Below are positions 1-64,000 of a DNA stretch of 64,000 nt, in pieces. The stretch comes from a virus. The translations under genes and the position numbers were made by a program. The number at the start of each line of letters is the position of its first letter. Position 1 is the stretch's first letter. The DNA is taken from positions 1-64,000 of the IMG/VR virus record IMGVR_UViG_3300022745_000628. One strand, 5' to 3'. The notes below the pieces were generated by a model that was not told the DNA's origin, searched no databases, and was given only the letters and a program-made list of their open reading frames with translations.

Positions 1-42
1 TGGCTAGCGGATTACAAACAAATCAAAGGGGGGCAGAGATGA
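1..42 (+). CDS. C-terminal end of an upstream gene (partial)
   Basis: Frame 1 is open from the window edge to a TGA at 40-42 and encodes the tail WLADYKQIKGGQR. The stop overlaps the next gene's ATG in an ATGA junction, the same coupling used all through this operon, which is why it is taken as a real gene end. Nothing can be said about function. Confidence 0.55.
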   Translation, partial: WLADYKQIKGGQR

Positions 43-605
43 CACCAGCGGAAGCGTGGGAACACGCTAAGGCTTTATGGCCGGATGCCGTGAAGATCGA
101 ACGCAATAAGTATGATACCTGCAACGTACATGACAACAAAGGACACTTATGCCGTGTTATCGCAATGCGGCAAATCGAATGGCCCGAAGGCATGACCGAA
201 TATCCGCCACCACAGAAGCTGTACCGACCAGCAATCATGCCGACTGTTGGTGAGTTTGTTGACTTCGGAAAGGAAGCTGAGTTTTCGGATGATGGATTCA
301 AATACACGACCTTTAAGGGGAAGATAGCTGGGTATCGACTAGATAATGAATATCACTGGCTTATTGAACCCACTGGAATGGGTAGGTTTTGCCGAATCCC
401 ACTCGGCCCTGAATGGCGAAGCATGGACACGGCTCCGAAAAATGGTACCGAAATCATGCTAATGATGGGCGGGAAGGAACTGCGAGGATATTTTAACGGT
501 ACGAGTTGGGTTTCTATACATTGTAAAGGATTACCAGAAATGGCATACGAATGGGATTGTGCCAATCAACCAGTAGCTTGGAAACCAATTGAGGAAAAAT
601 CATAA
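39..605 (+). CDS. DUF551-like phage protein (188 aa)
   Basis: The last 60 residues read W-R-S-M-D-T-A-P-K-N-G-T-E-I followed by a tryptophan-rich stretch and a PVAWKPI ending. This is the pattern I know from DUF551-type phage proteins (W-x-x-I-x-T-A-P-x-D-G-T ... P-x-x-W-x-P-x). The first 120 residues are a separate, unrecognised part. The ATG is chosen because AAAGGGGGG lies just upstream and the start overlaps the preceding stop. The stop at 605 shares its last A with the next ATG. The molecular role of the family is unknown. Confidence 0.8.
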   Translation: MTPAEAWEHAKALWPDAVKIERNKYDTCNVHDNKGHLCRVIAMRQIEWPEGMTEYPPPQKLYRPAIMPTVGEFVDFGKEAEFSDDGFKYTTFKGKIAGYRLDNEYHWLIEPTGMGRFCRIPLGPEWRSMDTAPKNGTEIMLMMGGKELRGYFNGTSWVSIHCKGLPEMAYEWDCANQPVAWKPIEEKS

Positions 606-694
606 TGGAAGTCGTATTACTTCTTTTTTTCGTAACTTGTTACGTCGCTTTTAGTATGACTAACCCACGTGGAAGACGCAGAAGGTTGTGGTAA
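605..694 (+). CDS. 29-residue membrane microprotein, copy 1
   Basis: ATG at 605 overlaps the previous TAA. The 29-residue product has one hydrophobic segment (VVLLLFFVTCYVAF, residues 3-16) and a strongly basic tail ending NPRGRRRRLW. A second gene at 3457-3546 has the same length, a similar hydrophobic segment and the tail KNRGRRRW, so the two support each other as real genes. The expected topology is N-out, C-in by the positive-inside rule. Role unknown; small phage membrane peptides of this form can act in lysis or superinfection control, but nothing here shows that. Confidence 0.65.
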   Translation: MEVVLLLFFVTCYVAFSMTNPRGRRRRLW

Positions 695-695
695 G

Positions 696-935
696 ATGAA
701 AACTAACTTTGATTTCTACGACAACATATTAAACGTATGTTGGATACTCATGCTCACAGGACTTTTTATAACAGCAGTCGCTTCTACAACGCTTACTGCA
801 ACTAACAAATCCGATCCAGACATAGTACGGATTGAATTCGATAACCATAAATACATCCAATTCACAAAATCAAACAGTCTATTCGTGCTACACGATCCGG
901 ACTGCCGATGTCAAGGAAATAACGATGACAACTGA
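696..935 (+). CDS. Small single-span membrane protein (79 aa)
   Basis: ATG at 696 is one base after the preceding stop. Residues 9-30 (ILNVCWILMLTGLFITAVAS region) form a membrane segment or signal anchor, followed by a polar domain ending DCRCQGNNDDN. It overlaps the next gene by 11 bases. No family recognised. Confidence 0.65.
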   Translation: MKTNFDFYDNILNVCWILMLTGLFITAVASTTLTATNKSDPDIVRIEFDNHKYIQFTKSNSLFVLHDPDCRCQGNNDDN

Positions 936-1365
936 ATACAACGGAAAAATGTACCGACCGTTTAACAATGCGGAAGAATTAGAGCCATATTTACACTTAT
1001 TTGTCCGAGCAAAAGATACGCCTAGCAATTACAGAACTAGGCGGTATCGAATATGTGCCTACGACGCGAACTCTGTGAAGTTGGAAGGGACGTGGAGTAC
1101 TTTCGGCGACTTATTCGGTCGAATCGAGTTCGCAGATGGAACGCCATTTGGCATATTAGTCGAGCCAAAATGGCGTCCCGCCACACAAGCTGACGTAACA
1201 GTGCCGCCTAAGACTTGCAGGGTACGGCAAGCAGATAACGACCAATGGAAACCCTATAGGCGACTCGTATATATATACAACACCGATTCTGAGAATAAAT
1301 ATCTAACAATCAACCCAAATGACAACGCTCAAGCAAATTGGAAATACTGCGAGGTGATGGAATAA
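925..1365 (+). CDS. YRPF/CEVxE family protein, copy 1 (146 aa)
   Basis: First of three consecutive paralogs (925, 1365, 1778). Shared landmarks in order: Y-x-G-K-x-YRPF-x-N near residue 5-15; F-x-D-G-T-P-F-G-I near 70; EPKWRPAT-x-x-DV near 82; PPKTCRVR near 95; ANWKYCEVME at the end. Start ATG at 925 gives the N-terminus MTTEYNGKMYRPF, aligned with the other copies. The WRPAT and CRVR motifs suggest a compact beta-rich domain. Function unknown. Confidence 0.8.
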   Translation: MTTEYNGKMYRPFNNAEELEPYLHLFVRAKDTPSNYRTRRYRICAYDANSVKLEGTWSTFGDLFGRIEFADGTPFGILVEPKWRPATQADVTVPPKTCRVRQADNDQWKPYRRLVYIYNTDSENKYLTINPNDNAQANWKYCEVME

Positions 1366-1781
1366 TGCAATATCGAGGTCTGATGTATCGGCCGTTTAAG
1401 AATGCCGCTGAGTATGCCCAGTGCGCGAAATCACCAGTGTTTTTGATACAACCGCAGGCTACCTCTTTTAATTTTGAGGTTCAGCACGCAGAAGACGGTG
1501 GCATAACTACGTTCATGAATTATACATGGATGTTAGCAAATTGTACTTTTGAAAATGGTACGCCATTTGGGATAGTAGAAGGTAAGTTTAGAGCCGCTAC
1601 GGCTGCCGATGTAGGAATGCCATGCCGAGCTAGAGGTAGCAGTACCGGGGCGTGGCGAGAAAATTTAAAGCTGGTACACGTTAGAAAATTATCCGGAAAT
1701 AACGGTCAATTTGTAGTTGTGGATACGGATACCGAGGACGAACTCTGTCAAGGGTATCATTACTGCGAGGTATTGGAATGA
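1365..1781 (+). CDS. YRPF/CEVxE family protein, copy 2 (138 aa)
   Basis: Second copy, starting in a TAATG overlap with copy 1. It keeps MYRPFKN, FENGTPFGI, FRAATAADV and the YHYCEVLE end, but has lost the PPK element before C-RAR and differs most between residues 20 and 60. It is the most divergent of the three. Confidence 0.8.
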   Translation: MQYRGLMYRPFKNAAEYAQCAKSPVFLIQPQATSFNFEVQHAEDGGITTFMNYTWMLANCTFENGTPFGIVEGKFRAATAADVGMPCRARGSSTGAWRENLKLVHVRKLSGNNGQFVVVDTDTEDELCQGYHYCEVLE

Positions 1782-2212
1782 CAATGCAAATTGAATACAG
1801 CGGCAAAAAGTATCGCCCATTCAAAAACGATGAGGAATTCAAACCACATCGCGATAAATGGGTGCGAAATCTTACGCCGTATGACGAATTGTTGCGGATC
1901 GGGTGCATAGGAAGGGGCGGCGTTACCATAGGAGGTAAGTCCTTTACCTGGGCGTGTCTATTTATGAGTGCCAAATTCGAAGATGGTAGCCCATGCGGCG
2001 TAGTAGACGAGCCGAAATGGCGACCGGCTACGCAAGATGATGTAACATCGCCGCCTAAGATTTGCAGGGTACGTGATTCGACTAACGAGCAGTGGAAGTC
2101 CGGTAGACTGCTTGTTTATATGTACCCAGAAGATGCGTTTGTTAAGTTTGTAACAATAAACCCGAGTGCCCGGACTCACGCAAATTGGGTGTACTGCGAG
2201 GTGCTGGAGTGA
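1778..2212 (+). CDS. YRPF/CEVxE family protein, copy 3 (144 aa)
   Basis: Third copy, ATGA-coupled to copy 2. It is closest to copy 1: KYRPFKN, FEDGSPCGVV, EPKWRPATQDDV, PPKICRVR, ANWVYCEVLE. Two ATGs lie near the start (1778 and 1784); the first is taken because it overlaps the upstream stop. Confidence 0.8.
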   Translation: MTMQIEYSGKKYRPFKNDEEFKPHRDKWVRNLTPYDELLRIGCIGRGGVTIGGKSFTWACLFMSAKFEDGSPCGVVDEPKWRPATQDDVTSPPKICRVRDSTNEQWKSGRLLVYMYPEDAFVKFVTINPSARTHANWVYCEVLE

Positions 2213-2394
2213 CGGTACCGCATGTATCTGCGTTACGGACCGAAATATCGCGGCAATGTAAAGAAATTGCAGACTCAAAAGTCAGAACCTCGCATCCGAG
2301 CACGTTATGCGAGACGACTTCGTTTAAATTGCCAGAGGTGGTGCTAGCGCAGATACGCGAGATAATCAAGAAACGTCGGGCGCAGAATGAGTGA
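2209..2394 (+). CDS. Small basic protein (61 aa)
   Basis: GTG at 2209 overlaps the previous TGA (GTGA), and the gene's own TGA overlaps the next ATG at 2387, so it fills the space in the coupled operon. It has a C-terminal basic helix (IREIIKKRRAQNE). A competing ORF at 2222-2347, encoding a 41-residue Arg/Lys-rich peptide starting MYLRYGPKYRG, overlaps in another frame. The longer coupled frame is preferred, but not firmly. Confidence 0.5.
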   Translation: MTVPHVSALRTEISRQCKEIADSKVRTSHPSTLCETTSFKLPEVVLAQIREIIKKRRAQNE

Positions 2395-2737
2395 AACTCG
2401 GTTTACACCCGGCCCGTGGCGCGTAGCAAATAATGGCCGAGCAGTGTTAGCTGGCTCGGTAAAAATAAATCAATCGAGCGGCAACGGATCAGCGCAATCG
2501 AGCGAAGTAGCTAAGCATAATCAGACTATGCTGGAAGCGAACGCTAATTTAATGGCTTCGTCTCCCGAGTTGTACGATTGCCTGGAGTTTGCACTGGAAT
2601 ATATGGTAGAGGCGGAGCAAGATCGTAAACACTGGGATAGATATCCGGCTACAAAGGGGTACGCGCATTTACAAGATTTGCGCAATTATATTAATAAAGC
2701 AACAGACGCACTTAAAAAAGCTAGAGGCGAAACATGA
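2387..2737 (+). CDS. TPGPWR-type phage protein (116 aa)
   Basis: Begins MSETRFTPGPWRV and has EANANLMASSPELYDCLE in the middle. This pairing (TPGPW near the start, E-A-N-A-x-L-x-A-x-x-P-E-L) is common in small phage proteins of unknown function. The C-terminus is helical and charged. Start and end overlap both neighbours. Confidence 0.8.
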   Translation: MSETRFTPGPWRVANNGRAVLAGSVKINQSSGNGSAQSSEVAKHNQTMLEANANLMASSPELYDCLEFALEYMVEAEQDRKHWDRYPATKGYAHLQDLRNYINKATDALKKARGET

Positions 2738-2979
2738 AAATCGAACACGAGTTGATCGGCGTCACGCTTCCGGTAAAAACGTTAGAGATGTTGGCGGAAG
2801 CATCAATGCTGGATTTACACGACGATAACGGTCCAGGCCACGTCGAGTGTCCTATCTGCGCGCAAACTATAGCGATGCTGTGGAAACAAGGGCAGCGATT
2901 TGACGATCCGGACGACATCGCGCATCTAGAATATTGCCCGATACGGCAGAGTCGGCTGCTGTTAGGTTATGAAATCTAG
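2734..2979 (+). CDS. Small protein with a Cys/His metal-binding motif (81 aa)
   Basis: Contains CPIC near residue 39 and H-L-E-Y-C-P near residue 69, giving a C-x2-C ... H-x3-C set that could bind zinc. The N-terminal half carries the repeated leucine pattern of a helix. ATG overlaps the preceding TGA (ATGA). No family name recognised. Confidence 0.7.
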   Translation: MKIEHELIGVTLPVKTLEMLAEASMLDLHDDNGPGHVECPICAQTIAMLWKQGQRFDDPDDIAHLEYCPIRQSRLLLGYEI

Positions 2980-3075
2980 CTGCCAAGCGTACTTACCTTT
3001 ATTTTCTGGATATTGCTGTCCATAACGCTAGTGGTGCTTTACATGGTTTTTACAACAGATAGAAAAGGGGCTTAA
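2980..3075 (+). CDS. Candidate 31-residue membrane microprotein (CTG start)
   Basis: Between the stop at 2979 and the next ATG at 3075, one frame stays open and encodes a hydrophobic stretch (LTFIFWILLSITLVVLYMVF) followed by TTDRKGA. Its TAA overlaps the next ATG, the usual local coupling. The only start codons are weak (CTG at 2980, or later TTG/GTG), so expression is uncertain. The otherwise unexplained transmembrane-like sequence is the reason to list it. Confidence 0.3.
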   Translation: MPSVLTFIFWILLSITLVVLYMVFTTDRKGA

Positions 3076-3422
3076 TGGCAATCGAATTTGATAAAAACCC
3101 GTGTGTTGATATTATCAACATATGGATGGAGAAAATCTACCCCTGGTATCGAGGTGTCGTGCTGGAGATAGATTCTTGGGGGAGCGAGGATCCTAGACTA
3201 GACAATGCTTCTTACTGGGTAATCTTCAAAACGCAATCCGGTAAAATTTTCCATGTATCGCTTAAGCGATCGGGAATAGCTGGTGGTGACTACGAGGTTG
3301 GTCAAATAGAGCCCACACAATCCAATTTCCAGAACGGTTACGATCGCAATAGTCCGGCTGCACAGTGGATTGAAGGTGTTTTACGAAACAAGAAACGCAA
3401 TGATGCTGGGGAGTTACTATGA
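3075..3422 (+). CDS. Hypothetical protein (115 aa)
   Basis: ATG at 3075 follows an AAAAGGGG purine tract. The protein has aromatic-rich beta-type segments (YWVIFKTQSGKIFHVSLK near residue 52) and a basic C-terminus. Unrecognised; it sits in the same operon as the small membrane proteins. Confidence 0.7.
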   Translation: MAIEFDKNPCVDIINIWMEKIYPWYRGVVLEIDSWGSEDPRLDNASYWVIFKTQSGKIFHVSLKRSGIAGGDYEVGQIEPTQSNFQNGYDRNSPAAQWIEGVLRNKKRNDAGELL

Positions 3423-3466
3423 ACGCAGTAACGCCGCAGAAAGGTGTAGGTAAATCGTGGACGTGA
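3419..3466 (+). CDS. Possible 15-residue linker peptide
   Basis: ATG at 3419 overlaps the TGA of the previous gene, and its own TGA at 3464-3466 lies inside the next microgene. It encodes MNAVTPQKGVGKSWT. It may only carry ribosomes across to the GTG start at 3457. Weak call. Confidence 0.25.
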   Translation: MNAVTPQKGVGKSWT

Positions 3467-3546
3467 TAGCGATTTTGATATTGTTCGCTTGTCTATGGAT
3501 ATTCACGCCGTTGGGGTCTAAAAATCGCGGGCGTAGGCGCTGGTAA
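3457..3546 (+). CDS. 29-residue membrane microprotein, copy 2
   Basis: GTG start at 3457. The hydrophobic segment DVIAILILFACLWIF spans residues 2-16, followed by TPLGSKNRGRRRW and a stop. Length, layout and the GRRR-W ending match the microprotein at 605-694. This closes the first operon; the next 150 bases hold no gene. Confidence 0.6.
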   Translation: MDVIAILILFACLWIFTPLGSKNRGRRRW

Positions 3547-3698
3547 AAACTAGTGTCGAAAGTTGGCGACCTACTTAACGTGTAGGTAGCGAATTAGCAT
3601 AATCTTTCTCTAAACCAATAATATCGCAAGCACACGCTTGTACTAACTTCTGTTTCAGGCCAGTTATTACGACAACCATACAAGGTCAAAGATTGATC
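3547..3698 (+). promoter_or_regulatory. Intergenic leader region with hairpins
   Basis: Contains an imperfect hairpin (CGACCTAC paired with GTAGGTAGCG, about 3561-3582), a CATAAT sequence near 3598 that could be a -10 element, and a small stem (CAAGC/GCTTG) near 3630-3643. It probably separates two transcription units. Confidence 0.35.
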
Positions 3699-4049
3699 AT
3701 GGGCACAAATTTTGCAAAACAGTATGCCATGTTGGCCATTACGGCTAAAAAGTTGGCGAAAGCTGAAATCCGTTACTTTGTGTTTGCGGATAAACGACCA
3801 AGTGGAGATTTCTTAGCCACTAAGCAGGCTATGGAGCGGGACTTGCGCAGGCAAATCACGCCGGAAGAACTATCTTGTTTGTCTTTGACTAGGATGTATC
3901 CCCTAGTTCCGAAACTGCATTCGGAGGCAGTTGGTGAGGTAAATGCGCGGTTATTCCCAGACGGTAACGATCTCGGCGATTTCGTTGGTTGGGAGCGACT
4001 GGCCACCACATTGGAGGAGTTGGCAGCTCTAAAAGCTGTCGCAATGTAA
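3699..4049 (+). CDS. LSLTR family protein, copy 1 (116 aa)
   Basis: ATG at 3699 follows AAAGATTGATC; a TTG two codons upstream is less likely. The half from residue 55 on (RQITPEELSCLSLTRMYP ... FPDGNDLGDFVGWE) aligns with the gene at 14446 (RELTNMEITLLSLTREYGP ... FPNGAERGEYISWE), so the two are paralogs. The N-terminal halves differ. Predicted helical, soluble. Function unknown. Confidence 0.7.
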   Translation: MGTNFAKQYAMLAITAKKLAKAEIRYFVFADKRPSGDFLATKQAMERDLRRQITPEELSCLSLTRMYPLVPKLHSEAVGEVNARLFPDGNDLGDFVGWERLATTLEELAALKAVAM

Positions 4050-4053
4050 TAAT

Positions 4054-4071
4054 TTCGCCGATATAGGCGAA
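4054..4071 (+). promoter_or_regulatory. Small hairpin in the intergenic gap
   Basis: TTCGCC (4054-4059) and GGCGAA (4066-4071) form a perfect 6-bp stem around GATATA. No U-run follows directly, so it is more likely a leader or processing hairpin than a terminator. Confidence 0.35.
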
Positions 4072-4154
4072 CATACCGCCGTTTTTGAATCAGACCCTTA
4101 CAAAAACGACGTATTATTTTCAAGGGCAAATCGAAATCAAACTAGGATTTGAAA

Positions 4155-4898
4155 ATGGAAACACAATGTGCTACACAGCAACCAACTGCCATCATAGGAA
4201 TCAAGCTCATTGAGCTTAATGGTTTGCAGTTGATGCGATTACAGGCGTATTTGGCAAACGAACGGATCAGCTACGCATTGCAAGATGTCGGTACCGCCGA
4301 CTGCGCAGTTGCTGCAGCTCCGACGGCATGCGTTGACCATATGGCGCATATTCCGAAGGTCACCGCTCGACCAGTTACGCGTGTGGTAGGCAGCGCTCCT
4401 AAAAAAGCGCCGTCTGTTTTAACAGTCGGATCGACGCCGCATAAAGTTTCGGCGACGGTGACGACGCAACCTTTGAAGCGCCCTTCTTTTAAGAAGCGGG
4501 TCAAAAGACCGTCCAGGTATCTGACGATGGAGCAATTTGTGCAGCAAGACGCGGCGCGTACCGACTCCAATCCCGGATATGAAAAGATTACGTTTGCGCC
4601 GAACGCCACGTTTAATCGTGCCGAAGTCGTGCGACGGTTCAAACTGATTTTTCCAGCATTGGGGGTCAATCTAACTACTCCGGCCAAACGCGCCGGATTG
4701 GGCCCAAATGCTTTGCATAACTTCAAGGCTCCGGGCGGTCCGACTGTGCAAGCGCGAGCGGTCGCAGGTATTTTGCGTACTTTCCGAGAGTACAACGGTT
4801 ACTTGCAAATGCACGGCTGGCAAATGCTGACTGGTAGCCGCGAAGAGTTCGAATTTCATTTCGACGAGTACCTGAAGAGTCTGCCTAAGGCAGAATAG
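4155..4898 (+). CDS. Basic two-part protein of unknown function (247 aa)
   Basis: ATG at 4155 (an earlier GTG/ATG frame start is less likely). Residues 1-40 form a helical domain. An Ala/Thr/Pro-rich linker and a lysine/arginine patch (KRPSFKKRVKRPSRY, about residues 105-120) follow, then a C-terminal domain starting near residue 128. The basic patch suggests nucleic-acid or capsid contact; this is inference only. It is a single-gene unit flanked by hairpins on both sides. Confidence 0.65.
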   Translation: METQCATQQPTAIIGIKLIELNGLQLMRLQAYLANERISYALQDVGTADCAVAAAPTACVDHMAHIPKVTARPVTRVVGSAPKKAPSVLTVGSTPHKVSATVTTQPLKRPSFKKRVKRPSRYLTMEQFVQQDAARTDSNPGYEKITFAPNATFNRAEVVRRFKLIFPALGVNLTTPAKRAGLGPNALHNFKAPGGPTVQARAVAGILRTFREYNGYLQMHGWQMLTGSREEFEFHFDEYLKSLPKAE

Positions 4899-4920
4899 TC
4901 AGCGTACTGGTTGTCGAGTA

Positions 4921-4966
4921 ATCTCGACTACATGATTTACTGTATTGGTAAGCGTGTAGTCGAGAT
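4921..4966 (+). promoter_or_regulatory. 11-bp perfect hairpin after the 4155 gene
   Basis: ATCTCGACTAC (4921-4931) pairs perfectly with GTAGTCGAGAT (4956-4966) around a 24-base loop. No U-tract follows, so it is not a classical terminator. It is the first of two hairpins in the 130-base gap. Confidence 0.5.
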
Positions 4967-4989
4967 CAGGACCAGATAAATTGGTTAAT

Positions 4990-5020
4990 GTTAAAGTAAG
5001 TGGGGAATACTTACTTTAAC
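4990..5020 (+). promoter_or_regulatory. 12-bp perfect leader hairpin
   Basis: GTTAAAGTAAGT (4990-5001) pairs perfectly with ACTTACTTTAAC (5009-5020) around GGGGAAT. It ends 10 bases before the ATG at 5031, where it would bury or expose the ribosome-binding region (GAGG at 5021). Confidence 0.55.
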
Positions 5021-5030
5021 GAGGCTGGCC

Positions 5031-5525
5031 ATGAACTGGTTAATGATAGTGCTGTTGTGTGTGTGCGGAGATGTGCGTAAACAGGATGTTGAGTTTCGAG
5101 TGGATATGCTCGAGTTACATCATTTTGTAGCGGCTGGCGACGGCCGGTTGGCGTATGTTCAAGTAATTGCTTGGCAATGCTTGCCGGAGGACGGCAAATT
5201 TAGGGCATTAGGTTTTAAGTTGGTGCCCAATGATCCCGAGTCGCGAGATAATAGTACGCTTGGGCGACCTACGCGTACTCCGGATGGCGGCGCTACCTTT
5301 AAATACTTACAGAGAGTAAACGGTAAGCCGATTATAGTGACCGTCCGCAGCAAATTGTATAAAGAATCCGTGTCTTCAGACGATCCGGAGCGTATAGATA
5401 GTAGGAATTTCTGGAAACCGAGATGGTTCAATGTTTTTGAGGATTTCGGAAAACCAGGTGTAATCGATTATGAATTGGAAACAGAAGCGCCACCAGTGTG
5501 GGACATGCTTTTAAATAGGGAATGA
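5031..5525 (+). CDS. Secreted or lipoprotein-like protein (164 aa)
   Basis: Starts MNWLMIVLLCVCGDV, a short hydrophobic leader with cysteines at residues 10 and 12 that could be a lipoprotein signal, though no canonical lipobox fits well. The rest is a polar, probably beta-rich domain. It is ATGA-coupled to the lipoprotein at 5522. GAGG lies 7 bases before ATG. Confidence 0.65.
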   Translation: MNWLMIVLLCVCGDVRKQDVEFRVDMLELHHFVAAGDGRLAYVQVIAWQCLPEDGKFRALGFKLVPNDPESRDNSTLGRPTRTPDGGATFKYLQRVNGKPIIVTVRSKLYKESVSSDDPERIDSRNFWKPRWFNVFEDFGKPGVIDYELETEAPPVWDMLLNRE

Positions 5526-5836
5526 TTGCGATGTGGTTGTTATTTATTTCTGGATGCGATTCTCCGACAGTAAAAGTTATTCCGTTTGCGGAAGCTATGC
5601 AATTGCTACCTAACAATGCAGTTGTGCCAAGCACAACGCAGTTGTTCGAGACTTCTGTGCAGGATAAGTACGTGTGTTGGATAGCAGACCGCGTCGAGAA
5701 GCCGGCGGCCAAGGTCTTACACACCTTGACCGATTTGTTCGAGACGCATGAGACGCCGTATCCACGGCTATTAGCTGAAGCTGTCGTCAGTTCGTTAGCG
5801 ACAGAAGGTTTTGAAATCAATAGTCGGAAGGACTAA
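5522..5836 (+). CDS. Small lipoprotein (104 aa)
   Basis: MIAMWLLFISGC is a clear type-II signal peptide with lipobox ISGC, cleaving before Cys12. The mature part is mostly helical (ATQLFETSVQDKY, LLAEAVVSSLA). Coupled to the upstream gene by a 4-base overlap and followed 4 bases later by a membrane protein, so the three probably act together at the envelope. Confidence 0.7.
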   Translation: MIAMWLLFISGCDSPTVKVIPFAEAMQLLPNNAVVPSTTQLFETSVQDKYVCWIADRVEKPAAKVLHTLTDLFETHETPYPRLLAEAVVSSLATEGFEINSRKD

Positions 5837-5840
5837 TATC

Positions 5841-6320
5841 GTGGAAAATTTTGCGCGACGATTGCAATTAAGCGGCCCAGGGCGAATGCAGGTTTTATTT
5901 GCGTGGGCCCTGCTGCTGGTAGCGTTGGTTTTGGACATGCTGCAATGGCTTGGACCGGTTAAGTTCTTGTTGGTGACTTTGTCGCCGATATTCTACTTGT
6001 TCGGTGTTGTGAACATACTGACCTATCAATATAAGCTCGGACCGCAGACGTTTTGCAAAAACGTGATAGTGCCGCAAACACTTATATGCGTGTTCGTGAT
6101 GATTTTTTTACGGCTGTCCCGAAGTGTCGACTTGTCGCCACAATTATTTTGGCTGTACGCCTACGCCGCGTGTTTGGACTGGCATGCCATAATTCGTAAG
6201 CTGGCAGATTCTAAAGAGTTTGTGGCCTACGACGAGCCTTTGCCAGAATTACCGGCTGATTCGCCGATTGAGGCTGCAGTTGTGGACGCGCCCAGCTCTG
6301 CTCCGCCTACGATTAATTGA
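5841..6320 (+). CDS. Multi-span membrane protein (159 aa)
   Basis: GTG at 5841 is preceded by GGAAGGA. Four hydrophobic segments are visible: residues about 16-38, 42-63, 76-95 and 100-118. A proline/alanine/acidic cytosolic tail follows. It resembles no family I can name. A terminator follows directly. Confidence 0.65.
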   Translation: MENFARRLQLSGPGRMQVLFAWALLLVALVLDMLQWLGPVKFLLVTLSPIFYLFGVVNILTYQYKLGPQTFCKNVIVPQTLICVFVMIFLRLSRSVDLSPQLFWLYAYAACLDWHAIIRKLADSKEFVAYDEPLPELPADSPIEAAVVDAPSSAPPTIN

Positions 6321-6343
6321 TTAATTCAATAGAAATCTAACTA

Positions 6344-6371
6344 ATCCGTGGCCGCCGCCGCGGATTTTTTT
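6344..6371 (+). terminator. Rho-independent terminator
   Basis: ATCCGTGG (6344-6351) pairs with CCGCGGAT (6358-6365, one G-U) and is followed by a T7 run. The run continues into TAGCTATT, a tail shared with other terminators in the window (48.4, 48.97, 49.66, 50.23 kb). Confidence 0.75.
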
Positions 6372-6388
6372 AGCTATTCGCGATCTTC

Positions 6389-6394
6389 TATAAT
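6389..6394 (+). promoter_or_regulatory. -10 element TATAAT for the tail-fibre gene
   Basis: A consensus TATAAT stands 23 bases before the TTG at 6417, directly downstream of a terminator. No good -35 is visible, so it may be an activated or phage-type promoter. Confidence 0.45.
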
Positions 6395-6416
6395 GAAGGA
6401 AGATCCGTAATACCCT

Positions 6417-9400
6417 TTGCAGTTCGTTAGCGCTAGCCAAATGCCCAACACTTCTATCAATTTTGGACCGTCGAACGACATTCTAGATAAACGTTATTTA
6501 ACGTCTGTCAGTGTAAGCGACTGGGGTCGTACCGCATTCGCGACCGGCCTAGATTTAACATGGTATATGCGTTGCATGGTACGTGTGCAGCGCGGGCTGG
6601 TGAATGACGGCCATGTTCCGTTGTTCGGAACTCGCCAATATTCTGGCGGAACTAATCAGGGCTTTAATTGCTTGTATTTTGGGCCGAATGCTCCGGAAAC
6701 GGCTTTTCGCAACAGGTACGTGTTTTTCGGTTTGGATTCGTTAGGCGCAGGATTAGGTGCTGTAGATTACCAGGATACCTGGGAAAACATGAGTACGCCC
6801 AAATGGCAGTGGGGCGCCAGATCCGCTGAGATATTGGATGACGATCCGCGCTTACTTGTCTGGTTTTACCGGCTGCTTTCCGATAATTCGCCAGATCCGT
6901 CGACTCGAACAGAGATATGGACATGGAAACCGGGCGATTCGACATATGAACAAGGCGATGTGATTGATAATTATTTCAATCGGGCAACCGCTGGATCCTT
7001 ATCAGAGCCTATGTATTTTGGTACGGATTATTGGACCGGCAATCGCTTTTTCCCAGGCGAGCTAGGGCAATTTGAAGCAAGCTTAGCGGATTCCGATTCG
7101 CTGAATATGCTGACGACTGCAATTAAACCAAGAGCTTGGGTGCAGGGGCATCGCGTATTGCAAACCGTGGATTCCGGTATTCGTGTGGCGCGCCAGTTAA
7201 GCGGCCCAACGGATTTAGCGGCTTCGCCAGATCCTAACGGTCTGACTGACGGGAAACCGGCATTGGTATGGTCCAACAATAATCAAGGTGGGACCGGATC
7301 TACCCTGTCTGGCGGTGAATTTAATTATGCTTACACCGCGGCATATGGACCAAATTTCGTGTTTATAAGCGAAAACCATGGCATAACGCTCAGACCTAAC
7401 CGAGTTACTGTGTCGGTTATGAGTTTGGCTAACGGTATGCCGTCGGATACGGTTATTAAAGTACGGCTGATTAATGCGCAAACTAATGACATTCTCGAAT
7501 CGTCGTTTGTGCCGGACTTTGTTGCGACTGTACCTAGTGAGAACACTATAGATTTTCTAACAGTTCCAAACGGGTATTACACTGTTCAGGCTGGTCGCAG
7601 TTCCACATCTATTCTTTACGGCGGCGAGTTTGTAGGTAAACAGTTATTTCAGGTTAGTGACAGTACTACACAGGGAGAAGCCTCGCGTACAGCGAACACG
7701 AGCATACTATTTTCTGGATCTAGTACAGTATTAAACGGTCCGCAGCTGCAGTATTGGGCAGATAGTTTGAGCGTTTCAGACTCGGCTAGCCTAGCTTTCA
7801 TGGCGCGCCCGAATCGATCAAAGTTGAGCGGTGTAGACGGCGCACCCACTTCAGCTACGGTGTTTGGCACGCAAGCGCATACCGGTACAAGCGAAGGGAT
7901 CTGTTGTAAATACTTTGGTCCTAACGCGGTAGAGACCGGGTACCGTAACAGATTCTGTATTTTTGCGCGTGACTATGCTGGCGGATATCTTGGGTATTAC
8001 GATGCGACTGGTTCTGCAGCGTCAGGTACTCTGCGCGCAATACGTTCGGCAGAAATTACAGACGATGCGCCTAGACACGTATTTCTAAACATTACTAAAA
8101 CCGGATCGTCGACTTACGAGTGTTCAATTGAAACTCGTAAGACAGACGGAAGCAGCGTGGAAACTGGCGATACTGTAACAGTTAACTTTGCCGGGCTTCG
8201 TACAGGGTCGGCTGTGCTGACTGTTGGTAGTTACACAGGTGCGTCTTCTAGCGCGGCTAGCAATTTCTGGTACGGCGAGATCAGCGACTTAATGTTTTCA
8301 GAGCTCTCCAATGACGATTGGGCGCGTGAAAACATGGTTGGCGGCGATAAAACGTATTGGACGGCGGGAGATCCCATTCTGTACCGACCGTTTACAACGC
8401 CTGACGATCTAAGTTCTGGGGCTATTTCAGACACGTACCCGAACTTTACATGGGCCGGTACCCACGGGGCATTAGGATCTTCGTTAACTGGGCGATCTAT
8501 CGGACAGCACAGATTCTTCAGCTTAAACGAGTATTCTGATGGGCAAGTGGTAAGTTGCGACAGCAGTTCGTTTACTGTCAACGGGTATTTCGACATTAAT
8601 ACCAGTGCCACGTATTACATAACTGTGCGACTTCGATCCGTAACCGTGCCTACCCGGATTTATACCCGGATAGTAGCCATTTCCGGCACAACACCTGGGC
8701 CGTGGGAAGTCACGTTTGCGAACACCGGCTCGGAAGTAATTGCGCAAGACTGGTATACCGTCACAGCTTCGATAGATTCGCTAGGAGCCAATCAGCAATA
8801 CAGTTGCACATCCACGCGGCGTATAGGTGTTGGGCACAGAATATGGGTATTCGGCGACGAAATATTGCGCAACACGTTCTTATACAACAACTCTCCATTG
8901 CCACACGCACGGCTTGGAAATGTGACGCATACGTATATGCCGGCACTAGCAGGCCTAGCTACGCCGTCATATGGCAAATACAGCTCTGTGTTGACGACTA
9001 CAGGCAACAATGCGTATATGACGGAGATCACTGGGCGCATTAACGCAATGTTGGCGTTAACTCCAGGTACAACGCCGCCACCTGTCGAGCTCGTTTGGCT
9101 GGCCACGCAGGGCGACAGTCTTACAAATTGGTTGGGAGACGCGCGTAGCGCTGAAGGTAACGGCTCTGGGTCGTACCTTATAAGCGATATCGCTGCTGCG
9201 TTAGCTGATCATTCTGCGTTGTGTTCTATGTTTATACATGCACACAGCCATATGAGCGATGTTGACGTGGCTGCGGACTTTGGCAGCGGATTTAAAGCAC
9301 AGTTGGATGAGTTGTATACAGGTCCGACCGGGCTGATTCAGGTGGTACCTAATATTTCAAGAGTGTCAGTCGTGGGCGCGGCCAGACGTTCTCCAGAAGT

Positions 9401-10112
9401 TCCGGCGGTGAATCCAGTGTTGGACATTCCAGCAGTGCACGCGTTACGTAAAGTGCTATACGATTGGGCGTATACATTTACAGCCGGAATTACTAAAACA
9501 TTTGCAGCGTTTTTCCATGACTATTACGCTGGCTATCATTACTATTCGCAAGGATCCGCAATAGCAACACTTCCGTTGGATAGCAGAGCCGCTACCAGGT
9601 TTGGATGTGCAATTGGTAACGCTATTTTGCCAGTAGCCGACTTAATGGAAACGTTGGTTAGCGCGCAATTTGCTTCTGCCGCCAAAGACACTATTTTGTT
9701 ACGCAACTTTAACAGCACGCTAAGTACGGTGACACCCGGAGCGGACGCAGCTGTGGAGATTAGTGTTGATTCAGGTTCGTCGTGGAGCGATACTGGTTTT
9801 ACTTCTCAAGTAGTTAGCGGTGTCGTACAGATAAAGAAATCATCTGGTGACTGGTCCGGTATTACAGCCGGGGCGCTGCAAGTACGTTACGGGTACGGTG
9901 CTCCGTACGGTATTGCGCATTACTCTGGACTAACTCCGTCTAGTATTTATGCACAGGCGTACGGGGGATTCCTAGTCTCGACAAATGTTCAAACGGCTAT
10001 TGCAGCTGATGCCGGCTGGCCAATTTCACCGCTGTTTACGCCTTTAGTCGTGCAGACTCCGCTTGTCAGCGGTGTAAGTCACTTGTTACCTTCTGCTGGA
10101 GCCGGCCGTTAA
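6417..10112 (+). CDS. Large adhesin / tail-fibre-like protein with duplicated module (1231 aa)
   Basis: The two N-terminal thirds carry the same module twice: T-x2-G-F-N-C-L-Y-F-G-P-N-A-x-E-T with RNRY-x2-F near residue 82, and E-G-I-C-C-K-Y-F-G-P-N-A-x-E-T with RNRF near 500. Each is followed by R-S-A-E-I-x-D-D and a G-D-x-N strand, the form of a LamG/concanavalin-like jelly-roll repeat. The part around residues 800-1060 has a G-D-S-L (about 901) and later H-D-Y-Y plus D-S-R, loosely recalling an SGNH hydrolase; this is weak. The C-terminal 150 residues contain Ser/Gly-rich strands. Expected role: virion fibre or spike binding host glycans. Start is TTG 6417 or ATG 6441; neither has a strong SD. 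Confidence 0.7.
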   Translation: MQFVSASQMPNTSINFGPSNDILDKRYLTSVSVSDWGRTAFATGLDLTWYMRCMVRVQRGLVNDGHVPLFGTRQYSGGTNQGFNCLYFGPNAPETAFRNRYVFFGLDSLGAGLGAVDYQDTWENMSTPKWQWGARSAEILDDDPRLLVWFYRLLSDNSPDPSTRTEIWTWKPGDSTYEQGDVIDNYFNRATAGSLSEPMYFGTDYWTGNRFFPGELGQFEASLADSDSLNMLTTAIKPRAWVQGHRVLQTVDSGIRVARQLSGPTDLAASPDPNGLTDGKPALVWSNNNQGGTGSTLSGGEFNYAYTAAYGPNFVFISENHGITLRPNRVTVSVMSLANGMPSDTVIKVRLINAQTNDILESSFVPDFVATVPSENTIDFLTVPNGYYTVQAGRSSTSILYGGEFVGKQLFQVSDSTTQGEASRTANTSILFSGSSTVLNGPQLQYWADSLSVSDSASLAFMARPNRSKLSGVDGAPTSATVFGTQAHTGTSEGICCKYFGPNAVETGYRNRFCIFARDYAGGYLGYYDATGSAASGTLRAIRSAEITDDAPRHVFLNITKTGSSTYECSIETRKTDGSSVETGDTVTVNFAGLRTGSAVLTVGSYTGASSSAASNFWYGEISDLMFSELSNDDWARENMVGGDKTYWTAGDPILYRPFTTPDDLSSGAISDTYPNFTWAGTHGALGSSLTGRSIGQHRFFSLNEYSDGQVVSCDSSSFTVNGYFDINTSATYYITVRLRSVTVPTRIYTRIVAISGTTPGPWEVTFANTGSEVIAQDWYTVTASIDSLGANQQYSCTSTRRIGVGHRIWVFGDEILRNTFLYNNSPLPHARLGNVTHTYMPALAGLATPSYGKYSSVLTTTGNNAYMTEITGRINAMLALTPGTTPPPVELVWLATQGDSLTNWLGDARSAEGNGSGSYLISDIAAALADHSALCSMFIHAHSHMSDVDVAADFGSGFKAQLDELYTGPTGLIQVVPNISRVSVVGAARRSPEVPAVNPVLDIPAVHALRKVLYDWAYTFTAGITKTFAAFFHDYYAGYHYYSQGSAIATLPLDSRAATRFGCAIGNAILPVADLMETLVSAQFASAAKDTILLRNFNSTLSTVTPGADAAVEISVDSGSSWSDTGFTSQVVSGVVQIKKSSGDWSGITAGALQVRYGYGAPYGIAHYSGLTPSSIYAQAYGGFLVSTNVQTAIAADAGWPISPLFTPLVVQTPLVSGVSHLLPSAGAGR

Positions 10113-10423
10113 TGGATGCCAAAGTATTAGCCAAGTTGCAAAAATTCTTAGGTTTTCAAATTGCACAAGCTTCGCCAGTAGAAGCTGAGCACAGTGCGCC
10201 AGCGTCTGCAGCTGTGAAAGAATTAGCGCAAATGCCTGAGATTAAGCCTATACTCGAGGCAAAAGATAAGCACTTCACGGCTAAGGCTGGTAAGAAGCTT
10301 ATGCCTCGTCCGTATAAGCATGTCAACAAGTTAAAAAAAGGAGCTGCCACTGCGGAAGATCTATTGAAAATGGCAGTGGCTAAGAAAAACATACTAAATA
10401 GCCTAAATATTCAGCAAAAGTAG
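10112..10423 (+). CDS. Small basic helical protein (103 aa)
   Basis: TAATG-coupled to the large fibre gene. It is Lys/Ala-rich, with KLQKFLGFQIAQA at the start and a run of lysines (KAGKKLMPRPYKHVNKLKKG, residues 55-74). The position suggests a chaperone or partner of the fibre, but this is inference. Confidence 0.6.
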   Translation: MDAKVLAKLQKFLGFQIAQASPVEAEHSAPASAAVKELAQMPEIKPILEAKDKHFTAKAGKKLMPRPYKHVNKLKKGAATAEDLLKMAVAKKNILNSLNIQQK

Positions 10424-10428
10424 AATAC

Positions 10429-10490
10429 TGCCTAATATATAGGCATGTGTTGTAGTAATATACTCCCAACCGATTTTAGTACATAATCGG
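10429..10490 (+). promoter_or_regulatory. Two small hairpins in the gap before the 10532 gene
   Basis: TGCCTA/TAGGCA (10429-10445, AT-rich loop) and CCGATT/AATCGG (10470-10490). Neither has a U-run. TAATAT near 10457 could serve as a -10 element. Confidence 0.35.
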
Positions 10491-10531
10491 AAATGCGCTA
10501 ATTTACCTCTAAATTGGGAATTAACACAGGT

Positions 10532-11275
10532 ATGGAGCCGGCTAAAACGAATGTGTATGCAGTGTGTATAGCCGGGAAAACTGGCGGACGCTCAGACATC
10601 TTACGCGGCACTATTCAATCATTTAAATCTCAAGTCTATGCCGGACAAAAACGGCTGGTGGTTGTTACAGATCGGCGGATACCGGAATTAGAAGCGAAAG
10701 ATCCGGAAGTCACATACGTGTTTATACCGCGAAAATGTATGCTGGGTGAATTGCGTAATGCCGCTAAAACATGGGTGGCGCAGCAAATAATAAGAGACAA
10801 ACGCGCATACTACATGTGTCACTGGGATGAGGGAGATTATAGACACCCAGATTTCTTGAATTATATGGTTAGACAAATGGAGGTGCAAAGTGTTGCAATG
10901 CTTACATCGGCGATACATGTGGATTTACTCACCGGGAATATTATTGTGAAAACTGAGCCGGCCGGTGTGCACAGTACATTGCTGTATTCTCCGTTCCTCC
11001 GATTAGGCTTCGACAAAATTCAGCAAAACGTGACACGCAATTTTGTAAATTCCCTGACTTCTCCGCCGCCAATGTTAAAAAAGACGTTCTTATTGCCCAA
11101 TTTGCAAGTAGTGAGCAATGACACGCATTTAATAGTCAGGTTTTACGATGGCCACAACGCCAAATCACAGCGAGAGTTCATGTTGGCCGACAAGTTTAGT
11201 CGTCCGGCAACTGATTCTGAAACGGCATATGTCAAACTAATAATGGAAAAATACGTGACCAATTCGGATCTATAA
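10532..11275 (+). CDS. GT-A-fold glycosyltransferase-like protein (247 aa)
   Basis: Begins with a beta strand (VYAVCIAGKTGGRSDIL), then helix-strand pairs (GTIQSFKSQ, KRLVVVTDRR), then H-W-D-E-G-D-Y-R-H-P-D-F-L near residue 100. This matches the layout of family-2 transferases, where a D-x-D-like acidic triplet (here D-E-G-D) holds the metal and nucleotide sugar and is followed by H-P. The C-terminal third does not align with anything I know. ATG at 10532 is used; an upstream TTG at 10514 is possible. It may modify virion or host glycans. Confidence 0.55.
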   Translation: MEPAKTNVYAVCIAGKTGGRSDILRGTIQSFKSQVYAGQKRLVVVTDRRIPELEAKDPEVTYVFIPRKCMLGELRNAAKTWVAQQIIRDKRAYYMCHWDEGDYRHPDFLNYMVRQMEVQSVAMLTSAIHVDLLTGNIIVKTEPAGVHSTLLYSPFLRLGFDKIQQNVTRNFVNSLTSPPPMLKKTFLLPNLQVVSNDTHLIVRFYDGHNAKSQREFMLADKFSRPATDSETAYVKLIMEKYVTNSDL

Positions 11276-11307
11276 TAGTGGAATAATCAATTCACCCGAG
11301 GTTATCG

Positions 11308-12831
11308 ATGGATCCGAAAAGTATCAACGAAGAGTTTTCGCGCGATTTGCAGTTTATACGGCAGGTCGGTATCGAAAAACAGGCCATATTCGGTGCGATT
11401 GGCGCAGTGGCACGCGGTGTTGGCGCAGCCTTGCCTTTTATTAAAAATGTTTTTCCGGCAGTCGTACGTGGCGGTGCCGCGGCAGCGAATAGTCCAATTG
11501 GAAAAGCTGTTAATACAGCGAGTACGTTCGGATCGTTTACGGACGGGACCATCGGAGCACTTACACAAGCTGGGCAGGCCGCCGTCAATGTCGGTAAGAA
11601 GGGGGTGGGCGTTACGAACCGTGTCTTAAACAATCCAATAGGTAGTACGTTACCATTTGTAGGACTGTCGCTTGGGCCAGCGGCTTACGATACTTTCTAC
11701 ACAACTCCGCATAATAATTTCGTTATTGATAATGAAAACAAAGCGTTAGGCGAGCAGTACAACAAGTTTTATAACAACGCTACGCCAGAACAGCAGCAAG
11801 AACTGACCAGCGTTGCCGACGGAATACGCGCACAGTATTCAACAGGTATGGCACCTGGGGTAGATAGAGACCGCTTAGTGGAGCACGCGGTCAATCAGCA
11901 TATGCTGCACAACTATATCAACAAACAAACCGACCCGGCTGCCGCGGCAACGCAGCCTGCTTCTGCAGGCGCACAGTCGCAGTCGCAGTCTCAATCGCAA
12001 GATCAGGCACAAAACCCAGAAACAGCCGCACCAGCCGCACCAGCCGAAGTAAATGCGCAGGCTGCTCAGGCAGCTCAATCCGCAGGGCCGTTTCAAAGCT
12101 TTACAGAAAAAGCCAAAGAGATGTTGCACGCTGCACCTGAGAAGGTAAAGGAAATTGCTCACGGCGCACAGTCAACTGTGACTAATGCGCTGCAAAATCC
12201 GGCAATAAAGACAGACGTGGATATATGGGGGAAGACCGGAGAAATCGGGCAGAATTTAATGACTAACGCCACGAACATGTTGTCGTCCGTAGTGCAAGAT
12301 CCGAAGCAAATACCCGAGATATTGAAAAATATGCAGCCTGCTGAAATTGTGGGCGCTGGGTTAGGGCTGAGCGCGTTGGCAATCGGCGTGATGCGTTTGC
12401 TAGGCGGCCAAGGCGGACTAGGCTCTGTATTGTTGAGTATGTTAGGCGCGGCTGGCGCAGTAGCCGCCACCGGGAATGCATTTGGCAGGGGTAACGCAGG
12501 TGGCGCAGCGACCGGCGCGCCTGCTGAGGCTGCAGCAGCCGCTCCTGCTCCTGCGGCCACTCCAGCTCTTGCCGGGGCTCTGGCAGGGTCTGCTGCCCCG
12601 CAGCAAATGGCGGCTCAAAATCCAGGTGCGTTACTAGACTCGTTGCAAAACAACCCTAAGTTTGTGCAAGCGTTGCCGCAGATCAATGCTATGGCTCAGC
12701 GCGGCATGTTCGGCTATGACGGGCTGGGTAAATCGGCAGTGCGCAGCGAGATAGCTAAACAGCTAGGTATTACAGATCCGCAGACGGTTGACTCCTTGGT
12801 AGCTGAATATCGCAGACGGGCTGGGCTGTAA
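11308..12831 (+). CDS. Ala/Gly/Gln-rich structural-type protein (507 aa)
   Basis: The N-terminus (EFSRDLQFIRQVGIEKQAIF) resembles the start of other long proteins in this genome (61992: EEQFKFGFLVRCAEEGL). Then come hydrophobic Gly-Ala segments (AIGAVARGVGAALPFI), a Q-S-Q-S-Q-S-Q linker (about residue 225), a long Ala-rich helix region, a second Gly/Ala/Leu hydrophobic block (IVGAGLGLSALAIGVMRLL, about 347-365) and a C-terminal helical domain. Composition suits an internal virion or membrane-active ejection protein; this is inference. Confidence 0.6.
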   Translation: MDPKSINEEFSRDLQFIRQVGIEKQAIFGAIGAVARGVGAALPFIKNVFPAVVRGGAAAANSPIGKAVNTASTFGSFTDGTIGALTQAGQAAVNVGKKGVGVTNRVLNNPIGSTLPFVGLSLGPAAYDTFYTTPHNNFVIDNENKALGEQYNKFYNNATPEQQQELTSVADGIRAQYSTGMAPGVDRDRLVEHAVNQHMLHNYINKQTDPAAAATQPASAGAQSQSQSQSQDQAQNPETAAPAAPAEVNAQAAQAAQSAGPFQSFTEKAKEMLHAAPEKVKEIAHGAQSTVTNALQNPAIKTDVDIWGKTGEIGQNLMTNATNMLSSVVQDPKQIPEILKNMQPAEIVGAGLGLSALAIGVMRLLGGQGGLGSVLLSMLGAAGAVAATGNAFGRGNAGGAATGAPAEAAAAAPAPAATPALAGALAGSAAPQQMAAQNPGALLDSLQNNPKFVQALPQINAMAQRGMFGYDGLGKSAVRSEIAKQLGITDPQTVDSLVAEYRRRAGL

Positions 12832-13796
12832 TGCGCGTAGCGGCGATGGTGGCTACTCGGCTGCCGTATGGCATACCGCAATACGTTGCGAATATGCGTT
12901 GGGCGCTGCAAACGTTAGATTACGATATTCACGTGGTACTAGCTGGCGACGTGGATTCCGATAATTTACCCAAGGGTGTTACGTATCATCACGTACCGTT
13001 GGACGAAAACAAATGGCGGGACACATACGAGCTCGATTTACCGCAACTACTAGAAGGTAACAAGTACGACGTAATCGTACTCTCACAAACGGACCAACAG
13101 TTTAAGCAGCGAATATATGGCCAAGTACAAGAGGCTTTAACAAAATCACGCTGTATTTTGACGTCTGAATATAATGGGTTTGAGATTCTAGATTCGAAGA
13201 ATGTATATGTCTATCCGCGGCTGCATGACGTCGGGGCCATTTATCCGGCAGAGTTGTTAAGGCGATCTCGGGCAGACGGTATATCCTTTAGCAGCAAGCT
13301 GACGCATCCTTGGCTGATTGAACAGATCAAGGCTGTAGCATCAAAAGGTTATTCCCTGCATTTCACGCCAATGCAGGATTACCCAGAAAACGGGTGGAGC
13401 GAATGCATGCTCGAGTTCTCGCTATGGGGGTTTTTTAACAATGTGCAGGCACTTAAACGAGATATGCTTGTGCATTTCAGCGGATGTGAGCGCATACCCT
13501 TCCGATATCCAGCTATTTTCGATCCCACAATCACGGTACCGGCATTAAATGACATTAATACGGATAGCAGATCTGCGTTGGATCAGGTGGCTACATCGCT
13601 GGCCTTTCTGCATTTCACCGGAGATCGGATAGCTACTTCAGAAGTACTGCGATATATCGGCAAGTCCGACGAAGGCCCGAGAATTGTGCGCATATTAAAG
13701 GTTTTGAATCAAATAGGGCCGCAGTGGCTGGGCAAAGCTGAATTAGCCAGAGTAGCAGAGCTGTTTCACCGGTTTAAAGCTAAATTTGATGTTTAA
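12831..13796 (+). CDS. Glycosyltransferase-like protein (321 aa)
   Basis: TAATG-coupled to the preceding gene. The N-terminus M-R-V-A-A-M-V-A-T-R-L-P-Y-G-I-P-Q-Y-V-A-N-M-x-W-A-L and the strand HVVLAGDV look like a sugar-nucleotide transferase. A C-terminal block around residues 200-270 has S-L-W-G-F-F-N-N, FSGCERIPFRYPAIFDP and A-F-L-H-F-T-G, similar in style to transferases that end in a conserved H-x-x-G. Catalytic residues cannot be assigned. It pairs with the 10532 gene as a possible virion-glycosylation set. Confidence 0.45.
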   Translation: MRVAAMVATRLPYGIPQYVANMRWALQTLDYDIHVVLAGDVDSDNLPKGVTYHHVPLDENKWRDTYELDLPQLLEGNKYDVIVLSQTDQQFKQRIYGQVQEALTKSRCILTSEYNGFEILDSKNVYVYPRLHDVGAIYPAELLRRSRADGISFSSKLTHPWLIEQIKAVASKGYSLHFTPMQDYPENGWSECMLEFSLWGFFNNVQALKRDMLVHFSGCERIPFRYPAIFDPTITVPALNDINTDSRSALDQVATSLAFLHFTGDRIATSEVLRYIGKSDEGPRIVRILKVLNQIGPQWLGKAELARVAELFHRFKAKFDV

Positions 13797-13798
13797 AC

Positions 13799-13836
13799 GC
13801 GTCATATATTGTGTACGGATTGCTATTGTTAGCAAT
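13799..13836 (+). promoter_or_regulatory. GCGTCATATA-type promoter 1 with leader hairpin
   Basis: GCGTCATATATTGTG at 13799-13813 is followed by the hairpin ATTGCTA (13819-13825) / TAGCAAT (13830-13836). It precedes the gene at 13906. The leader contains TAGCAATTCGCG, which is shared with promoter 3. Confidence 0.7.
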
Positions 13837-13905
13837 TCGCGGTAACTTACCAAATCACAATATTTTTAGGCGTTAGGCGGCTTACGGTAATAGGAGACGT
13901 TAACG

Positions 13906-14289
13906 ATGGCAAATAATTTGCTAACCTATGAGGAGATGTCGAGTGCTACAACGGCAAATCGCATGGCTGTACGCGCATGCAACAATTTTTATGAGGAGTT
14001 CGCTGGAATAGCCGGTTGCGAGCTATTGCGCTCATTGTCAAAACTGCGCAATAAACATTTCGTGATTGTGTTAGACGCTACTGAACCAACTGTGGCAGCT
14101 ATACCGCAATTTCAAGCCGCGTATTTGCCACAGTTGCAGCTTGTGCAGCAACTGTCTATGCAAAACGCGCCGCAGGCCCTACTCGTGTTTATGTGGCGCC
14201 ACACTAATTTGAACATGGGTATGTGGCTACCACCAGCCGCGGAAAGCTCAACGTGGCCTTTCCCAGCTGACGTCGTGCACCTTGATTAA
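13906..14289 (+). CDS. Hypothetical protein (127 aa)
   Basis: First gene after promoter 1, with TAGGAG 8 bases before the ATG. A soluble alpha/beta-type protein with a hydrophobic strand (KHFVIVLDA) and several Met/Trp near the C-terminus (MWRHTNLNMGMWLPP). Not recognised. Confidence 0.7.
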   Translation: MANNLLTYEEMSSATTANRMAVRACNNFYEEFAGIAGCELLRSLSKLRNKHFVIVLDATEPTVAAIPQFQAAYLPQLQLVQQLSMQNAPQALLVFMWRHTNLNMGMWLPPAAESSTWPFPADVVHLD

Positions 14290-14301
14290 GGAGGGTCAAA
14301 T

Positions 14302-14424
14302 TTGTGCGATACGCCTACACTATTGGCAGTTGCACGTAAAGCTATTCTGCGTAGAATAGACATACAGTTAGCTGCAATGCCAACGCTGGGGTTGCGGTTT
14401 TATAAATTCAGCGATAGTCGCTAA
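14302..14424 (+). CDS. Small protein (40 aa)
   Basis: A perfect AAGGAGGGT SD lies 7 bases before a TTG at 14302. The frame encodes 40 residues (MCDTPTLLAVARKAILRRID ... FYKFSDSR), mainly one amphipathic, basic helix. The strong SD and the fit between neighbours are the reasons for the call. Function unknown. Confidence 0.55.
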   Translation: MCDTPTLLAVARKAILRRIDIQLAAMPTLGLRFYKFSDSR

Positions 14425-14445
14425 ATAATTTTGTGGAGAAGAAGT

Positions 14446-14805
14446 ATGCCTAAAATAAAGGTGTCAAAAAGGGTTTTGGAGCAATTGCTCGATGCTGCTG
14501 AGCATTTCATTGAAATTGAAGCACCAAGTTGTGTGCTGGACAGATTCGAGAACGACAATCCGCACTGGAGTCGCACACGAGAATGTCTGAAGCTGTATCT
14601 CGGTCGAGAATTGACCAATATGGAGATCACGCTTTTGTCGTTAACGCGCGAGTACGGCCCGTACCCAGCGTTGAATGAAGAAGATGTTGAAGAATTGCAG
14701 CGCGCGTTTTTCCCAAATGGCGCCGAACGTGGCGAATATATATCATGGGAAGAAAGCGTAGATTTGATCGACGGATTGCTGGAACATTCCAGCGTTAATG
14801 TTTAG
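14446..14805 (+). CDS. LSLTR family protein, copy 2 (119 aa)
   Basis: GAGAAGAAGT precedes the ATG. Residues 50-115 align with the gene at 3699: R-E-L-T, LSLTR-x-Y-x-P, F-P-x-G-x3-G, W-E. The N-terminal helix (KISKRVLEQLLDAAEHF-like) differs from that of copy 1. Last gene of the promoter-1 unit. Confidence 0.7.
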   Translation: MPKIKVSKRVLEQLLDAAEHFIEIEAPSCVLDRFENDNPHWSRTRECLKLYLGRELTNMEITLLSLTREYGPYPALNEEDVEELQRAFFPNGAERGEYISWEESVDLIDGLLEHSSVNV

Positions 14806-14817
14806 GCAACTACACGT

Positions 14818-14871
14818 GGTAAACAACGAGGGAGTGATAGCGAATTTGCTAACATTCCCTGTTGTTTTACC
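14818..14871 (+). promoter_or_regulatory. Long imperfect hairpin
   Basis: The 19 bases at 14818-14836 pair with 14853-14871 with only small bulges and mismatches, around a 16-base loop. It ends TTTTACC, so it may be a weak terminator. Promoter 2 starts 19 bases further on. Confidence 0.5.
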
Positions 14872-14889
14872 TAAAACAGTTGCAAAAAT

Positions 14890-14920
14890 GCGTCATATAT
14901 AATGGATACTCATATCCATT
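14890..14920 (+). promoter_or_regulatory. GCGTCATATA-type promoter 2 with leader hairpin
   Basis: GCGTCATATATAATG at 14890-14904, followed by a perfect 8-bp hairpin AATGGATA (14901-14908) / TATCCATT (14913-14920). A T7 run comes 8 bases later, then a leader of about 90 bases to the gene at 15024. Confidence 0.7.
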
Positions 14921-15023
14921 CATAGAGTCTTTTTTTAGGTAAGAAAGGTGCTCTACAATGTAACATAGCGGACTTCTTCAATCCCGCTGATGTTGGATAA
15001 TCTCTCAGGAATTTATTGGCAGG

Positions 15024-15182
15024 ATGACCAATATGTGGCGAATAGCTCAATTCTTAACTACGGCGGCGATCTGTTTCCTAGTTTTTTTATGTCTATTGCA
15101 ATCAGTTGTGATTGCGATCATTGGCGCGGCTGCGTGTGCCGTCGCTACTTGCGGAAGTGATACTTACACGCTTCATATTTGA
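15024..15182 (+). CDS. Small membrane protein (52 aa)
   Basis: Reads MTNMWRIAQFLTTAAI and continues as a nearly unbroken hydrophobic stretch (residues 9-40) with four cysteines, ending DTYTLHI. ATG at 15033 is an alternative start, with AGGA 8 bases before it. It is followed 15 bases later by another membrane protein. Confidence 0.55.
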   Translation: MTNMWRIAQFLTTAAICFLVFLCLLQSVVIAIIGAAACAVATCGSDTYTLHI

Positions 15183-15197
15183 AGCAGGAGAATAACC

Positions 15198-15446
15198 ATG
15201 AAAGTTATACGTGAACTCTGGAACTTCCATGTGCGCCATTGGCGCCCGACGTTCGTGATGAGCATGTCTGCGGCGACATGTATTTTTGTAGCCGCGACTG
15301 TACCTACTGGTTACATGGTCACGGCCATGCTAGGCATGTTATCGGCGTACGCCGGTTGGCAAGCCTTTACTGTTCTTGTGCAAGAAGCTGTTCGTGAATT
15401 TGCAGATAGGGCAGGATGTCCACAAGTACCACAATCGGATTGCTAA
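15198..15446 (+). CDS. Membrane protein (82 aa)
   Basis: GCAGGAG lies 9 bases before the ATG. Two membrane segments (FVMSMSAATCIFVAATVPTG and MVTAMLGMLSAYAGWQAF, residues about 21-60) lie between a basic N-terminus and a polar tail with two Cys. It overlaps the next gene by 31 bases. Confidence 0.65.
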   Translation: MKVIRELWNFHVRHWRPTFVMSMSAATCIFVAATVPTGYMVTAMLGMLSAYAGWQAFTVLVQEAVREFADRAGCPQVPQSDC

Positions 15447-16138
15447 GCGATCCATGTCTTGCGATTCAACGCGGAAGTTGGTCTGTTGCCCAGCTTCCAA
15501 AGCTTGTTTTGCAAAGATGGCTGAAAAAGTTGCGGAATGTGCATACTTGCGAAGTAGAGCAAAAATGCGCATTTTTTATGCAAGTGGCGGATAGCATAAT
15601 CGGTGCATCCGCCGCTTTGTCGTTATGGCCTGTCCGAACGATTATGTATCGGGAGCTGCTGCGATTATCAAAATCACCGGATTTCGCCGACATGTCGGTG
15701 ACAGACGTTGAACAGCTAGTGTTCGAGGTGTTGCAACTTCGACTAAAGCATTTACAGTACGATAAGGATGCTATCGAGTTGTACGATAAGCTGAAACACG
15801 TATGCCGAGCGCGTGGAAAAAACAGGCATCTGATCAGTTCCGTATTAGACGCACCGCGTGCGAATATTGCACGTTATGTAGTTAATACGGGACACCCGTT
15901 TCAGAAGTCCGTTAAGCACGGCGAGAACGCGTGTAGACTGGGTCGGCGCTGTAACAAGCATATGGAGGATGCCGACAATCCAGAATTACTTGCCGACAAG
16001 GTGTCGGAAGAATCAGAAATGATTTTGCAGTGCATGGCGCCAGCGGATCATGGCGAGTTCACAGGCTTAGGGCCGAGTAGGCGAGCTATTCGGACTAGCT
16101 GGCAAGATAGGACTATCGGAAATAGGCGTAAAAGCTGA
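15416..16138 (+). CDS. Hypothetical protein (240 aa)
   Basis: ATG at 15416 lies inside the previous gene. A hydrophobic patch occurs near residue 55-75 (VADSIIGASAALSLWPV). The middle is helical (VTDVEQLVFEVLQLRLKHL), and the C-terminal third is basic with several Cys and His. No family recognised. It is followed by a strong terminator. Confidence 0.6.
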   Translation: MSTSTTIGLLSDPCLAIQRGSWSVAQLPKLVLQRWLKKLRNVHTCEVEQKCAFFMQVADSIIGASAALSLWPVRTIMYRELLRLSKSPDFADMSVTDVEQLVFEVLQLRLKHLQYDKDAIELYDKLKHVCRARGKNRHLISSVLDAPRANIARYVVNTGHPFQKSVKHGENACRLGRRCNKHMEDADNPELLADKVSEESEMILQCMAPADHGEFTGLGPSRRAIRTSWQDRTIGNRRKS

Positions 16139-16159
16139 CAATCCGATGTAAGCCACAAG

Positions 16160-16194
16160 AGCCTGGCGGTGCAAACTGCCAGGCTTTCTTTTTT
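16160..16194 (+). terminator. Rho-independent terminator
   Basis: AGCCTGGC (16160-16167) pairs perfectly with GCCAGGCT (16178-16185), and the stem extends inward. TTTCTTTTTT follows. Confidence 0.85.
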
Positions 16195-16217
16195 ATTTCA
16201 TATTTAAGGGTCAAAAA

Positions 16218-16880
16218 ATGCATTTTAGGACTACTAGCCCCACGACTAACGTGGCTGCTACGACAATGTGTTACTGGAAAGCGGCCATAACCAATTTTTC
16301 GAATACGTCGGAATATGCTGATAGTTCGGAGCCGGGCAGTGTATACGCGGAACTGATCTCAGCTATGTCGCCTGTGCCGGCATCCGGCGCTAACAGTGTA
16401 ACAAACGTATTGAACAATTGGCCTGAGCGCGAGACGCGGTTTGAAACAGCGGTACACAGCACCATCGAAAAGCTCAGTGTTTGGCTCGACACCAAAGATA
16501 TTCATGATTGGGGCAGCGCAACGGTGTACGTGCGTACCGCGATTAAACTGCATATGATGATCAGTACGATCATGGCCGACATGATCTGGTACAGGCGTTT
16601 GCGAAAATTGAATTACGTTGCTGCAAACGATATGTTTGACAAACAAACCGAGCAGATATTATCCGAATTTCCGCTGAACAGGCTATGTCGGTTTCTTTTG
16701 GACAGTTATGATAGCAAGCCAGCGCGCCGAGCTAGTATTTTGGCGACGCAACGCGGGCTGCTTTACGGGCTACACCTGTTGGATGCGCCGGTTCTTTGGA
16801 AATCAAGCCGTAGGCATTTGCAATCAGAAATTGACGCTCATCCAGCAGCTAAAGACTGGCTAACCTACACTTTTCTTTAG
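16218..16880 (+). CDS. Hypothetical protein (220 aa)
   Basis: ATG at 16218 follows AAGGGTCAAAAA. Mostly helical. Notable segments are VYVRTAIKLHMMISTIMADMIW near residue 100 and a C-terminal helix rich in Arg and Leu. It does not resemble a known family. Confidence 0.6.
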   Translation: MHFRTTSPTTNVAATTMCYWKAAITNFSNTSEYADSSEPGSVYAELISAMSPVPASGANSVTNVLNNWPERETRFETAVHSTIEKLSVWLDTKDIHDWGSATVYVRTAIKLHMMISTIMADMIWYRRLRKLNYVAANDMFDKQTEQILSEFPLNRLCRFLLDSYDSKPARRASILATQRGLLYGLHLLDAPVLWKSSRRHLQSEIDAHPAAKDWLTYTFL

Positions 16881-16900
16881 ATTTGACTTGTAATCCAAAA

Positions 16901-16930
16901 CAACCCGCGGTAAAAATGTACCGCGGGTTG
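16901..16930 (+). promoter_or_regulatory. 12-bp perfect leader hairpin
   Basis: CAACCCGCGGTA (16901-16912) and TACCGCGGGTTG (16919-16930) pair perfectly around AAAATG. No U-run follows, and the next gene starts 34 bases later, so a leader or processing role is likelier than termination. Confidence 0.5.
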
Positions 16931-16963
16931 AACATAGTAAAGCAGGAGTGCAGGAAACATAGA

Positions 16964-17137
16964 ATGGAAAAATTACGACAAACGACATTCGCCGAACTGT
17001 CAGATACGCTGCGGGCAGAATTCGATGTAAAATCGGACGATAGGCAGGTTGCACGCGTGTACGAGGTGCTGGCAGAAATGCTGAACACTCACGGAGCTGT
17101 CAAAGTACTGGAGCATTTAAAAAAGCTGAATAAATAA
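16964..17137 (+). CDS. Small helical protein (57 aa)
   Basis: GCAGGAA precedes the ATG. An acidic-basic helical protein (FAELSDTLRAEFDV, VYEVLAEML, VKVLEHLKKLNK). Length and charge pattern would suit a small regulator or adaptor; not assigned. Confidence 0.55.
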   Translation: MEKLRQTTFAELSDTLRAEFDVKSDDRQVARVYEVLAEMLNTHGAVKVLEHLKKLNK

Positions 17138-17188
17138 TCGGACAGCTTATCATCGCAATTTTCATTGAAACTATTTCGGATACTCGAT

Positions 17189-17695
17189 ATGGCAGCCAGT
17201 AATGCAAATATTTCAAACAACGGAGCGGCTTGGCAGAATGGAACATGGGCTCCTACTGCACCAGTTTGGCCAGAGACCATCTTATACGGTTACCCACCGA
17301 ATTACATGCTAAACGGGAATAATGGCGCTGTAATATCCGGAAATCACGGTGTGCAGGTATCATCTGGGGCGACGTACTGGTCGAGCAGTACAAATAGAAA
17401 AGGAAAAGCGCGGAAAATAAAAACAACTGCCGAAATAGAGGCGGACGCCAAACCATTCACATTTGATACTTTGTTTAAAATGTTGCGCGATGGCGAGGGT
17501 GCAAACATATTAACGCGTGTAGTAGGATCGATATCGCTTTATCAGGTAATGTTATTTAGTAAAAGCGGCCAGCGGATCATTTTCGAAGTGACTGCCGTTG
17601 AGCCAGCTAAAGCATTTAAAAAACTGGTGATTAAGCATCTAAAGGTATTGCGAGCTTCGCGAATGTCCGCAGTCGATGCGCCGGCTGCGCCGTAA
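17189..17695 (+). CDS. Hypothetical protein with aromatic/Gly-rich N-terminus (168 aa)
   Basis: Start ATG 17189 (an ATG/TTG 24 bases upstream is possible). Residues 10-70 are rich in Asn, Gly, Trp and Tyr. A basic stretch (RKGKARKIK) follows, then a compact alpha/beta domain (FTFDTLFKMLRDGEG, FSKSGQRIIFEVTAVE). Unrecognised. Confidence 0.6.
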   Translation: MAASNANISNNGAAWQNGTWAPTAPVWPETILYGYPPNYMLNGNNGAVISGNHGVQVSSGATYWSSSTNRKGKARKIKTTAEIEADAKPFTFDTLFKMLRDGEGANILTRVVGSISLYQVMLFSKSGQRIIFEVTAVEPAKAFKKLVIKHLKVLRASRMSAVDAPAAP

Positions 17696-17742
17696 TGTTT
17701 TGCAAACACACTACGTCTTTCAATATTTAAGCAGGTCGTGAC

Positions 17743-18018
17743 ATGCTGGCACCAAATGAGCGTATGTGGCGCGTATTGAACACGCGCGGAACATTGCGGC
17801 TGACACCGATTCCTAACGAAGAGATACATACTTTTATAAATGTGAACGAGCATATTGATTGCAGGCACTACAATAGTGTGACTATCGACGATGCTTTGCA
17901 ACACAACTCTTCTAAAGGCACTCAGCGATTATTCAGCCTTTTTAACATTCGATTAGAATTTGAGGCCGCAGTCCTAGCTACGGAATATGCCGCAAATAAA
18001 CGGAGCCCGCGGAAATGA
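17743..18018 (+). CDS. MW-KL family protein, outlying copy A1 (91 aa)
   Basis: N-terminus MLAPNERMWRVLNTRG carries the N-x-x-M-W-x-x-L signature. The middle (H-I-D-C-R-H-Y-N-S-V-T-I) matches copy A3 (H-L-D-C-E-H-W-C-S-A-T-I), showing A1 and A3 are close relatives. AGCAGGTCGTGAC precedes the ATG. It lies 10 kb before the main array. Confidence 0.75.
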   Translation: MLAPNERMWRVLNTRGTLRLTPIPNEEIHTFINVNEHIDCRHYNSVTIDDALQHNSSKGTQRLFSLFNIRLEFEAAVLATEYAANKRSPRK

Positions 18019-18296
18019 GAAATTTGAATTTGAAGATGTGGTGTAGGCTGCACATGTTACATAAACCCGAAGACGCTGCTAATATATTACCGATGTGCGG
18101 GCGACCTAGAAATATTCGCTTAGAAGGCGGACTAACTACAATAAACGCGTTCGCTCGGCCCGCACATATGGTGACCGCACTATGTTCTGCGCGTGTAATA
18201 GTTGCCGGTACCCCTCCACTTTTTGATACATCTCGTAATGTGGATTACATAGTGTGCTACGAATTGACAAATAATAACCGGCATTTGAGCTATTAA
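18015..18296 (+). CDS. MW-KL family protein, outlying copy A2 (93 aa)
   Basis: ATGA-coupled to A1. Starts MRNLNLKMWCRLHML. The remainder differs from A1 and A3, with a Pro/Gly-rich centre and a C-terminal strand (VDYIVCYELT). Confidence 0.75.
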   Translation: MRNLNLKMWCRLHMLHKPEDAANILPMCGRPRNIRLEGGLTTINAFARPAHMVTALCSARVIVAGTPPLFDTSRNVDYIVCYELTNNNRHLSY

Positions 18297-18342
18297 TGAC
18301 TAAACATATTCAAGCATCGAAAACTCAGCAGAAACGTATTAA

Positions 18343-18636
18343 ATGAGTACACCTAATGTAGATATGTGGAAGAAAATCAATACTAGAGCTACAGTATTCT
18401 TTTCAACAGTACCTGATGAAGATGACACGGTATCTATAGATATCGATAGGCATCTGGATTGCGAGCACTGGTGTAGTGCTACCATAAGTGCAATACTGCA
18501 AATTAATTCTACCAATCCACGCATTTTCGCGGGGAACCCTGTACGCAAAAGTATTGTAAAAACAACACGCTGTTGTATAGTGCGCTGGGTGGCGCCCCTA
18601 CTCGGCACTCCGGAGTGGCGCCACTGTTTGGGGTAG
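18343..18636 (+). CDS. MW-KL family protein, outlying copy A3 (97 aa)
   Basis: Starts MSTPNVDMWKKINTRATVFF. It shares the D-x-D-R-H-L-D-C-E-H-W core with A1. The last 25 residues are encoded across a GC-rich inverted repeat (GTGGCGCC at 18589 with GGCGCCAC at 18617), so the C-terminus may have been altered by insertion of that hairpin, which may end the transcript. Confidence 0.7.
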   Translation: MSTPNVDMWKKINTRATVFFSTVPDEDDTVSIDIDRHLDCEHWCSATISAILQINSTNPRIFAGNPVRKSIVKTTRCCIVRWVAPLLGTPEWRHCLG

Positions 18637-18643
18637 AGCCGCG

Positions 18644-18654
18644 TACTATAATGA
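18644..18654 (+). promoter_or_regulatory. Possible promoter -10 (TACTATAATG)
   Basis: TATAAT lies 26 bases before the gene at 18680 and directly after the GC-rich hairpin that ends the A1-A3 group. Confidence 0.4.
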
Positions 18655-18679
18655 ACCACATTTATGCTTCGAGATATTA

Positions 18680-19105
18680 ATGACTAAACATACACATCAT
18701 GTTTGTTGTAGCGCGTCCAGATTTAAACCGGTAGGTAGTCCTGGTTGTTCGTGTAAAGCCATAGGCAATAACTTAACGAATATCTCAAGTGAGGAGGTGA
18801 CTTTGCCAACAGAAGATTCAGATGCGTCGGAAAATCAGCGCTCGACTAAAAGAGCCGTGCGCAGACACCATAAGCAAAGAATGCGTGATAAAGCGCGATT
18901 CATTGTTGGCGTAATTTGGAATTACGCCACCGGAAATACCAAACGCCCAGATATAGTTCAAGATGCAGTGCACAACGCGGATAACATTACGCAATGTAGT
19001 TGCGATGCTTGCTGCAATCCGCGAAGAAGCAAATATCGAGAGAAAAAAGGTAAGACTTTGCAAGAGTTGAAATCCGATTACGATTTGGAAGACGAGCAGC
19101 TGTAA
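18680..19105 (+). CDS. CSC-x2-C-NPRR zinc-binding-type protein (141 aa)
   Basis: Residues 56-75 (RSTKRAVRRHHKQRMRDKAR) are a basic helix. Near residue 110 is C-S-C-D-A-C-C-N-P-R-R followed by KGKTLQELK. This basic helix plus C-S-C-x2-C-x-N-P-R-R plus T-L-Q-E arrangement is a small family I know from many bacteria and phages, unassigned in function and probably metal-binding. The first 50 residues carry extra cysteines and look like a local addition. Confidence 0.7.
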   Translation: MTKHTHHVCCSASRFKPVGSPGCSCKAIGNNLTNISSEEVTLPTEDSDASENQRSTKRAVRRHHKQRMRDKARFIVGVIWNYATGNTKRPDIVQDAVHNADNITQCSCDACCNPRRSKYREKKGKTLQELKSDYDLEDEQL

Positions 19106-19377
19106 TGGCAGAAGAAGAGCCATTGCGGATTGTAGAACTAAGGCAGGCGTTTCAGTGGTTTTGTGAAGATTGCGGACACAGCAATTTTGCACAAAGCAGG
19201 GTAGCCGAATTGACAGATGCCGATCGGGAAACGGTGTACCGTACTTTTCACCAATTAGAGCCGTATGCGGAATTACCAGAAAATTGGGAAGATTTTGATA
19301 TGTGCTGCATCCCGACGCGAGTAACATGTGAAGTTTGTAAAACTAAATTTAGTACGCAATCTGAGGAGCGATGTTAA
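19105..19377 (+). CDS. Small double CxxC protein (90 aa)
   Basis: TAATG-coupled. CEDCGH near residue 20 and CEVCKTKF near residue 75 give two C-x2-C pairs, as in a zinc ribbon. The middle is acidic. It probably works with its coupled neighbours, in a group I regard as typical phage accessory genes. Confidence 0.7.
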   Translation: MAEEEPLRIVELRQAFQWFCEDCGHSNFAQSRVAELTDADRETVYRTFHQLEPYAELPENWEDFDMCCIPTRVTCEVCKTKFSTQSEERC

Positions 19378-19727
19378 TGAAAAAAAGTAAGGCAGGTAAA
19401 GCGCCTACCGAAAATTCTGCGCAAGCGGCAGCGGGCGCAGAAGTGTTTAACTTAAGCGGGGCAAAATATCTTCGTGAGATTCATTGCATACAGGGCTCGA
19501 AAGTGGACGTGTACTCTGTTTTAGAAGCGTTTGCGGTAACTTGTCCGGCCAGACAGCATGCAATTAAAAAATTGCTTTGCACCGGTTTACGCGGTAAAGG
19601 CGATGTTATTCAAGATCTGACAGAAGCCAAAGACGCGATAGATCGCGCTGTTTATATGGAAAAAGCCAGACAAGCCGCTGCGAAAGCTGCGCAAGCCGCG
19701 ACACCTGAAGTTACCTATACAACTTAA
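19377..19727 (+). CDS. Phage-type protein of unknown function (116 aa)
   Basis: GAGGAG lies 8 bases before the ATG at 19377. The core K-Y-L-R-E-I-H ... VDVYSVLEAF-x-VTCPA-x2-HAIKKLL-C-x-G-L-R-G-K-G-D ... DL-x-EA is familiar from phage and prophage proteins, mostly annotated hypothetical. The C-terminal Ala-rich tail is a local feature. Confidence 0.75.
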   Translation: MKKSKAGKAPTENSAQAAAGAEVFNLSGAKYLREIHCIQGSKVDVYSVLEAFAVTCPARQHAIKKLLCTGLRGKGDVIQDLTEAKDAIDRAVYMEKARQAAAKAAQAATPEVTYTT

Positions 19728-19781
19728 ATGCCATCCAAATCCCCAGGCCTTATGGCCACAAAACATTTGAAGGAACCTGTA

Positions 19782-20249
19782 ATGGAATTGAGAAGTGATT
19801 TGCTCGAACGCAAAGTGCACATAAATCGAGCTGTGTTACTGGATAAGTTGCGCCTTAACCGTGAGCAGCACATTGCCGATTACCGAGCAGCTGTTACTGG
19901 CTATAAGCAAGAATTGACTGCTAAGTTAAACGCGGCGTTCAAAGACGCTGTCACGCAGATGGGCGTTCGACAACGCACAGAGATAGCGCGAATTGAAGCG
20001 CTGCAGGATGACGCCATTCCACGACAAGCTGCCAAATATTTGGTATCAGACGCTATCGTCATCAATATGCCTGTGCCGAAATCGTATGAGCCAATGTATA
20101 ACTTGGCCATCGATATCGCCGAACTCGACGTGCGAGATACGCTCGAACTTACCTTGACGGAGTTTAATGCCTGGATGCGCGACGTCTGGGACTGGAGCGA
20201 TGAATTCGCTAATACTACGAAGTTGTACTTCAACGCGAATTCCAAATAA
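19782..20249 (+). CDS. Phage-type helical protein (155 aa)
   Basis: AAGGA precedes the ATG at 19782 (an in-frame ATG at 19728 directly abuts the upstream stop). The first half is coiled-coil-like (DLLERKVHINRAVLLDKL). The end, P-K-S-Y-E-P-M-Y-N-L-A-I-D ... L-T-L-T-E-F-x2-W-M-R-D-x-W-D-W-S, matches a family often found beside the preceding gene in phages. Role unknown. Confidence 0.7.
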   Translation: MELRSDLLERKVHINRAVLLDKLRLNREQHIADYRAAVTGYKQELTAKLNAAFKDAVTQMGVRQRTEIARIEALQDDAIPRQAAKYLVSDAIVINMPVPKSYEPMYNLAIDIAELDVRDTLELTLTEFNAWMRDVWDWSDEFANTTKLYFNANSK

Positions 20250-20274
20250 CATTTAGTTCCGACGGTTTACGTGT

Positions 20275-20310
20275 TCCGCGGTGCTATAGTACCGCGGACG
20301 CGTTTCTTTT
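20275..20310 (+). terminator. Terminator-like hairpin containing the GTACC palindrome
   Basis: TCCGCGGT (20275-20282) pairs with ACCGCGGA (20291-20298) around GCTATAGT, then CGCGTTTCTTTT. It overlaps the palindromic core GGTGCTATAGTACC, which also occurs near 26311 and 45015. It separates the 18.7-20.2 kb unit from the first MW-KL block. Confidence 0.6.
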
Positions 20311-20328
20311 ACTACTCGAAGGTAAGAT

Positions 20329-20568
20329 ATGCAATTAGGTATAAATCGCCGCATGTGGCATAAATTGGCCATGTCGTCTGAAGGATTAAGTGGAAGTGTC
20401 CCATCAAACGTGCTTTATGTAGGAGCAGCAAGCCTTCCAAACTATGTGCACGCCGTAGTTACCAAACCATTTAGGATTTCTAGGCATGTCAAAGCCCCCG
20501 TATACAATATCATTAGCTGCGTAGCACTTTTTCCGCATAAACTACAGAAGGCGTTCTCAAATTACTAG
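20329..20568 (+). CDS. MW-KL family protein B1 (79 aa)
   Basis: Starts MQLGINRRMWHKLAM, a near-perfect signature. A Y-V-G stands at the place of Y-A-G (residue 31). GAAGGTAAG precedes the ATG. First of seven consecutive small genes. Confidence 0.8.
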   Translation: MQLGINRRMWHKLAMSSEGLSGSVPSNVLYVGAASLPNYVHAVVTKPFRISRHVKAPVYNIISCVALFPHKLQKAFSNY

Positions 20569-20575
20569 TGCAGCT

Positions 20576-20854
20576 ATGGGTGCAATGATGGCGAGAAAAG
20601 TAACGTTCGCCCAGATGAAGCTAGGTGCTAACTGCAATACCGTATCGCCAGACAATGTGAGCCTCATGGCACTGTGTACGCCAGACGATATATTAGAAAT
20701 GCTCCATAAATCCTTATATAGCAGAGTTAGGCGGTTAGATCGTATCACAGCAGTATGCTTATACGTGCAATATATCACCTACTTTGAGCGTAAGGATATA
20801 CGAGTGGCGCCTGGTAATATGTTTCACCATTGGATGTTCAAAACTGGAGTATAA
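20576..20854 (+). CDS. MW-KL family protein B2, divergent (92 aa)
   Basis: The signature is eroded to VTFAQMKLGA. It is assigned to the family by size, place and coupling rather than sequence. The middle (RLDRITAVCLYVQYITYF) is hydrophobic. Confidence 0.55.
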   Translation: MGAMMARKVTFAQMKLGANCNTVSPDNVSLMALCTPDDILEMLHKSLYSRVRRLDRITAVCLYVQYITYFERKDIRVAPGNMFHHWMFKTGV

Positions 20855-20855
20855 C

Positions 20856-21128
20856 ATGAGTGCCGCTATAAATATAGAAATGTGGAAAACATTGAATATG
20901 GGTGAGAAGGCGCACATTATTGCTAATACTTGCGGCCCAGCCATGTACCGTGTAATTGGTGCTATGCACGGCGATATAGTTTTTCGCCATACAGGTGCAG
21001 CGTTGTACAGCGTAGTAGCCGTGCTGGACTACAAGGCTATCTCGTACACTAGGTGTATAATCCCGATCAGAGTTGCTATGGCAGACATATGCGACAGGTG
21101 GATGCACAATGCCCAACACTTCACATAA
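20856..21128 (+). CDS. MW-KL family protein B3 (90 aa)
   Basis: Starts MSAAINIEMWKTLNM one base after the previous stop. Four aromatic Tyr and two His follow in the centre. Clear member. Confidence 0.8.
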   Translation: MSAAINIEMWKTLNMGEKAHIIANTCGPAMYRVIGAMHGDIVFRHTGAALYSVVAVLDYKAISYTRCIIPIRVAMADICDRWMHNAQHFT

Positions 21129-21318
21129 TATGGTAATAGTGCGATATATGGTCGGTAGACAAATGTTTCGCCTAGTATTCTATAAATATGATGGAACGCA
21201 GTACATGTATCAGGTACGCACACCCATTGTTCTTGTAACTGGTAAGAAAACAGACGCCGTGGTCGAGTGCATTGAGTTTTACAGCTTGGTAGCTAATCAC
21301 AATGAACGCTATAGTTAA
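21109..21318 (+). CDS. MW-KL family protein B4 (69 aa)
   Basis: The signature reads V-G-R-Q-M-F-R-L, with Phe replacing Trp. Start either ATG 21109 (20-base overlap with B3) or ATG 21130. The product is short, with central strands (FYKYDGTQYMYQV). Confidence 0.65.
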   Translation: MPNTSHNMVIVRYMVGRQMFRLVFYKYDGTQYMYQVRTPIVLVTGKKTDAVVECIEFYSLVANHNERYS

Positions 21319-21670
21319 AATAATGCCAGAGCCGGTTGCCGAGAGTTTATCCGTTCGAATGTTTCGAACATTAACTATGTCCGAAGTTATGGATATAAAA
21401 ACGATACTGCTAACTCCGAAGTACGGGTGTCAAGTTAGCGATGTGTATTTGGTGTTTGAAAATTATAACTGTGTGAGAGTTAGCATATTGCTTCATGACG
21501 AGACCAGCATAGTTCGTTACTGGGAGGTTACGCGTAAATACAACCAACTTACAGTTAACCGAGGCGCATATACATATACTACGCTAGCAGATGTTTGTTT
21601 AAATGAATTTTGCACCGTTAAAGAGATTCGCGAAATCACGGCAGCGGCTCTGTACAGCACCAGTAGTTAA
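21302..21670 (+). CDS. MW-KL family protein B5, long form (122 aa)
   Basis: Signature S-V-R-M-F-R-T-L-T-M at residues 17-26. It is longer than most members, with a Tyr-rich strand region (RYWEVTRKYNQLTV) and a helical end. B4 and B5 both use M-F. Confidence 0.7.
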   Translation: MNAIVKIMPEPVAESLSVRMFRTLTMSEVMDIKTILLTPKYGCQVSDVYLVFENYNCVRVSILLHDETSIVRYWEVTRKYNQLTVNRGAYTYTTLADVCLNEFCTVKEIREITAAALYSTSS

Positions 21671-21703
21671 TATGGTAAGTATGTCCAGGAGGTTTCGCGG
21701 ATT

Positions 21704-21991
21704 ATGACAAGGTCTTTGAATAAGTTAATGTGGGATCGCATACATCCACAAAGGGCCGGTCATTGGCGTGTTAGCGACAACTGCCCTGTGGATGCGCCCT
21801 CTTTCGGAAAATTTGCCGAGAACTGTACGCATGCAAATGATTTCGTGAGTATGGAATGGTATTCTGCAGAGACACCGCATCCGGTATTTTCTGTTGGTAG
21901 AGGGCTTAGCCGCATCGAGGCGTCAGCACATATGGCATTGAATATTAAATATATGGAAACCACCGTACAAGAGCTTTACAGCTACAATTAG
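21704..21991 (+). CDS. MW-KL family protein B6 (95 aa)
   Basis: Starts MTRSLNKLMWDRIHPQ, close to the 37-39 kb subgroup consensus (NKLMWDRL). GGAGG at about 21688, 12 bases upstream, could be its SD. Confidence 0.8.
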   Translation: MTRSLNKLMWDRIHPQRAGHWRVSDNCPVDAPSFGKFAENCTHANDFVSMEWYSAETPHPVFSVGRGLSRIEASAHMALNIKYMETTVQELYSYN

Positions 21992-21997
21992 GGCCGA

Positions 21998-22408
21998 ATG
22001 GAGACGCAAATGCTTAAATCTCAGCAAGTAGATTATCCGCTAACCTGCAAAATGTGGGATAAGCTAAATATGGCGACACCACCCCAATTTCGCAGTAGGC
22101 CGTGGAGCTACTGCTATCCTGGAGAGGTAGCGCCTGGCCGTGTACTCGATCCGCCTTATCGCGGAACTGTATATGACTGTGAAAATTACATTTTAAATAC
22201 TAAGGCCGCTATACACACTTTAACAAGAACTATGTCGTGGTACACTACCGCCGTGCCTGCGGCACCTAACATGTTTGCGGCCAGCCGCGCGACGCTGCAC
22301 GTAACCTATATGCATACTCGCTACCTACTTAGCAGCGTATTGTTTGCGCTACGTAACTTGCCAATAGACCCTACTTTTGACGATTTAGAATCGGAACTAG
22401 TAGATTAG
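21998..22408 (+). CDS. MW-KL family protein B7, long form (136 aa)
   Basis: Signature T-C-K-M-W-D-K-L-N-M at residues 16-25. The longest clear member, with extra Pro/Tyr-rich sequence after the motif and an acidic end (DDLESELVD). It closes the 20.3-22.4 kb block. Confidence 0.75.
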   Translation: METQMLKSQQVDYPLTCKMWDKLNMATPPQFRSRPWSYCYPGEVAPGRVLDPPYRGTVYDCENYILNTKAAIHTLTRTMSWYTTAVPAAPNMFAASRATLHVTYMHTRYLLSSVLFALRNLPIDPTFDDLESELVD

Positions 22409-22437
22409 GATTAAACGAGCACTGGAAAAGGATTTGG

Positions 22438-23145
22438 ATGCCAAAAGTTAAAATATCAGCGATATCCGACATACACGGGTATTTGCTACCAGTTACGCAA
22501 TTTGCAGGGCAAGACCTGTTGCTTATAGCCGGGGATATTGCAGGCAATGCGCATACTGCGAGGAAATTCTATTGGTCTGAATTTGATCCGTGGCTAAGAA
22601 AATTGCGGATGCAAGGGGTTACGGTTATAGGTATAGCCGGCAACCACGACGTTTTATTTGAACAAGAGCCAGACATACCGTACCGATTAGCTTGGACTTA
22701 TCTGGCCGATCAAGCTTGTGAATTCTGCGGTTTACGGATCTACGGTACGCCGTGGCAGCCCAAACCGCCAGATTTACGGATAGCACACGACAGCTGGGCA
22801 TTCGGGGCTAATTCCACGCAGCTCGAGCATATGTTTAGCAAGATCCCTAGCGATTTAGATATTTTGCTAGCACACGGTCCGCCGCTTGGTTGTCTAGATT
22901 CCGTGCCAATTAGTAATTCGCGTTACAACTCGCAGCCTGGTGTTATCACGACAGCTATGTTAGGTTCGTCAAGTATGGCCAAAGCCATAGTGACCAAACG
23001 CCCGAAAATCGCGGTATTTGGCCACATACACGAGTCATACGGCGTTGCTACAATTTGTGAAACGACAGCTTATAACGCAGCGGTCGTAAACGCTGAATAT
23101 CAACTGACTAACGCACCGCACGTATTTGAATTAGAAAGCCGGTAA
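22438..23145 (+). CDS. Calcineurin-like metallophosphoesterase (235 aa)
   Basis: All five motifs of the fold are present: D11-I-H13, G-D33 within GDIAGN, G68-N-H-D71, H146 within AHGPP, and G195-H-x-H198. These residues hold a two-metal centre that hydrolyses phosphodiesters or phosphomonoesters. At 235 residues it is a single-domain cytosolic enzyme similar to stand-alone phage and bacterial phosphoesterases. The substrate (nucleic acid, cyclic nucleotide or protein) cannot be told. AAAAGGATTTGG precedes the ATG. It sits between two MW-KL blocks. Confidence 0.9.
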   Translation: MPKVKISAISDIHGYLLPVTQFAGQDLLLIAGDIAGNAHTARKFYWSEFDPWLRKLRMQGVTVIGIAGNHDVLFEQEPDIPYRLAWTYLADQACEFCGLRIYGTPWQPKPPDLRIAHDSWAFGANSTQLEHMFSKIPSDLDILLAHGPPLGCLDSVPISNSRYNSQPGVITTAMLGSSSMAKAIVTKRPKIAVFGHIHESYGVATICETTAYNAAVVNAEYQLTNAPHVFELESR

Positions 23146-23151
23146 TCCAAA

Positions 23152-23496
23152 TTGAATAACGAAGCCATTATCCAGCGCAAAACAGGCAGGGAAAAAGCCG
23201 AAAGTTTGCTAGCGGAGCTCGCTGGATTAAATATGCCGCATGAAACGTGCCGGGCATTTTGGCGGGCCATACTGCTGGGAATGCCGCCAGAGTACAATTC
23301 GTGTGTTTCGACAGTTATGTCGGATAAACAGGCAAAAGCGTTTGAAAAATTGCGGCCGAGCATGACGTTGCCACCAAATAGTTGCTACGCAGATATCGAT
23401 ATTAATACCCTAACTGAGTTCTTGGATCGTACAAAAGAGTTAAAAGCTTATATCAATAGCGATAGAGGCCAACACAGACTGAGAGTAGAAGGATAA
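23152..23496 (+). CDS. Hypothetical protein (114 aa)
   Basis: TTG start at 23152, 6 bases after the phosphoesterase. Helical, with conserved-looking FWRAILLGMPPEY near residue 40. Not recognised. Confidence 0.55.
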   Translation: MNNEAIIQRKTGREKAESLLAELAGLNMPHETCRAFWRAILLGMPPEYNSCVSTVMSDKQAKAFEKLRPSMTLPPNSCYADIDINTLTEFLDRTKELKAYINSDRGQHRLRVEG

Positions 23497-23502
23497 GCTG
23501 GT

Positions 23503-23886
23503 ATGCCAGTGCTTGAGAAAAAGAAAAAGTTGAGTTACAAAGGTAAGCGTGCAAATTGGACGGAAGAACAATTGGAACAACATAGGGCTAACAATCGGCG
23601 CTCACGGAAAAGAGTGAAAGAGCTGAATATTGTCAGTCCGGAAGAGTTAGCCGAGGTGGTTATGCGCATGGCAGTCATAGCCCAGGCGCTGAATAAAGCT
23701 ATCGCTAAGCTGCGTAACGATCGCAAAAGCTTGGCCTATATCTCTGAATTTCAGCTGAGCCAGCTTCTTGAGAAACAAGCCGATTTTTTAGAATCGGGTG
23801 CAAATATAAGTAGACACAAGCAGTTGGACGTGTTACTTCTTAGGTTGGAGCTCAATTTGGATGTACCAATCAGGGAGAAGATATAA
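23503..23886 (+). CDS. Basic helical protein (127 aa)
   Basis: The N-terminal 45 residues are very basic (EKKKKLSYKGKRANW, RRSRKRVKEL). A helical bundle with Leu/Ile heptads follows (LAEVVMRMAVIAQALNKAI). A nucleic-acid-binding or scaffold role is possible. It is TAATG-coupled to the next gene. Confidence 0.6.
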   Translation: MPVLEKKKKLSYKGKRANWTEEQLEQHRANNRRSRKRVKELNIVSPEELAEVVMRMAVIAQALNKAIAKLRNDRKSLAYISEFQLSQLLEKQADFLESGANISRHKQLDVLLLRLELNLDVPIREKI

Positions 23887-24248
23887 TGTTCGCAGTTTTA
23901 GCATTGTGGCTGCAGTTGCGTTTCGCTGAGGTACTAAGTCTGCCATTTCGTCGCGGAACATACACGCATTTGATTATGTGGGGTTTGGCCGTCCTGGTAC
24001 TCTACCGAGTTCCGTTAATGGATATAGTGGTCGGCTGGCTGCTGATCTCGAACATAATCACAATAAGCGAAAAACGAGCATGCGCGGGCGATACGGAATG
24101 TGACTCGTTGGATTACACGTTTCATTTACCAACCTGGCTGGACGCTATTTTTTGGGCCCCCACGCTTACTATACTGGGGTTTGCAGAAGCGCCGGTGCTG
24201 TTTTTTCTAGCGATATGTTGCGCCATAAGCGACTTATTTAAGCGCTAA
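23886..24248 (+). CDS. Multi-span membrane protein (120 aa)
   Basis: Hydrophobic segments at residues about 1-18, 30-58 and 82-115, with two Cys in the loop ACAGDTECDSLD. Probably three or four spans. Last gene before another group of small, possibly MW-KL-derived genes. Confidence 0.6.
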   Translation: MFAVLALWLQLRFAEVLSLPFRRGTYTHLIMWGLAVLVLYRVPLMDIVVGWLLISNIITISEKRACAGDTECDSLDYTFHLPTWLDAIFWAPTLTILGFAEAPVLFFLAICCAISDLFKR

Positions 24249-24256
24249 ACCAAGAA

Positions 24257-24595
24257 ATGCCAGCAAAAGATCCATGTAAGTTGTGGTTGCTTGTCGGCAG
24301 GCACAGCAAGGTTTTTGACCTTGTTACACGCTTGCAGCATATAACGCCAACGGCTATATATTGCGAATCAGAATGTATCCACCCGCACACTGGTTTAACA
24401 GACGTGCGCTATTACGCCCCGTTTAGCGGGTTATTGTATAGGTTCGTATCGCAAGTAATTGAGAAATATGACGATGTAAGTGGTAGATATTCTACGACAG
24501 AAATAGATGTGCTAATGCGTTATTTAGTGTTGAGTGCGCGTTCGGACCAGATTCCACTGTGTTACAGCATGCTGTATAAAGCAGTGGTATGTTAG
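24257..24595 (+). CDS. Small protein, possible MW-KL derivative C1 (112 aa)
   Basis: N-terminus CKLWLLVGRHSKV recalls the signature only weakly. A Y-Y-A-P-F-S-G element lies near residue 52. Membership rests on size, place and coupling (7-base overlap with the next gene). Confidence 0.5.
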   Translation: MPAKDPCKLWLLVGRHSKVFDLVTRLQHITPTAIYCESECIHPHTGLTDVRYYAPFSGLLYRFVSQVIEKYDDVSGRYSTTEIDVLMRYLVLSARSDQIPLCYSMLYKAVVC

Positions 24596-24990
24596 AAACT
24601 GTGCGCAGCCGTATTGCTATACGGCAGATGTATACGTTATATGATTATTGGGCTAGTTTAATAATATATCGACAGCATATACGGCATGCAGACGATGCCT
24701 TGACTTGGCTAGGCGGTTTCATATGTGTTAGGCGGCAGCTGCAGTATTACAGACTTATAGAGGCTTTTGCAATTTCCGAGCAGTGCAGAGCTGAGATACA
24801 TAATTGTTTTGCAGCATGTAACAACGGTGAGCGTGTAGCCGTAACGGTCTTACTAAAGTGTTTTAATGAAGCGTGTAACGCACATTTAATACATACGCGC
24901 GCCACTACTCCAGTAGCTACACTTATGCGGCATAAAGCGCTAGACGATCATAAGTACATTCCTAGTTACATACCGACGCAAAATATTTAG
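24589..24990 (+). CDS. Small protein, possible MW-KL derivative C2 (133 aa)
   Basis: Starts MLETVRSRIAIRQMYTLYDY. I-A-I-R-Q-M-Y-T-L could be a decayed signature, and the MLETV start recurs at 29740. Rich in Cys, Tyr and His. Confidence 0.5.
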   Translation: MLETVRSRIAIRQMYTLYDYWASLIIYRQHIRHADDALTWLGGFICVRRQLQYYRLIEAFAISEQCRAEIHNCFAACNNGERVAVTVLLKCFNEACNAHLIHTRATTPVATLMRHKALDDHKYIPSYIPTQNI

Positions 24991-25005
24991 TAAGCGAGTA
25001 ATTCA

Positions 25006-25206
25006 ATGAGCGCTATATATCAGGAACTGCGACTGGGAGTCGGGCTACAGCTAGTAGAACAGGTAGACGCGTTATTCGAATATAGGCGTGCACAGGCGCC
25101 TAGCTTTTCTGTTATTGACTTAACGCGGTCTGCTGATCTAGCTAAGAATTCTGATAAATTGGCGTTAAAAATGAGAGGGATGTGTACTTATGTTGGGGAT
25201 GGCTGA
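25006..25206 (+). CDS. Small protein C3 (66 aa)
   Basis: Short helical product without the MW signature, overlapping C4 by 17 bases. It may be a truncated array gene. Confidence 0.4.
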   Translation: MSAIYQELRLGVGLQLVEQVDALFEYRRAQAPSFSVIDLTRSADLAKNSDKLALKMRGMCTYVGDG

Positions 25207-25510
25207 ATATAAAAAATATGCAACAGCACTTAGGTACACCCGCACGCAATTCGGAATATGGGCCATACCTACAATGTCAGCTGAAGCTGTACAGTCCAAA
25301 CTGCCCATTACACAACACTGGGCATATAACTTAGAAATTACTATGACTACTGTAACTTTGCAATACTGCAAGAAATTAGAATTCCATGTAAATGGATTCC
25401 GCGGATATTACGACCCGCATATTGACAAAAGAAACACGATAATGGCTAAAATGCTTTACTTGTTAAAATCAAACATAACCTATATTTCGGAGACGTGTGA
25501 GAATGTCTAA
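25190..25510 (+). CDS. Small protein C4 (106 aa)
   Basis: No clear signature; Q-F-G-I-W-A-I-P-T lies near residue 21. The C-terminus (TIMAKMLYLLKSNITYISE) resembles the hydrophobic tails of array members. Confidence 0.45.
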   Translation: MLGMAEYKKYATALRYTRTQFGIWAIPTMSAEAVQSKLPITQHWAYNLEITMTTVTLQYCKKLEFHVNGFRGYYDPHIDKRNTIMAKMLYLLKSNITYISETCENV

Positions 25511-25817
25511 CCATTTCGTTTTTGAAAATTGGGATTGTCAGATGTGGCGACTGGGGTCTGGCAGACCTTTCTGGATTAATGCATTGATTTTTGGATCTAG
25601 AACACACGTGCCTATGTGTAACCCGTATTATCGCAACGAATTAGAAGCGTATTTGCTAGATAATTTGTGGTTAAAGCTACCGTGTATTTGGAAACACCCG
25701 CGATTAAGTTATGTGGAATTTGCTAGCGAGCGAACACAAGGATACCGCGCTAGAAACGAAGCTGCATTGCACGAGCAGATGGTAACAAAATCAATAGGGC
25801 CGTGGCGGTTTTTATAA
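25503..25817 (+). CDS. MW-KL-like protein C5 (104 aa)
   Basis: E-N-W-D-C-Q-M-W-R-L lies at residues 7-16, a recognisable M-W-x-L signature. ATG at 25503 overlaps the previous stop by 8 bases. The rest is Tyr/Leu/Trp-rich with a basic end. Confidence 0.6.
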   Translation: MSNHFVFENWDCQMWRLGSGRPFWINALIFGSRTHVPMCNPYYRNELEAYLLDNLWLKLPCIWKHPRLSYVEFASERTQGYRARNEAALHEQMVTKSIGPWRFL

Positions 25818-25837
25818 GCTAAATCTAGGACGAAAAC

Positions 25838-25877
25838 GCGTCATATATTATGTACATAGCGTAGCAATTCGCGCGCT
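25838..25877 (+). promoter_or_regulatory. GCGTCATATA-type promoter 3 with leader hairpin
   Basis: GCGTCATATATTATG at 25838-25852. AGCG (25858-25861) can pair with CGCT (25874-25877), extended by flanking A-T pairs, and T6 follows. The leader shares TAGCAATTCGCG with promoter 1. Confidence 0.65.
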
Positions 25878-25915
25878 TTTTTATGTGTCTCGATGGGTTT
25901 GAACAGGAGTATGAT

Positions 25916-26278
25916 ATGAACAATACCTCAGGACGTGCACAGGAGTATGTGCACGGGCTCCAAGATATGCTGGAACCGCAGATATTTTTCTGCGCTCTCC
26001 AGGCGAAGGTCGGGCAAATCAATTTCAAGGATCCGGAAGCTACCAGTGAACTGGTAGCCATGTGGCGCGTTTCGTCCGCGGCGTCAAAACAAATACTGGC
26101 TGAAGTGTTGGCAGAAGGAGCTGACAATCTTCATACCTGCTGCAGTAAGCACGATACCGAGTATGAATCTGTCATGCACGATAGAGCCAACGAGATTTTT
26201 GCTGCTATGCAGCAAGAAATGGGCGGCGTTTTGTCTGCACGTGCTAAAGATCTGGCCACGATCGATCGGCCGGCTTAA
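25916..26278 (+). CDS. Helical protein driven by promoter 3 (120 aa)
   Basis: CAGGAG precedes the ATG by about 7 bases. An all-helical acidic protein (REYVHGLQDMLE-like, SAASKQILAEVLAEGADNL, ANEIFAAMQQEMGG). Unknown. It is a single-gene unit followed by 300 non-coding bases. Confidence 0.6.
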   Translation: MNNTSGRAQEYVHGLQDMLEPQIFFCALQAKVGQINFKDPEATSELVAMWRVSSAASKQILAEVLAEGADNLHTCCSKHDTEYESVMHDRANEIFAAMQQEMGGVLSARAKDLATIDRPA

Positions 26279-26308
26279 CATCGCGCCCAGCAGCGGTTAC
26301 AAAAGTAC

Positions 26309-26328
26309 ATCGGTACTATAGTACCGAT
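26309..26328. promoter_or_regulatory. 20-bp perfect palindrome
   Basis: ATCGGTACTATAGTACCGAT is its own reverse complement. It may be an operator for a dimeric regulator, or a hairpin with an AT centre. Its 14-bp core GGTACTATAGTACC recurs with one change each at 20280-20293 and 45015-45028. Confidence 0.6.
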
Positions 26329-26548
26329 TGGCTGTCCTGGCAGGCGACGCGCTTGTCACACAATTAGCAAAAGCTATCCAACTATAAGCAGGCTGTCAAA
26401 GCCGGTAATTCGAAAAAGCGAAGTACGGCTGCCCGCTATAGCAAAGCAGCCGAATAGCTCTATCGTGAGAATAGTATTTTGCGATCCGCTGCAAATTAAA
26501 TTGAATCAATATGCTGCGGGCGAGGTAATTCTCGCCCGCGCATTTTTT
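26329..26548 (+). ncRNA. Candidate structured non-coding RNA before the main array
   Basis: No ORF of note lies here. The stretch contains a perfect 7-bp hairpin (CGGCTGC 26426-26432 / GCAGCCG 26446-26452) and ends in a strong terminator (26516-26548). A short transcript starting near the palindrome at 26309 would be about 220 bases. No known RNA family is recognised. Confidence 0.4.
26516..26548 (+). terminator. Rho-independent terminator
   Basis: GCGGGCGAG (26516-26524) and CTCGCCCGC (26531-26539) pair perfectly around GTAATT, followed by GCA and T6. Confidence 0.85.
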
Positions 26549-26579
26549 ATTTCTATTAGCCCACTTCACAAACCACTGT

Positions 26580-26831
26580 TTGGAGCAAATGCTTATCCCA
26601 ACACCTGCGTTAGATCAGTTGACAGCTGTATATGCGAATAAACAAATCATAGTTGATTTTCTGGAATGGCTGCGTGCTGAACACGTTGCCTTGAGTTTCA
26701 TGTACGCGCAGTCTGAGCAGTTACGTTCGTTAGCTGGCAAACAGCCTAAGGACATTATGGAAGCGTACTTAAACGTGGTGACGACCCAAGCAACGGCGGA
26801 GCGCCGCACTCTCTTATCCAGTAAAGGTTGA
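26580..26831 (+). CDS. Small helical protein (83 aa)
   Basis: TTG at 26580 or ATG at 26589 (MLIPTPALDQL). Helical, with DFLEWLRAEHVALSFMYAQ near residue 28. First gene of the unit that runs into the long array. No family recognised. Confidence 0.55.
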   Translation: MEQMLIPTPALDQLTAVYANKQIIVDFLEWLRAEHVALSFMYAQSEQLRSLAGKQPKDIMEAYLNVVTTQATAERRTLLSSKG

Positions 26832-26835
26832 CGTT

Positions 26836-27051
26836 ATGACAGAATTGACTGATAAAGAGGTATGCCATAGGCTGTGCGTACGGGATCCTAGGTACCCGTT
26901 GTTTGAGGAGTTGTATCCTGATGATGAAGAGATACCGGTTCCTAGAACAAATTGCTACTGCGACAATTGTTTTTACGGACGTGACGCATTAGCGTTAGAA
27001 ATATTACGGCTACGCTCAGAGATAGCTCGTGCTGCAAATGTTCGTAAATAG
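26836..27051 (+). CDS. CDNCFYGRD-type phage protein (71 aa)
   Basis: Reads MTELTDKEVCHRLCVRDPRYP ... C-Y-C-D-N-C-F-Y-G-R-D-A-L-A-L-E-I. This small family (L-x-D-x-E ... R-L-C-V-R-D-P-R ... C-x-C-D-N-C-F-Y-G-R-D) is familiar from phage genomes. The cysteines probably bind zinc. Function unknown. It overlaps the first array gene by 14 bases. Confidence 0.75.
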   Translation: MTELTDKEVCHRLCVRDPRYPLFEELYPDDEEIPVPRTNCYCDNCFYGRDALALEILRLRSEIARAANVRK

Positions 27052-27283
27052 AGAGATGTGGAAAAAATTAGACGCGAACAAGTTAAAGCATAGTTTCCCT
27101 AATGCTTATGATATTCCTATAATGCTTGGACAGTTTATACCGTATTCGCTGATGCTGTCGTTCGATTTAGTGTTTAACCGTGTCTCGGCGCAATCAAATG
27201 CCGCAGGAGTTTGGGCAATTGGAGAACAGCTGCGCATCCATATAAATAGGTTTAACGCTTATTACGACGGGATGCGCGGATGA
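27038..27283 (+). CDS. MW-KL array 1 (81 aa)
   Basis: Signature VNREMWKKL at residues 3-11. The start lies 14 bases inside the CDNCFYGRD gene. The remainder is hydrophobic in the middle (LMLSFDLVFNRV), with no Y-A-G. Confidence 0.85.
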   Translation: MFVNREMWKKLDANKLKHSFPNAYDIPIMLGQFIPYSLMLSFDLVFNRVSAQSNAAGVWAIGEQLRIHINRFNAYYDGMRG

Positions 27284-27534
27284 TAGCACCAACATTAAAT
27301 TCACAGATGTGGAGAAAGCTAACGATGTCGCCCGGTACGGACGCTACGTTATCAGTTCTCAAGCCTTACAATGGGCGATGCGTTGGCAGCTTAGGCACGC
27401 TCCAAGATATAAGCTGTACAGCATCAAGCTTTATTTTTACGACAGCGCTTTATGTGCCAGATCATACTTTAACTACTATAGTGTGGCAGATTTTGGAGGG
27501 CAGGCGCCCACCGGTTCGGATAGAATATGCGTAA
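27280..27534 (+). CDS. MW-KL array 2 (84 aa)
   Basis: Starts MIAPTLNSQMWRKLTM, ATGA-coupled. The C-terminal half is strand-like and Thr-rich (SSFIFTTALYVPDHTLTTIV). Confidence 0.85.
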   Translation: MIAPTLNSQMWRKLTMSPGTDATLSVLKPYNGRCVGSLGTLQDISCTASSFIFTTALYVPDHTLTTIVWQILEGRRPPVRIEYA

Positions 27535-27823
27535 TTTATTAATAAATCGTGTTATGTGGTTAAAACTGCGCTGCGGCGAGAGTTATTACGTTCATATGCC
27601 GTGCAATATTGTTTCGGTAAATGACGCGACGGTTGGTGTGATAAACAAGTATGCGCCGAATAATTTTTGGGAACATTTTAGGCACAACTGGTTTGAAAGT
27701 TATAAGATAAATAAGCGTGACCGCAGAGATGCTTGGCACGCTCTAATACAGCACCAGTTTATGAGCGACGCGTGTCGGCTGGCAGCGGTGCCTAAAGGGC
27801 TAGGTATCGGCGCGTATGTGTAA
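27527..27823 (+). CDS. MW-KL array 3 (98 aa)
   Basis: Signature LINRVMWLKL. The middle is rich in Trp, Phe and Arg (NFWEHFRHNWFESY), unlike its neighbours. Confidence 0.85.
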   Translation: MRNLLINRVMWLKLRCGESYYVHMPCNIVSVNDATVGVINKYAPNNFWEHFRHNWFESYKINKRDRRDAWHALIQHQFMSDACRLAAVPKGLGIGAYV

Positions 27824-28139
27824 CTACAACATTTGCGATAAAAACTATATGCAAGCAGATTTAACAATTAGTCAACAAATGTGGGTCAAATTGTGCTTAA
27901 CCAAACATATAAAGCCACTCGCGTACTCCAGTGCTCTTGACAGTGTTTCAAATTACGTGTATGCCGGAAGCGTAACGCAGTTTTCGACAGATACTGTGCG
28001 ATTATTGCATACTTACGTTCCAGAACGCAGCTTAAATACTAAAACTGTGAGGATGACCGCCGTTATGACATGGGACGAATGCAGATTATTCGAAATTCTC
28101 GACTTGAGTGTTAAAAAATTTAGATTGCCGAAGGAATAG
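27816..28139 (+). CDS. MW-KL array 4 (107 aa)
   Basis: Signature ISQQMWVKL, 20 residues from the ATG that overlaps array 3; a second ATG at 27849 (MQADL) would give the usual short lead. V-Y-A-G-S is present near residue 49. Confidence 0.85.
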   Translation: MCNYNICDKNYMQADLTISQQMWVKLCLTKHIKPLAYSSALDSVSNYVYAGSVTQFSTDTVRLLHTYVPERSLNTKTVRMTAVMTWDECRLFEILDLSVKKFRLPKE

Positions 28140-28142
28140 CCT

Positions 28143-28454
28143 ATGTTTCCGAGACTCGGTCGAAAGCCGTATTCTAAGAAGTTTCAGATTCCAACTTTGA
28201 TGATTAACGATCAAATTTGGGAAAAACTATATCTAAAGGCAGCTGGCTTAATCGGGAGTTCTAGTTTCGGAAATCATTGGGCTGCTAGAATTCCAAGCAA
28301 TACCGATGTTGCGCAAAAAGGCGTACTCGGTTGCATAGTTTACTTGCGCTACCCGTTTAGCCCGCTAGCAGGCGCCACAAATAAGTTGGAGGCTATTATT
28401 GTCAATGAAGTCGGGGCTTACGATGCAAATAGAGGCAAAGAGAATGTCCGATAG
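28143..28454 (+). CDS. MW-KL array 5 (103 aa)
   Basis: Signature INDQIWEKLYL, with Ile for Met, after a 20-residue basic lead (GRKPYSKKF). Gly/Ser-rich stretch follows. It overlaps the next gene by 32 bases, the largest overlap in the array. Confidence 0.75.
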   Translation: MFPRLGRKPYSKKFQIPTLMINDQIWEKLYLKAAGLIGSSSFGNHWAARIPSNTDVAQKGVLGCIVYLRYPFSPLAGATNKLEAIIVNEVGAYDANRGKENVR

Positions 28455-28680
28455 CATAGCGCGGGACATTGCTGCCATATGCGGAGTATACGCGTACTTT
28501 CCTACTAAACAGCTGATAGGTTTTAGTGTTACATTCTATAACACTAGGGAAGATATGCCAGTAGCGTACTTTTTACGGGATTACAAGCGTATTGTTTCAA
28601 TTATCGGAGCTCCGCTGATTCTGCCGATTTACAAATTAAGACAGGAGTTGCCTAACCGTTATGCTACGGCTGTACATTAA
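28423..28680 (+). CDS. MW-KL array 6, eroded motif (85 aa)
   Basis: Start taken at ATG 28423 (MQIEAKRMSDSIARDI), where K-R-M-S-D-S-I stands in the signature position without Trp. Strands rich in Phe and Tyr follow. Confidence 0.65.
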   Translation: MQIEAKRMSDSIARDIAAICGVYAYFPTKQLIGFSVTFYNTREDMPVAYFLRDYKRIVSIIGAPLILPIYKLRQELPNRYATAVH

Positions 28681-28900
28681 AATGCCCGTTGCACAAAAAA
28701 TGCATCGTAAGGTAAATGGTCAGAATTCGTATGTGCTGCAGCTAATTCAGCAGCAAACAGGGGCTGCGGCGACTCGTGGCACTGGCATAAAGCTGCCGAA
28801 TATGACGACAGGTTGGGCAATTTACGCGTGTATCTCTAATATAGTGCAGCAACGAGAGCTGCTTAACTTAGAAAATTGCGAGGTTCATCATGTCCGGTAG
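28661..28900 (+). CDS. MW-KL array 7, eroded motif (79 aa)
   Basis: V-A-Q-K-M-H-R-K-V replaces the signature (His for Trp). Q-Q-Q-T-G-A-A-A-T is a Gln/Ala-rich loop not seen elsewhere in the array. Confidence 0.65.
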   Translation: MLRLYIKMPVAQKMHRKVNGQNSYVLQLIQQQTGAAATRGTGIKLPNMTTGWAIYACISNIVQQRELLNLENCEVHHVR

Positions 28901-29180
28901 TAAATATGTAAATGTGGCAATGTGGGCGAAATGCGTGCGGTTAGGCAGTCCAGACGCGCCCCGTACGCCGTTTGACACGTGGTTCATATATGAATATTGG
29001 CTAAACCCGGCTCGCGGCCAATACGCACCTGCTAAATCCGCACGTTGTACGCAACTTGCATTTTTGTGCAGAGATATAACTGATCGCTACCCGTTACGTG
29101 TTTTAGAGGTTAGGCATATCTGCAGAATTATTATCAAATTGTCACTTGTACGTAGACTTGCAATAACGGTAGTTGCGTGA
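28890..29180 (+). CDS. MW-KL array 8 (96 aa)
   Basis: Signature VNVAMWAKCVRL. The C-terminus is strongly hydrophobic and basic (IIIKLSLVRRLAITVVA). Eleven-base overlap with array 7. Confidence 0.85.
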   Translation: MSGSKYVNVAMWAKCVRLGSPDAPRTPFDTWFIYEYWLNPARGQYAPAKSARCTQLAFLCRDITDRYPLRVLEVRHICRIIIKLSLVRRLAITVVA

Positions 29181-29461
29181 CACAAAGAAATGAATCAATG
29201 AGTATTGCCAATAGTGAGCGTAACATCAATTTCTTGATGTGGAAAACACTGTGTATGAACGATTATGTGCGCGGCGGGCTCAGAAATTCGATACAGCCGT
29301 CGATGTTTGTAGCGCCATTTTGCATACCTTTTGTGGACTTATCCCGACCATACATTATCAATAACGCAGGGCTTACACCCTGTTTGGGTAATCCCCGTTG
29401 GCTGCGCAATGAGGCTGAATGGCGAACACACAAATTTTTAGGAAAAACGTTAGTAGCGTGA
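29177..29461 (+). CDS. MW-KL array 9 (94 aa)
   Basis: GTG start at 29177 in a GTGA junction. Signature INFLMWKTLCM at residues 17-27. Pro/Phe-rich centre (FVAPFCIPFVDLSRPY). Confidence 0.85.
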   Translation: MTQRNESMSIANSERNINFLMWKTLCMNDYVRGGLRNSIQPSMFVAPFCIPFVDLSRPYIINNAGLTPCLGNPRWLRNEAEWRTHKFLGKTLVA

Positions 29462-29718
29462 TGGGCGCCAAAACGCTAAACATACCAATGTGGGCGCGAC
29501 TAGCAATGGATACAACAATGCCAAGTTACTGTAACACGCCTGCCGCTTTCGCGGCAGTAGCTCCGATACCGAAGGTATACATATTGCAGACGGCATTGGT
29601 ACATACCTTGTTTAATTTAAGCAATCGATATCATGTACGATTGCCATTGTTACGTGTTGAAAGTGTGCGCAGTTGCCCAGATACTTGCGCTGTAACCGTT
29701 ATGTTTTACGTAGCTTAG
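29461..29718 (+). CDS. MW-KL array 10 (85 aa)
   Basis: Its ATG shares one base with the previous TGA. MGAKTLNIPMWARLAM gives a full signature. Ala-rich after the motif; ends VTVMFYVA. Confidence 0.85.
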   Translation: MGAKTLNIPMWARLAMDTTMPSYCNTPAAFAAVAPIPKVYILQTALVHTLFNLSNRYHVRLPLLRVESVRSCPDTCAVTVMFYVA

Positions 29719-29739
29719 AAACAACATTGGGAGATAAAT

Positions 29740-30015
29740 ATGTTAGAAACGGTAATGCGCAAAATGGCGCTTCGTTTAAGTGTATGTAGCGGTCAGTGCG
29801 TTTGCAAACCGAGTACAGATATGTTCTACATAGACAGCAGTGGTCAGGCGTTATACATAGGTTTTTTTGCACATAGGGGGAACCGACCTACGGACTACAA
29901 CGATATATCCGTGGCACTGGCAGATATACAACTTGCAGTGAGGCAGTGTGCCACCCTGGGAGATATTCTAAAAATTGGAGATTTCATGCTTGATACGGGT
30001 TGGTACACACAGTGA
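29740..30015 (+). CDS. MW-KL array 11, eroded motif (91 aa)
   Basis: MLETVMRKMALRLSV, where Trp is replaced by Ala. Preceded by GGGAG, one of few visible SD sites. Cys-rich segment CSGQCVCK near residue 16. Confidence 0.7.
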   Translation: MLETVMRKMALRLSVCSGQCVCKPSTDMFYIDSSGQALYIGFFAHRGNRPTDYNDISVALADIQLAVRQCATLGDILKIGDFMLDTGWYTQ

Positions 30016-30025
30016 CACGGGCACA

Positions 30026-30295
30026 ATGATGTTAAAAAATGAAAACGTAACGGTGTCTGTAGAAATGTGGCGTAAACTCGGCTGGCCAACCAATCGCGCG
30101 TTTTTTTCGGCTAACAGTACTTGTTACGTTCAGGCTGAGTTTACTGTTTGTGCTAAAAAAGTTGTTGACAGCGACACTATAGATCCATATCAGACGCTCG
30201 CAAATGTGGCGCCGTCGGCGGTAGTACGCCGTACTACTGAAATGACCCGCTGCGTCAGAAGCACTACGTTCAATGGATTAAGGCTGCTGATCTAA
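30026..30295 (+). CDS. MW-KL array 12 (89 aa)
   Basis: Signature VSVEMWRKLGW at residues 9-19. Two adjacent ATGs at 30026 and 30029. Thr/Val-rich second half. Confidence 0.85.
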   Translation: MMLKNENVTVSVEMWRKLGWPTNRAFFSANSTCYVQAEFTVCAKKVVDSDTIDPYQTLANVAPSAVVRRTTEMTRCVRSTTFNGLRLLI

Positions 30296-30585
30296 TGTTG
30301 AAACAAGTTAACCGGGATTTGTCTAAGGGCGCCACGACTACATTATCTAAAAAGATGTGGGACAAGTTAGCTGACGCACCAATGCATCACGATATAGTTG
30401 CTAATATTCCGTACGCCGGCGCCGCCACATCTGAAATACTGAGTAGCGCTCATTATCATGGAATTTTGTGTATGCCGTCGGCCCACGGGAACAATACCGC
30501 CCATTTTGCGTGTCAAATATCTAACCTACTACCCATGCCGGAATTTTACTATAAGTGGCAAAAACATAATAGTAATAATGAATGA
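30295..30585 (+). CDS. MW-KL array 13 (96 aa)
   Basis: Signature LSKKMWDKLAD at residues 18-28, then I-P-Y-A-G-A, showing both landmarks. His-rich middle (HYHGILCMPSAHG). Confidence 0.85.
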   Translation: MLKQVNRDLSKGATTTLSKKMWDKLADAPMHHDIVANIPYAGAATSEILSSAHYHGILCMPSAHGNNTAHFACQISNLLPMPEFYYKWQKHNSNNE

Positions 30586-30832
30586 TATGCAAAACGTTAA
30601 GTTGAACAGAGTTATGTGGAGTTTAGTCGCCGATTTCAATGGCGGTCCCCGGAAGCACACGGATTTTGACCCTGGTAACTTATATTTCGGGAACATAGCG
30701 ATTTATAACGCGATACCGGCAGAAGCCGTGCAGCTTGTGGCGTGGTACGGCGAGCATATACCAGGGTTGCGACCCATAGATGTTCTTACCTATCTTTACC
30801 GCGTAGTGCCTTATCGCTTTCGAAATGAATAG
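30578..30832 (+). CDS. MW-KL array 14 (84 aa)
   Basis: Start ATG 30578 gives MNDMQNVKLNRVMWSLVAD. Y-F-G-N at the Y-A-G position. The C-terminus is aromatic and ends YRFRNE. Confidence 0.85.
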   Translation: MNDMQNVKLNRVMWSLVADFNGGPRKHTDFDPGNLYFGNIAIYNAIPAEAVQLVAWYGEHIPGLRPIDVLTYLYRVVPYRFRNE

Positions 30833-31058
30833 ATTAATGTGGAGCAAGTTAATGACCGATCCTGCGAGTGATACGTCTATGCGTGATACGTATCCGCGTA
30901 ACGCAACATATCCGGAACACTATACGCAACCCGATTTTGTTAAAGACAGCACGTACGCTGTAGTAAGTAGTTACTTATTTAAGATGTATGCTATTCGATC
31001 AAGTCGTATAATATCCTACCGAATACACGAAATAGCGATAAGGACGCCATATGCCTAA
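30825..31058 (+). CDS. MW-KL array 15 (77 aa)
   Basis: MNRLMWSKLM is the shortest lead in the array: the motif begins at residue 2. Suggests the lead before Asn is dispensable. Confidence 0.85.
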   Translation: MNRLMWSKLMTDPASDTSMRDTYPRNATYPEHYTQPDFVKDSTYAVVSSYLFKMYAIRSSRIISYRIHEIAIRTPYA

Positions 31059-31347
31059 GCGCTTACCAAATGTGCAAATGTGGCGGAAACTGGCAATCGT
31101 TGGAACTGGCCCATATGCTCCGGCGCCTGATAATTATCACGCGCGCAAATCAACAGATTTCTGGTATTCCAACGCGCTGATCCTATCAACTGAGCAATTA
31201 ACTGGGGCTAATCAGGTTTTAGATTTTTTGGCGCATAACCCTGACACTGGATCTGTGTTTACGTCTAGCTTAGGCGGATTCTCTGACGTACTAGCGACAA
31301 CAATGTTTAAACGCAATATGTTCGGGGTATTGTGGAGTACTTTATAG
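31051..31347 (+). CDS. MW-KL array 16 (98 aa)
   Basis: Signature LPNVQMWRKLAI. F-W-Y-S-N-A follows near residue 37. A long central Leu/Thr helix. Confidence 0.85.
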   Translation: MPKRLPNVQMWRKLAIVGTGPYAPAPDNYHARKSTDFWYSNALILSTEQLTGANQVLDFLAHNPDTGSVFTSSLGGFSDVLATTMFKRNMFGVLWSTL

Positions 31348-31568
31348 TGGTAAACACAAAAATTATGTATATGTTATCGTTAGGCGTGCATCTTGGAAGC
31401 CATATGCCCAATTATTGGTATGCGGGTGATATACCTTTGCAAATACAGTACAGATATCCCGTGTTCAGTACTTTAAATTTCTTACGCAGAGAGCGTGCGT
31501 TTCCTAATAGTTTTGTTTGCGCTGTTTATCCGGAAATATACGAGGCCACGAGAGGCTTAGGACAGTAA
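31347..31568 (+). CDS. MW-KL array 17, eroded motif (73 aa)
   Basis: GTG start in a TAGTG junction with array 16. V-N-T-K-I-M-Y-M-L-S-L has Tyr for Trp, but W-Y-A-G-D is intact near residue 29. Confidence 0.7.
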   Translation: MVNTKIMYMLSLGVHLGSHMPNYWYAGDIPLQIQYRYPVFSTLNFLRRERAFPNSFVCAVYPEIYEATRGLGQ

Positions 31569-31572
31569 TGCC

Positions 31573-31860
31573 ATGAGAAATTCCAGATCGTTAAATTGCC
31601 GAATGTGGGACAAATTACGCGTGGATAGCATAAGACCTGATTGGAGCGAATCTCCGGGCCCCATGTTTTATTCAGGTTTGAAGCTTATAGAGATACAATA
31701 CGCGGTAGGTCGCTGGGCTCTAATAGTGGACTTTTTGCCCCATTGGGGTTTAGCGGTCATTGCACGCAATGGCTCGTCCCTGATAAACTCTCAAATAAAT
31801 TTGCAAAAAATTGTAAGCAAGGTGAGTAAACATGCAATTACGCTCAACAATGTTGAATAG
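31573..31860 (+). CDS. MW-KL array 18 (95 aa)
   Basis: Signature LNCRMWDKLRV, then M-F-Y-S-G-L at the Y-A-G place. Hydrophobic centre (WALIVDFLPHWGLAVIA). Confidence 0.85.
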   Translation: MRNSRSLNCRMWDKLRVDSIRPDWSESPGPMFYSGLKLIEIQYAVGRWALIVDFLPHWGLAVIARNGSSLINSQINLQKIVSKVSKHAITLNNVE

Positions 31861-32131
31861 AGTTATGTGGGGTAAGTTAGAGATATGCTCCGCTAGCTAT
31901 ATAGAAACTCCAAACTGTTCGCTATACGCCGGTTATTACATACCGTCATGTATACCCGGCAGCAGGAATCGGGCAGCGTTAGTGATCGCATTCGACGAGG
32001 TTACACGGGCTTCGCAACATAAACGTCCTCGTATGTTGGTGAAATTACACCAGACTGTGATGCACGGAATAATTACTTCGCTTATCGAGAAACAAGTGGA
32101 TATAGCCTTTATCGTCAATGTGGCCAGGTGA
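31832..32131 (+). CDS. MW-KL array 19 (99 aa)
   Basis: AAGGTGAG lies before ATG 31832. Signature LNRVMWGKLEI and S-L-Y-A-G-Y both present. ATG 31850 is an alternative that would start directly at the motif. Confidence 0.85.
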   Translation: MQLRSTMLNRVMWGKLEICSASYIETPNCSLYAGYYIPSCIPGSRNRAALVIAFDEVTRASQHKRPRMLVKLHQTVMHGIITSLIEKQVDIAFIVNVAR

Positions 32132-32134
32132 TTT

Positions 32135-32419
32135 ATGTATCAAACCAACTCAGAACCAATGACGCTTAACGTGAAAATGTGGTTATCGCTCGCGCCTAGC
32201 CCGCCAACTGCCCAAACATTTAACCTCTATATGCATACACCATCGGCGTACTATTTTTGCAGACACCCGCAATCCGAAGAGCACGGATACGAAATTTTAC
32301 GATTGTGGTGTGAAACCCATATATTCTTACTACACAAGTTAGATCCGTTAGCTAAAGGTCATGTTACCTGGCTTATACCGCTTCCAAAGTATTTCCGAAG
32401 ATATGCCAAGTGGGGTTAA
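32135..32419 (+). CDS. MW-KL array 20 (94 aa)
   Basis: Signature LNVKMWLSLAP. His/Tyr-rich after the motif (LYMHTPSAYYFCRHP), then a helix with several Leu and His. Confidence 0.85.
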   Translation: MYQTNSEPMTLNVKMWLSLAPSPPTAQTFNLYMHTPSAYYFCRHPQSEEHGYEILRLWCETHIFLLHKLDPLAKGHVTWLIPLPKYFRRYAKWG

Positions 32420-32633
32420 TGACGCCATGTGGCGTAAACTAGACATGCATACCGAACACTGTAATGGCCATATTAGTCAGCCGTGGCCAGCGTGGTGCGT
32501 TATGGCCGCCCAACTTGTATACACAGGGTTAGAGTTCGCAACCATTTTAGCGCTTATTCGAAATAACCATAATAACGCACTTTTTCCACCGCAGGTACGG
32601 AGAATTATAACTGATGTCATATATAAGCCATAG
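32403..32633 (+). CDS. MW-KL array 21 (76 aa)
   Basis: ATG 32403 inside array 20 gives MPSGVNDAMWRKLDM. V-Y-T-G-L replaces Y-A-G. Ends with a helix PPQVRRIITDVIYKP, in the style of the 37-39 kb subgroup tails. Confidence 0.85.
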   Translation: MPSGVNDAMWRKLDMHTEHCNGHISQPWPAWCVMAAQLVYTGLEFATILALIRNNHNNALFPPQVRRIITDVIYKP

Positions 32634-32850
32634 AATGTGGGCACGGCTGGCAATAGATAGAGATTTACGTTTCCAAATAGCTTGCCCTAGTAACGTCTGG
32701 ATAAATACTCGCGCTTTCCCAAAGCACACACCACTGCTGCACAAAGTATGTACCCCACTCACCACACTTAATTCATTCGACGTTTTTTGGCACGCGCGCA
32801 CGGTAGAGCACGCCGTTTTTAGCGCAATCGACTTCAGTTATCTAGCTTAG
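32614..32850 (+). CDS. MW-KL array 22 (78 aa)
   Basis: MSYISHRMWARLAI; His replaces Asn before R-M-W. Followed by AIDRDLRFQI. 20-base overlap with array 21. Confidence 0.85.
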   Translation: MSYISHRMWARLAIDRDLRFQIACPSNVWINTRAFPKHTPLLHKVCTPLTTLNSFDVFWHARTVEHAVFSAIDFSYLA

Positions 32851-32862
32851 GGAGCCGGCTGT

Positions 32863-33162
32863 ATGCCTAAATTGAAGAAAAATGCGGTGAGCGCACTTAA
32901 TCGAGATATGTGGGCAAAATTGGAGATCCCTATTGCACACATACGCAGCCCGTTTGATAACAGCCCTGATTTAGCAGGTTATATTATTCTGCACAAAGAC
33001 TTAATGAGGCCTACTAATGATTGGGCAGCTGCAAAAATAAACATATTTTGGTCAAGTTCTTTTTCGGATGTAATAATCCTGCTTCGGGCAGCAGTAAATA
33101 GTACTCGGGATTGTACCTATCCATTGGAGTCCGGAGTGTTGCATGACGCTGTTAGAAACTAG
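32863..33162 (+). CDS. MW-KL array 23 (99 aa)
   Basis: GGGAG precedes the ATG. The basic lead MPKLKKNAVSA precedes LNRDMWAKLEI. L-A-G-Y near residue 40. Confidence 0.85.
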   Translation: MPKLKKNAVSALNRDMWAKLEIPIAHIRSPFDNSPDLAGYIILHKDLMRPTNDWAAAKINIFWSSSFSDVIILLRAAVNSTRDCTYPLESGVLHDAVRN

Positions 33163-33421
33163 TATGCCAGATAGTAATGTGCACCAGTTAATGTGGAAGA
33201 AGTTGTTAATCGGAGAATCCAACGGGCTCGCGTACGGTCCCGCTAACATAGTGTACAACGGTATTTTTCCTAAAGGTTTCAACAACGTTAGGTTAGATAT
33301 GCTTCACATAGTTACTAACTATTTATACCTGTCGTCACGAATTAGTCGCAGTGTGTACACGGAATTACGCCAAGCGGTACGTCTGAGAAATCCTTTGCGA
33401 GATTCACGAGGAGATGAATGA
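33143..33421 (+). CDS. MW-KL array 24 (92 aa)
   Basis: GGAG 6 bases before ATG 33143; ATG 33164 is an alternative. Signature V-H-Q-L-M-W-K-K-L, then I-V-Y-N-G-I. The second half is Arg/Tyr-rich. Confidence 0.85.
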   Translation: MTLLETSMPDSNVHQLMWKKLLIGESNGLAYGPANIVYNGIFPKGFNNVRLDMLHIVTNYLYLSSRISRSVYTELRQAVRLRNPLRDSRGDE

Positions 33422-33696
33422 GCGGCTTAAATAAACAAATGTGGCGACAGCTATACTTGGATAAAAAACTCTTAAAAGATAGCACTCTCGCAGGCGCTGT
33501 TCCGAATGGACGTAGTTTTAGGCCGGACTATATCCGCGGGTACACCGGTGCGGTACTAAAGCACCACATGCCCGATAGATTACGAGATAACGTAAAAATG
33601 ACACATACGGTGTCGCTACCTATTCGCGGTGCCATATTTTCCAACTTCAACGCTGTATTCAGAAAGTTAGCTTTTGATGTTGATCACTTCTCATGA
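33418..33696 (+). CDS. MW-KL array 25 (92 aa)
   Basis: GAGGAG upstream, ATGA junction. MSGLNKQMWRQLYL. Basic after the motif (DKKLLKDS), with no Y-A-G. Confidence 0.85.
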   Translation: MSGLNKQMWRQLYLDKKLLKDSTLAGAVPNGRSFRPDYIRGYTGAVLKHHMPDRLRDNVKMTHTVSLPIRGAIFSNFNAVFRKLAFDVDHFS

Positions 33697-34024
33697 TTTT
33701 TCTAGCAGATCTACCGGCGTTGCGTATGCGATGTGGTTTAAATTAATATTCGCAGACAAGCCGTGTGATCCTAACGAGGCGAGTTACATACGACCACAAA
33801 ATATTAGCAAGGTTGGCCCGTTGGAACTTGCTGGGCCGGATATGTCGGAATTCGAGATACTCCCATATTTGCACGATGTATGCAGCCAAACTGTAGCTGA
33901 TTACCTTATTTGCATAGACGATTACACCTTGACGTACATGCGTACGGCTATCCAAGACATAGAATTTCGACTAGAACACGTCCAGTTAGAAATGGCAAGC
34001 GCTGTGTGCTGTGATAAAGATTAA
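33677..34024 (+). CDS. MW-KL array 26, long form (115 aa)
   Basis: V-A-Y-A-M-W-F-K-L-I-F at residues 15-25. Longer acidic C-terminal half with many Asp/Glu/Tyr and a C-C-D-K-D end. Confidence 0.8.
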   Translation: MLITSHDFSSRSTGVAYAMWFKLIFADKPCDPNEASYIRPQNISKVGPLELAGPDMSEFEILPYLHDVCSQTVADYLICIDDYTLTYMRTAIQDIEFRLEHVQLEMASAVCCDKD

Positions 34025-34405
34025 ATGCGTAAGATGCCGTACAATTTCCTGTTAACTCTGGCGGATCAGCTAGATAGCGCACTTGCGTTTCTAGGCTTGT
34101 CCGGTTGGGTGCGACAGCCTATCAATATTCGAATGCAACTGAAGCTTCAACATAGGTATGTAAGCGAGGTATGGGATGCTTGGGCGCAACGCCGATTGTA
34201 CAATCCATTAGAGATGCCGGGCTGGATATATCCCAGATATGATCCTTGCCATATGCTACCGCGAGCTATTTCTGCGCGACAGCATGAAGCGCTTACGCAG
34301 TTAAAAATTAATTGGATGCGCAGCCTAATGTTGTTAGAAGTTGCGTTTATGATGCAGTTGCGACTGCGATTATTCACAAAATTAAGGAACTTAGGCTGTG
34401 CGTGA
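34025..34405 (+). CDS. MW-KL array 27, long form with internal motif (126 aa)
   Basis: The signature-like I-N-I-R-M-Q-L-K-L sits at residue 32, Gln for Trp, behind a 30-residue helical extension (FLLTLADQLDSALAFLG). Possibly two fused units. Confidence 0.65.
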   Translation: MRKMPYNFLLTLADQLDSALAFLGLSGWVRQPINIRMQLKLQHRYVSEVWDAWAQRRLYNPLEMPGWIYPRYDPCHMLPRAISARQHEALTQLKINWMRSLMLLEVAFMMQLRLRLFTKLRNLGCA

Positions 34406-34622
34406 CAATCCTGTCGGTAATCAGATGTCGAAAAAATGCTTGGATGCGAGCCGCGCGGTGTACGCTGTGCCGTACGTGGCGCATAATAAAATCCATTGGT
34501 GTGATGGACATTTGACAAATGTTGCGTGTGTGTATGGCACCACTGACTTGCAGATCATTGAGCATATCCACAACGTTACCGTGGCCAGGTACATTAAATG
34601 GAGGCAGGTTGATGTCGTTTAA
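34398..34622 (+). CDS. MW-KL array 28, eroded motif (74 aa)
   Basis: GTG start. V-G-N-Q-M-S-K-K-C-L keeps N-x-M-x-K-x-L without Trp. Rich in His, Cys and Val. Confidence 0.65.
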   Translation: MRDNPVGNQMSKKCLDASRAVYAVPYVAHNKIHWCDGHLTNVACVYGTTDLQIIEHIHNVTVARYIKWRQVDVV

Positions 34623-34869
34623 GCTTATTAACCTGTTAATGTGGTGGAAACTTGCGGGGGGTACCACTGCGGAAGGCCCTAAAAATATATGCGCTGCCGC
34701 AGGTGCAACTATTCGTACGCAGCTTAAGATCGCGTTATCAGATACGTACGTGACTGCTTATACCGTTACTGGCCTACGAGACGCACACACTCGGAGCAGG
34801 GTACTTCAGGAAACTATTTATGATGTGTGCGATCAAATTGCAGATCAGTGGAATATCAACGAATGTTAA
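34612..34869 (+). CDS. MW-KL array 29 (85 aa)
   Basis: ATG 34612 gives MSFKLINLLMWWKLAGG. A-A-A-G-A at the Y-A-G place. Last complete gene before the transposon. Confidence 0.85.
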   Translation: MSFKLINLLMWWKLAGGTTAEGPKNICAAAGATIRTQLKIALSDTYVTAYTVTGLRDAHTRSRVLQETIYDVCDQIADQWNINEC

Positions 34870-35000
34870 ATTCTGCAATGCTGTACAAAGCCGCTAGTTA
34901 TTACGGTATCGCGTTAAATGTGCACGGTTATTATTTAGACCGGAACAAGCTTAACGATGATGAGAATAGTTATCAAAACGATAGTATTTCATCGTTTTGA
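34863..35000 (+). pseudogene. MW-KL array 30, 5' fragment cut by the transposon
   Basis: ATG overlaps array 29. The frame reads MLNSAMLYKAASYYGIAL (decayed signature N-S-A-M-L-Y-K) and is natural to about 34970. It then continues into transposon sequence to a stop at 35000. Its missing 3' part lies beyond the element at about 36680-36797. Confidence 0.7.
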
Positions 35001-36070
35001 GTCCGATTGTCCGAGCGACTATAAACTGCTCGGTTGAGGATATTGACGGCCGCGTTTGTATCCGCGTCCGTTTCGTACCCACAAGAAACACACCGATAAG
35101 CCAGGCCTACCCTGGAAGATCTATCGATGTTTCCACACCTGGAACAAGTTTGCGAGGTGTAAGCGGCAGGAACATCCTGTACGCCCACACCCTTAGCCGC
35201 GCACTTGTCTTTGATCTTTTGCAATGTCTTGGAATAAACCCACGACGCCATTTTATTGGCGAATCGCCTGGACATTGTTCGAGAGGCTCGGGTGCCGCGC
35301 TTAACGTTTTTAAGCGCTTCAAGCACTACGTAAGTAGGCTGCTCTGCCGCCAGCATCTGATTTACAGCCTTGCCGACAAGGTTGTCTCGTTGCTGCATGG
35401 TGCGCTGGCGGTTTACAGACCCTCGTTTTTGTCTTGCTAGCTTTTCGTAAACCCGTTCTAGCTCTTGCCCATAAATATTGCCGGTAGAAGTAGCGAGTAA
35501 ACGCTTGTAACCGCAATCCACGCCTACTGGTTTATCGCCAGGCGAAGTAGTCGCAGCTACTTCTTTTTCAAAGCAAACATCTAGATAAAATCTGTTACCA
35601 ACTTGCCGCAGTCTGGCGGACTTACTTAGCTGCCAACCGTCTGTAACAAACGCGTTGAAGTGCTTGTGTTTGTGCGTAGGCAGTGCCAGTTTAATCCCCC
35701 TCCCTAGTGAAGCCAGCCTGACCCAGAAATCGAACGAAGTAGTTTGAGCGTTTCTGTCGAAGGTTACAAATCGGCTGTCTAAATTGATCACAGATCGGCG
35801 AAACACAGGTTTACTTGTGCATCGCCCCCGCGATAATCTAGCTTTCGCGGATTTCACGATCTCGGAAGCTTGCTTACCTAAGCATTGCTGCAGCCTTGCG
35901 GATAGCCAACTATCTACTTTTTGCGTTACAAACTTTACCTTAGGAGCCTCCCAAAGTAAGTCGATGTAAAGATTCACTACGCGAACGGCTTCTACCATAA
36001 CTTCGGCTAACGCAGTCTTTTTGCCCGCGTTGCTGTACGCCAAATTGAGTTGGCAACGTCTAATCTCCAT
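34973..36070 (-). CDS. tnpB: TnpB RNA-guided nuclease (365 aa)
   Basis: RuvC-type catalytic residues are all in place: D185 in GVDCGY, E251 in V-V-L-E-A-L, and D337 in D-A-D-T-N-A-A-V-N-I. Between them is a four-Cys zinc finger (C309, C312, C327, C330). The N-terminal 100 residues are basic and match the RNA/target recognition part. Family knowledge: TnpB uses an omega RNA from the element's end to cut the donor site and so maintain the transposon. Length is normal for compact TnpB. Its ATG overlaps the end of tnpA by 11 bases, so the two are co-expressed. Confidence 0.9.
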   Translation of the reverse strand: MEIRRCQLNLAYSNAGKKTALAEVMVEAVRVVNLYIDLLWEAPKVKFVTQKVDSWLSARLQQCLGKQASEIVKSAKARLSRGRCTSKPVFRRSVINLDSRFVTFDRNAQTTSFDFWVRLASLGRGIKLALPTHKHKHFNAFVTDGWQLSKSARLRQVGNRFYLDVCFEKEVAATTSPGDKPVGVDCGYKRLLATSTGNIYGQELERVYEKLARQKRGSVNRQRTMQQRDNLVGKAVNQMLAAEQPTYVVLEALKNVKRGTRASRTMSRRFANKMASWVYSKTLQKIKDKCAAKGVGVQDVPAAYTSQTCSRCGNIDRSSRVGLAYRCVSCGYETDADTNAAVNILNRAVYSRSDNRTQNDEILSF

Positions 36071-36617
36071 GTTGCAACTCCTGTATCAATTTTTCTGTGT
36101 TACGTTGCGTCCTACGACGCCCATAAAGGCGAGCGCAGAAACTGGTGACAATGGCCACAAAATCTTGCATTAGGTCGCTTTTGTCGTCCATCGCTGGGTT
36201 TATGACTACAAACTCACAAGCTGGTTTTGCTGCTACCAGCAAGTTAAAACCAAATCGCGTCAGCCGGTCCTTATGCTCTATCACAATCCTGGCAACTGTA
36301 TCGTCTCGCAAAATCTTTAGTAACTTTTTACGATCGTCATTTAGTCCGCTTCCGATCTCCGTAACAATGTCTGAGACTATCCAACCTTTGGCAGCGCAAA
36401 AGCTAGCTACGCGTTCGGCCTGGGTTGTCAGCTTGCTTTTGTTTTGAGCAGAGCTCACGCGCGCGTAAACAATCGTCTTGCCAACTATTGCGGCATCTTC
36501 TATACACACGGTACCAGTTGGCAGCCTATACGCCCCAGGTATTTTTCCTGCCTTGAATTGCTTCCACGCGGTTTGGTAAGTAATGCCGTGTTGTTTTGCG
36601 TAATCTCGTAATCTCAT
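36060..36617 (-). CDS. tnpA: IS607-family serine-recombinase transposase (185 aa)
   Basis: Residues 1-40 form a MerR-like helix-turn-helix (RLRDYAKQHGITYQTAWKQ). The catalytic domain starts I-V-Y-A-R-V-S-S (nucleophile serine about residue 55), then Q-A-E-R-V and E-H-K-D-R-L-T-R near 115. This is the small IS607 architecture with the DNA-binding domain in front. TATAAT on the - strand (36626-36631) lies 6 bases before the ATG. Confidence 0.9.
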   Translation of the reverse strand: MRLRDYAKQHGITYQTAWKQFKAGKIPGAYRLPTGTVCIEDAAIVGKTIVYARVSSAQNKSKLTTQAERVASFCAAKGWIVSDIVTEIGSGLNDDRKKLLKILRDDTVARIVIEHKDRLTRFGFNLLVAAKPACEFVVINPAMDDKSDLMQDFVAIVTSFCARLYGRRRTQRNTEKLIQELQHGD

Positions 36618-36679
36618 GTTTTTATTATAGCAAAGGAATACAAAAGACTATGCCTTATTCAAAAGAATTTCAATACCTT

Positions 36680-36797
36680 CTCAACGTCGGCTGTCCATGA
36701 CGTTGCGTTTGAGCTACATATTAAAGAACAGCAACGTATATTGTTTTTATTGCTTGACAAGCAGTTGCGCGGCACAGGAGTTAAAATTGAGTTTTAA
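36680..36797 (+). pseudogene. 3' fragment of the transposon-split MW-KL gene
   Basis: The open frame reads V-H-D-V-A-F-E-L-H-I-K-E-Q-Q-R and ends QLRGTGVKIEF with TAA at 36795-36797. The stop overlaps the TTG of the next member, as between intact members. It is taken as the severed end of the gene begun at 34863. Confidence 0.6.
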
Positions 36798-37023
36798 TAT
36801 TAAAATGTGGTTACGCCTTGTGATATTTCCAATACATAAGTTTCGGCGTCGCGAGCCACATGACGGGTTGTATGCTGGGGTCGTAACACCAGAATTTCGC
36901 ATAATGCTGGATCAGGGAATGGCAATAGCCCACATACATTCAAAAGTACATATGTTGCAGTCTATGCCTGTGGAGCTCCCTGTACATCATGTAATCGAGG
37001 AAATCGTTTATGACAGAGCTTAA
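36787..37023 (+). CDS. MW-KL array 31 (78 aa)
   Basis: TTG start with CAGGAG 7 bases before it. M-S-F-N-I-K-M-W-L-R-L gives a compact lead, then L-Y-A-G-V-V. An upstream ATG at 36697 in frame would include sequence of the interrupted gene and is rejected. Ends V-I-E-E-I-V-Y-D-R-A. Confidence 0.8.
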   Translation: MSFNIKMWLRLVIFPIHKFRRREPHDGLYAGVVTPEFRIMLDQGMAIAHIHSKVHMLQSMPVELPVHHVIEEIVYDRA

Positions 37024-37261
37024 AGAAATGGAAGAGTGGTGGTCTGTAAACAAGCTCATGTGGGACAGACTAGCGGCAGCAGCAATAATACGCGAGCGAC
37101 CAGCGGACATACGGTACGCTGGCGAAGCACGCGCTTTCTTTGCTAAGCTGTCGCATCAAGCGTATAAAATATCAGGTACGTATGAGGCCAGATTTCGAAA
37201 TATGTCTGGGCAGATCGCCGTATATTATGTAATCTCGGAAATTGTCCATGTCAAAACATAG
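37010..37261 (+). CDS. MW-KL array 32, high-identity subgroup (83 aa)
   Basis: First of about ten very similar copies. VNKLMWDRLAA, R-Y-A-G-E, then an end V-I-S-E-I-V-H-V-K-T. The ATG lies within the codons for V-Y of the preceding gene. Confidence 0.9.
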   Translation: MTELKEMEEWWSVNKLMWDRLAAAAIIRERPADIRYAGEARAFFAKLSHQAYKISGTYEARFRNMSGQIAVYYVISEIVHVKT

Positions 37262-37499
37262 CGAACAGTTAGTCAGATTGTCAATAAACAAGCTCATGTG
37301 GGATAAGTTAGCTGTAGCAGCGTCTGAGTACGAGAGTCCGAGTAATTTCTGTTACGCCGGTGGCATGGACGCTTTAGTAATTAACATGTCGCTGTCCCAC
37401 TATGCCGTATTATTATCCTACGCTGATAAACATAAACATCAGCCAATGTTTATCGGCGTGCAGCGGTTAATCGTGAGAATTGTCGATGCCAAAACATAG
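37248..37499 (+). CDS. MW-KL array 33, high-identity subgroup (83 aa)
   Basis: MSKHSEQLVRLSINKLMWDKLAV. A-S-E-Y-E-S-P and C-Y-A-G-G are shared almost exactly with array 34. The start is in the V-H codons of array 32. Confidence 0.9.
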   Translation: MSKHSEQLVRLSINKLMWDKLAVAASEYESPSNFCYAGGMDALVINMSLSHYAVLLSYADKHKHQPMFIGVQRLIVRIVDAKT

Positions 37500-37734
37500 A
37501 GAACTTTCAATGAAATTAGCAGTAAACGAACTCATGTGGGATAGGTTAGCCGTTACAGCATCTGAGTACGAGCGGCTGTCTGAGTTCTGTTATGCGGGCG
37601 GTGTTAGCCGTTTACTAGCTAACATATCGATCCAACAATATAAAGGATTACTAGCTCATATAGAGAATCTTAGACATACCTCCACGCATCTTATCTTGCA
37701 GGTACTTATCCAGAAAACTGTACGGCAAAGCTAG
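37486..37734 (+). CDS. MW-KL array 34, high-identity subgroup (82 aa)
   Basis: MPKHRELSMKLAVNELMWDRLAV, with the same T/A-A-S-E-Y-E-R and F-C-Y-A-G-G as array 33. It has lost the usual tail (ends KTVRQS) and is followed by a 10-base gap containing an echo of the normal start (TAGAGAACTTTCA). Confidence 0.9.
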   Translation: MPKHRELSMKLAVNELMWDRLAVTASEYERLSEFCYAGGVSRLLANISIQQYKGLLAHIENLRHTSTHLILQVLIQKTVRQS

Positions 37735-37744
37735 AGAACTTTCA

Positions 37745-37972
37745 ATGAAATTAACAGTAAATAAGCTCATGTGGGATAGGTTAGCGATTGAGAGCATTGA
37801 TTTCCAGCCAGCGCATAATACCGCATACTCCGGTAGCAGAGAGGCTTTAGTAGCTAAAATGCAATATAAGCAGTATACTTACTTCATGGAGTGGATACCT
37901 ATGGTGCAGTATCACCTAAGTTTGGTTGTAGTGGATAGGGCAGTCAGGCGCATATTGTATGCCAGAACATAG
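37745..37972 (+). CDS. MW-KL array 35, high-identity subgroup (75 aa)
   Basis: Starts MKLTVNKLMWDRLAI and lacks the 8-residue lead of its neighbours, although the DNA just upstream (AACTTTCA) resembles the lead of array 34. I-D-F-Q-P and A-Y-S-G-S match array 38. Confidence 0.9.
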   Translation: MKLTVNKLMWDRLAIESIDFQPAHNTAYSGSREALVAKMQYKQYTYFMEWIPMVQYHLSLVVVDRAVRRILYART

Positions 37973-38210
37973 CAAACTTTCAATTCGCCGGCCAGTAAAC
38001 AAGCTCATGTGGGATAAGCTAGCGGTTAAGTCAAATAGTGATGAGTATCCGAGTGCCGTACAGTACGCTGGGGATACATCCCCTTTAGTAAATAAGATAA
38101 CGTGGCAAGGTTATAACACAGTGATGGCATATGTAAGCTTGATGAGATACAGTTCCGCATATTACGCAGTATATGATTTAATAGAGGAAATTGTTTATGA
38201 CAAAAGCTAA
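37959..38210 (+). CDS. MW-KL array 36, high-identity subgroup (83 aa)
   Basis: MPEHSKLSIRRPVNKLMWDKLAV, Q-Y-A-G-D, tail L-I-E-E-I-V-Y-D-K-S. 14-base overlap at each end. Confidence 0.9.
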   Translation: MPEHSKLSIRRPVNKLMWDKLAVKSNSDEYPSAVQYAGDTSPLVNKITWQGYNTVMAYVSLMRYSSAYYAVYDLIEEIVYDKS

Positions 38211-38448
38211 CAGGCGTCCAATCAAATTACCAGTAAACCGGCTTATGTGGGATAGCTTAGCGATTAAAGCAGATGAGTACGAGAATCCGGCTCATGTCTG
38301 TTATGCCGGCAGTAAGGACGCTTTAGTAGCTAAAGTAACGCTGGCGCACTATCACGGATTACTAGACTATGCATATAATACGCAAAATATTTCATCGTCT
38401 ATTAGCCTGCAGCAATTAATCAGGAGAACTGCGAATGTCAAGCCATAA
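38197..38448 (+). CDS. MW-KL array 37, high-identity subgroup (83 aa)
   Basis: MTKANRRPIKLPVNRLMWDSL. Its first 60 bases are nearly identical to array 38. D-E-Y-E-N-P and C-Y-A-G-S are shared with array 33. Confidence 0.9.
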   Translation: MTKANRRPIKLPVNRLMWDSLAIKADEYENPAHVCYAGSKDALVAKVTLAHYHGLLDYAYNTQNISSSISLQQLIRRTANVKP

Positions 38449-38686
38449 CAAACATCCAATCAAATTACCAGTAAACCGGCTTATGTGGGATAGTCTAGCA
38501 GTCGAGCCCATTGATTTCCAGATACCGCACGATACATGTTACGCTGGCAGTACGACTGGTTTATTAACTAAGATGCCGAAGGCGCAATATAACGTATTAC
38601 TAGACATGGTAGCTGTTATGCCGTATCCGCAGACTTCTCTTGTCGTGTATAGTCTATTAAAGAGAATTTGGCATGTCGGAGTATAA
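38435..38686 (+). CDS. MW-KL array 38, high-identity subgroup (83 aa)
   Basis: MSSHNKHPIKLPVNRLMWDSL. The N-terminal third matches array 37, but the next block (I-D-F-Q-I-P) matches array 35, so it looks like a recombinant. Confidence 0.9.
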   Translation: MSSHNKHPIKLPVNRLMWDSLAVEPIDFQIPHDTCYAGSTTGLLTKMPKAQYNVLLDMVAVMPYPQTSLVVYSLLKRIWHVGV

Positions 38687-38930
38687 CAAACATCCAATCA
38701 AATTACCAATAAATAAGCTTATGTGGAATAAGCTAGCGGCCAATTCATTAGAGAAGGAGCTACCGAATCACACCGTTTGCGCTGGCGATATAGGCGCTTT
38801 CATGCCTGACAGGCCATCGTCGTCGTCGGAAGATTACCAAGCGCTATACTATGCCGCTAGATTGTCAAATGTATTTGTGGACTTCGTTGCGCATGCGGCA
38901 ATCGGTGAAATTGTTTATGGCAAAAATTAA
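38673..38930 (+). CDS. MW-KL array 39, high-identity subgroup (85 aa)
   Basis: The lead MSEYNKHPIKLPINKLMW is almost that of array 38. After the motif the sequence switches to L-E-K-E-L-P, V-C-A-G-D and a Ser-rich loop (PSSSSEDY). Confidence 0.9.
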   Translation: MSEYNKHPIKLPINKLMWNKLAANSLEKELPNHTVCAGDIGAFMPDRPSSSSEDYQALYYAARLSNVFVDFVAHAAIGEIVYGKN

Positions 38931-39177
38931 TAAATTTCTAGTGAAATTACCAGTAAACAAGCTCATGTGGGATAGGTTGTCGGCTGACGCGTTAGAGAGT
39001 GAGCTGCCTGGTAACTACTATTACTCCGGCCGATTTAACAGCGCCATGTATAGCCGGCAATGGCAGGCATGCGGCATAATACTAGCCGTTGCAGAGGATC
39101 CGCGGTATCTTCGACAGTCTAACGAGTCTAACGGCGTGCACAAAATAATCTTGGAAATTGTGCATGCCCGCACATAA
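38917..39177 (+). CDS. MW-KL array 40, high-identity subgroup (86 aa)
   Basis: MAKINKFLVKLPVNKLMWDRL. L-E-S-E-L-P matches array 39. Y-Y-S-G-R at the Y-A-G place. Tail I-I-L-E-I-V-H-A-R-T. Confidence 0.9.
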   Translation: MAKINKFLVKLPVNKLMWDRLSADALESELPGNYYYSGRFNSAMYSRQWQACGIILAVAEDPRYLRQSNESNGVHKIILEIVHART

Positions 39178-39430
39178 CGAACATCCGGTCAAATTGACGG
39201 TGAATAAGCTTATGTGGTACGCACTGACGGATGCGCCCATTTATTATGAAATAATGATTGACACTTGTTACGCTGGTAGCGCCGGGCCTTTCTTAGATGT
39301 CATGCGATGGGTTCAATATAAAACACTGCTGGACCACGTCAATAGAACGATGCCAGCCGATAGTTTGCAACTGACGCTGCTAAGCAGCGCTACCGTCCCA
39401 CTTCTAAAACTAGACCGGTTTCAAAAATGA
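39164..39430 (+). CDS. MW-KL array 41 (88 aa)
   Basis: MPAHNEHPVKLTVNKLMWYAL, C-Y-A-G-S, Q-Y-K-T-L-L. Last member of the high-identity block; its C-terminus (PLLKLDRFQK) differs. Confidence 0.9.
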   Translation: MPAHNEHPVKLTVNKLMWYALTDAPIYYEIMIDTCYAGSAGPFLDVMRWVQYKTLLDHVNRTMPADSLQLTLLSSATVPLLKLDRFQK

Positions 39431-39645
39431 TAAATCACAAAATGTACAGACTATTAGCGCTAGCACAGCCAAACTTCGAGCAGCCTTCCAATAGCGTATT
39501 CGTTGGCTCGGTAGCCGCACTATTAAGCCGTGTGGAGCACCATACCATTGTGTTTAAATGTACTGCAGTGGCGGAGCTTTGTAAGCTGCATATATCAATT
39601 TCAAAAGAACTTTGGCTATTGCAAGGTAAATATTTTGACTATTAA
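39427..39645 (+). CDS. MW-KL array 42, eroded motif (72 aa)
   Basis: ATGA junction. MINHKMYRLLALA has Tyr for Trp and only two residues of lead. V-F-V-G-S replaces Y-A-G. Confidence 0.75.
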   Translation: MINHKMYRLLALAQPNFEQPSNSVFVGSVAALLSRVEHHTIVFKCTAVAELCKLHISISKELWLLQGKYFDY

Positions 39646-39904
39646 CAATCAAATGTGGGACAAATTGCAAATTACAGGCCACACAGTCTCGCTGTTTCCA
39701 GGTGATGCAGTGTATATCGGTTTAAAAAGCTATTTATATGCGAATATGCAAGTAATTGGTGCCTATACAGATTGGTTCCAGTTCACACACTTTTGGTCAA
39801 AAGTGTACATGCGTCATAACGATATTATCCGGCACAACCCGGAGCAGGATTTACCACTCCCTCTTTGGTACGAGCAAAATGACATCTACATCCCAGAATG
39901 GTAA
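39635..39904 (+). CDS. MW-KL array 43 (89 aa)
   Basis: TTG start at 39635 gives M-T-I-N-N-Q-M-W-D-K-L-Q-I. V-Y-I-G-L at the Y-A-G place. Acidic, proline-rich end. Confidence 0.8.
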   Translation: MTINNQMWDKLQITGHTVSLFPGDAVYIGLKSYLYANMQVIGAYTDWFQFTHFWSKVYMRHNDIIRHNPEQDLPLPLWYEQNDIYIPEW

Positions 39905-40190
39905 TGTACCAGCGCCTATAACGGTAAATGAGAAAATGTGGGATCGCACAATCCGCGGGTCTTATATTATTACGACTAACCGCTATTTCAACAAGCCCGA
40001 TGACAATTGTTTTGATGGAGATCTGGTAATGGTCGTGTCGAAAGTCCGTGCACTTATCGACACCAATAACAAGATGTGTGCTGCGTTCGAGATCCAGTGG
40101 CGCTACCAGCGAGCCGCATACATGGCATCGATCGCTCAAGCTAACACGTTAGGCTGTGAGATAGACGAATACATTCCACTACTTTGGTAA
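39879..40190 (+). CDS. MW-KL array 44 (103 aa)
   Basis: ATG 39879 in the end of array 43. Signature VNEKMWDRTIRG at residues 16-27. The second half is helical with Met, Gln and Trp (FEIQWRYQRAAYMASIA). Confidence 0.85.
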   Translation: MTSTSQNGNVPAPITVNEKMWDRTIRGSYIITTNRYFNKPDDNCFDGDLVMVVSKVRALIDTNNKMCAAFEIQWRYQRAAYMASIAQANTLGCEIDEYIPLLW

Positions 40191-40201
40191 CGGGCTAGTT
40201 A

Positions 40202-40522
40202 ATGCAAACAACGCAACACAATGTTGAAATTTTGACTCCGAATAATAAAATGTGGGACAAGCTGCTGTATGCGACAGCCGGGAGAGTAGCCAAAATACCC
40301 GCGAATTTAGAACTGTATACTCCGGGCAATATATGGGGTACGTATATCGCGCACTGGCATATTAACCACCTGTTTAGCTGTAAAATGGCTGTGGTGCAAC
40401 TGGACGAAGTCGTAGAAGTGTTGTGTGGCGGGGATATGCGCATACGCGCGTACGTAAGTACATATTCGTACATCGATTTTGTTATACGTACCGCGATATA
40501 CGCACATACAGACAAATTTTAA
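40202..40522 (+). CDS. MW-KL array 45 (106 aa)
   Basis: Signature PNNKMWDKLLY at residues 14-24. Y-T-P-G-N-I-W-G follows. Tyr-rich end (RAYVSTYSYIDFVIRTAI). Confidence 0.85.
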   Translation: MQTTQHNVEILTPNNKMWDKLLYATAGRVAKIPANLELYTPGNIWGTYIAHWHINHLFSCKMAVVQLDEVVEVLCGGDMRIRAYVSTYSYIDFVIRTAIYAHTDKF

Positions 40523-40525
40523 ATT

Positions 40526-40765
40526 ATGCTGCCAACCATAAATACTAAGATGTGGTGGACATTGTCGCCTAGTCACGGCCCTATTACGCGAGATATACAG
40601 ATAAATCGCGGCTTCTCGGTGGGTACCCCTGCATTGGCAGTTCGGATGCACATGCACCTCGATCAAAACATTAATATTTTTTACAGTTTGAATTATAAAT
40701 CTCCGTATAGTTCTGTGGAGTCGATCGTGCAAAGTATCGCTAAAAGAATGTGTGCTGACAGGTGA
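40526..40765 (+). CDS. MW-KL array 46 (79 aa)
   Basis: MLPTINTKMWWTLSPS, three bases after array 45. F-S-V-G-T replaces Y-A-G. Ends I-V-Q-S-I-A-K-R-M. Confidence 0.85.
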   Translation: MLPTINTKMWWTLSPSHGPITRDIQINRGFSVGTPALAVRMHMHLDQNINIFYSLNYKSPYSSVESIVQSIAKRMCADR

Positions 40766-41031
40766 TTACAGGCAACAGTGTCAGCAAACGAATGTGGGAA
40801 AAATTAACAATACCCGGCTGGATTGCTGTCGGATGCATAGTTGCTCCACAAATAGGTGTTATGTCCGCGGATGGCGGATTGTTTAGCCGTGTACACGACA
40901 TATGTCCAGCGGGCGACGGCGCGCAATTTTGGTTGCAATCCGCGCCTCAGAATTTTATGGCGCATTTCATACGTAAAGAATTAGCGCACATCTGTATCGC
41001 CATCGCTATACAGAATAGCGGTCGCGCATGA
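40762..41031 (+). CDS. MW-KL array 47 (89 aa)
   Basis: GTG start in a GTGA junction. MITGNSVSKRMWEKLTI. Gly/Ala-rich centre, tail with I-A-I-A-I-Q. Confidence 0.85.
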   Translation: MITGNSVSKRMWEKLTIPGWIAVGCIVAPQIGVMSADGGLFSRVHDICPAGDGAQFWLQSAPQNFMAHFIRKELAHICIAIAIQNSGRA

Positions 41032-41273
41032 CTAACTATATCCCACTAAATATCCGGATGTGGCACAAGTTAAGTGGCGGGTATATTGCGGGTAGTTCGT
41101 TAAAATCCAGCTCGAAGTATGGCGGTATTTTGGATGCTCCACACGCAGGTATTTCGGTACAAGGCTACACCATGCACAATCTGTTTCTACACAACGCTTG
41201 CGAGGAAATAGCACACTTTAACTATGGTAACACAATTAGGCTATATAGCCTATTTGCGCACCTACTGTACTAG
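41028..41273 (+). CDS. MW-KL array 48 (81 aa)
   Basis: ATGA junction. MTNYIPLNIRMWHKLSGG. Ser-rich loop (AGSSLKSSSKYGG), then a His/Asn-rich helix. Confidence 0.85.
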   Translation: MTNYIPLNIRMWHKLSGGYIAGSSLKSSSKYGGILDAPHAGISVQGYTMHNLFLHNACEEIAHFNYGNTIRLYSLFAHLLY

Positions 41274-41293
41274 TATGTCTGATCGGAGGTAAC

Positions 41294-41566
41294 GTGAATT
41301 CGACAATTGCAGTTAGCATGCATATGATAGCGATTGGGGCAAAAAATACTGCGGTTCCGACTAATGGAACCACATGGAGTATAGGCGCCTGGGAGGTGCT
41401 CAAGGCGTCGTACAATACATGCGGGGACGCCTATGGCAAGAGTAGTGTATTGACGCTACTACTAAATCCAATTGTTTATAGATGGCGTAATGTTGCGAAA
41501 AGTGTCTACATTCTTGAGATCATAGAGGCTGCCAAAATTTCAGAGGAGGTAGAAGTATGTTTATGA
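41294..41566 (+). CDS. MW-KL array 49, eroded motif (90 aa)
   Basis: GTG with GGAGGT just upstream. S-T-I-A-V-S-M-H-M-I-A-I keeps only the Met. One of the few members with a good SD. Confidence 0.7.
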   Translation: MNSTIAVSMHMIAIGAKNTAVPTNGTTWSIGAWEVLKASYNTCGDAYGKSSVLTLLLNPIVYRWRNVAKSVYILEIIEAAKISEEVEVCL

Positions 41567-41817
41567 GAGACCTAATACAAATTCAAATATATCAAAAGCT
41601 TAGCGACGACCAAATCTGCCCGTCGCGAATAACACGTGAAACGCGGCTATTCCATCATGAACTATATCCGGCAATTAGGAAAACTGTCGGGACTAGGCTG
41701 GGTAGTTACGCTAGTTTTATGGATCACGCCCTTACCTTTGACGTGCAGGCAGACATACTGTCCGAGTTGTACAACCATTTGCCTAAATCGTGGGGAGATA
41801 GCGTTGTTACTAGCTGA
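41557..41817 (+). CDS. MW-KL array 50, eroded motif (86 aa)
   Basis: AGGAGGT 7 bases before the ATG. Q-I-Q-I-Y-Q-K-L-S replaces the signature (Tyr at Trp, no Met). Confidence 0.7.
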   Translation: MFMRDLIQIQIYQKLSDDQICPSRITRETRLFHHELYPAIRKTVGTRLGSYASFMDHALTFDVQADILSELYNHLPKSWGDSVVTS

Positions 41818-42052
41818 TCAAATGTGGCATAAAATTAATCACGGTCGTATGAGCGGGCACGACATAAAGCCCGTTCATTTTGCAAGCATAGACTTGCGAG
41901 TGTGCGTGTTGCGGCAATTGGAGTACTCACACGCTATGTCCGATTGGATGCATGCTGCTGATGGGTTGCACAGCACCTTTACAGCAGTATCGCGCGCCAT
42001 GTACCGGCGAACCGCAACACTAACATATTTCAAACAATCGGTAAGAGTATGA
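41804..42052 (+). CDS. MW-KL array 51 (82 aa)
   Basis: TTG 41804 gives M-L-L-A-D-Q-M-W-H-K-I-N. His/Met-rich. Longer in-frame starts upstream would lie deep inside array 50. Confidence 0.8.
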   Translation: MLLADQMWHKINHGRMSGHDIKPVHFASIDLRVCVLRQLEYSHAMSDWMHAADGLHSTFTAVSRAMYRRTATLTYFKQSVRV

Positions 42053-42270
42053 AAAACCTGGGAGATAGAACGATAGCCTGGCACATGCTGCGACTTACAG
42101 TTACCAGTGCGTATACCGAGTATATGCGTGTAGTAGAATCAAGCGCACTAGGGTTCTATTATTCAGATGTTGCGACTATAAAAAACATACATAGTTTTGC
42201 GTATAAAAATAAGCACCGCATGGAACAACCGGTGCTTCGTCGTATGGCGGAGTGTATTGCCAATGGTTAA
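42049..42270 (+). CDS. MW-KL array 52, eroded motif (73 aa)
   Basis: R-T-I-A-W-H-M-L-R-L holds Trp and Met in swapped order. Helical, basic C-terminus with four Arg. Confidence 0.7.
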   Translation: MKNLGDRTIAWHMLRLTVTSAYTEYMRVVESSALGFYYSDVATIKNIHSFAYKNKHRMEQPVLRRMAECIANG

Positions 42271-42565
42271 ACGACGAATTAAATTGCGAAAAGGTATTCA
42301 CATTAACAAGCTACCTAATCGGAAAATGTGGTTAAGTCTGTGTCTACGCGCTACAATCAGGGATACGTCTTCCGATCAATACGCTGTCGACGGCTATTCA
42401 TACGCTGGTCCGCTGTGTTCTGAGCAATATCCACATGCGCTGTGGTTGGACGAAATGCTATGGATACAGCGCTGGCAGTTTGTTAATTACGACACTTTTT
42501 ACACTTTTACAAATCTCATAGAATATGACCATTTGCGGCTTATTGTAAAACGTTTACAAGGGTAG
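42263..42565 (+). CDS. MW-KL array 53 (100 aa)
   Basis: ATG 42263 gives a very basic lead (MVKRRIKLRKG) and the signature LPNRKMWLSLCL. S-Y-A-G-P near residue 49. Confidence 0.85.
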   Translation: MVKRRIKLRKGIHINKLPNRKMWLSLCLRATIRDTSSDQYAVDGYSYAGPLCSEQYPHALWLDEMLWIQRWQFVNYDTFYTFTNLIEYDHLRLIVKRLQG

Positions 42566-42569
42566 TTAT

Positions 42570-42794
42570 ATGCTTAATCAAAAAATGTGGGCACTGCTGA
42601 GCTTAGACGGTTATGGCGGCGACGGGTCTCCATGCTATACATTTATGAATGTCAGAAAGCCTAGACGACTCTTTGCGCAGATAGAAGCATTTATTCTGCC
42701 TTGGTTTTTATTAAACAGACACAACAACTTACAGAACAAGCATATAGATAACGAAGTTACACATATTGCGAGTGACGCCATATGGAAAATATAG
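42570..42794 (+). CDS. MW-KL array 54 (74 aa)
   Basis: MLNQKMWALLSLDG, one of the shortest leads. Leu/Asn-rich helix, then V-T-H-I-A-S-D-A-I-W. Confidence 0.85.
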   Translation: MLNQKMWALLSLDGYGGDGSPCYTFMNVRKPRRLFAQIEAFILPWFLLNRHNNLQNKHIDNEVTHIASDAIWKI

Positions 42795-42991
42795 CACGGC
42801 AGATGCAACCAGGCATAGACGGATTTGATAAGACTACATCCGCTCTGGTTGGAGCACCATTCGAAGAATGTGCGTGGATTTTACACTACGGAGTCAGAAC
42901 GCCATACAGTTGTTATCGAGAACTTGAAAAGGCGGTAACCGTTTTTTGTGACAAATTGGAGGCGGCACAATATGAACACCTCTGCGTTTAA
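42782..42991 (+). CDS. MW-KL array 55, eroded motif (69 aa)
   Basis: M-E-N-I-A-R-Q-M-Q-P-G-I; Gln for Trp. L-V-G-A at the Y-A-G place. C-terminal helix Y-R-E-L-E-K-A-V-T-V. Confidence 0.7.
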   Translation: MENIARQMQPGIDGFDKTTSALVGAPFEECAWILHYGVRTPYSCYRELEKAVTVFCDKLEAAQYEHLCV

Positions 42992-43277
42992 AAAACCGCG
43001 CACGATACAACTTCAGATGTTGGAAAAGCTCGTATTAGACCATACAGATCCTCAGTTTTTGACTGGTCCTACGCATAACGGTTTTTTTGGTATCGGCGTA
43101 GCCCGCATAAACAATCGCGTATGGCCGTGCCGGTGGACATGCTGCTCCGAGCTTGCGTACTATATCAGAGGCACGTACGGTATGGAGGCAAAGTTGCGAT
43201 ATACAACGTTACTGTGCATAGACATAACAAGTATAGACAGTCTTTCTGGAGAATGGTGGCATGCAGCCGAAGCTTAA
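42972..43277 (+). CDS. MW-KL array 56 (101 aa)
   Basis: ATG 42972. I-Q-L-Q-M-L-E-K-L-V-L, Leu for Trp. Gly/Trp-rich centre, tail with two Trp. Confidence 0.75.
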   Translation: MNTSAFKKPRTIQLQMLEKLVLDHTDPQFLTGPTHNGFFGIGVARINNRVWPCRWTCCSELAYYIRGTYGMEAKLRYTTLLCIDITSIDSLSGEWWHAAEA

Positions 43278-43515
43278 CGTATTGATGTGGAAAAAGATAG
43301 CATTGGTAAGGCCGGCACGTGCTGAAAAACCTAGTTTTGTGGTATACGCCGGAGTGTTTTTTGCTAATGAAATTGACGCAGACTCGATCATAGCGTGCGT
43401 AACCTATATGTGCGATATTGTTTTGGCATATGCGCTGGCAGGATACAAGCCGCATGGAGACGTCATCACGAACGTCTTTGTCAATTATACGGATGGGATA
43501 GACGTTGGGATATAA
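43261..43515 (+). CDS. MW-KL array 57 (84 aa)
   Basis: MQPKLNVLMWKKIALV and V-V-Y-A-G-V. Cys/Tyr-rich helix, then V-I-T-N-V-F-V. Confidence 0.85.
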   Translation: MQPKLNVLMWKKIALVRPARAEKPSFVVYAGVFFANEIDADSIIACVTYMCDIVLAYALAGYKPHGDVITNVFVNYTDGIDVGI

Positions 43516-43534
43516 AACAAAATCGGGAGCTGTC

Positions 43535-43801
43535 ATGATCAATCGTCAAATGTGGAACAAGCTTGCTTTTTTCGGAATTTGGCCAGGCGAACCTCCGAGT
43601 AGTGTGCAATACGTCGGCATGCCGACACCTTGTGTAGTTAAGTTTAGAAATGTGCGCGGCGCTGTGGTAAAAGATGACCACATACATGGAGCGCAATACT
43701 ACGCAGCGCAACTCGATCTACAGCAAGGCTCTTTAGAGGATAGCCTGCTATGGCACTTACACTCGCAAGTTGAATGGGTTATTACATATAAGAATGGGTA
43801 G
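43535..43801 (+). CDS. MW-KL array 58 (88 aa)
   Basis: Start ATG 43535, with GGGAG just upstream. MINRQMWNKLAFF, Q-Y-V-G-M. Ends with a Trp-containing basic tail. Confidence 0.85.
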   Translation: MINRQMWNKLAFFGIWPGEPPSSVQYVGMPTPCVVKFRNVRGAVVKDDHIHGAQYYAAQLDLQQGSLEDSLLWHLHSQVEWVITYKNG

Positions 43802-43809
43802 CGGTAGCA

Positions 43810-44070
43810 ATGCTAAGAATCAATCTAAAAATGCAGGGTAAACTTGTAATGTTTCAAGAATCGCCGGGTCTTAATAGTGGGAATCGGCGGTACTACGGCT
43901 CGGCATATTGTTATATACTTCAAAATAACATGCTAAACAATCTCAGCACATTTAGTCAGTTGGACAATACGCTATTTAAAAGTAACTTCAAATTTAGCTC
44001 CACTACGCTCGCGCCGGACGTAGCCATTTCTAATATTGTGAGTCTCTCAGATGATAAATCAATCCATTAA
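43810..44070 (+). CDS. MW-KL array 59 (86 aa)
   Basis: M-L-R-I-N-L-K-M-Q-G-K-L-V-M: Gln for Trp, the rest of the motif kept. Y-Y-G-S and an Asn/Ser/Phe-rich centre. Confidence 0.8.
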   Translation: MLRINLKMQGKLVMFQESPGLNSGNRRYYGSAYCYILQNNMLNNLSTFSQLDNTLFKSNFKFSSTTLAPDVAISNIVSLSDDKSIH

Positions 44071-44329
44071 TAATAAAATGTGGGTTAAACTCGCGCTAGT
44101 AGTTACGCGTAATTACAACTATGCTGTAAATAACTGGCTATACGCAGGGCGCGCGCCGGCTTACATTTCCGACTGGATACACTATGACGCCTATTGTTAT
44201 ATTGTGCAAGTAACCAATACAATATTGCATTCGCATTCTCTGCATGTATCAGCTGCGCCAGAGGCTTACTTAAACATTACAGTACGCTTTTACCTGAATA
44301 GGAAATATAATGGTCACAGTAAATCGTGA
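44051..44329 (+). CDS. MW-KL array 60 (92 aa)
   Basis: MINQSINNKMWVKLALV and L-Y-A-G-R. 20-base overlap at each end. Confidence 0.85.
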   Translation: MINQSINNKMWVKLALVVTRNYNYAVNNWLYAGRAPAYISDWIHYDAYCYIVQVTNTILHSHSLHVSAAPEAYLNITVRFYLNRKYNGHSKS

Positions 44330-44489
44330 AATGGAGGCAAAACTTGCCGAGGGGAAATCGATGATTAGCATCCGAATGCTCTGCGTTGGGGCCATACACT
44401 ATAAACTTACTGTTGAAGTGCCAGACCACAATATAAAAGACATCATCACGCACATTGTGCACCATACCTACTCGAGAACAAATGCGTAG
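44310..44489 (+). CDS. MW-KL array 61, short (59 aa)
   Basis: ATG 44310 inside array 60; stop TAG 44487-44489 inside array 62. MVTVNREMEAKLAEG carries N-x-E-M-E-x-K-L, Glu for Trp. The helix I-K-D-I-I-T-H-I-V-H-H resembles the subgroup tail. Easily missed because of its length. Confidence 0.7.
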   Translation: MVTVNREMEAKLAEGKSMISIRMLCVGAIHYKLTVEVPDHNIKDIITHIVHHTYSRTNA

Positions 44490-44799
44490 TATTTTGCAGC
44501 AGATGTGGGATAAGCTATGTATATGGTCAGCGGTTTATAGCTCAGACTTAGATAATTCAATGGGTAATCATATGTATAGTGGCGTGACGCGTCCATACTA
44601 TAACGTAGCCAATTGTTCCGCGCGCCATAGCGCTGACTTGGAAATAGTTCTGAAACATCGCTCTGCGATGTATGACTGTTTTGCAGCTCAAAGAAACTCG
44701 CCATTACGCACCAGCGCTGTACATGGAATAATAGGAAAATATGACTATGCCGCGATCTCTAGACGGAAGGTTAAAATAAAGTCCCGTGTTGACGCTTAA
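44482..44799 (+). CDS. MW-KL array 62 (105 aa)
   Basis: Start ATG 44482 gives MRSILQQMWDKLCI. M-Y-S-G-V near residue 33. Long basic tail (SRRKVKIKSRVDA). Confidence 0.85.
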   Translation: MRSILQQMWDKLCIWSAVYSSDLDNSMGNHMYSGVTRPYYNVANCSARHSADLEIVLKHRSAMYDCFAAQRNSPLRTSAVHGIIGKYDYAAISRRKVKIKSRVDA

Positions 44800-45022
44800 T
44801 CAACGAATGTGGAAGACGCTTGCGTTTGGAGGCAGCCTAATGGTTCACTATCCTAGTGATATACGGTACCTAGGCTACAGCTGGTATACTTTTGAAATAA
44901 GAAAAGTCGTAGATAGGGAGGTAGTATACTCCATACTGTATCCGTGGCCTTTAAAATTACATATCAGCGTAGCAGCGGCGTTCGCCAATTCGGCATATCT
45001 TGAGGAGTATCGTTGGTACTAA
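44786..45022 (+). CDS. MW-KL array 63, last member (78 aa)
   Basis: GTG 44786 or TTG 44789. L-T-L-N-Q-R-M-W-K-T-L-A-F and R-Y-L-G-Y. Its stop codon lies within the palindrome GGTACTAAAGTACC at 45015-45028. Confidence 0.85.
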   Translation: MLTLNQRMWKTLAFGGSLMVHYPSDIRYLGYSWYTFEIRKVVDREVVYSILYPWPLKLHISVAAAFANSAYLEEYRWY

Positions 45023-45028
45023 AGTACC
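45015..45028. promoter_or_regulatory. GTACC palindrome at the end of the array
   Basis: GGTACTAAAGTACC, 13 of 14 bases identical to the core of the palindrome at 26309-26328. It overlaps the last array stop codon. Could be a small hairpin or operator. Confidence 0.4.
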
Positions 45029-45067
45029 GAGTTATATATGCGAAGCACCTAAATTTAAGCCATAAAT

Positions 45068-45114
45068 GCGTCATATATAGTGTAGGAGGTCGGTATTGCT
45101 GTGCGGCATACCGA
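45068..45114 (+). promoter_or_regulatory. GCGTCATATA-type promoter 4 with leader hairpin
   Basis: GCGTCATATATAGTG at 45068-45082, then TCGGTAT (45090-45096) pairing perfectly with ATACCGA (45108-45114). Drives the gene at 45173. Confidence 0.7.
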
Positions 45115-45172
45115 TATGTGGCAGCGCTAGTGCTGTGCGAATATATAGGTCTTTACTTTTAGGAGTTCCATA

Positions 45173-45646
45173 GTGAACACATGTACCGAGTTTGAGCGCA
45201 ATGTGCAACTAATCAGTTTGAAACTGATCCCGATCATTTCGAAACAGGCAAGCATAACCTGCTTGGCAGATGTGACCAGTCTGGCCATAGTTATGTTGAA
45301 CAACATAAACGAAGCCGTTGAGCAGTGCCCACGGTTAAACCGAGACACGGTTATTACACTGGCCGTCCAAATTTTCGATATCGAGCTCAATCGTCCGATC
45401 GCTGAAGGCGATGATGCCGAAGGTATGGAATGGATGGCTCTGGCGAAACACAGCGCGGTCGAAGCGCTGAAAATCTGTTCGGAGCTGTCAAACCGCATGC
45501 AAGCGGCTATGGACAGAGATATTACGCAACGTAAAGTGCAACGTACTTTATACGTATCGCATTACATCGGAAAGGCGCTTCGCGGTGTCCGCGGTGCGAC
45601 AACTCGAATTTGGAATATCCGATCGCGCGCACGCGCGCACGCGTAA
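45173..45646 (+). CDS. Helical protein driven by promoter 4 (157 aa)
   Basis: GTG start, TAGGAGTTCCATA upstream. Wholly helical with a hydrophobic middle (ADVTSLAIVMLNNI) and a basic C-terminus (IRSRARAHA). First gene after the array; does not carry the MW signature. Unknown. Confidence 0.6.
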   Translation: MNTCTEFERNVQLISLKLIPIISKQASITCLADVTSLAIVMLNNINEAVEQCPRLNRDTVITLAVQIFDIELNRPIAEGDDAEGMEWMALAKHSAVEALKICSELSNRMQAAMDRDITQRKVQRTLYVSHYIGKALRGVRGATTRIWNIRSRARAHA

Positions 45647-45667
45647 AACGTATGTGCTGAACGGGTA

Positions 45668-45848
45668 ACAACAGCATGTCGTCAAGCGCTGTTGTCAGTG
45701 CATATGTCGGGTGGCGTGTGATATTGTTGCTAGTTTAGCACGGTACTCACACGCCACTTTAATACACTCTGGGTCGCAGTATCCAGAGCACGCGAGCGGG
45801 TAATGATTAACTTGAGACCGCAACTCAAGTCCCCGCTCGCTTCTTTTT
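45668..45848 (+). ncRNA. Candidate structured RNA with four hairpins
   Basis: Four helices follow one another with no ORF: ACAACAGC (45668) / GCTGTTGT (45688); GTGGCGTGTGA (45711) / TCACACGCCAC (45747), 11 perfect bp; CTCTGG (45767) / CCAGAG (45783); and a two-step terminator GCGAGCGGG (45792) / CCCGCTCGC (45832) holding ACTTGAG / CTCAAGT inside, then TTCTTTTT. Either a long 3' UTR of the 45173 gene or a separate small RNA. Confidence 0.5.
45792..45848 (+). terminator. Rho-independent terminator (nested stem)
   Basis: Outer 9-bp stem and inner 7-bp stem as described for the RNA above, followed by TTCTTTTT. Confidence 0.75.
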
Positions 45849-45861
45849 AACTCGTACTGCT

Positions 45862-46021
45862 GTAGCCAACTGCGTTGCGGTACTGGCTACGATGTGGCAT
45901 GAGGCGCTGGGTGTTACCAGGTAATTACTTATTGTTTTCCATCCTATAAGTGATATCGGGAAAAACAACTGCGCATTTTGGCATGCGCAGTTGTCGGTAG
46001 CGCCCAGCGCTTTTTTTTTTT
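45862..46021 (+). ncRNA. Candidate three-way-junction RNA ending in a U-tract
   Basis: A first hairpin GTAGCCA (45862-45868) / TGGCTAC (45884-45890). Then a 15-bp closing stem, 45904-45918 with 45996-46010, having only two G-U pairs. It encloses two further stems: 45924-45932 with 45946-45954 (9 bp, one G-U) and 45965-45976 with 45983-45994 (12 perfect bp). An 11-base T-run follows the closing stem. No ORF. No known riboswitch or RNA family recognised. Confidence 0.6.
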
Positions 46022-46128
46022 GATTTGACCAACTGTTTAAAAGCGAGGATCGTTTTGACAACTTTTTATATGTCGTTTTGCATCATTCCAGCTAGTGCTC
46101 GGCAGCTGGCCATCACACAAGTGTGCAG

Positions 46129-46518
46129 ATGAGTGCCAAAGCAGGCTCAATAAAACGAATTCGTAATAGGATTGTAGCCGAGTTACAGCAGGATATCCTT
46201 GCGCAATCGGATGCGCAAAGTCTTTACATAATTAGCTATCCATCGGCTGAAACGGGATCGCAACCTATTTATAGATACTTTAACGGTAAGTTTGACGGGA
46301 CTGTGTCCACACACGACCTAGGTGCATTTTTGCAGGTGTGTCAATTGTTTATCCGTTTATCTAATAAAAATGTGCGAGTGATGCATCTCGGTAATATGCA
46401 GCCTTACACGCCGTTTAACCCAAAACTTGCTACGCAAGTAATATCCGGGTTTGAAACATGTGGAGACCTTTTTACACGCAAAGCGTTGATTGCGAAATAT
46501 GCTGTCATTTCAAAGTGA
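46129..46518 (+). CDS. Hypothetical protein (129 aa)
   Basis: ATG 46129 (a GTG at 46123 is possible). Basic N-terminal helix (KAGSIKRIRNRIVAELQQDIL), then strands with Tyr (YIISYPSAETGSQPIYRYF). TTGACA at about 46056 may be a -35 element. Three consecutive coupled genes start here. Confidence 0.6.
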   Translation: MSAKAGSIKRIRNRIVAELQQDILAQSDAQSLYIISYPSAETGSQPIYRYFNGKFDGTVSTHDLGAFLQVCQLFIRLSNKNVRVMHLGNMQPYTPFNPKLATQVISGFETCGDLFTRKALIAKYAVISK

Positions 46519-46789
46519 CCGCGAACACGTGGTAAGGTATTTTAACAGTATGCGCTGGTCGCGTGTGCCTACCGGGTCTTGGCCAACGCGAAACATCACT
46601 GCTTTTGCACATATATTGTCTACGCGTTCCGTCGCTATAGCGGGTACCAACGCCTACTGGCTCGCGGCCAACATTAGAAACGATTCAGATAGTGCGCTGG
46701 AAGATTTATTTATCCGACGCAATGCGCGATTACCACAGGCGGTGTTTATATACTTACTCGCGCTACGCGCTGATGGTTTAGATGAATAA
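46499..46789 (+). CDS. Hypothetical protein (96 aa)
   Basis: ATG 46499 in the end of the previous gene. The phrase VVRYFNSMRWSRVPTGSW and a helical end (AVFIYLLALRADG) are visible. Coupled to the next gene by an 8-base overlap. Confidence 0.6.
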   Translation: MLSFQSDREHVVRYFNSMRWSRVPTGSWPTRNITAFAHILSTRSVAIAGTNAYWLAANIRNDSDSALEDLFIRRNARLPQAVFIYLLALRADGLDE

Positions 46790-47180
46790 CCAAACCAGTT
46801 TTCAGCAGAATTTGCAGAGTGTGCTTGCGAACATGTATACCGTCATCCGATTTGCAGATACACGGCAAAACATTAACGTGTTTGGCCCGCAAGAAGCCAG
46901 CTATCAAATTAGAGATATCGATACTGGTAGATATGCGTTTGTGACGCACCAGTATTTATATTCGAAAGAAGGCATCGTAGTTTTAACGTGTAACGACTGG
47001 CCAGCGCTCGAGGAAGTGTGTGGGGCTACAGGTTTGGAATGGAATCCTACGAGCTCGAGTTTGGAGCGCATATTAACACAAAATGGTGTATCTGCGAATG
47101 TTAGCTCTGCGGAAATCGTTGGAGTAATAAGTCGCCCATTCGGGAACACATCGCACCTCGCGCGTTTACCGCAGCGATGA
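46782..47180 (+). CDS. Hypothetical protein (132 aa)
   Basis: ATG overlaps the previous gene. Strand-rich centre (QIRDIDTGRYAFVTHQYLYS, GIVVLTCNDWPALEEV). Unrecognised. Ends with a basic tail. Confidence 0.6.
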   Translation: MNNQTSFQQNLQSVLANMYTVIRFADTRQNINVFGPQEASYQIRDIDTGRYAFVTHQYLYSKEGIVVLTCNDWPALEEVCGATGLEWNPTSSSLERILTQNGVSANVSSAEIVGVISRPFGNTSHLARLPQR

Positions 47181-47242
47181 TGTTAGTTACGCACGTTTAT
47201 TCGTAATAGTTTTGTTCTTCATATTTAACGGGAGATGTCGCG

Positions 47243-47764
47243 ATGAGTACCAATGTTTTGACCTACAAGTCCGGTTGGGACAATTTCTTGGACCGTAATC
47301 GATTTGAATTATGGCCGGTGTACAAGAAAAAGAAGGCTGAGTTCTCGCTGAAAGATTGGGCGTTTGCCACAGAAAACGAGATAATGCGTATTGCTGGTGC
47401 GGTGGCTCCGGCAATGACTACATATTGTGACGGAACGAGAGAGTTTTTGGCAAAGCCTGTTTGGCATGCCCGGCAAATAATCGAGATTCCGGCGTCATGG
47501 CTGTTACCCGTCAATAAAAAAGGCCACGCGGCTTGGGGCACTTCGGACACCTGGGCGTTTATACTGTCCGAAGAAGGGTTTCAGAGGCATCGCGAACGAC
47601 TTGTAGCTGGGTTTATCGATGAAACACGTGCGCCGAGCTACATGTCATTTGACGCTTTTGAAATTGTAATCAAAAGTATGATTACTCGGTGGAAGCAGGT
47701 CGTTTCCTGCCGAACTGTCAAGATGTCGCGTTGTAAACAAGTTGAAACTGGAGCTATGGTATGA
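47243..47764 (+). CDS. WLLPV family protein, copy 1 (173 aa)
   Basis: GGGAG precedes the ATG. Shares with its neighbour at 47761 the blocks I-P-x-x-W-L-L-P-V, (A/G)-F-I-L-S-x-x-G, R-x-x-x-G-F and a final (V/I)-(K/Q)-M-S-R-C. The copies are ATGA-coupled, so this is a tandem duplication. Soluble alpha/beta; function unknown. Confidence 0.65.
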   Translation: MSTNVLTYKSGWDNFLDRNRFELWPVYKKKKAEFSLKDWAFATENEIMRIAGAVAPAMTTYCDGTREFLAKPVWHARQIIEIPASWLLPVNKKGHAAWGTSDTWAFILSEEGFQRHRERLVAGFIDETRAPSYMSFDAFEIVIKSMITRWKQVVSCRTVKMSRCKQVETGAMV

Positions 47765-48153
47765 AAGTGCGTATGCGGGCTTGGGATATGTTTATGGATG
47801 ATCCGTCTGCGGACGAATATCCAATTGCGCGGGATCCTTATTGCGGAGACCGGATCGCGATGGGTATCGTAGATAGATCGGCAGGAGCATCCACATTGGA
47901 TATACCCGACAACTGGTTACTACCGGTCGGAGATGGCGGAGAATTGCACGCTCCGACGGATAGACACAACATTATCGGATTCATACTGTCGGCGCAAGGA
48001 TTGATCGACAACTACAAGCGCATACGTAACGGTTTTAATCGACAGCAAAAAACTGGGTTTGAAGCGTACGTGCTTTTAACACTCGAGAACGACTGTAGTT
48101 ATAAGGAAGCTACCGCGCGCAAGATTCAAATGTCACGATGCGTGCCATATTGA
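47761..48153 (+). CDS. WLLPV family protein, copy 2 (130 aa)
   Basis: Shorter copy, with the N-terminal 40 residues reduced. Begins MKVRMRAWDMFMDDPSAD. Ends I-Q-M-S-R-C-V-P-Y where copy 1 continues for another eleven residues. Followed by 355 non-coding bases. Confidence 0.65.
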   Translation: MKVRMRAWDMFMDDPSADEYPIARDPYCGDRIAMGIVDRSAGASTLDIPDNWLLPVGDGGELHAPTDRHNIIGFILSAQGLIDNYKRIRNGFNRQQKTGFEAYVLLTLENDCSYKEATARKIQMSRCVPY

Positions 48154-48179
48154 TTTGCACCTCGTAGTTGGCCGTCGTA

Positions 48180-48408
48180 TAGGCTTATTTTTGAAAAGGT
48201 AGGGTATTCAACGAAAGTGAGTGCGCCGCCTGCGGGGTAGCGGCAATAACTGTTTGCGCGGACAACCGCCAAAGCATTGTCGCATTCCTCAAAGATTGCG
48301 ACATTAGCGACTATACCATTTGTGCTAATGATGTCGTACAGCAGACACTTTAATCTGTCTGAGCGGCCAGGTTGCGGATCTGTAAAAGGATCCGCAACTT
48401 GGTTTTTT
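48180..48408 (+). ncRNA. Candidate structured RNA downstream of 47761
   Basis: No gene between 48154 and 48508. Helices visible: TGTCGCA (48278) / TGCGACA (48297); CATTAGC (48302) / GCTAATG (48324), sharing two bases with the previous helix and so competing slightly; CAGACA (48342) / TGTCTG (48356); and the 14-bp terminator at 48367. May be a long 3' UTR or a separate RNA. Confidence 0.4.
48367..48408 (+). terminator. Strong rho-independent terminator
   Basis: 48367-48380 pairs with 48389-48402 over 14 bp with one G-U, then T6 and the shared TAGCTATCAGC tail. Confidence 0.9.
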
Positions 48409-48410
48409 AG

Positions 48411-48484
48411 CTATCAGCTACTAGCTAAATTGCGAATAAATACGCGTCATATATAGTGAGAATGACTTAGCATTTTGCGAGGTC
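48411..48484 (+). promoter_or_regulatory. GCGTCATATA-type promoter 5 with leader hairpin
   Basis: AGCTAAATTGCGAATAAATA leads into GCGTCATATATAGTG (48444-48458). The leader hairpin is GACTTAGC (48464-48471) / GCGAGGTC (48477-48484), with one mismatch. The 36 bases up to GTG are almost the same as at promoter 6. Confidence 0.7.
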
Positions 48485-48508
48485 GATAATTTAACATAGG
48501 AAACTATC

Positions 48509-48898
48509 ATGCGTATCGAAGCACTACTAATCGAAAAAAGCGGCGGCATCATTTGCGAGAAACTCGCAAGCCCAAAATACCCACAAAATGTGGGTAAGAT
48601 ACGCTGCGTAGGTGGGCGACGAGAACCGGGGGAAACTCCGGCGGATACCATCATCCGAGAGCTTAAGGAAGAATACGGCATTAAAATCCTACGCACGGAT
48701 ATTGGAGAAGAGCTGGGTCCGGGCCGTATAGGTACACGAAGGTTCGCAGTGTCGGCACCAATAGGAATCGTTGGACGAGCGAGTCTCGAAGGCGGCTGGT
48801 CACAGTTAGTCCGTGTTGCAGCGGACGCTGTTCCGGAAATGTGGCAACGAGAAGAAGCTGGCGTGCAGGCATACACCGCTACACCGTTAGGGAGATAG
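48509..48898 (+). CDS. Nudix hydrolase (129 aa)
   Basis: A complete Nudix box, G-x5-E-x7-R-E-L-x-E-E-x-G-I, runs from G36 to I58. The two glutamates E54 and E55 would hold the metal for cleaving a nucleoside diphosphate linked to another group (X). AGGA lies 8 bases before the ATG. At 129 residues it is a minimal, cytosolic Nudix protein; its substrate (oxidised NTP, NAD-like, RNA cap or sugar nucleotide) cannot be read from sequence. Single-gene unit between promoter 5 and the next terminator. Confidence 0.9.
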   Translation: MRIEALLIEKSGGIICEKLASPKYPQNVGKIRCVGGRREPGETPADTIIRELKEEYGIKILRTDIGEELGPGRIGTRRFAVSAPIGIVGRASLEGGWSQLVRVAADAVPEMWQREEAGVQAYTATPLGR

Positions 48899-48936
48899 GT
48901 ATAAAGAACTGGACGGCTGACGACGTTTCAAATTTA

Positions 48937-48971
48937 AAAGCCTTCGCCCGCAAGGGTGCGAGGCTTTTTTT
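48937..48971 (+). terminator. Rho-independent terminator
   Basis: AAAGCC-x-CGC-x-C and G-G-G-x-GCG-x-GGCTTT pair with small bulges around GCAA, then T7 and TAGCTATTC. Confidence 0.85.
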
Positions 48972-49049
48972 AGCTATTCATCCCAGCTAAATTGCGAATA
49001 AATACGCGTCATATATAGTGGAGATAGCCTTACATTCGGTTGGCTGTCT
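48972..49049 (+). promoter_or_regulatory. GCGTCATATA-type promoter 6 with leader hairpin
   Basis: GCGTCATATATAGTG at 49006-49020, leader hairpin AGATAGCC (49022-49029) / GGCTGTCT (49042-49049, one G-U). Drives the beta-helix gene. Confidence 0.75.
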
Positions 49050-49095
49050 ATGTTTTTAGTTCTTGGTAAGCGTGCCAGCTGTAAAGGATATTATT

Positions 49096-49632
49096 ATGAA
49101 ATACGAACTAACCACCGAGTCTCGAGTAGCTACTGCAGGGGCTACCGTTTACCGCATCAAGGCTTTACGTGATATCCCGGAAGCCGGGATACGGGCAGGG
49201 GATTTGGGCGGATTCGTGGAATCCGCCTCAAATCTAAGCCAAGAGGGCGCTTGTTGGGTTACCGGGAATGCCCTGGTTACCGGGAATGCCCTGGTTACCG
49301 GGAATGCCAAGGTTTTCGGGAATGCCAAGGTTTACGGGGATGCCAGGGTTTACGGGGATGCCATGGTTTGCTGGAATGCCAAGGTTTTCGGGAATGCCAG
49401 GGTTTCCGGGAATGCCAGGGTTACCAAAACCCCTATTTCCATTGACGGGCTACGCTATCAAGTGACTATCACAGATAGTCACCTGATTATCGGTTGTCAA
49501 ATCCATACCCCGGCGGAATGGGAAGCCTTTACCGATGATGATATTGCCCGAATGGACGGCGAACGGGCTATCGAGTTTTGGGGTACTTGGAAGCGGGTAT
49601 TGCTAGATGCCGCTTCGCGCCACTGTGTTTAA
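49096..49632 (+). CDS. Hexapeptide-repeat beta-helix protein (178 aa)
   Basis: AAGGA before ATG 49096. The N-terminal domain (Y-R-I-K-A-L-R-D-I-P-x-A-G-I-R-A-G-D-L-G-G-F-V-E) is followed by about eleven six-residue turns of the type N-A-x-V-x-G, which stack into a left-handed beta-helix. A small C-terminal domain follows (ITDSHLIIGCQIHTPAEW). The same arrangement occurs in many phage and bacterial proteins of unknown role, and I believe it is surface- or ligand-binding. The repeats are nearly identical at the DNA level (18-base unit), so copy number may vary. Confidence 0.8.
   Translation: MKYELTTESRVATAGATVYRIKALRDIPEAGIRAGDLGGFVESASNLSQEGACWVTGNALVTGNALVTGNAKVFGNAKVYGDARVYGDAMVCWNAKVFGNARVSGNARVTKTPISIDGLRYQVTITDSHLIIGCQIHTPAEWEAFTDDDIARMDGERAIEFWGTWKRVLLDAASRHCV
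49258..49428 (+). repeat. 18-base coding tandem repeat
   Basis: Units of the form GGTTACCGGGAATGCCCT, about nine or ten in a row, with changes mostly at two positions. Encodes the N-A-x-V-x-G turns. Confidence 0.85.
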
Positions 49633-49637
49633 GAAAG

Positions 49638-49666
49638 AAGCCAGTACTTCGGTACAGGCTTTTTTT
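49638..49666 (+). terminator. Rho-independent terminator with UUCG loop
   Basis: AAGCC-A-GTAC / GTAC-A-GGCTT around a TTCG tetraloop, then T7 and TAGCTATCAGC. Confidence 0.9.
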
Positions 49667-49736
49667 AGCTATCAGCCGCCAGCTAAATCCGACTTGAATA
49701 TGCGTCATATATAGTGAGTACGGATTTACAAATTCG
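49667..49736 (+). promoter_or_regulatory. GCGTCATATA-type promoter 7 with leader hairpin
   Basis: GCGTCATATATAGTG at 49702-49716, hairpin CGGATTT (49721-49727) / AAATTCG (49730-49736, one G-U). Drives the gene at 49756. Confidence 0.7.
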
Positions 49737-49755
49737 AAAATAGTGGAGCATACCC

Positions 49756-50031
49756 ATGTTACATACATTACCTATAGTCGTCAAAATCGTCATACACCAG
49801 AATGGCACACATTACAACCAGCACATGCGGCTGGAACAGGCCATGAAACTGATAGACGATTTCGATGCAACGGAATCCGAATATGACTATGCGTACCTAG
49901 AACAACCCGAGTCTTACGCCGATTACGGACTAAGACATTGGTCAAAGAATACACCCTCGTATCTAAGCATCGGAAGACGATGCACGACGGTTGACCAGAC
50001 CAAACTGACCGAATTGTCGCTGACTCGGTAA
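49756..50031 (+). CDS. Hypothetical protein (91 aa)
   Basis: AGTGGAG precedes the ATG. Starts with a strand (LPIVVKIVIHQNG), then an acidic, Tyr-rich helix and loop. Last of the single-gene units with the GCGTCATATA promoter. Confidence 0.6.
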   Translation: MLHTLPIVVKIVIHQNGTHYNQHMRLEQAMKLIDDFDATESEYDYAYLEQPESYADYGLRHWSKNTPSYLSIGRRCTTVDQTKLTELSLTR

Positions 50032-50285
50032 AAATCATTGATTTCCCAAATTAATGATTTTGAATTTTATTTAGGTAAATCTAAATAATGTTCAATAAAT
50101 CCAGGGATATTGCGTATAGTTTGTGGTGAAGATAGCCAAAGGCTGTTGATTTCTCAACAGCTTATTTGCTTAGGCGGTAGTTAAGTACCGCTTAATTGTT
50201 GTTTGCGGGGCGCGACCCTGCGACCGTTATTTTTTTAGCTATCAGCCCATTGGTAGAATTGAATTTCAAGGAGAGATAATTACCA
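50032..50285 (+). other. Non-coding region with two perfect hairpins and a promoter-like tail
   Basis: No gene. AT-rich first 80 bases; TGCGTATAGTTTG (50111-50123) resembles a -10 region. Hairpins GCTGTTGA (50142) / TCAACAGC (50154), 8 bp, and GCGGTA (50174) / TACCGC (50186), 6 bp. A T7-TAGCTATCAGC tail follows at about 50228. Just before the next gene is AAGGAGAG. Confidence 0.5.
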
Positions 50286-51290
50286 ATGCAAAAACTAGTT
50301 ATTTGGCAAACTGTTCCAGCAGCAGTCCAGAAAAGATACAAGATTGCTCGAGCGATACAGTCACGTGTTTATAACCATGACTGCGATGTACTTTGGCAAC
50401 CTGATACTGATTTGGTGGTAGTTAACTACGTAACTGAGCCATTGATTAAGGTTGCGTTACCAAAAAATTTCGAAATATTTGAGACTAAAAACGCCCAAGA
50501 ATTCGAAAATATCAGGAATTCTACGCAAATCGTGATCAAGCTTTCAAGTTTTTTGGAAGACGTTCCGGTTTCGATTGTGTCTGCGCCGCATAAAGCATTT
50601 GGTAAGTTGTTTGGCGGTCCATCTGCGTTAACTAATTCGATTGTGTCTGGCGCGATTGGAGCTGGTTCTGGTTATGCTGCTGGGCATCTTATGGCTAATT
50701 TGTTACCAGAAGAATATGTAAAGCGTAAGAACTTCGCTAAGTATTTCGCGATGATGGGTGGATTAGGCGGAGCAGCTATTCATTTACCGGAATATTTGGC
50801 TAATCTAAAAAATGGTAATGGTTTAGTCAATTCGGCGATTAAGCCACATTCTCAGCAATATGCTAACCCAAACAACTATATTTTGCAGAAGTATTTAGCC
50901 GGTGAGAAGGTAGCGGAGTATGACGGACCTTACCGTAAATCGGTTACTGGCTTAAATACTTACAACGATCCTATTCCGGTTGATAGGTTTAATCGAGTTA
51001 TTTGGTCAAACGCAGGTGATAATCCTGGGATGACACCTCCGCCGGTTGCAGCTGCTACTTCTGGTTTGGTTACTGGTATTTCCCAGATGTATGGAAATCC
51101 GAGTATTTTGACACCCAAACACTTTATTAATGGAATGGTTGCCGCTGGTGTTGATGTTGCTACGGCGCACGTTGCTGGCGGAGCTCTTGGCGCTTTAGGT
51201 ATTTTGACACCTCAAGCTCAGCAGCAGCTTAAACAGATTGGATTGTGGAGCGGGATTCTGCGTGGCGTAACTGCTTCCGTGTTTAAATGA
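50286..51290 (+). CDS. Structural-type protein with hydrophobic Gly segments (334 aa)
   Basis: AAGGAGAGATAATTACC precedes the ATG. Residues 1-95 form a soluble alpha/beta domain. Two Gly/Ala-rich hydrophobic stretches follow (SIVSGAIGAGSGYAAGHLMANLL region, about 118-140, and MMGGLGGAAIHL, about 156-167), with another near the C-terminus (AHVAGGALGALGILT). This layout resembles the 11308 and 63694 products. Possible internal virion or membrane-inserting protein. Begins the late-type operon. Confidence 0.55.
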   Translation: MQKLVIWQTVPAAVQKRYKIARAIQSRVYNHDCDVLWQPDTDLVVVNYVTEPLIKVALPKNFEIFETKNAQEFENIRNSTQIVIKLSSFLEDVPVSIVSAPHKAFGKLFGGPSALTNSIVSGAIGAGSGYAAGHLMANLLPEEYVKRKNFAKYFAMMGGLGGAAIHLPEYLANLKNGNGLVNSAIKPHSQQYANPNNYILQKYLAGEKVAEYDGPYRKSVTGLNTYNDPIPVDRFNRVIWSNAGDNPGMTPPPVAAATSGLVTGISQMYGNPSILTPKHFINGMVAAGVDVATAHVAGGALGALGILTPQAQQQLKQIGLWSGILRGVTASVFK

Positions 51291-51332
51291 TTTGAGTTAA
51301 GCTTTTAGCCAGGAAGGGAGATTATTTTCGAT

Positions 51333-52142
51333 ATGTCGCAAAAGTTTAACAATGGCGATTACGTTCAAGCCACGGGTGTTTTCATTCAGTATTTAGAGTC
51401 CAAAGAAGAATTCCGTATATTTGCGGAAGCTTTGGATAAATCGAAGAATGTTATGCGCATTCTGACTATCAGTCCTAAAGAAACTGAGATTAAGACGTTT
51501 GCTGGCCCCAAGCAGATGGTTTTAACGCTTCCGACGCGGTATTTAGATACGATGCTTAAACCTTATAAAGGAACTCCGGTCATGGCTGATAATGAATTTG
51601 ATAATTCTGGATCTTCCAATCCAGCGCTCGAAGATGTTCCGGCCGTAGTTGAGAATGCCAATATCGTGTTAAACACGTTTCTTAATTACAAGATTGAGAT
51701 GGCCAATCACGCTGTTGACACATATCGGTTTATTAAAGAACTGCATGTGGATTTAGCGGTCGCGAATGCTCCGACTAACGAGCATTTTTTCGAAAAAGGG
51801 CCGATCGAGATACGGTTATCCGAAAAAGAACAGAAACTCGAGGATGCCGCGCTTGATGTATTGCTTATGTATTTTGCGGTACAGCAGGGTAATTACAAAG
51901 AGTTGTTGCAAGACGAGATTGGCGAATGTTTACAGGAGATGAAAGCACAAGAACAGGCAAAACCAGTTCCGCCGGTAGTAAACCCCGAAACTTTCGGTAT
52001 GACCAGCGCTTTGGTTATGAGCGAATACATTCCTACCGATTTGGATGCCGACTTGTGTGATAGCGCAGATTACTCGGATCCGGATGACGAAGATGAAGAT
52101 TGGGATGAATATTCCGGGGACGGTCCGCCTGACGGCGTGTAG
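51333..52142 (+). CDS. Hypothetical protein with acidic tail (269 aa)
   Basis: AGGGAG precedes the ATG. Strand-rich N-terminal half, helical middle (KEQKLEDAALDVLLMYFAVQ) and a very acidic C-terminal 30 residues (SDPDDEDEDWDEYSGD). The tail suggests interaction with a basic partner or a chaperone-like role; not assigned. Confidence 0.6.
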   Translation: MSQKFNNGDYVQATGVFIQYLESKEEFRIFAEALDKSKNVMRILTISPKETEIKTFAGPKQMVLTLPTRYLDTMLKPYKGTPVMADNEFDNSGSSNPALEDVPAVVENANIVLNTFLNYKIEMANHAVDTYRFIKELHVDLAVANAPTNEHFFEKGPIEIRLSEKEQKLEDAALDVLLMYFAVQQGNYKELLQDEIGECLQEMKAQEQAKPVPPVVNPETFGMTSALVMSEYIPTDLDADLCDSADYSDPDDEDEDWDEYSGDGPPDGV

Positions 52143-52180
52143 TTATTCCCAGAATTATTGATAGCTAAATAAATATTTTG

Positions 52181-52211
52181 CGGCTAGTCCATTACCGGAC
52201 TAGCCGTTTTT
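52181..52211 (+). terminator. Rho-independent terminator
   Basis: CGGCTAGTCC (52181-52190) and GGACTAGCCG (52197-52206) pair perfectly, then T5. Confidence 0.85.
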
Positions 52212-52226
52212 CGTTTGAGTCAGTCC

Positions 52227-52232
52227 TATAAT
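52227..52232 (+). promoter_or_regulatory. TATAAT only 6 bases before a start codon
   Basis: TATAAT directly after the terminator and 6 bases before ATG 52239. If used, the mRNA would begin at or near the ATG (leaderless). Confidence 0.4.
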
Positions 52233-52238
52233 AACGGT

Positions 52239-52427
52239 ATGAAGACCTTATTCGATAAATTGCGATCCATATTTATTAAATCGGTAAACGCTCCCGACGC
52301 GGACGAGCTTTCAGCTAAAATAGCGTGGGCTGTAGTGCGCAGTTACGCGGCAATAGTTTGGCACAGAATTGCCTTGCCGCTGCTTAAATCTTTTTGGGAG
52401 GCAGTTAAACGATCATGGAAACGATAG
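52239..52427 (+). CDS. Small amphipathic/membrane-associated protein (62 aa)
   Basis: MKTLFDKLRSIFIK and a hydrophobic middle (IAWAVVRSYAAIVWHRIALPLL) ending KRSWKR. Overlaps the next membrane gene by 13 bases. A longer TTG start at 52215 would run through the TATAAT and is rejected. Confidence 0.6.
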   Translation: MKTLFDKLRSIFIKSVNAPDADELSAKIAWAVVRSYAAIVWHRIALPLLKSFWEAVKRSWKR

Positions 52428-52687
52428 CCAAGTACTTTCATTTGATTATTGGCATGATTACGGCGATGTTTCTAGCTAATATTGCCGGATTCTTGTTGCA
52501 CGCCGTTGGCGGGCATTTGTTGTTTGGCGCAGAGCCAGATCCGACCAGTACACAGTTTTGGCTGTTGGCCACAGATGCTGGGAAATCCGCAGTACAATTT
52601 TTTGTTGCGCTAGGTACTTTCTCTACCTTCGCAATTTGGACACTTCTTCGCCGAATAATCGGCAAGTTACTTTACAAGGGAGCTTAA
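52415..52687 (+). CDS. Membrane protein with two or three spans (90 aa)
   Basis: Hydrophobic stretches at residues 9-38 (LIIGMITAMFLANIAGFLLHAVGG) and 56-78 (AVQFFVALGTFSTFAIWTLL). Basic end. Could be holin-like by size and topology, but no lysin is assigned nearby. Confidence 0.6.
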   Translation: METIAKYFHLIIGMITAMFLANIAGFLLHAVGGHLLFGAEPDPTSTQFWLLATDAGKSAVQFFVALGTFSTFAIWTLLRRIIGKLLYKGA

Positions 52688-52688
52688 T

Positions 52689-53372
52689 GTGAAACGGTCG
52701 TACAAGAAACGAGTAACAGTTAGTAAGAAATCGCCGACGGTTATGAAAGTCGAAGCAGATCCGGTAGTCGAGGTTTCGGCAGATCCTGTTGTTGATCCAG
52801 CGCCAGTTGTTGATCCAGCTCCGTTGACGGCTGACGAGTTGTCGGATGCAGCTAACGCTGTTACCGATGTGCCTAAAGCGCAGACGATGCAGATTCAATG
52901 GCAAAATTTGGTGATTATCGGTTTGATTGGTGTGCTTGTTTGGTTGGTTTACACCAGCTACACACATCAAAAAACCGATAAGAAACCGTTACCGCCAAAC
53001 GTTCCGGTTGTACCAGCGGATGATACTGCTGATTTGACTAGTGCAGCTAAGGCAGCGCTTAACGGAGACAAAGAAGCGGCAGCGTTCTACAGCGACTTGT
53101 CTGCACGAATTGCCGATGTTTTGGAGATTGACGGTAAAGAAGCTGCTCCACGGCTTACCATGAAAGAACAAGTCCTCGAAGTGTTCCATGCCGATATCGG
53201 CCGGTTTGCTCGAATACCGGGTGCAAGTAACCCGGCGCTAGGCAAGTTTTTGACTGATACCGTGTCGCAAGACATGCCAGCCAAAGTCGGAAAGCTATCA
53301 GCCGAGGACCGTGCTGATATTGTCAAGAAGTGGCGCCTTTTGTCGGAGGTTTTCCAAAAAGCCTCCAAGTAG
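52689..53372 (+). CDS. Single-span membrane protein with soluble C-domain (227 aa)
   Basis: GTG start. Basic N-terminus (KRSYKKRVTVSKKS), a D-P-V-V/A-P-V-V-D-P repeat (about residues 24-45), one membrane span (LVIIGLIGVLVWLVYTSY, about 75-92), then a helical domain. Bitopic, probably inner membrane. Confidence 0.6.
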   Translation: MKRSYKKRVTVSKKSPTVMKVEADPVVEVSADPVVDPAPVVDPAPLTADELSDAANAVTDVPKAQTMQIQWQNLVIIGLIGVLVWLVYTSYTHQKTDKKPLPPNVPVVPADDTADLTSAAKAALNGDKEAAAFYSDLSARIADVLEIDGKEAAPRLTMKEQVLEVFHADIGRFARIPGASNPALGKFLTDTVSQDMPAKVGKLSAEDRADIVKKWRLLSEVFQKASK

Positions 53373-53401
53373 TGTTCGTTTACCCGCAAAGGATTGCGGT
53401 A

Positions 53402-53974
53402 ATGGATCTTACAAGAAAATCACTAACGTATTTTGCATCAGGTACGTTAGTGACTATGTGTGACGGAGCGATGATGCCAGTACAGCGTTTACGACCTGGT
53501 GACTCTATTTTGAGCCATACAGCCCAAAAAACGTTGGTATTATCGACCAAAACAGTTCGTACAAGCGGTACTATCCTGAGCGTTAAGGTGTTGGGACCGT
53601 ACCAAAAACTAAGAACCAACACTTTTCAACGATTTGCGCACTATCCAAATGTATTACACGACAACCACTTGGAACAGTACTTCGTTAATTGGACGCCTGC
53701 AGGCGAGCTTAGCGAAGGTAATCATGTGCTACTTCCTTGGATTGCCGCAAATCGCACCAAGTTTTTTGATGACTACCTTCAGCCCATTACACCTGGTTCC
53801 GATATCAAGATGCCAGCGGTAACTGTGAAAGCATGCGCATTTGGATTGTTATGCCCGGTTGTGGACATAACTGCCCACGAGCTCACCAACGAAAAATTTT
53901 ACATGGTTGCACTAAGCGGCGAAGGAACACTAATCGCCAACGGTATAGCCACTCAAGCATCCGAAACTTTTTAG
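53402..53974 (+). CDS. Free-standing degenerate Hint (intein-like) protein (190 aa)
   Basis: Start F-A-S-G-T-L-V-T-M-C-D-G-A-M-M-P-V is a Hint N-block, with L-R-P-G-D-S-I-L following. H-D-N-H at about residue 87 fills the block B position, A-G-E-L-S-E-G-N-H-V-L follows, and G-E-G-T-L-I-A-N-G-I is a Hint C-block. The usual first Cys is replaced (Y-F-A-S-G-T instead of C-F-x-x-G-T), and the final (H/S)-N-C/S is A-T-Q. It is therefore unlikely to splice. AAAGGA lies before the ATG. The neighbouring peptidases both contain active-looking inteins. Confidence 0.7.
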   Translation: MDLTRKSLTYFASGTLVTMCDGAMMPVQRLRPGDSILSHTAQKTLVLSTKTVRTSGTILSVKVLGPYQKLRTNTFQRFAHYPNVLHDNHLEQYFVNWTPAGELSEGNHVLLPWIAANRTKFFDDYLQPITPGSDIKMPAVTVKACAFGLLCPVVDITAHELTNEKFYMVALSGEGTLIANGIATQASETF

Positions 53975-54000
53975 CTAACGCAATTTAATCGAGGCCAAAC

Positions 54001-56313
54001 ATGACGTTTGACGTAAGAAACCTAACAGGCTGGGTAGAGAACAAACCAGCAATTCAAGAAACTGTTGCCGAACACGGAGAGCTCCGACGCGTAGCAAGCA
54101 ACCTTATTGGCGCTGAACAGAAGGACGTGTTCCTTTGGCGCCCGTTGCTAAAGGTTAAGCCTACGTGGCGTAGGAAGGCACAAAAAATCGGTGATTGTTC
54201 GCGGAAGGGGGCATTAATTGCCCTTAAGGACGGCACACTCAAAGCCATTGAAACCATTAAGATTGGTGAAGAAGTCATCTCCGGTAATGGTAATGCTCGA
54301 GCCGTTACAAACATTGTACATAAGCCTGTCGCCGACTATAACATGGTCGAGCTGCAATTACGCGGAAGTTTGCGGCCATTGCATCTTACAGTTGATCACT
54401 TGCTGCCTTGTATTACGCCAGAAGGCGAATACTTGTGGATACCCGCCGGCGAGATGACCACAAAACACACGTTACTGTTCGGTGTCGGCGTAGACGAATC
54501 TCACACTGTAGCACCTACGTTTGACATGGCGGATTTCTGCCAGGATCCGATTACAGACGAAACACCTAACAACGTCAAGGTAGCTGGATTACAAGAACCA
54601 CGCCGATTCGTACCGGTTACACCAGGCCGAGTCCGGGACAAAGGGGCTGGCACTGAGTGCAATCGATTCGTACAAATGGACGAGCGGCTTGCTTGGCTTA
54701 TCGGGTTGTACGCCGCTGAAGGATCTTTGGATAAGAGTGCGTCCGGGCATCCGCGCCGCATAACGTTCAACCTGGGTAGGCACCGTATGCGTGATGCCTG
54801 CAAAGCTGCGCGCTATATCACGGAAATCTTCGGTATTGATGCCGAAGTGGTACACGTGCCGTCCAAGCCGAGTGTATTGTATGTACGAGTTTGCGGTAAA
54901 ATAGTACCGAATTTCTTTTCAGAAATGGTTTCTGGCAATGTTTATGTCAAGGCTTTGAAGCCTTTGCTGCACAATTTGCCGTTGGAGTTGCGAAAGTCAC
55001 TGTTACGCGGTTGGTTTGACGGAGATGGACATGTCAGTTTGAAAGAAAAGGGTTGCGGTTCTACATCCAGTCGTGCGCTGTTTGAAGATATGCGCAGACT
55101 ATTCCACAGTTGTGGTATGGCTATCTCTTGCAGCGTTATTCCAGCAAAGCCGGGGCACAAAGAAGCGTATTCTATCTCAATACGTAAAGACCAATTGCAA
55201 ACTATTTACCCGTTCGGAGACTACCCGCCAATCGCTCATAAAGACGGAACTGTTACATTTTGGCAACCTAGGCAGCCAGAAACGCAGCCTGCGCCTGCGG
55301 CAACAAATGTAGCTGTGGCAGAAGAAGCGCCTATCGGAGCGCCATCAGCAATTACAGCTATTCGGTATTACACACTTCACGACCAAGTTTATTGCTTGGA
55401 AGTAGCCGAAGATCACTCGTTTTTAGCTGAGGGAGTGGTTATCTCGAATTGTGTTTCGTGGGGCTGTGAAATCGCAATGACCTTGTTAATGGCCCTACAA
55501 GACGTCATTGGCGAAGGGCAATTCATTGAAGAAGCGGCCACAGAAGCTATCTACGGCGGAGCTCGTGTTGAAGTAACTGGTCGACAAGGTGGTTATGAAG
55601 ATGGGGCTGTCGGTGCTTACGCAGCTAAATGGGTAAACAAGTGGGGAGTTATTCTTCGGTTGGATTATTCCAAAGACACCGGAAACCCTGACCACAACCT
55701 TACCAAGTACAGCGGTGACAAAGCCAAAGACTGGGGTAACTTCGGTTGCGGCGGCCGCAATGACAAGGGTGCACTGGATAACATCGCCAAGAAGTTCCCA
55801 TGTAGCCACATTGCACAGGTTACTACGATTCCAGAGGCTATTGCAGCGTTGTCTAATGGTTACCCGGTAACTATTGCGTCCAACGCCGGATTCGGCGATA
55901 TGCGCCGTGATTCAACTGGTGTATGCCGATGGACAAATTCTTGGGGGCATTTAATGTGTCTATGGGGATTACGCTGGGTCAGCGGACATCCTCAATTCCG
56001 TATTTGTCAATCCTGGGGCGACGTATGTTCGGGACCGGATCCTGGAATTCTCGAGTCCATCTCGGACATTTGGAAGCCAGAGGTTAGCGCTGTCGGCAGC
56101 GAATCAAGCGGTCTGCTGTTGCCGCACGCAGACTTCCCGTATCAAACCGATCCTACAAGTGATCCGTGGAATCCGGTATCTGCTACTAGCTGGTGGGCAA
56201 CGGAAGCCGACATAGCACGAATTTTACAGTCTGGAGATTGCTGGACGTATTCCGGCGTACAAGGCTTCGTAAAACGAAACATTGATTTTGCAAAGGGATT
56301 TAGCACATGGTAA
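54001..56313 (+). CDS. Papain-like cysteine peptidase interrupted by an intein (770 aa; 352 aa after splicing)
   Basis: Exteins: residues 1-65 and 484-770. The intein runs C66 to N483 (54196-55449). It has N-block C-S-R-K-G-A-L-I-A-L-K-D-G, a T-V-D-H block, two LAGLIDADG-type helices (L-I-G-L-Y-A-A-E-G-S near residue 234 and R-G-W-F-D-G-D-G-H near 338) and C-block H-S-F-L-A-E-G-V-V-I-S-N followed by Cys. Joined exteins read G-D-C-V-S-W-G-C-E, the papain-type active-site cysteine region, with a later His in W-G-H-L-M and Q-S-W-G in place of N-S-W-G. So the residue after the intein is the predicted catalytic nucleophile. Role in phage: peptidase, possibly structural-protein processing or host cleavage. 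Confidence 0.8.
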   Translation: MTFDVRNLTGWVENKPAIQETVAEHGELRRVASNLIGAEQKDVFLWRPLLKVKPTWRRKAQKIGDCSRKGALIALKDGTLKAIETIKIGEEVISGNGNARAVTNIVHKPVADYNMVELQLRGSLRPLHLTVDHLLPCITPEGEYLWIPAGEMTTKHTLLFGVGVDESHTVAPTFDMADFCQDPITDETPNNVKVAGLQEPRRFVPVTPGRVRDKGAGTECNRFVQMDERLAWLIGLYAAEGSLDKSASGHPRRITFNLGRHRMRDACKAARYITEIFGIDAEVVHVPSKPSVLYVRVCGKIVPNFFSEMVSGNVYVKALKPLLHNLPLELRKSLLRGWFDGDGHVSLKEKGCGSTSSRALFEDMRRLFHSCGMAISCSVIPAKPGHKEAYSISIRKDQLQTIYPFGDYPPIAHKDGTVTFWQPRQPETQPAPAATNVAVAEEAPIGAPSAITAIRYYTLHDQVYCLEVAEDHSFLAEGVVISNCVSWGCEIAMTLLMALQDVIGEGQFIEEAATEAIYGGARVEVTGRQGGYEDGAVGAYAAKWVNKWGVILRLDYSKDTGNPDHNLTKYSGDKAKDWGNFGCGGRNDKGALDNIAKKFPCSHIAQVTTIPEAIAALSNGYPVTIASNAGFGDMRRDSTGVCRWTNSWGHLMCLWGLRWVSGHPQFRICQSWGDVCSGPDPGILESISDIWKPEVSAVGSESSGLLLPHADFPYQTDPTSDPWNPVSATSWWATEADIARILQSGDCWTYSGVQGFVKRNIDFAKGFSTW
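54196..55449 (+). other. Intein 1 with LAGLIDADG endonuclease (418 aa)
   Basis: Begins with Cys and ends S-N before Cys. Both splice junction residues needed for class-1 splicing are present; the penultimate residue is Ser rather than the usual His. Confidence 0.8.
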
Positions 56314-57200
56314 ATAAAATCACGTGGGTTGTTTTGGTTGTTAGTTTGATGGTGGGCTGCCATCCTGGGGCCTCGCCTAACACTAAGTCCAATTACAAAC
56401 AAATTGTTAAGGCTGACGCGGCAGTAATTATTGCATTGGAAGCTGCTGCGCCGTCTGCAATTGTGCCGCATACACCTGTTTCGGATGTATGTCCGAACTG
56501 TGACGGCGTTGGAAAGGTAGGCGACGGGCGTACAATGGTTACTTGCCCAGTATGCAAAGGTACTGGCAAGAAACCAAGCAAGGCCACCGAATCTTCAAAT
56601 ATCGAGCTTCCGCCTCCATTGGAAGAAGATATTGGGAATAGTTCACTGGGCGAGATTGCCGAGCCTGCCGTTAAACAGGATACTAGCCATAACGTATCCA
56701 AGCATTTAATCGGACCAGCTGCACCTGCGGCTTGTCCGTTGCCGGAACCAATTGATTACGACAAGATATTTGCCGAAGTTGAAAAGAAAGTAAGCGAAGC
56801 TGTAAGCGCTAAAAAGCCGTTTATGGAAGTCGAAGCTGCCGCTATGAACGATACCCAAGAGCAAATAACCAAGCTTGTAGACAAGTACATCGAATTAGCC
56901 GAGAAAATCACATCCCTTGAAAAGAAACTGGCCGACATGACCGTTGCTGTGAAACCTGAGCCCGCCACCAAGCCATTACCGCCGACGACAGATTCGTATG
57001 GCGTAGTTACGGCATATCTGATTTATGATTCGGCAGATATGCACAAGTTCAGAAATACGATTGCTTCCAAATTACCGCAAGGTTGGAAGTATTCCGAAGT
57101 CTACACCAACCAGCCTACCAAGCTGCAAGTACTAGAAAACCGTCAAATTCGTACGTTCCAGGGTATTCCCGCGCTAACTGACATCGTCACTTCCAAGTAA
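56307..57200 (+). CDS. Lipoprotein with DnaJ-type Cys repeats and coiled coil (297 aa)
   Basis: Overlaps the peptidase by 7 bases. The signal MVNKITWVVLVVSLMVGC has a lipobox M-V-G-C (Cys18). Next C62-P-N-C65-D-G-V-G-K and C80-P-V-C83-K-G-T-G form a pair of C-x2-C-x-G-x-G repeats as in DnaJ zinc fingers. A long helix follows (EKITSLEKKLADMTV, about 190-215) and a C-terminal domain. Probably periplasmic or surface anchored, zinc or disulfide bound. Confidence 0.7.
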   Translation: MVNKITWVVLVVSLMVGCHPGASPNTKSNYKQIVKADAAVIIALEAAAPSAIVPHTPVSDVCPNCDGVGKVGDGRTMVTCPVCKGTGKKPSKATESSNIELPPPLEEDIGNSSLGEIAEPAVKQDTSHNVSKHLIGPAAPAACPLPEPIDYDKIFAEVEKKVSEAVSAKKPFMEVEAAAMNDTQEQITKLVDKYIELAEKITSLEKKLADMTVAVKPEPATKPLPPTTDSYGVVTAYLIYDSADMHKFRNTIASKLPQGWKYSEVYTNQPTKLQVLENRQIRTFQGIPALTDIVTSK

Positions 57201-57209
57201 GGTCTGCAC

Positions 57210-59006
57210 ATGTTATTCAAATTCGGCAAGAAACCAGCTCGACACGATCCGAGACTATTTCAACTAAGCAACTACCTTAACAAGGCTACGTTGCCAACGC
57301 CGCCGGCGGAATTTGGCCATGAAAATCTGATCAATTCGTGGGGTATGCTCGCGAACGATCAGTATGGTTGTCATGACGATCAAACTGAGGTATTAACCGA
57401 CGCAGGCTGGCAAAAGTGGCCTGAATACGATGGTAAAGCACTGCTCGGCACAATGAATACGGCCACCGGAATGCTGGAATACCAAGCTCCGTTAGCAATC
57501 AAGCGTGCTCCATATTCGGGAAAAATGTTTTACGCTGACCATGCCGCTATGGATTTTGCGTTGACACCTGAACATCGCATGTATCACCAGCAATACCACG
57601 TTCCTAAGCCGTATACGCCTAATTCCGCTTATTGGGGACAACCTCAATTTAAAACAATTGACAGTATGAGTAAGCGTGTACGTATTCCGGGCTGCACGAA
57701 TGGATTTATTGGTACCGGGCTGGTAGAGTTAGAGATTGGCGCTAGAAAATGGAGTGGCGACGATTTTATAGCGCTATTGTCATTAATTGCGTCTGATGGT
57801 TGGGTAGGCGGGTCTGAGACAACTTGGCGAAGAATATCGTTCTGCTGTTTTAGAGACGACCGTCGCGAAATGGTAGCCGCCTTAGCATTTAGACTAGGCA
57901 TCAAAGAAACTGTCCGTCGCGGAGTATGGGAATTTACCGATCCAGCATTAGCTGATTGGTTACGGGCGAATCTGTTTACATCTCCGACGTACAGAAGTGC
58001 GTTTAAGAAGGTGCCTGATCTGGTCAAAGTGGCCAGCCAATCCCAAATACACAGGTTCTTAGATTTTTACGGAGATCAGCACACGATTGGCGATACTCGG
58101 GCTTACTCATCCACAAGTAAACAAATGATAGACGACTTGCAAGAGTTGCTATTAAAAACCGGCGAGTCTGGCGCTACACGTGAACGACCTTTACGAGAGT
58201 CCCATGCCCGTAAACAAGATGGTACTATGGTGCACAGTCGCTCCCCAGAGCATACGCTGTATCAACGAAAACGCGAGCATCTGGCTATTTGCCAGACCAC
58301 GCGTAATCCTTGCATTCGCGACGACTACTATAACGGAGATATATTCTGTGCAACTGTGCCGAATTCTACGTTGATTACCCGCCGTAACGGTTACCCGCTA
58401 ATTTCAGGAAATTGCTGCGTCTGGGCTGGCGCGGCCCATGAAACTATGCTTTGGAACGCTATGGCCCGTAAAACTGTTATGTTTACCGACGCTGGTGTAT
58501 TGTCGGATTATTCGGCCGTTACCGGCTTTAATCCTCGTAATCCTGCTTCTGATCAGGGCACGGACATGCTTGAAGCTGCCAGCTATCGCCGAAAGGTTGG
58601 CGTACTGGATGGCGGCGGCAAACGACATAAGGTTGCTGCTTATTTAGGCATCACTCCCGGTGATCCAGTCGAACACGCCGTAGCGCTGTACCTGTTTGGC
58701 GCAGTCGGACTAGGTATCGAAGTGCCTAGCAGTGCGATTACTCAATTCAATGTAGGCAAACCGTGGGATGTAGCTAAGCGTTCGTCAATACTCGGCGGAC
58801 ATTACATTCCATTGGTAGCCAAGCGTAACAACATGTTTTCATGTGTTACATGGGGACGAATTCAACCGATGACCATGAAATTCCTACAAAAGTACTGCGA
58901 TCAGTCGATTGTGTACGTGTCGGAAGAAATGCTCACCAACGGCAAATCTCTCGAGGGATTTGACAAAGCCACACTTCTCGCGGATCTCAATGCTTTACCT
59001 CACTAG
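57210..59006 (+). CDS. Second papain-like cysteine peptidase interrupted by an intein (598 aa; 250 aa after splicing)
   Basis: Exteins: residues 1-53 and 402-598. The intein runs C54 to N401 (57369-58412). Joined exteins read N-D-Q-Y-G-C-C-V-W-A-G-A-A-H-E, the active-site cysteine of a papain-fold peptidase, with later G-G-H-Y-I-P and V-T-W-G as His and Asn-site motifs. The intein has block B L-T-P-E-H, a LAGLIDADG-type helix (L-L-S-L-I-A-S-D-G) and the ending V-P-N-S-T-L-I-T-R-R-N-G-Y-P-L-I-S-G-N, a class I know from phage terminase and replication genes. It sits one residue before the predicted catalytic Cys. Confidence 0.8.
   Translation: MLFKFGKKPARHDPRLFQLSNYLNKATLPTPPAEFGHENLINSWGMLANDQYGCHDDQTEVLTDAGWQKWPEYDGKALLGTMNTATGMLEYQAPLAIKRAPYSGKMFYADHAAMDFALTPEHRMYHQQYHVPKPYTPNSAYWGQPQFKTIDSMSKRVRIPGCTNGFIGTGLVELEIGARKWSGDDFIALLSLIASDGWVGGSETTWRRISFCCFRDDRREMVAALAFRLGIKETVRRGVWEFTDPALADWLRANLFTSPTYRSAFKKVPDLVKVASQSQIHRFLDFYGDQHTIGDTRAYSSTSKQMIDDLQELLLKTGESGATRERPLRESHARKQDGTMVHSRSPEHTLYQRKREHLAICQTTRNPCIRDDYYNGDIFCATVPNSTLITRRNGYPLISGNCCVWAGAAHETMLWNAMARKTVMFTDAGVLSDYSAVTGFNPRNPASDQGTDMLEAASYRRKVGVLDGGGKRHKVAAYLGITPGDPVEHAVALYLFGAVGLGIEVPSSAITQFNVGKPWDVAKRSSILGGHYIPLVAKRNNMFSCVTWGRIQPMTMKFLQKYCDQSIVYVSEEMLTNGKSLEGFDKATLLADLNALPH
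57369..58412 (+). other. Intein 2 with LAGLIDADG-type region (348 aa)
   Basis: Begins C-H-D-D-Q-T-E-V-L-T and ends I-S-G-N before Cys-Cys. Penultimate Gly instead of His is normal in this class. Sequence differs from intein 1, so they were acquired separately. Confidence 0.8.
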
Positions 59007-59017
59007 GATGTAACATC

Positions 59018-59371
59018 ATGCCATTACGTGTTTCGGACCGGACACCAGACGCTTTTTTTGAAGCTGCCATCACGCAGCGAGGAATTCGGCGTACCGCCGG
59101 TAACGGGCGCATATGCCGTGATGTGTTCCGATGGTGCCAGGAAAATGAGCAGCGATTGCTTAATTTAAAGGACTCGGTTGGAGCGGTTGCAGACAACCGA
59201 GATCCGTTTGTTGACCGAGCGGTGCAAATCTACCGCGAAGAGAAGTACGGCTCGGTGTTGCTGTACATCGGTTTTCAGCTGGCGTACATGTTGATTAAAA
59301 TGATTATTGAATCATATTTCTTTTCGTCGCCAGCGCCAGGATGCTCTAAATGTTCGCAACTACATGGATAA
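59018..59371 (+). CDS. Small protein with C-terminal membrane anchor (117 aa)
   Basis: Basic helical N-terminal part (GNGRICRDVFRWCQENEQRLL) and a hydrophobic stretch near residues 83-103 (VLLYIGFQLAYMLIKMIIES). Overlaps the next gene by 22 bases. Confidence 0.6.
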   Translation: MPLRVSDRTPDAFFEAAITQRGIRRTAGNGRICRDVFRWCQENEQRLLNLKDSVGAVADNRDPFVDRAVQIYREEKYGSVLLYIGFQLAYMLIKMIIESYFFSSPAPGCSKCSQLHG

Positions 59372-59781
59372 ATCGATTTGCTTGGATAGCCGCTGCTGTG
59401 TTTGTAATCGGATGTGTACCGTCTGCGATGGTACTGTCCGATAGCGCTAATACTTGGCTGACACCTGCGCCAGAATACAACGTATACGTATTTTCTGGTG
59501 CATTCTGTCCGGCGTGTCGAGCGCAAGCGGCCAACTGGGAAGCAGCTGATATCGCAGGCTTATTGAAGAAACAAGGTATAACCTACTTCAATATCGACAC
59601 TGCGAAGGAACTGACACTTACTCAACAGTGGGGCGTCAAGATCATTCCAACCACTATAATGGTGGAAGTAATGCCTAGTGGTAAATCTGCCAGGGCAGTC
59701 CGGCGTTTTAATGCCATGATGTCTGAAAGCCAACTTAAGGACTTCGTCAATTTAAATGCTACGCCACCAATATCCAACTAA
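59350..59781 (+). CDS. Thioredoxin-fold lipoprotein (143 aa)
   Basis: Signal peptide with lipobox V-I-G-C (Cys22). The mature part begins Y-N-V-Y-V-F-S-G and has C53-P-A-C56, a redox C-x2-C with helix behind it, and the cis-proline P99 in K-I-I-P-T-T. This is the thioredoxin minimal set. As an exported thiol protein it would act on disulfides outside the cytoplasm, consistent with neighbours rich in cysteine (peptidases, zinc-finger lipoprotein). Confidence 0.85.
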   Translation: MFATTWINRFAWIAAAVFVIGCVPSAMVLSDSANTWLTPAPEYNVYVFSGAFCPACRAQAANWEAADIAGLLKKQGITYFNIDTAKELTLTQQWGVKIIPTTIMVEVMPSGKSARAVRRFNAMMSESQLKDFVNLNATPPISN

Positions 59782-59809
59782 TTTTTCAACCGTAAGAGAG
59801 GCGCTGGTT

Positions 59810-60445
59810 ATGACAATCAAAGCCGGCTATGATTGGGTACGCAACGCTGGCGCTAAATTGTTTTCAACCACTGAAAATGGCTACTCGGTTATGGCTGGCG
59901 GTACTGCTGCTGTGCTATCTAATATCGAAAAGTATGCTGCAAGTTTAGACGCAGCCGCGCGCAGAGCCACGCTTTCACACGATTGTTTTGCAGTCCAAGC
60001 ACAAAATATCCAGGATTTAGTAGCTTTAACCGCTATTCTGCGCAGTTTGCCATTAAACCTATTGATTACCAAACCCAATTCAAACATCATTTGGATCTGC
60101 TCCCGGCAGCTGGCTGAGAAGTTCGGAGCTCCGGTTGCTTCCGTCGAAAATCAACCACTTACGAATATTCCGTATCTTGACAGTGAATGCATGCCGGCGG
60201 TGTGGGCAGCGCTTTCCACAGAAGAGCATGAAGTAGTTAGTTGCACAATTACCAGCGCTACAGGCATTAAATCTGCCATAGATTTTCTGGCATTGCGGAT
60301 AACCACATCATTTGGAAACATCGGCGTGGCCATTGGTACAGATATAATTAAAGCTGATACGCCCTACGCCACTAGCATGAATACTATCAATGGCTTTACA
60401 GACGCAACTATTGCTGGAGCTTCACAAGACAGTTCAGCTGCTTAA
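59810..60445 (+). CDS. Hypothetical protein (211 aa)
   Basis: GAGAGG lies about 10 bases before ATG 59810. Helical first half (EKYAASLDAAARRATLS), strands in the second (PLNLLITKPNSNIIWIC). A C-terminal Thr/Ser/Gly-rich part. Not recognised. Overlaps the next gene by 56 bases in another frame. Confidence 0.6.
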   Translation: MTIKAGYDWVRNAGAKLFSTTENGYSVMAGGTAAVLSNIEKYAASLDAAARRATLSHDCFAVQAQNIQDLVALTAILRSLPLNLLITKPNSNIIWICSRQLAEKFGAPVASVENQPLTNIPYLDSECMPAVWAALSTEEHEVVSCTITSATGIKSAIDFLALRITTSFGNIGVAIGTDIIKADTPYATSMNTINGFTDATIAGASQDSSAA

Positions 60446-60710
60446 AGAAGACCTGTTTAATGTGGATAAAACCGCTGCTTTGCTACAACAGCGGTTTGAA
60501 GATTTACATACTCGCGTCAATATATTAGATGCTCAATTAGATAAATTATCTGATAAAGTTACCGACGCGCGTCACCAGCTCGAGTTACAGTTGTTAGAAT
60601 TGGTTGGGAAAACCCAACGACCAGATACCGTGATATACAACACGAATTCGTCTGGCGACAACAGTCAACTAAATCAAGGAGCAAACGTGAATGGGGAGCG
60701 ACGCAGCTAG
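60390..60710 (+). CDS. Coiled-coil protein with N-x3-S-G-x-N-x-Q-L-N-Q-G tail (106 aa)
   Basis: Residues 10-75 are a long heptad helix (VQLLKEDLFNVDKTAALLQQ and on). The tail has N-T-N-S-S-G-D-N-S-Q-L-N-Q-G-A-N-V-N. The same motif starts the next protein, so the two may dock or stack through it. Confidence 0.65.
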   Translation: MALQTQLLLELHKTVQLLKEDLFNVDKTAALLQQRFEDLHTRVNILDAQLDKLSDKVTDARHQLELQLLELVGKTQRPDTVIYNTNSSGDNSQLNQGANVNGERRS

Positions 60711-61260
60711 TTTTAATTTCAACAACAACATTTCTGGTGGAAACGTCCAGCTAAACCAAGGGCAAACGGTTAATGCTGAGCAAACTAACAATGTCGGCGG
60801 ACCGCCGGTATCGTTAGATGAATTCTTTGCCAAGCTCACGGAAATGCTTCGACCGGTAGAAGATCACATTGTTACCAACAGTGATGAATATTCGCCAGAA
60901 GTTGTAGCAGCAGCCCACGATGGCCCACCGATTAGCCAAGTATGTGCAGAAGCGCTAGACGCAGCAAAGCAAGCTGAAGTCGCGCCGCAGCCAGTAACTG
61001 ACGACGATTTAACGTCTTGGCGTAGCGGCATGGCTGATTCTGCCCCGCAGGGTGTTGTTGCCGCAGGTTCGATTCCGGCTAAGGCGTTGGCAATCGTAGA
61101 AACCATTAAGAAGAAGATCCAGTTCTACGGACCTGTGATCGGCAAATCGATTATTGCGTTTACGTTAGCTGCGTTGCAATCCAGCGTAGCTGGCAATCCA
61201 GTCGTAGCCGGTATTTTGGCCGCGCTACAACAGATTCAAACTGAACTGAACAAGGGTTAA
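60691..61260 (+). CDS. Protein with N-terminal N-N-N-I-S-G-G-N-V-Q-L-N-Q-G motif (189 aa)
   Basis: ATG overlaps the previous gene by 20 bases. After the motif comes an acidic, Pro/Ala-rich region, then a C-terminal hydrophobic half (GKSIIAFTLAALQSSVAGN, AGILAALQQIQ) that could insert in a membrane or form a helical hairpin. Function unknown. Confidence 0.6.
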   Translation: MGSDAASFNFNNNISGGNVQLNQGQTVNAEQTNNVGGPPVSLDEFFAKLTEMLRPVEDHIVTNSDEYSPEVVAAAHDGPPISQVCAEALDAAKQAEVAPQPVTDDDLTSWRSGMADSAPQGVVAAGSIPAKALAIVETIKKKIQFYGPVIGKSIIAFTLAALQSSVAGNPVVAGILAALQQIQTELNKG

Positions 61261-61262
61261 AC

Positions 61263-61814
61263 ATGAGGCACGAAGAAAAGTATTTTGCTGATGCTCGTAA
61301 AGGACCGTCACGGTATTTCAAACAGCAACGGTTTTTTGCGTGCGAAGGGTTGATTTGCATTGTCGACGAGCGCCCATCTCGTACCGAGAATGGTGTTTAC
61401 GTCGAAGAAGGCGATTGTATCGTGCTTACGCCTAAGGAATTCACCACGCGAATCAAAGCCGTGACTAAAGGCTATCGCAACCGAAACTATTCCGAAATGA
61501 CTAGTTGGTTAGGCAAGGAACGCAAGAAATACCATATGCAAGCACGCGGCGGGTATGAAGCTGTCGCCGAAGCGCGAGACATGGGAGATCCAAGCGATCC
61601 TGTTGTCCAAGCGTACTGGGCGAAACACCGCGGAAAGCCTTATGTCAGTATGCAAAGCTGCCCGGATATCGGAAAGCTGGCTGGCACAAAAGGTGACGGG
61701 ATTGCTACAACAGTGTTAGGTGCTAAAAAGGCTGTAGGCTCAGAAGTTTTACCCAAATTTCTGCACTTACCTTCCAATTTCACCAAAAGTACGCCAACTA
61801 CCCAGCCGACGTAG
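61263..61814 (+). CDS. Hypothetical protein (183 aa)
   Basis: ATG two bases after the previous stop. Basic N-terminus (ADARKGPSRYFKQQR), a strand pair around G-D-C-I-V-L-T-P, then a basic helical C-domain. Unassigned. Followed by hairpins and a terminator. Confidence 0.6.
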   Translation: MRHEEKYFADARKGPSRYFKQQRFFACEGLICIVDERPSRTENGVYVEEGDCIVLTPKEFTTRIKAVTKGYRNRNYSEMTSWLGKERKKYHMQARGGYEAVAEARDMGDPSDPVVQAYWAKHRGKPYVSMQSCPDIGKLAGTKGDGIATTVLGAKKAVGSEVLPKFLHLPSNFTKSTPTTQPT

Positions 61815-61846
61815 TTGTTATTATGGTGGTGTAGTAGCAATATACG

Positions 61847-61936
61847 AGTTGCAGTAACTTTGTGACACTTGTGCTGCAACTTATGACTACGGGTTCCGGT
61901 GCTACATTTCCTCGCACTGGGGCCCGTAGTTTTTTT
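61847..61936 (+). terminator. Two-hairpin terminator
   Basis: AGTTGCAG (61847-61854) / CTGCAACT (61874-61881), 8 perfect bp, followed by ACTACGGG (61886-61893) / CCCGTAGT (61923-61930), 8 perfect bp, then T7. The second loop holds an extra small GGTGC/GCACT stem. Confidence 0.75.
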
Positions 61937-61991
61937 ATGCCTATATTCATTACAATAACAATATCTCAAACATACAATTCCAGGAAAAACT

Positions 61992-63311
61992 ATGACTCCA
62001 GAAGAGCAGTTCAAATTCGGATTTTTGGTACGTTGCGCAGAAGAAGGGCTAAACGCTGCACAGATTGAGTTGCGTACCAAACAAGCATCTTGGAATCCGA
62101 TTGATTGGTTAGCTGACACATACGATTACGGGATAGATAAGGCTCGAGATGTGTGGCACGCCGGCCGGAAAGCTTACGATACTGCAAACCAGTACGGTAA
62201 TAATTTCAGAGACGCTGCTTATAACAGCTATGTGGCGCCGATAGCCGGCCCAGCTGATCAGGCCGCTAATATGTGGAACGAGGGTGTTAAAAACGTAAAC
62301 CAGTACGGTAAGAATTTCAAAGACGCTGCTGGTTACAACTATGGCATCCAGCCTACGCCAGCGACGGCTAAACCGGCTACCACCCCTGCGCCGACTACTC
62401 CATCGCCAATTAAGCCAGCTCCGCAGCCTAACATTATTCCATCGCCGAAAAGCATGGGCGAAGCCGCTAAACAACGGAATGCTGGCGGTATGGGAGCTAT
62501 GAAACTGAGCGGCTTGATGGATCCGTTGAACTTAGGCCACAACATGGCTTCTCTTGGAAACGCGGCTGCGTCTGTAATGACCAATCCGCTTGGATTGCGA
62601 TCCGCAGCGCAGACACTGATGCACCCTGATACGCTTAATATTGGCCACAATATGGCTGCGTTAGGCAATACTGCTGCATCAGTGCTGACTAATCCACTAG
62701 GTTTGAGGTCAGCAGGTACTGCATTATTGGATGCCGGCAAGCATTTCCTGCCTAGAGCTGCTCAGGCTAAGTATGTAACGCCTAGCGCTGCTCAACCAGC
62801 TGCACCGCAACCGCAACCGCAACCAGTAGCACCGCAAGCAATGGCCGCACCTCAGCGACAGCCTCGTGCACTCGGATTAGACGGGCCGTATCAAGGTAAG
62901 TCGAATAGCCTACACAATTTTCTTAGTACTATGCCGCCAGAGTGGGAACAATGGTACAACAACCAACTTAAAGTGCGAGCAGCAATGCAAGCAGCACCTG
63001 CGGCTAACGTAGTAAAGAGCGGCTCCGCGTCATCTGATTTAATTAGCGGCGCAGCTAACGTCGGCGCTAACGTGATGACTTTGCCGATTAAATGGCCATT
63101 GCTTGCTGCAGCTGGAGCAACTGCGCTAGGTGTAGGAGCTGGCCATTTACATCAACGTGCGCTTACGGCTCAGGCGCTAGATCCAGAAGATATTCAAAAA
63201 CAAGAGTTGATCCAAGCATACTTGTTGCATCGCCGGCATATACTCGACGAGAAGGCCAGACGTAATTCGGCTGACCGAGAAGTCCAGTTTGCACAAGGTT
63301 TTAATGGATGA
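61992..63311 (+). CDS. Ala/Pro-rich structural-type protein with internal repeats (439 aa)
   Basis: Start MTPEEQFKFGFLVRCAEEGL is a helical head I have seen on other phage structural proteins. Then come two similar repeats (Y-G-N-N-F-R-D-A-A-Y-N-S-Y and Y-G-K-N-F-K-D-A-A-G-Y-N-Y, about residues 70 and 103) and a Pro/Thr linker. Two more repeats follow (L-N-L-G-H-N-M-A-S-L-G-N-A-A-A-S-V and L-N-I-G-H-N-M-A-A-L-G-N-T-A-A-S-V, about 180 and 215), then a hydrophobic Gly/Ala segment near 380. Likely a large internal or neck/ejection protein; this is inference. Confidence 0.6.
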   Translation: MTPEEQFKFGFLVRCAEEGLNAAQIELRTKQASWNPIDWLADTYDYGIDKARDVWHAGRKAYDTANQYGNNFRDAAYNSYVAPIAGPADQAANMWNEGVKNVNQYGKNFKDAAGYNYGIQPTPATAKPATTPAPTTPSPIKPAPQPNIIPSPKSMGEAAKQRNAGGMGAMKLSGLMDPLNLGHNMASLGNAAASVMTNPLGLRSAAQTLMHPDTLNIGHNMAALGNTAASVLTNPLGLRSAGTALLDAGKHFLPRAAQAKYVTPSAAQPAAPQPQPQPVAPQAMAAPQRQPRALGLDGPYQGKSNSLHNFLSTMPPEWEQWYNNQLKVRAAMQAAPAANVVKSGSASSDLISGAANVGANVMTLPIKWPLLAAAGATALGVGAGHLHQRALTAQALDPEDIQKQELIQAYLLHRRHILDEKARRNSADREVQFAQGFNG

Positions 63312-63688
63312 GAGAGCTGCCGCCAGTACCCGGTACTTTAGCACCGAAATCGGTAGACACTAAATTCCGGTACGAGTCGACCAACAAACGTAATCCAAAC
63401 CATAAATTTCAATGGTTTGCTAATACCGAACGAATTCCGGTGCTGTGTTCCGATGGGCAAGCATTAACTCAGCAAGAATTAGATTCTTTAGTCTTACAGC
63501 ACGAATTTCAAAGTCGGTTGTTTGATTTATCTGTGCCGGAAGACATGGCAGCCTATAACGATGTAATGGATAAGATTTACAATGGTTGGTATGCCAAGAT
63601 TGATAAACAACAAAGATGGCCGGAAGGCCGGACACACCCGACAATCTGGCTCGAGTGGGCAATTCGTTACAAAATTCCGCGTCGGTAA
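63308..63688 (+). CDS. Hypothetical protein (126 aa)
   Basis: ATGA-coupled. Reads MRELPPVPGTLAPKSV, then basic and aromatic stretches, ending TIWLEWAIRYKIPRR. Unrecognised; probably a small virion-associated protein by position. Confidence 0.6.
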   Translation: MRELPPVPGTLAPKSVDTKFRYESTNKRNPNHKFQWFANTERIPVLCSDGQALTQQELDSLVLQHEFQSRLFDLSVPEDMAAYNDVMDKIYNGWYAKIDKQQRWPEGRTHPTIWLEWAIRYKIPRR

Positions 63689-63693
63689 CTAAC

Positions 63694-64000
63694 ATGCAAA
63701 ACAAGCTGGCACTTAATGTCGTTCGATCTCCCGAAGCAATGGAGCAGTTTCGAAAGGATCGATTTAACGCATTATTGCGTGTTAGCGCATTAGCCGCCGG
63801 AATAGGTGCTGGCGCAACGGCGTTACCACAGATTCCTAAGTTATTCGAAACTGCCAACAGCTTGGATATTCCAGATCCAGCAGATAGCTACGTAACCATT
63901 GGCGATGTGCAGCCGGATCCCAAGAAACGAGTGAAACTCAAGCACGAGTTACCAAAATTAGCTGGATTAGGATCTTTGGCTGGCGTGGCTATTGGAAATG
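63694..64000 (+). CDS. Structural-type protein, 5' part (runs off the window)
   Basis: ATG 63694, five bases after the previous stop. MQNKLALNVVRSPEAMEQFRK, then a hydrophobic Ala/Gly stretch (LLRVSALAAGIGAGATALP, residues about 27-45) and a second one starting near the window edge (LAGLGSLAGVAIGN). Same style as 50286 and 61992 products. No stop in the window. Confidence 0.65.
   Translation, partial: MQNKLALNVVRSPEAMEQFRKDRFNALLRVSALAAGIGAGATALPQIPKLFETANSLDIPDPADSYVTIGDVQPDPKKRVKLKHELPKLAGLGSLAGVAIGN

What the first reader, a model, noticed from the sequence alone, without database searches (positions are those of the whole stretch)
27038..45022. Array of about 63 tandem small paralogs with a conserved N-x-x-M-W-x-K-L start
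Sequence: the + strand between 27.0 and 45.0 kb is filled almost completely by small genes (59-126 aa). Most begin with the same short signature (N-x-x-M-W-x-K/R-L), and many carry Y-A-G about 20-25 residues later. Ten clear outliers lie at 17.7-18.6 and 20.3-22.4 kb. I know of no named family with this signature, nor of a phage tandem family of this size. Family expansion on this scale suggests strong selection for variety, such as host-range or anti-defence factors, decoys, or a combinatorial assembly. Which of these is right is unknown.
Basis: partly seen in the sequence, partly recalled or inferred. Interest (0 to 1): 0.93.

Follow-up and report, generated by a model that had tools for sequence, protein, structure and literature searches.

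The report
Giant tandem family of variable phage proteins
A large uncultivated phage carries about 62 tandem small genes that keep the same short protein start while the rest of each protein diversifies under positive selection; the family was found nowhere else we searched and may be an arsenal of host-targeting proteins, although its function is untested.

Summary
The window is part of a 193.8-kb tailed-phage record. Its + strand at 27.03-45.02 kb carries 62 small, mostly overlapping ORFs; 54 bear a hydrophobic-[N/S]-x-x-M-W-x-[K/R]-L start, and 8 more motif carriers lie at 17.7-22.4 kb. The rest of the record gives 9 chance-level hits. Synonymous codons at the motif vary freely, so it is selected as protein.

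Each protein has two parts: a shared N-terminal module of about 30 residues (motif, then Y-x-G about 15 residues later) and a hypervariable body of about 50 residues with no detectable similarity outside one young block. In that block the motif is under purifying selection (omega 0.1) while about 36% of sites are diversifying (omega 2.5; 2dlnL 23.5, null-simulation maximum 10.4).

The main array lies between two copies (25,838; 45,068) of a nine-copy promoter-like element, none inside. No homologue was found in Pfam, PHROGs, PDB or 40 related or promoter-sharing phage records, including a collinear relative (capsid protein 50% identical) that lacks the array.

Best reading: a lineage-specific family of host-interaction, probably counter-defence, proteins with one fixed docking helix and variable bodies. 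The mechanism is inferred.

The parts
27029..45022 (+). Main array: 62 small ORFs (about 43-126 aa, median about 88), 54 with the motif, mostly overlapping their neighbours by 4, 8, 14 or 20 nt
17743..18636 (+). Outlier cluster 1: three motif-bearing ORFs; 17743 and 18343 are close to each other in their bodies
20329..22408 (+). Outlier cluster 2: seven ORFs, five with the motif (20344, 20871, 21350, 21719, 22043)
37010..39430 (+). Young block: ten close tandem paralogs, motif period about 238 bp (not a multiple of 3, so successive genes change frame), nearly constant 14-nt overlaps; used for selection tests
34973..36617 (-). IS607-type insertion in the array: TnpB-like gene (34973-36070) and serine resolvase (36060-36617)
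25816..25855 (+). Promoter-like element (CTAAAT-N13-GCGTCATATAT, GCGT at 25838), last copy upstream of the main array
45046..45085 (+). Next copy of the promoter-like element (GCGT at 45068), just after the last array gene
26515..26540 (+). Strong intrinsic-terminator-like hairpin between the promoter-like element and the first array gene; possible attenuator

Best explanation
A lineage-specific multigene family of small soluble host-interaction proteins, most likely counter-defence or host-takeover factors, made from one long polycistronic unit. Each protein has a fixed N-terminal module (a helix capped by N/S and carrying M, W and L, then a Y-x-G turn), which I infer docks on one common partner or forms the fold core, and a hypervariable C-terminal helical body that contacts different or changing host targets. 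The family grew by tandem duplication and diverged under positive selection. Shown: the array, tandem duplication in the young block, protein-level constraint on the motif, diversifying selection in the bodies of that block, absence from all other records searched, placement between two promoter-like elements. Inferred: docking role, host targets, counter-defence function, early timing, coupled translation.
For: Motif conserved as protein with free synonymous codon choice. In the young block dN is 0.17 at the motif and about 1.0 in the C-terminal half while dS is of similar size along the gene; M2a over M1a 2dlnL 23.5 (omega 2.45 at 36% of sites), 40 null simulations reach at most 10.4, and the signal remains after dropping divergent members, overlap codons, or splitting the gene. 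Array absent from 40 related or promoter-sharing records, including a collinear relative with RNAP 46-48% and capsid protein 50% identical, so it is accessory. Promoter-like elements enclose it and cluster in the accessory part of both this phage and the relative. Precedent for tandem amplification of a counter-defence gene in a phage: tifA of T4 (PMC9391042).
Against: No target, partner or phenotype is known. The signal of selection is from ten young genes only; dS is high and gene conversion is not modelled. Bodies outside the young block show no detectable similarity, so one common body fold is not shown. Structure models have low pTM, and selected sites do not map significantly to one helix face.
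Confidence: 0.5

Rival explanations
1. Ejected virion cargo: the N-terminal module is a capsid-targeting tag, and the variable bodies are delivered into the host with the DNA, as with T4 internal proteins or the ejection proteins of giant phages.
For: Fixed N-terminal tag plus variable cargo is the T4 internal-protein plan; [quoted passage not shown]
Against: SPN3US family members near gp148-154 are about 300-500 aa and show no match to the profile. Conservation extends past the motif to E, Y and G residues, more like a fold than a removable tag. A capsid-targeting system would be expected in relatives with the same capsid protein, but none has the family. No proteolysis site was sought systematically.
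Confidence: 0.17
2. Subunits of a heteromeric assembly: members pair through the constant helix and build a mixed shell, filament or scaffold, with bodies diversified for specific pairing.
For: Many members translated from one unit with overlapping genes, which would favour coordinated amounts; a common helix could be a mutual interface.
Against: Collinear relatives build their particles without it; open-ended positive selection is not expected of an internal assembly; member numbers are irregular and one segment is broken by an IS element.
Confidence: 0.1
3. Mostly decaying duplicates: an amplification once useful for dosage left dozens of copies that drift, with only the N-terminal module still needed.
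For: Some ORFs lack the motif or have degenerate ones, and an IS element sits in the array. Whole-gene omega in the block is about 1.
Against: 62 stop-free frames of 70 or more codons against 14 expected, although amino-acid change in the bodies is dense; a class with omega 2.45 is preferred over neutral sites, and the C-terminal half alone gives omega 1.47.
Confidence: 0.12
4. Superinfection or inter-phage competition factors: members bind and block components of competing phages instead of host defences.
For: Same sequence evidence as for the best explanation; targets from other phages would also vary.
Against: Nothing specific; no similarity to known exclusion proteins in Pfam or PHROGs.
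Confidence: 0.08

Closest known systems
Paralog family B of giant Salmonella phage SPN3US (PMC5694885)
   Same: Large, mostly tandem family of diverged phage paralogs; number varies strongly between related phages
   Different: 20 members, about 300-500 aa in the stretch read, shown to be head proteins; no profile match
T4 internal head proteins with a capsid-targeting sequence
   Same: Shared N-terminal element with variable remainder; accessory, host-interaction role
   Different: Few members; tag is cleaved off by the prohead protease; here conservation reaches past the motif and no cleavage is shown
Amplified tifA locus of phage T4 (PMC9391042)
   Same: Tandem amplification of a small counter-defence gene
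   Different: Recent near-identical copies selected in the laboratory; here about 62 strongly diverged copies
Small tandem genes gp73-81 of Salmonella phage Arash
   Same: Run of nine consecutive small ORFs in a distant relative, most with a G-D-x-V motif
   Different: Different family and motif, about 60 aa, nine genes
Multigene families of large animal DNA viruses (from memory, not tested)
   Same: Lineage-specific tandem arrays of diverged host-interaction genes
   Different: Unrelated proteins and hosts

Membership tests
Expanded viral multigene family (descriptive kind) | Tandem, lineage-specific, diverged paralogs | tested here: met
Expanded viral multigene family (descriptive kind) | Diversifying selection between members | tested here: met
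   Young block only:
SPN3US paralog family B | Sequence similarity and protein size of about 300 aa or more | tested here: not met
   No hit in the SPN3US stretch holding gp148-154; members here have a median of about 88 aa
SPN3US paralog family B | Presence in the phage head | not testable with these tools
   Needs virion proteomics
T4-type internal proteins with capsid-targeting sequence | N-terminal tag cleaved by the prohead protease | not tested
   No cleavage-site analysis was done; needs virion proteomics
Diversity-generating retroelement variable proteins | Reverse transcriptase in the genome | tested here: not met
   No RVT_1 match in the record
Any Pfam, PHROGs or PDB family | Consistent profile match of several members | tested here: not met
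   Only isolated weak single-member hits; PDB none
Anti-phage-defence antagonists (functional class) | Inhibits a host defence system | not testable with these tools
   Needs expression and phage challenge in laboratory strains

The most novel reading that the evidence does not exclude
A phage 'constant head, variable body' arsenal: dozens of paralogs share one docking helix for a common phage or host hub, and each body is specialised for a different host defence or target, so that one operon works as a library of counter-defence specificities. I know of no system of this kind in phages.
Probability: 0.3. Interest if true: 0.95.

Novelty: new variant of a known kind. Interest (0 to 1): 0.8.

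Why it matters
It would be the largest tandem family of diverged small proteins that I know of in a phage, about a tenth of the record, in a phage group whose sampled relatives do without it. Because the constant and variable parts are clearly separated and the selection is measurable, it gives a direct handle on what phages diversify against. If the bodies hit different host systems, one locus would yield dozens of new counter-defence or host-takeover proteins; if instead they are packaged, it would be an unusually rich set of ejected proteins.

Tried and rejected
Non-coding or DNA-element reading of the motif: rejected, since synonymous codons vary and there is no reverse-strand signal. Diversity-generating retroelement: no reverse transcriptase. 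Full-length homology of the bodies: outside the young block pairwise body scores equal those of shuffled sequence (22.8 against 22.3), and a body-only profile finds just 5 of 46 above 5 bits, so common descent of all bodies is not shown. Similar constant-head arrays in six related genomes: none (top N-terminal pattern in at most 5 ORFs, against 34 here). Clustering of selected sites on one helix face: not significant. Fold matches: none. Sigma-70 promoters: no excess. Rfam: nothing. A resemblance of 'TMNKLLWK' in the phage RNA polymerase to the motif was seen and dropped, since its matrix score (5.4) is at chance level. Literature: no paper found on such arrays, in an open-access library only.

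Full report
What the record is. The window is bases 1-64,000 of a 193,796-base virus record. It is a tailed phage with a Baseplate_J protein, its own multisubunit RNA polymerase with fused beta and beta' parts, and a DNA polymerase A joined to a uracil-DNA glycosylase. The polymerase is about 30% identical to those of Salmonella phage Arash and Vibrio phages D69, D148 and D181. A closer relative in IMG/VR (3300024348_000001, 186 kb) has RNAP 46-48%, capsid protein 50% and terminase 49% identical and is collinear across the core. Further records have capsid proteins 47-52% identical.

The observation. Between 27,029 and 45,022 there are 62 head-to-tail small ORFs on the + strand, apart from an IS607-type insertion at 34,973-36,617. 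A motif matrix finds 54 motif carriers there and 8 at 17.7-22.4 kb, against 9 hits in all the rest of the record on both strands. In 16.1 kb of array the regex [NS]..MW..L occurs 39 times, against 0.06 on average in shuffles and 0 on the other strand; 62 stop-free frames of 70 or more codons compare with 14 expected. A profile seeded on 11 close members recovers 39 members at E below 0.01, all inside the two clusters. The motif is selected as protein: Leu uses all six codons and Lys/Arg seven.

Architecture. The shared part is hydrophobic-[N/S]-x-x-M-W-x-[K/R]-L near the start, then Y-x-G, mostly 14-20 residues later (18 of 46 members outside the young block against 2.9 expected; a control stretch further on has 0). 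The predicted structure of a young-block member puts the motif at the start of the first helix, with N/S where a helix cap would be, then a loop with Y-x-G and a long C-terminal helix (pLDDT 78, pTM 0.32). A distant member gives a similar outline at lower confidence (pLDDT 65, pTM 0.24). No fold match exists. Bodies outside the young block show almost no similarity above shuffled sequence. Either they have diverged beyond recognition, or the N-terminal module has been joined to different bodies; the data do not decide.

Origin and selection. Ten genes at 37.0-39.4 kb are the youngest duplicates. Their motifs recur about every 238 bp, so successive genes change frame, and all but one overlap the gene before by 14 nt with the starts chosen here. 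In the eight closest, dS is of similar size along the gene (0.6-1.0), while dN goes from 0.17 at the motif to 0.9-1.0 in the C-terminal half. M2a is preferred to M1a by 2dlnL 23.5, with 36% of sites at omega 2.45 and 15% at 0.11; the constrained sites include N, L, M, W, D and L of the motif and E, Y and G further on. Forty simulations under M1a reach at most 10.4. Dropping two divergent members (26.2), the overlap codons (17.4), or splitting the gene with separate trees (7.6 and 13.8) keeps the signal. Caveats: branch lengths were fixed from the one-class fit, dS is high, and gene conversion between copies is not modelled.

Transcription. A nine-copy element, CTAAAT-N13-GCGTCATATAT, was found through k-mer excess in intergenic gaps. 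All nine copies are on the + strand and score 44-54 bits; the next best site in the record scores 2.0. CTAAA was not used to find it and is present in all nine. The spacing, 17 nt between CTAAAT and CATATA, is that of a bacterial promoter. Seven copies lie at 13.8-49.7 kb, and two of them, at 25,838 and 45,068, enclose the main array with none inside. The same element recurs in the collinear relative and in related contigs. The array is therefore most simply one transcription unit. A strong terminator-like hairpin at 26,515 would have to be read through or act as an attenuator. Frequent overlaps of 4, 8, 14 or 20 nt make coupled translation likely (inference).

Distribution. The profile finds nothing in 14 Arash-type records, in the collinear relative and eight contigs with the promoter pattern, or in 17 capsid-matched relatives, while it finds 43 members in the own record in the same searches. 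Some of these records are fragments, and a profile of this kind could miss members that kept only the short motif. In six such genomes no N-terminal pattern is shared by more than five small ORFs, against 34 here. So the array is an accessory gain of this lineage, or was lost in all others sampled.

Interpretation. Accessory position, absence from relatives, a constant docking-like module, positively selected bodies and small soluble proteins fit host-interaction factors in an arms race. Tandem amplification of a counter-defence gene is documented in T4 (PMC9391042). The main rival is ejected virion cargo, given the 20-member head paralog family of SPN3US (PMC5694885); those of its proteins read here differ in size and sequence. 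Function remains inferred.

Novelty. Tandem paralog families in viruses are a known kind. This family itself is unmatched anywhere searched, and it differs in scale and in its constant-head, variable-body plan. I rate it a new variant of a known kind, with a fair chance that the mechanism is new.

Noticed in passing
window 13799, 14890, 25838, 45068, 48444, 49006, 49702 (+ strand); record positions 137156 and 176430: Nine-copy promoter-like element CTAAAT-N13-GCGTCATATAT, sharply separated from background and shared with related phages. It may be read by the phage's own RNA polymerase or a phage sigma factor.
   Followed up: partly
window 34973-36617 (-): IS607-type element (serine resolvase and TnpB-like gene) inserted in the array, apparently within a family member.
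   Followed up: no
window 54001-59006 (+); L003:9964-12819 (+): LAGLIDADG and Hint (intein-type) domains in two window ORFs, one of which matches thymidylate synthase in part, and an intein-type Hint module in the RNA polymerase beta' C-terminal part.
   Followed up: no
L008:5249-8599 (+): One ORF joins a uracil-DNA glycosylase domain to a family A DNA polymerase.
   Followed up: no
L003:1924-6441 (+): RNA polymerase beta and the first part of beta' are fused in one ORF, as the matching ORF in Arash-type phages suggests.
   Followed up: no
L161:5003-6743 (-) (Salmonella phage Arash gp73-81): A run of nine consecutive small ORFs, most sharing a G-D-x-V motif, next to tRNA genes: a smaller, unrelated example of tandem small genes.
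   Followed up: partly
whole record: No tRNA gene with a normal anticodon was found in the 193.8 kb, while Arash and Vibrio phage D69 carry many.
   Followed up: no
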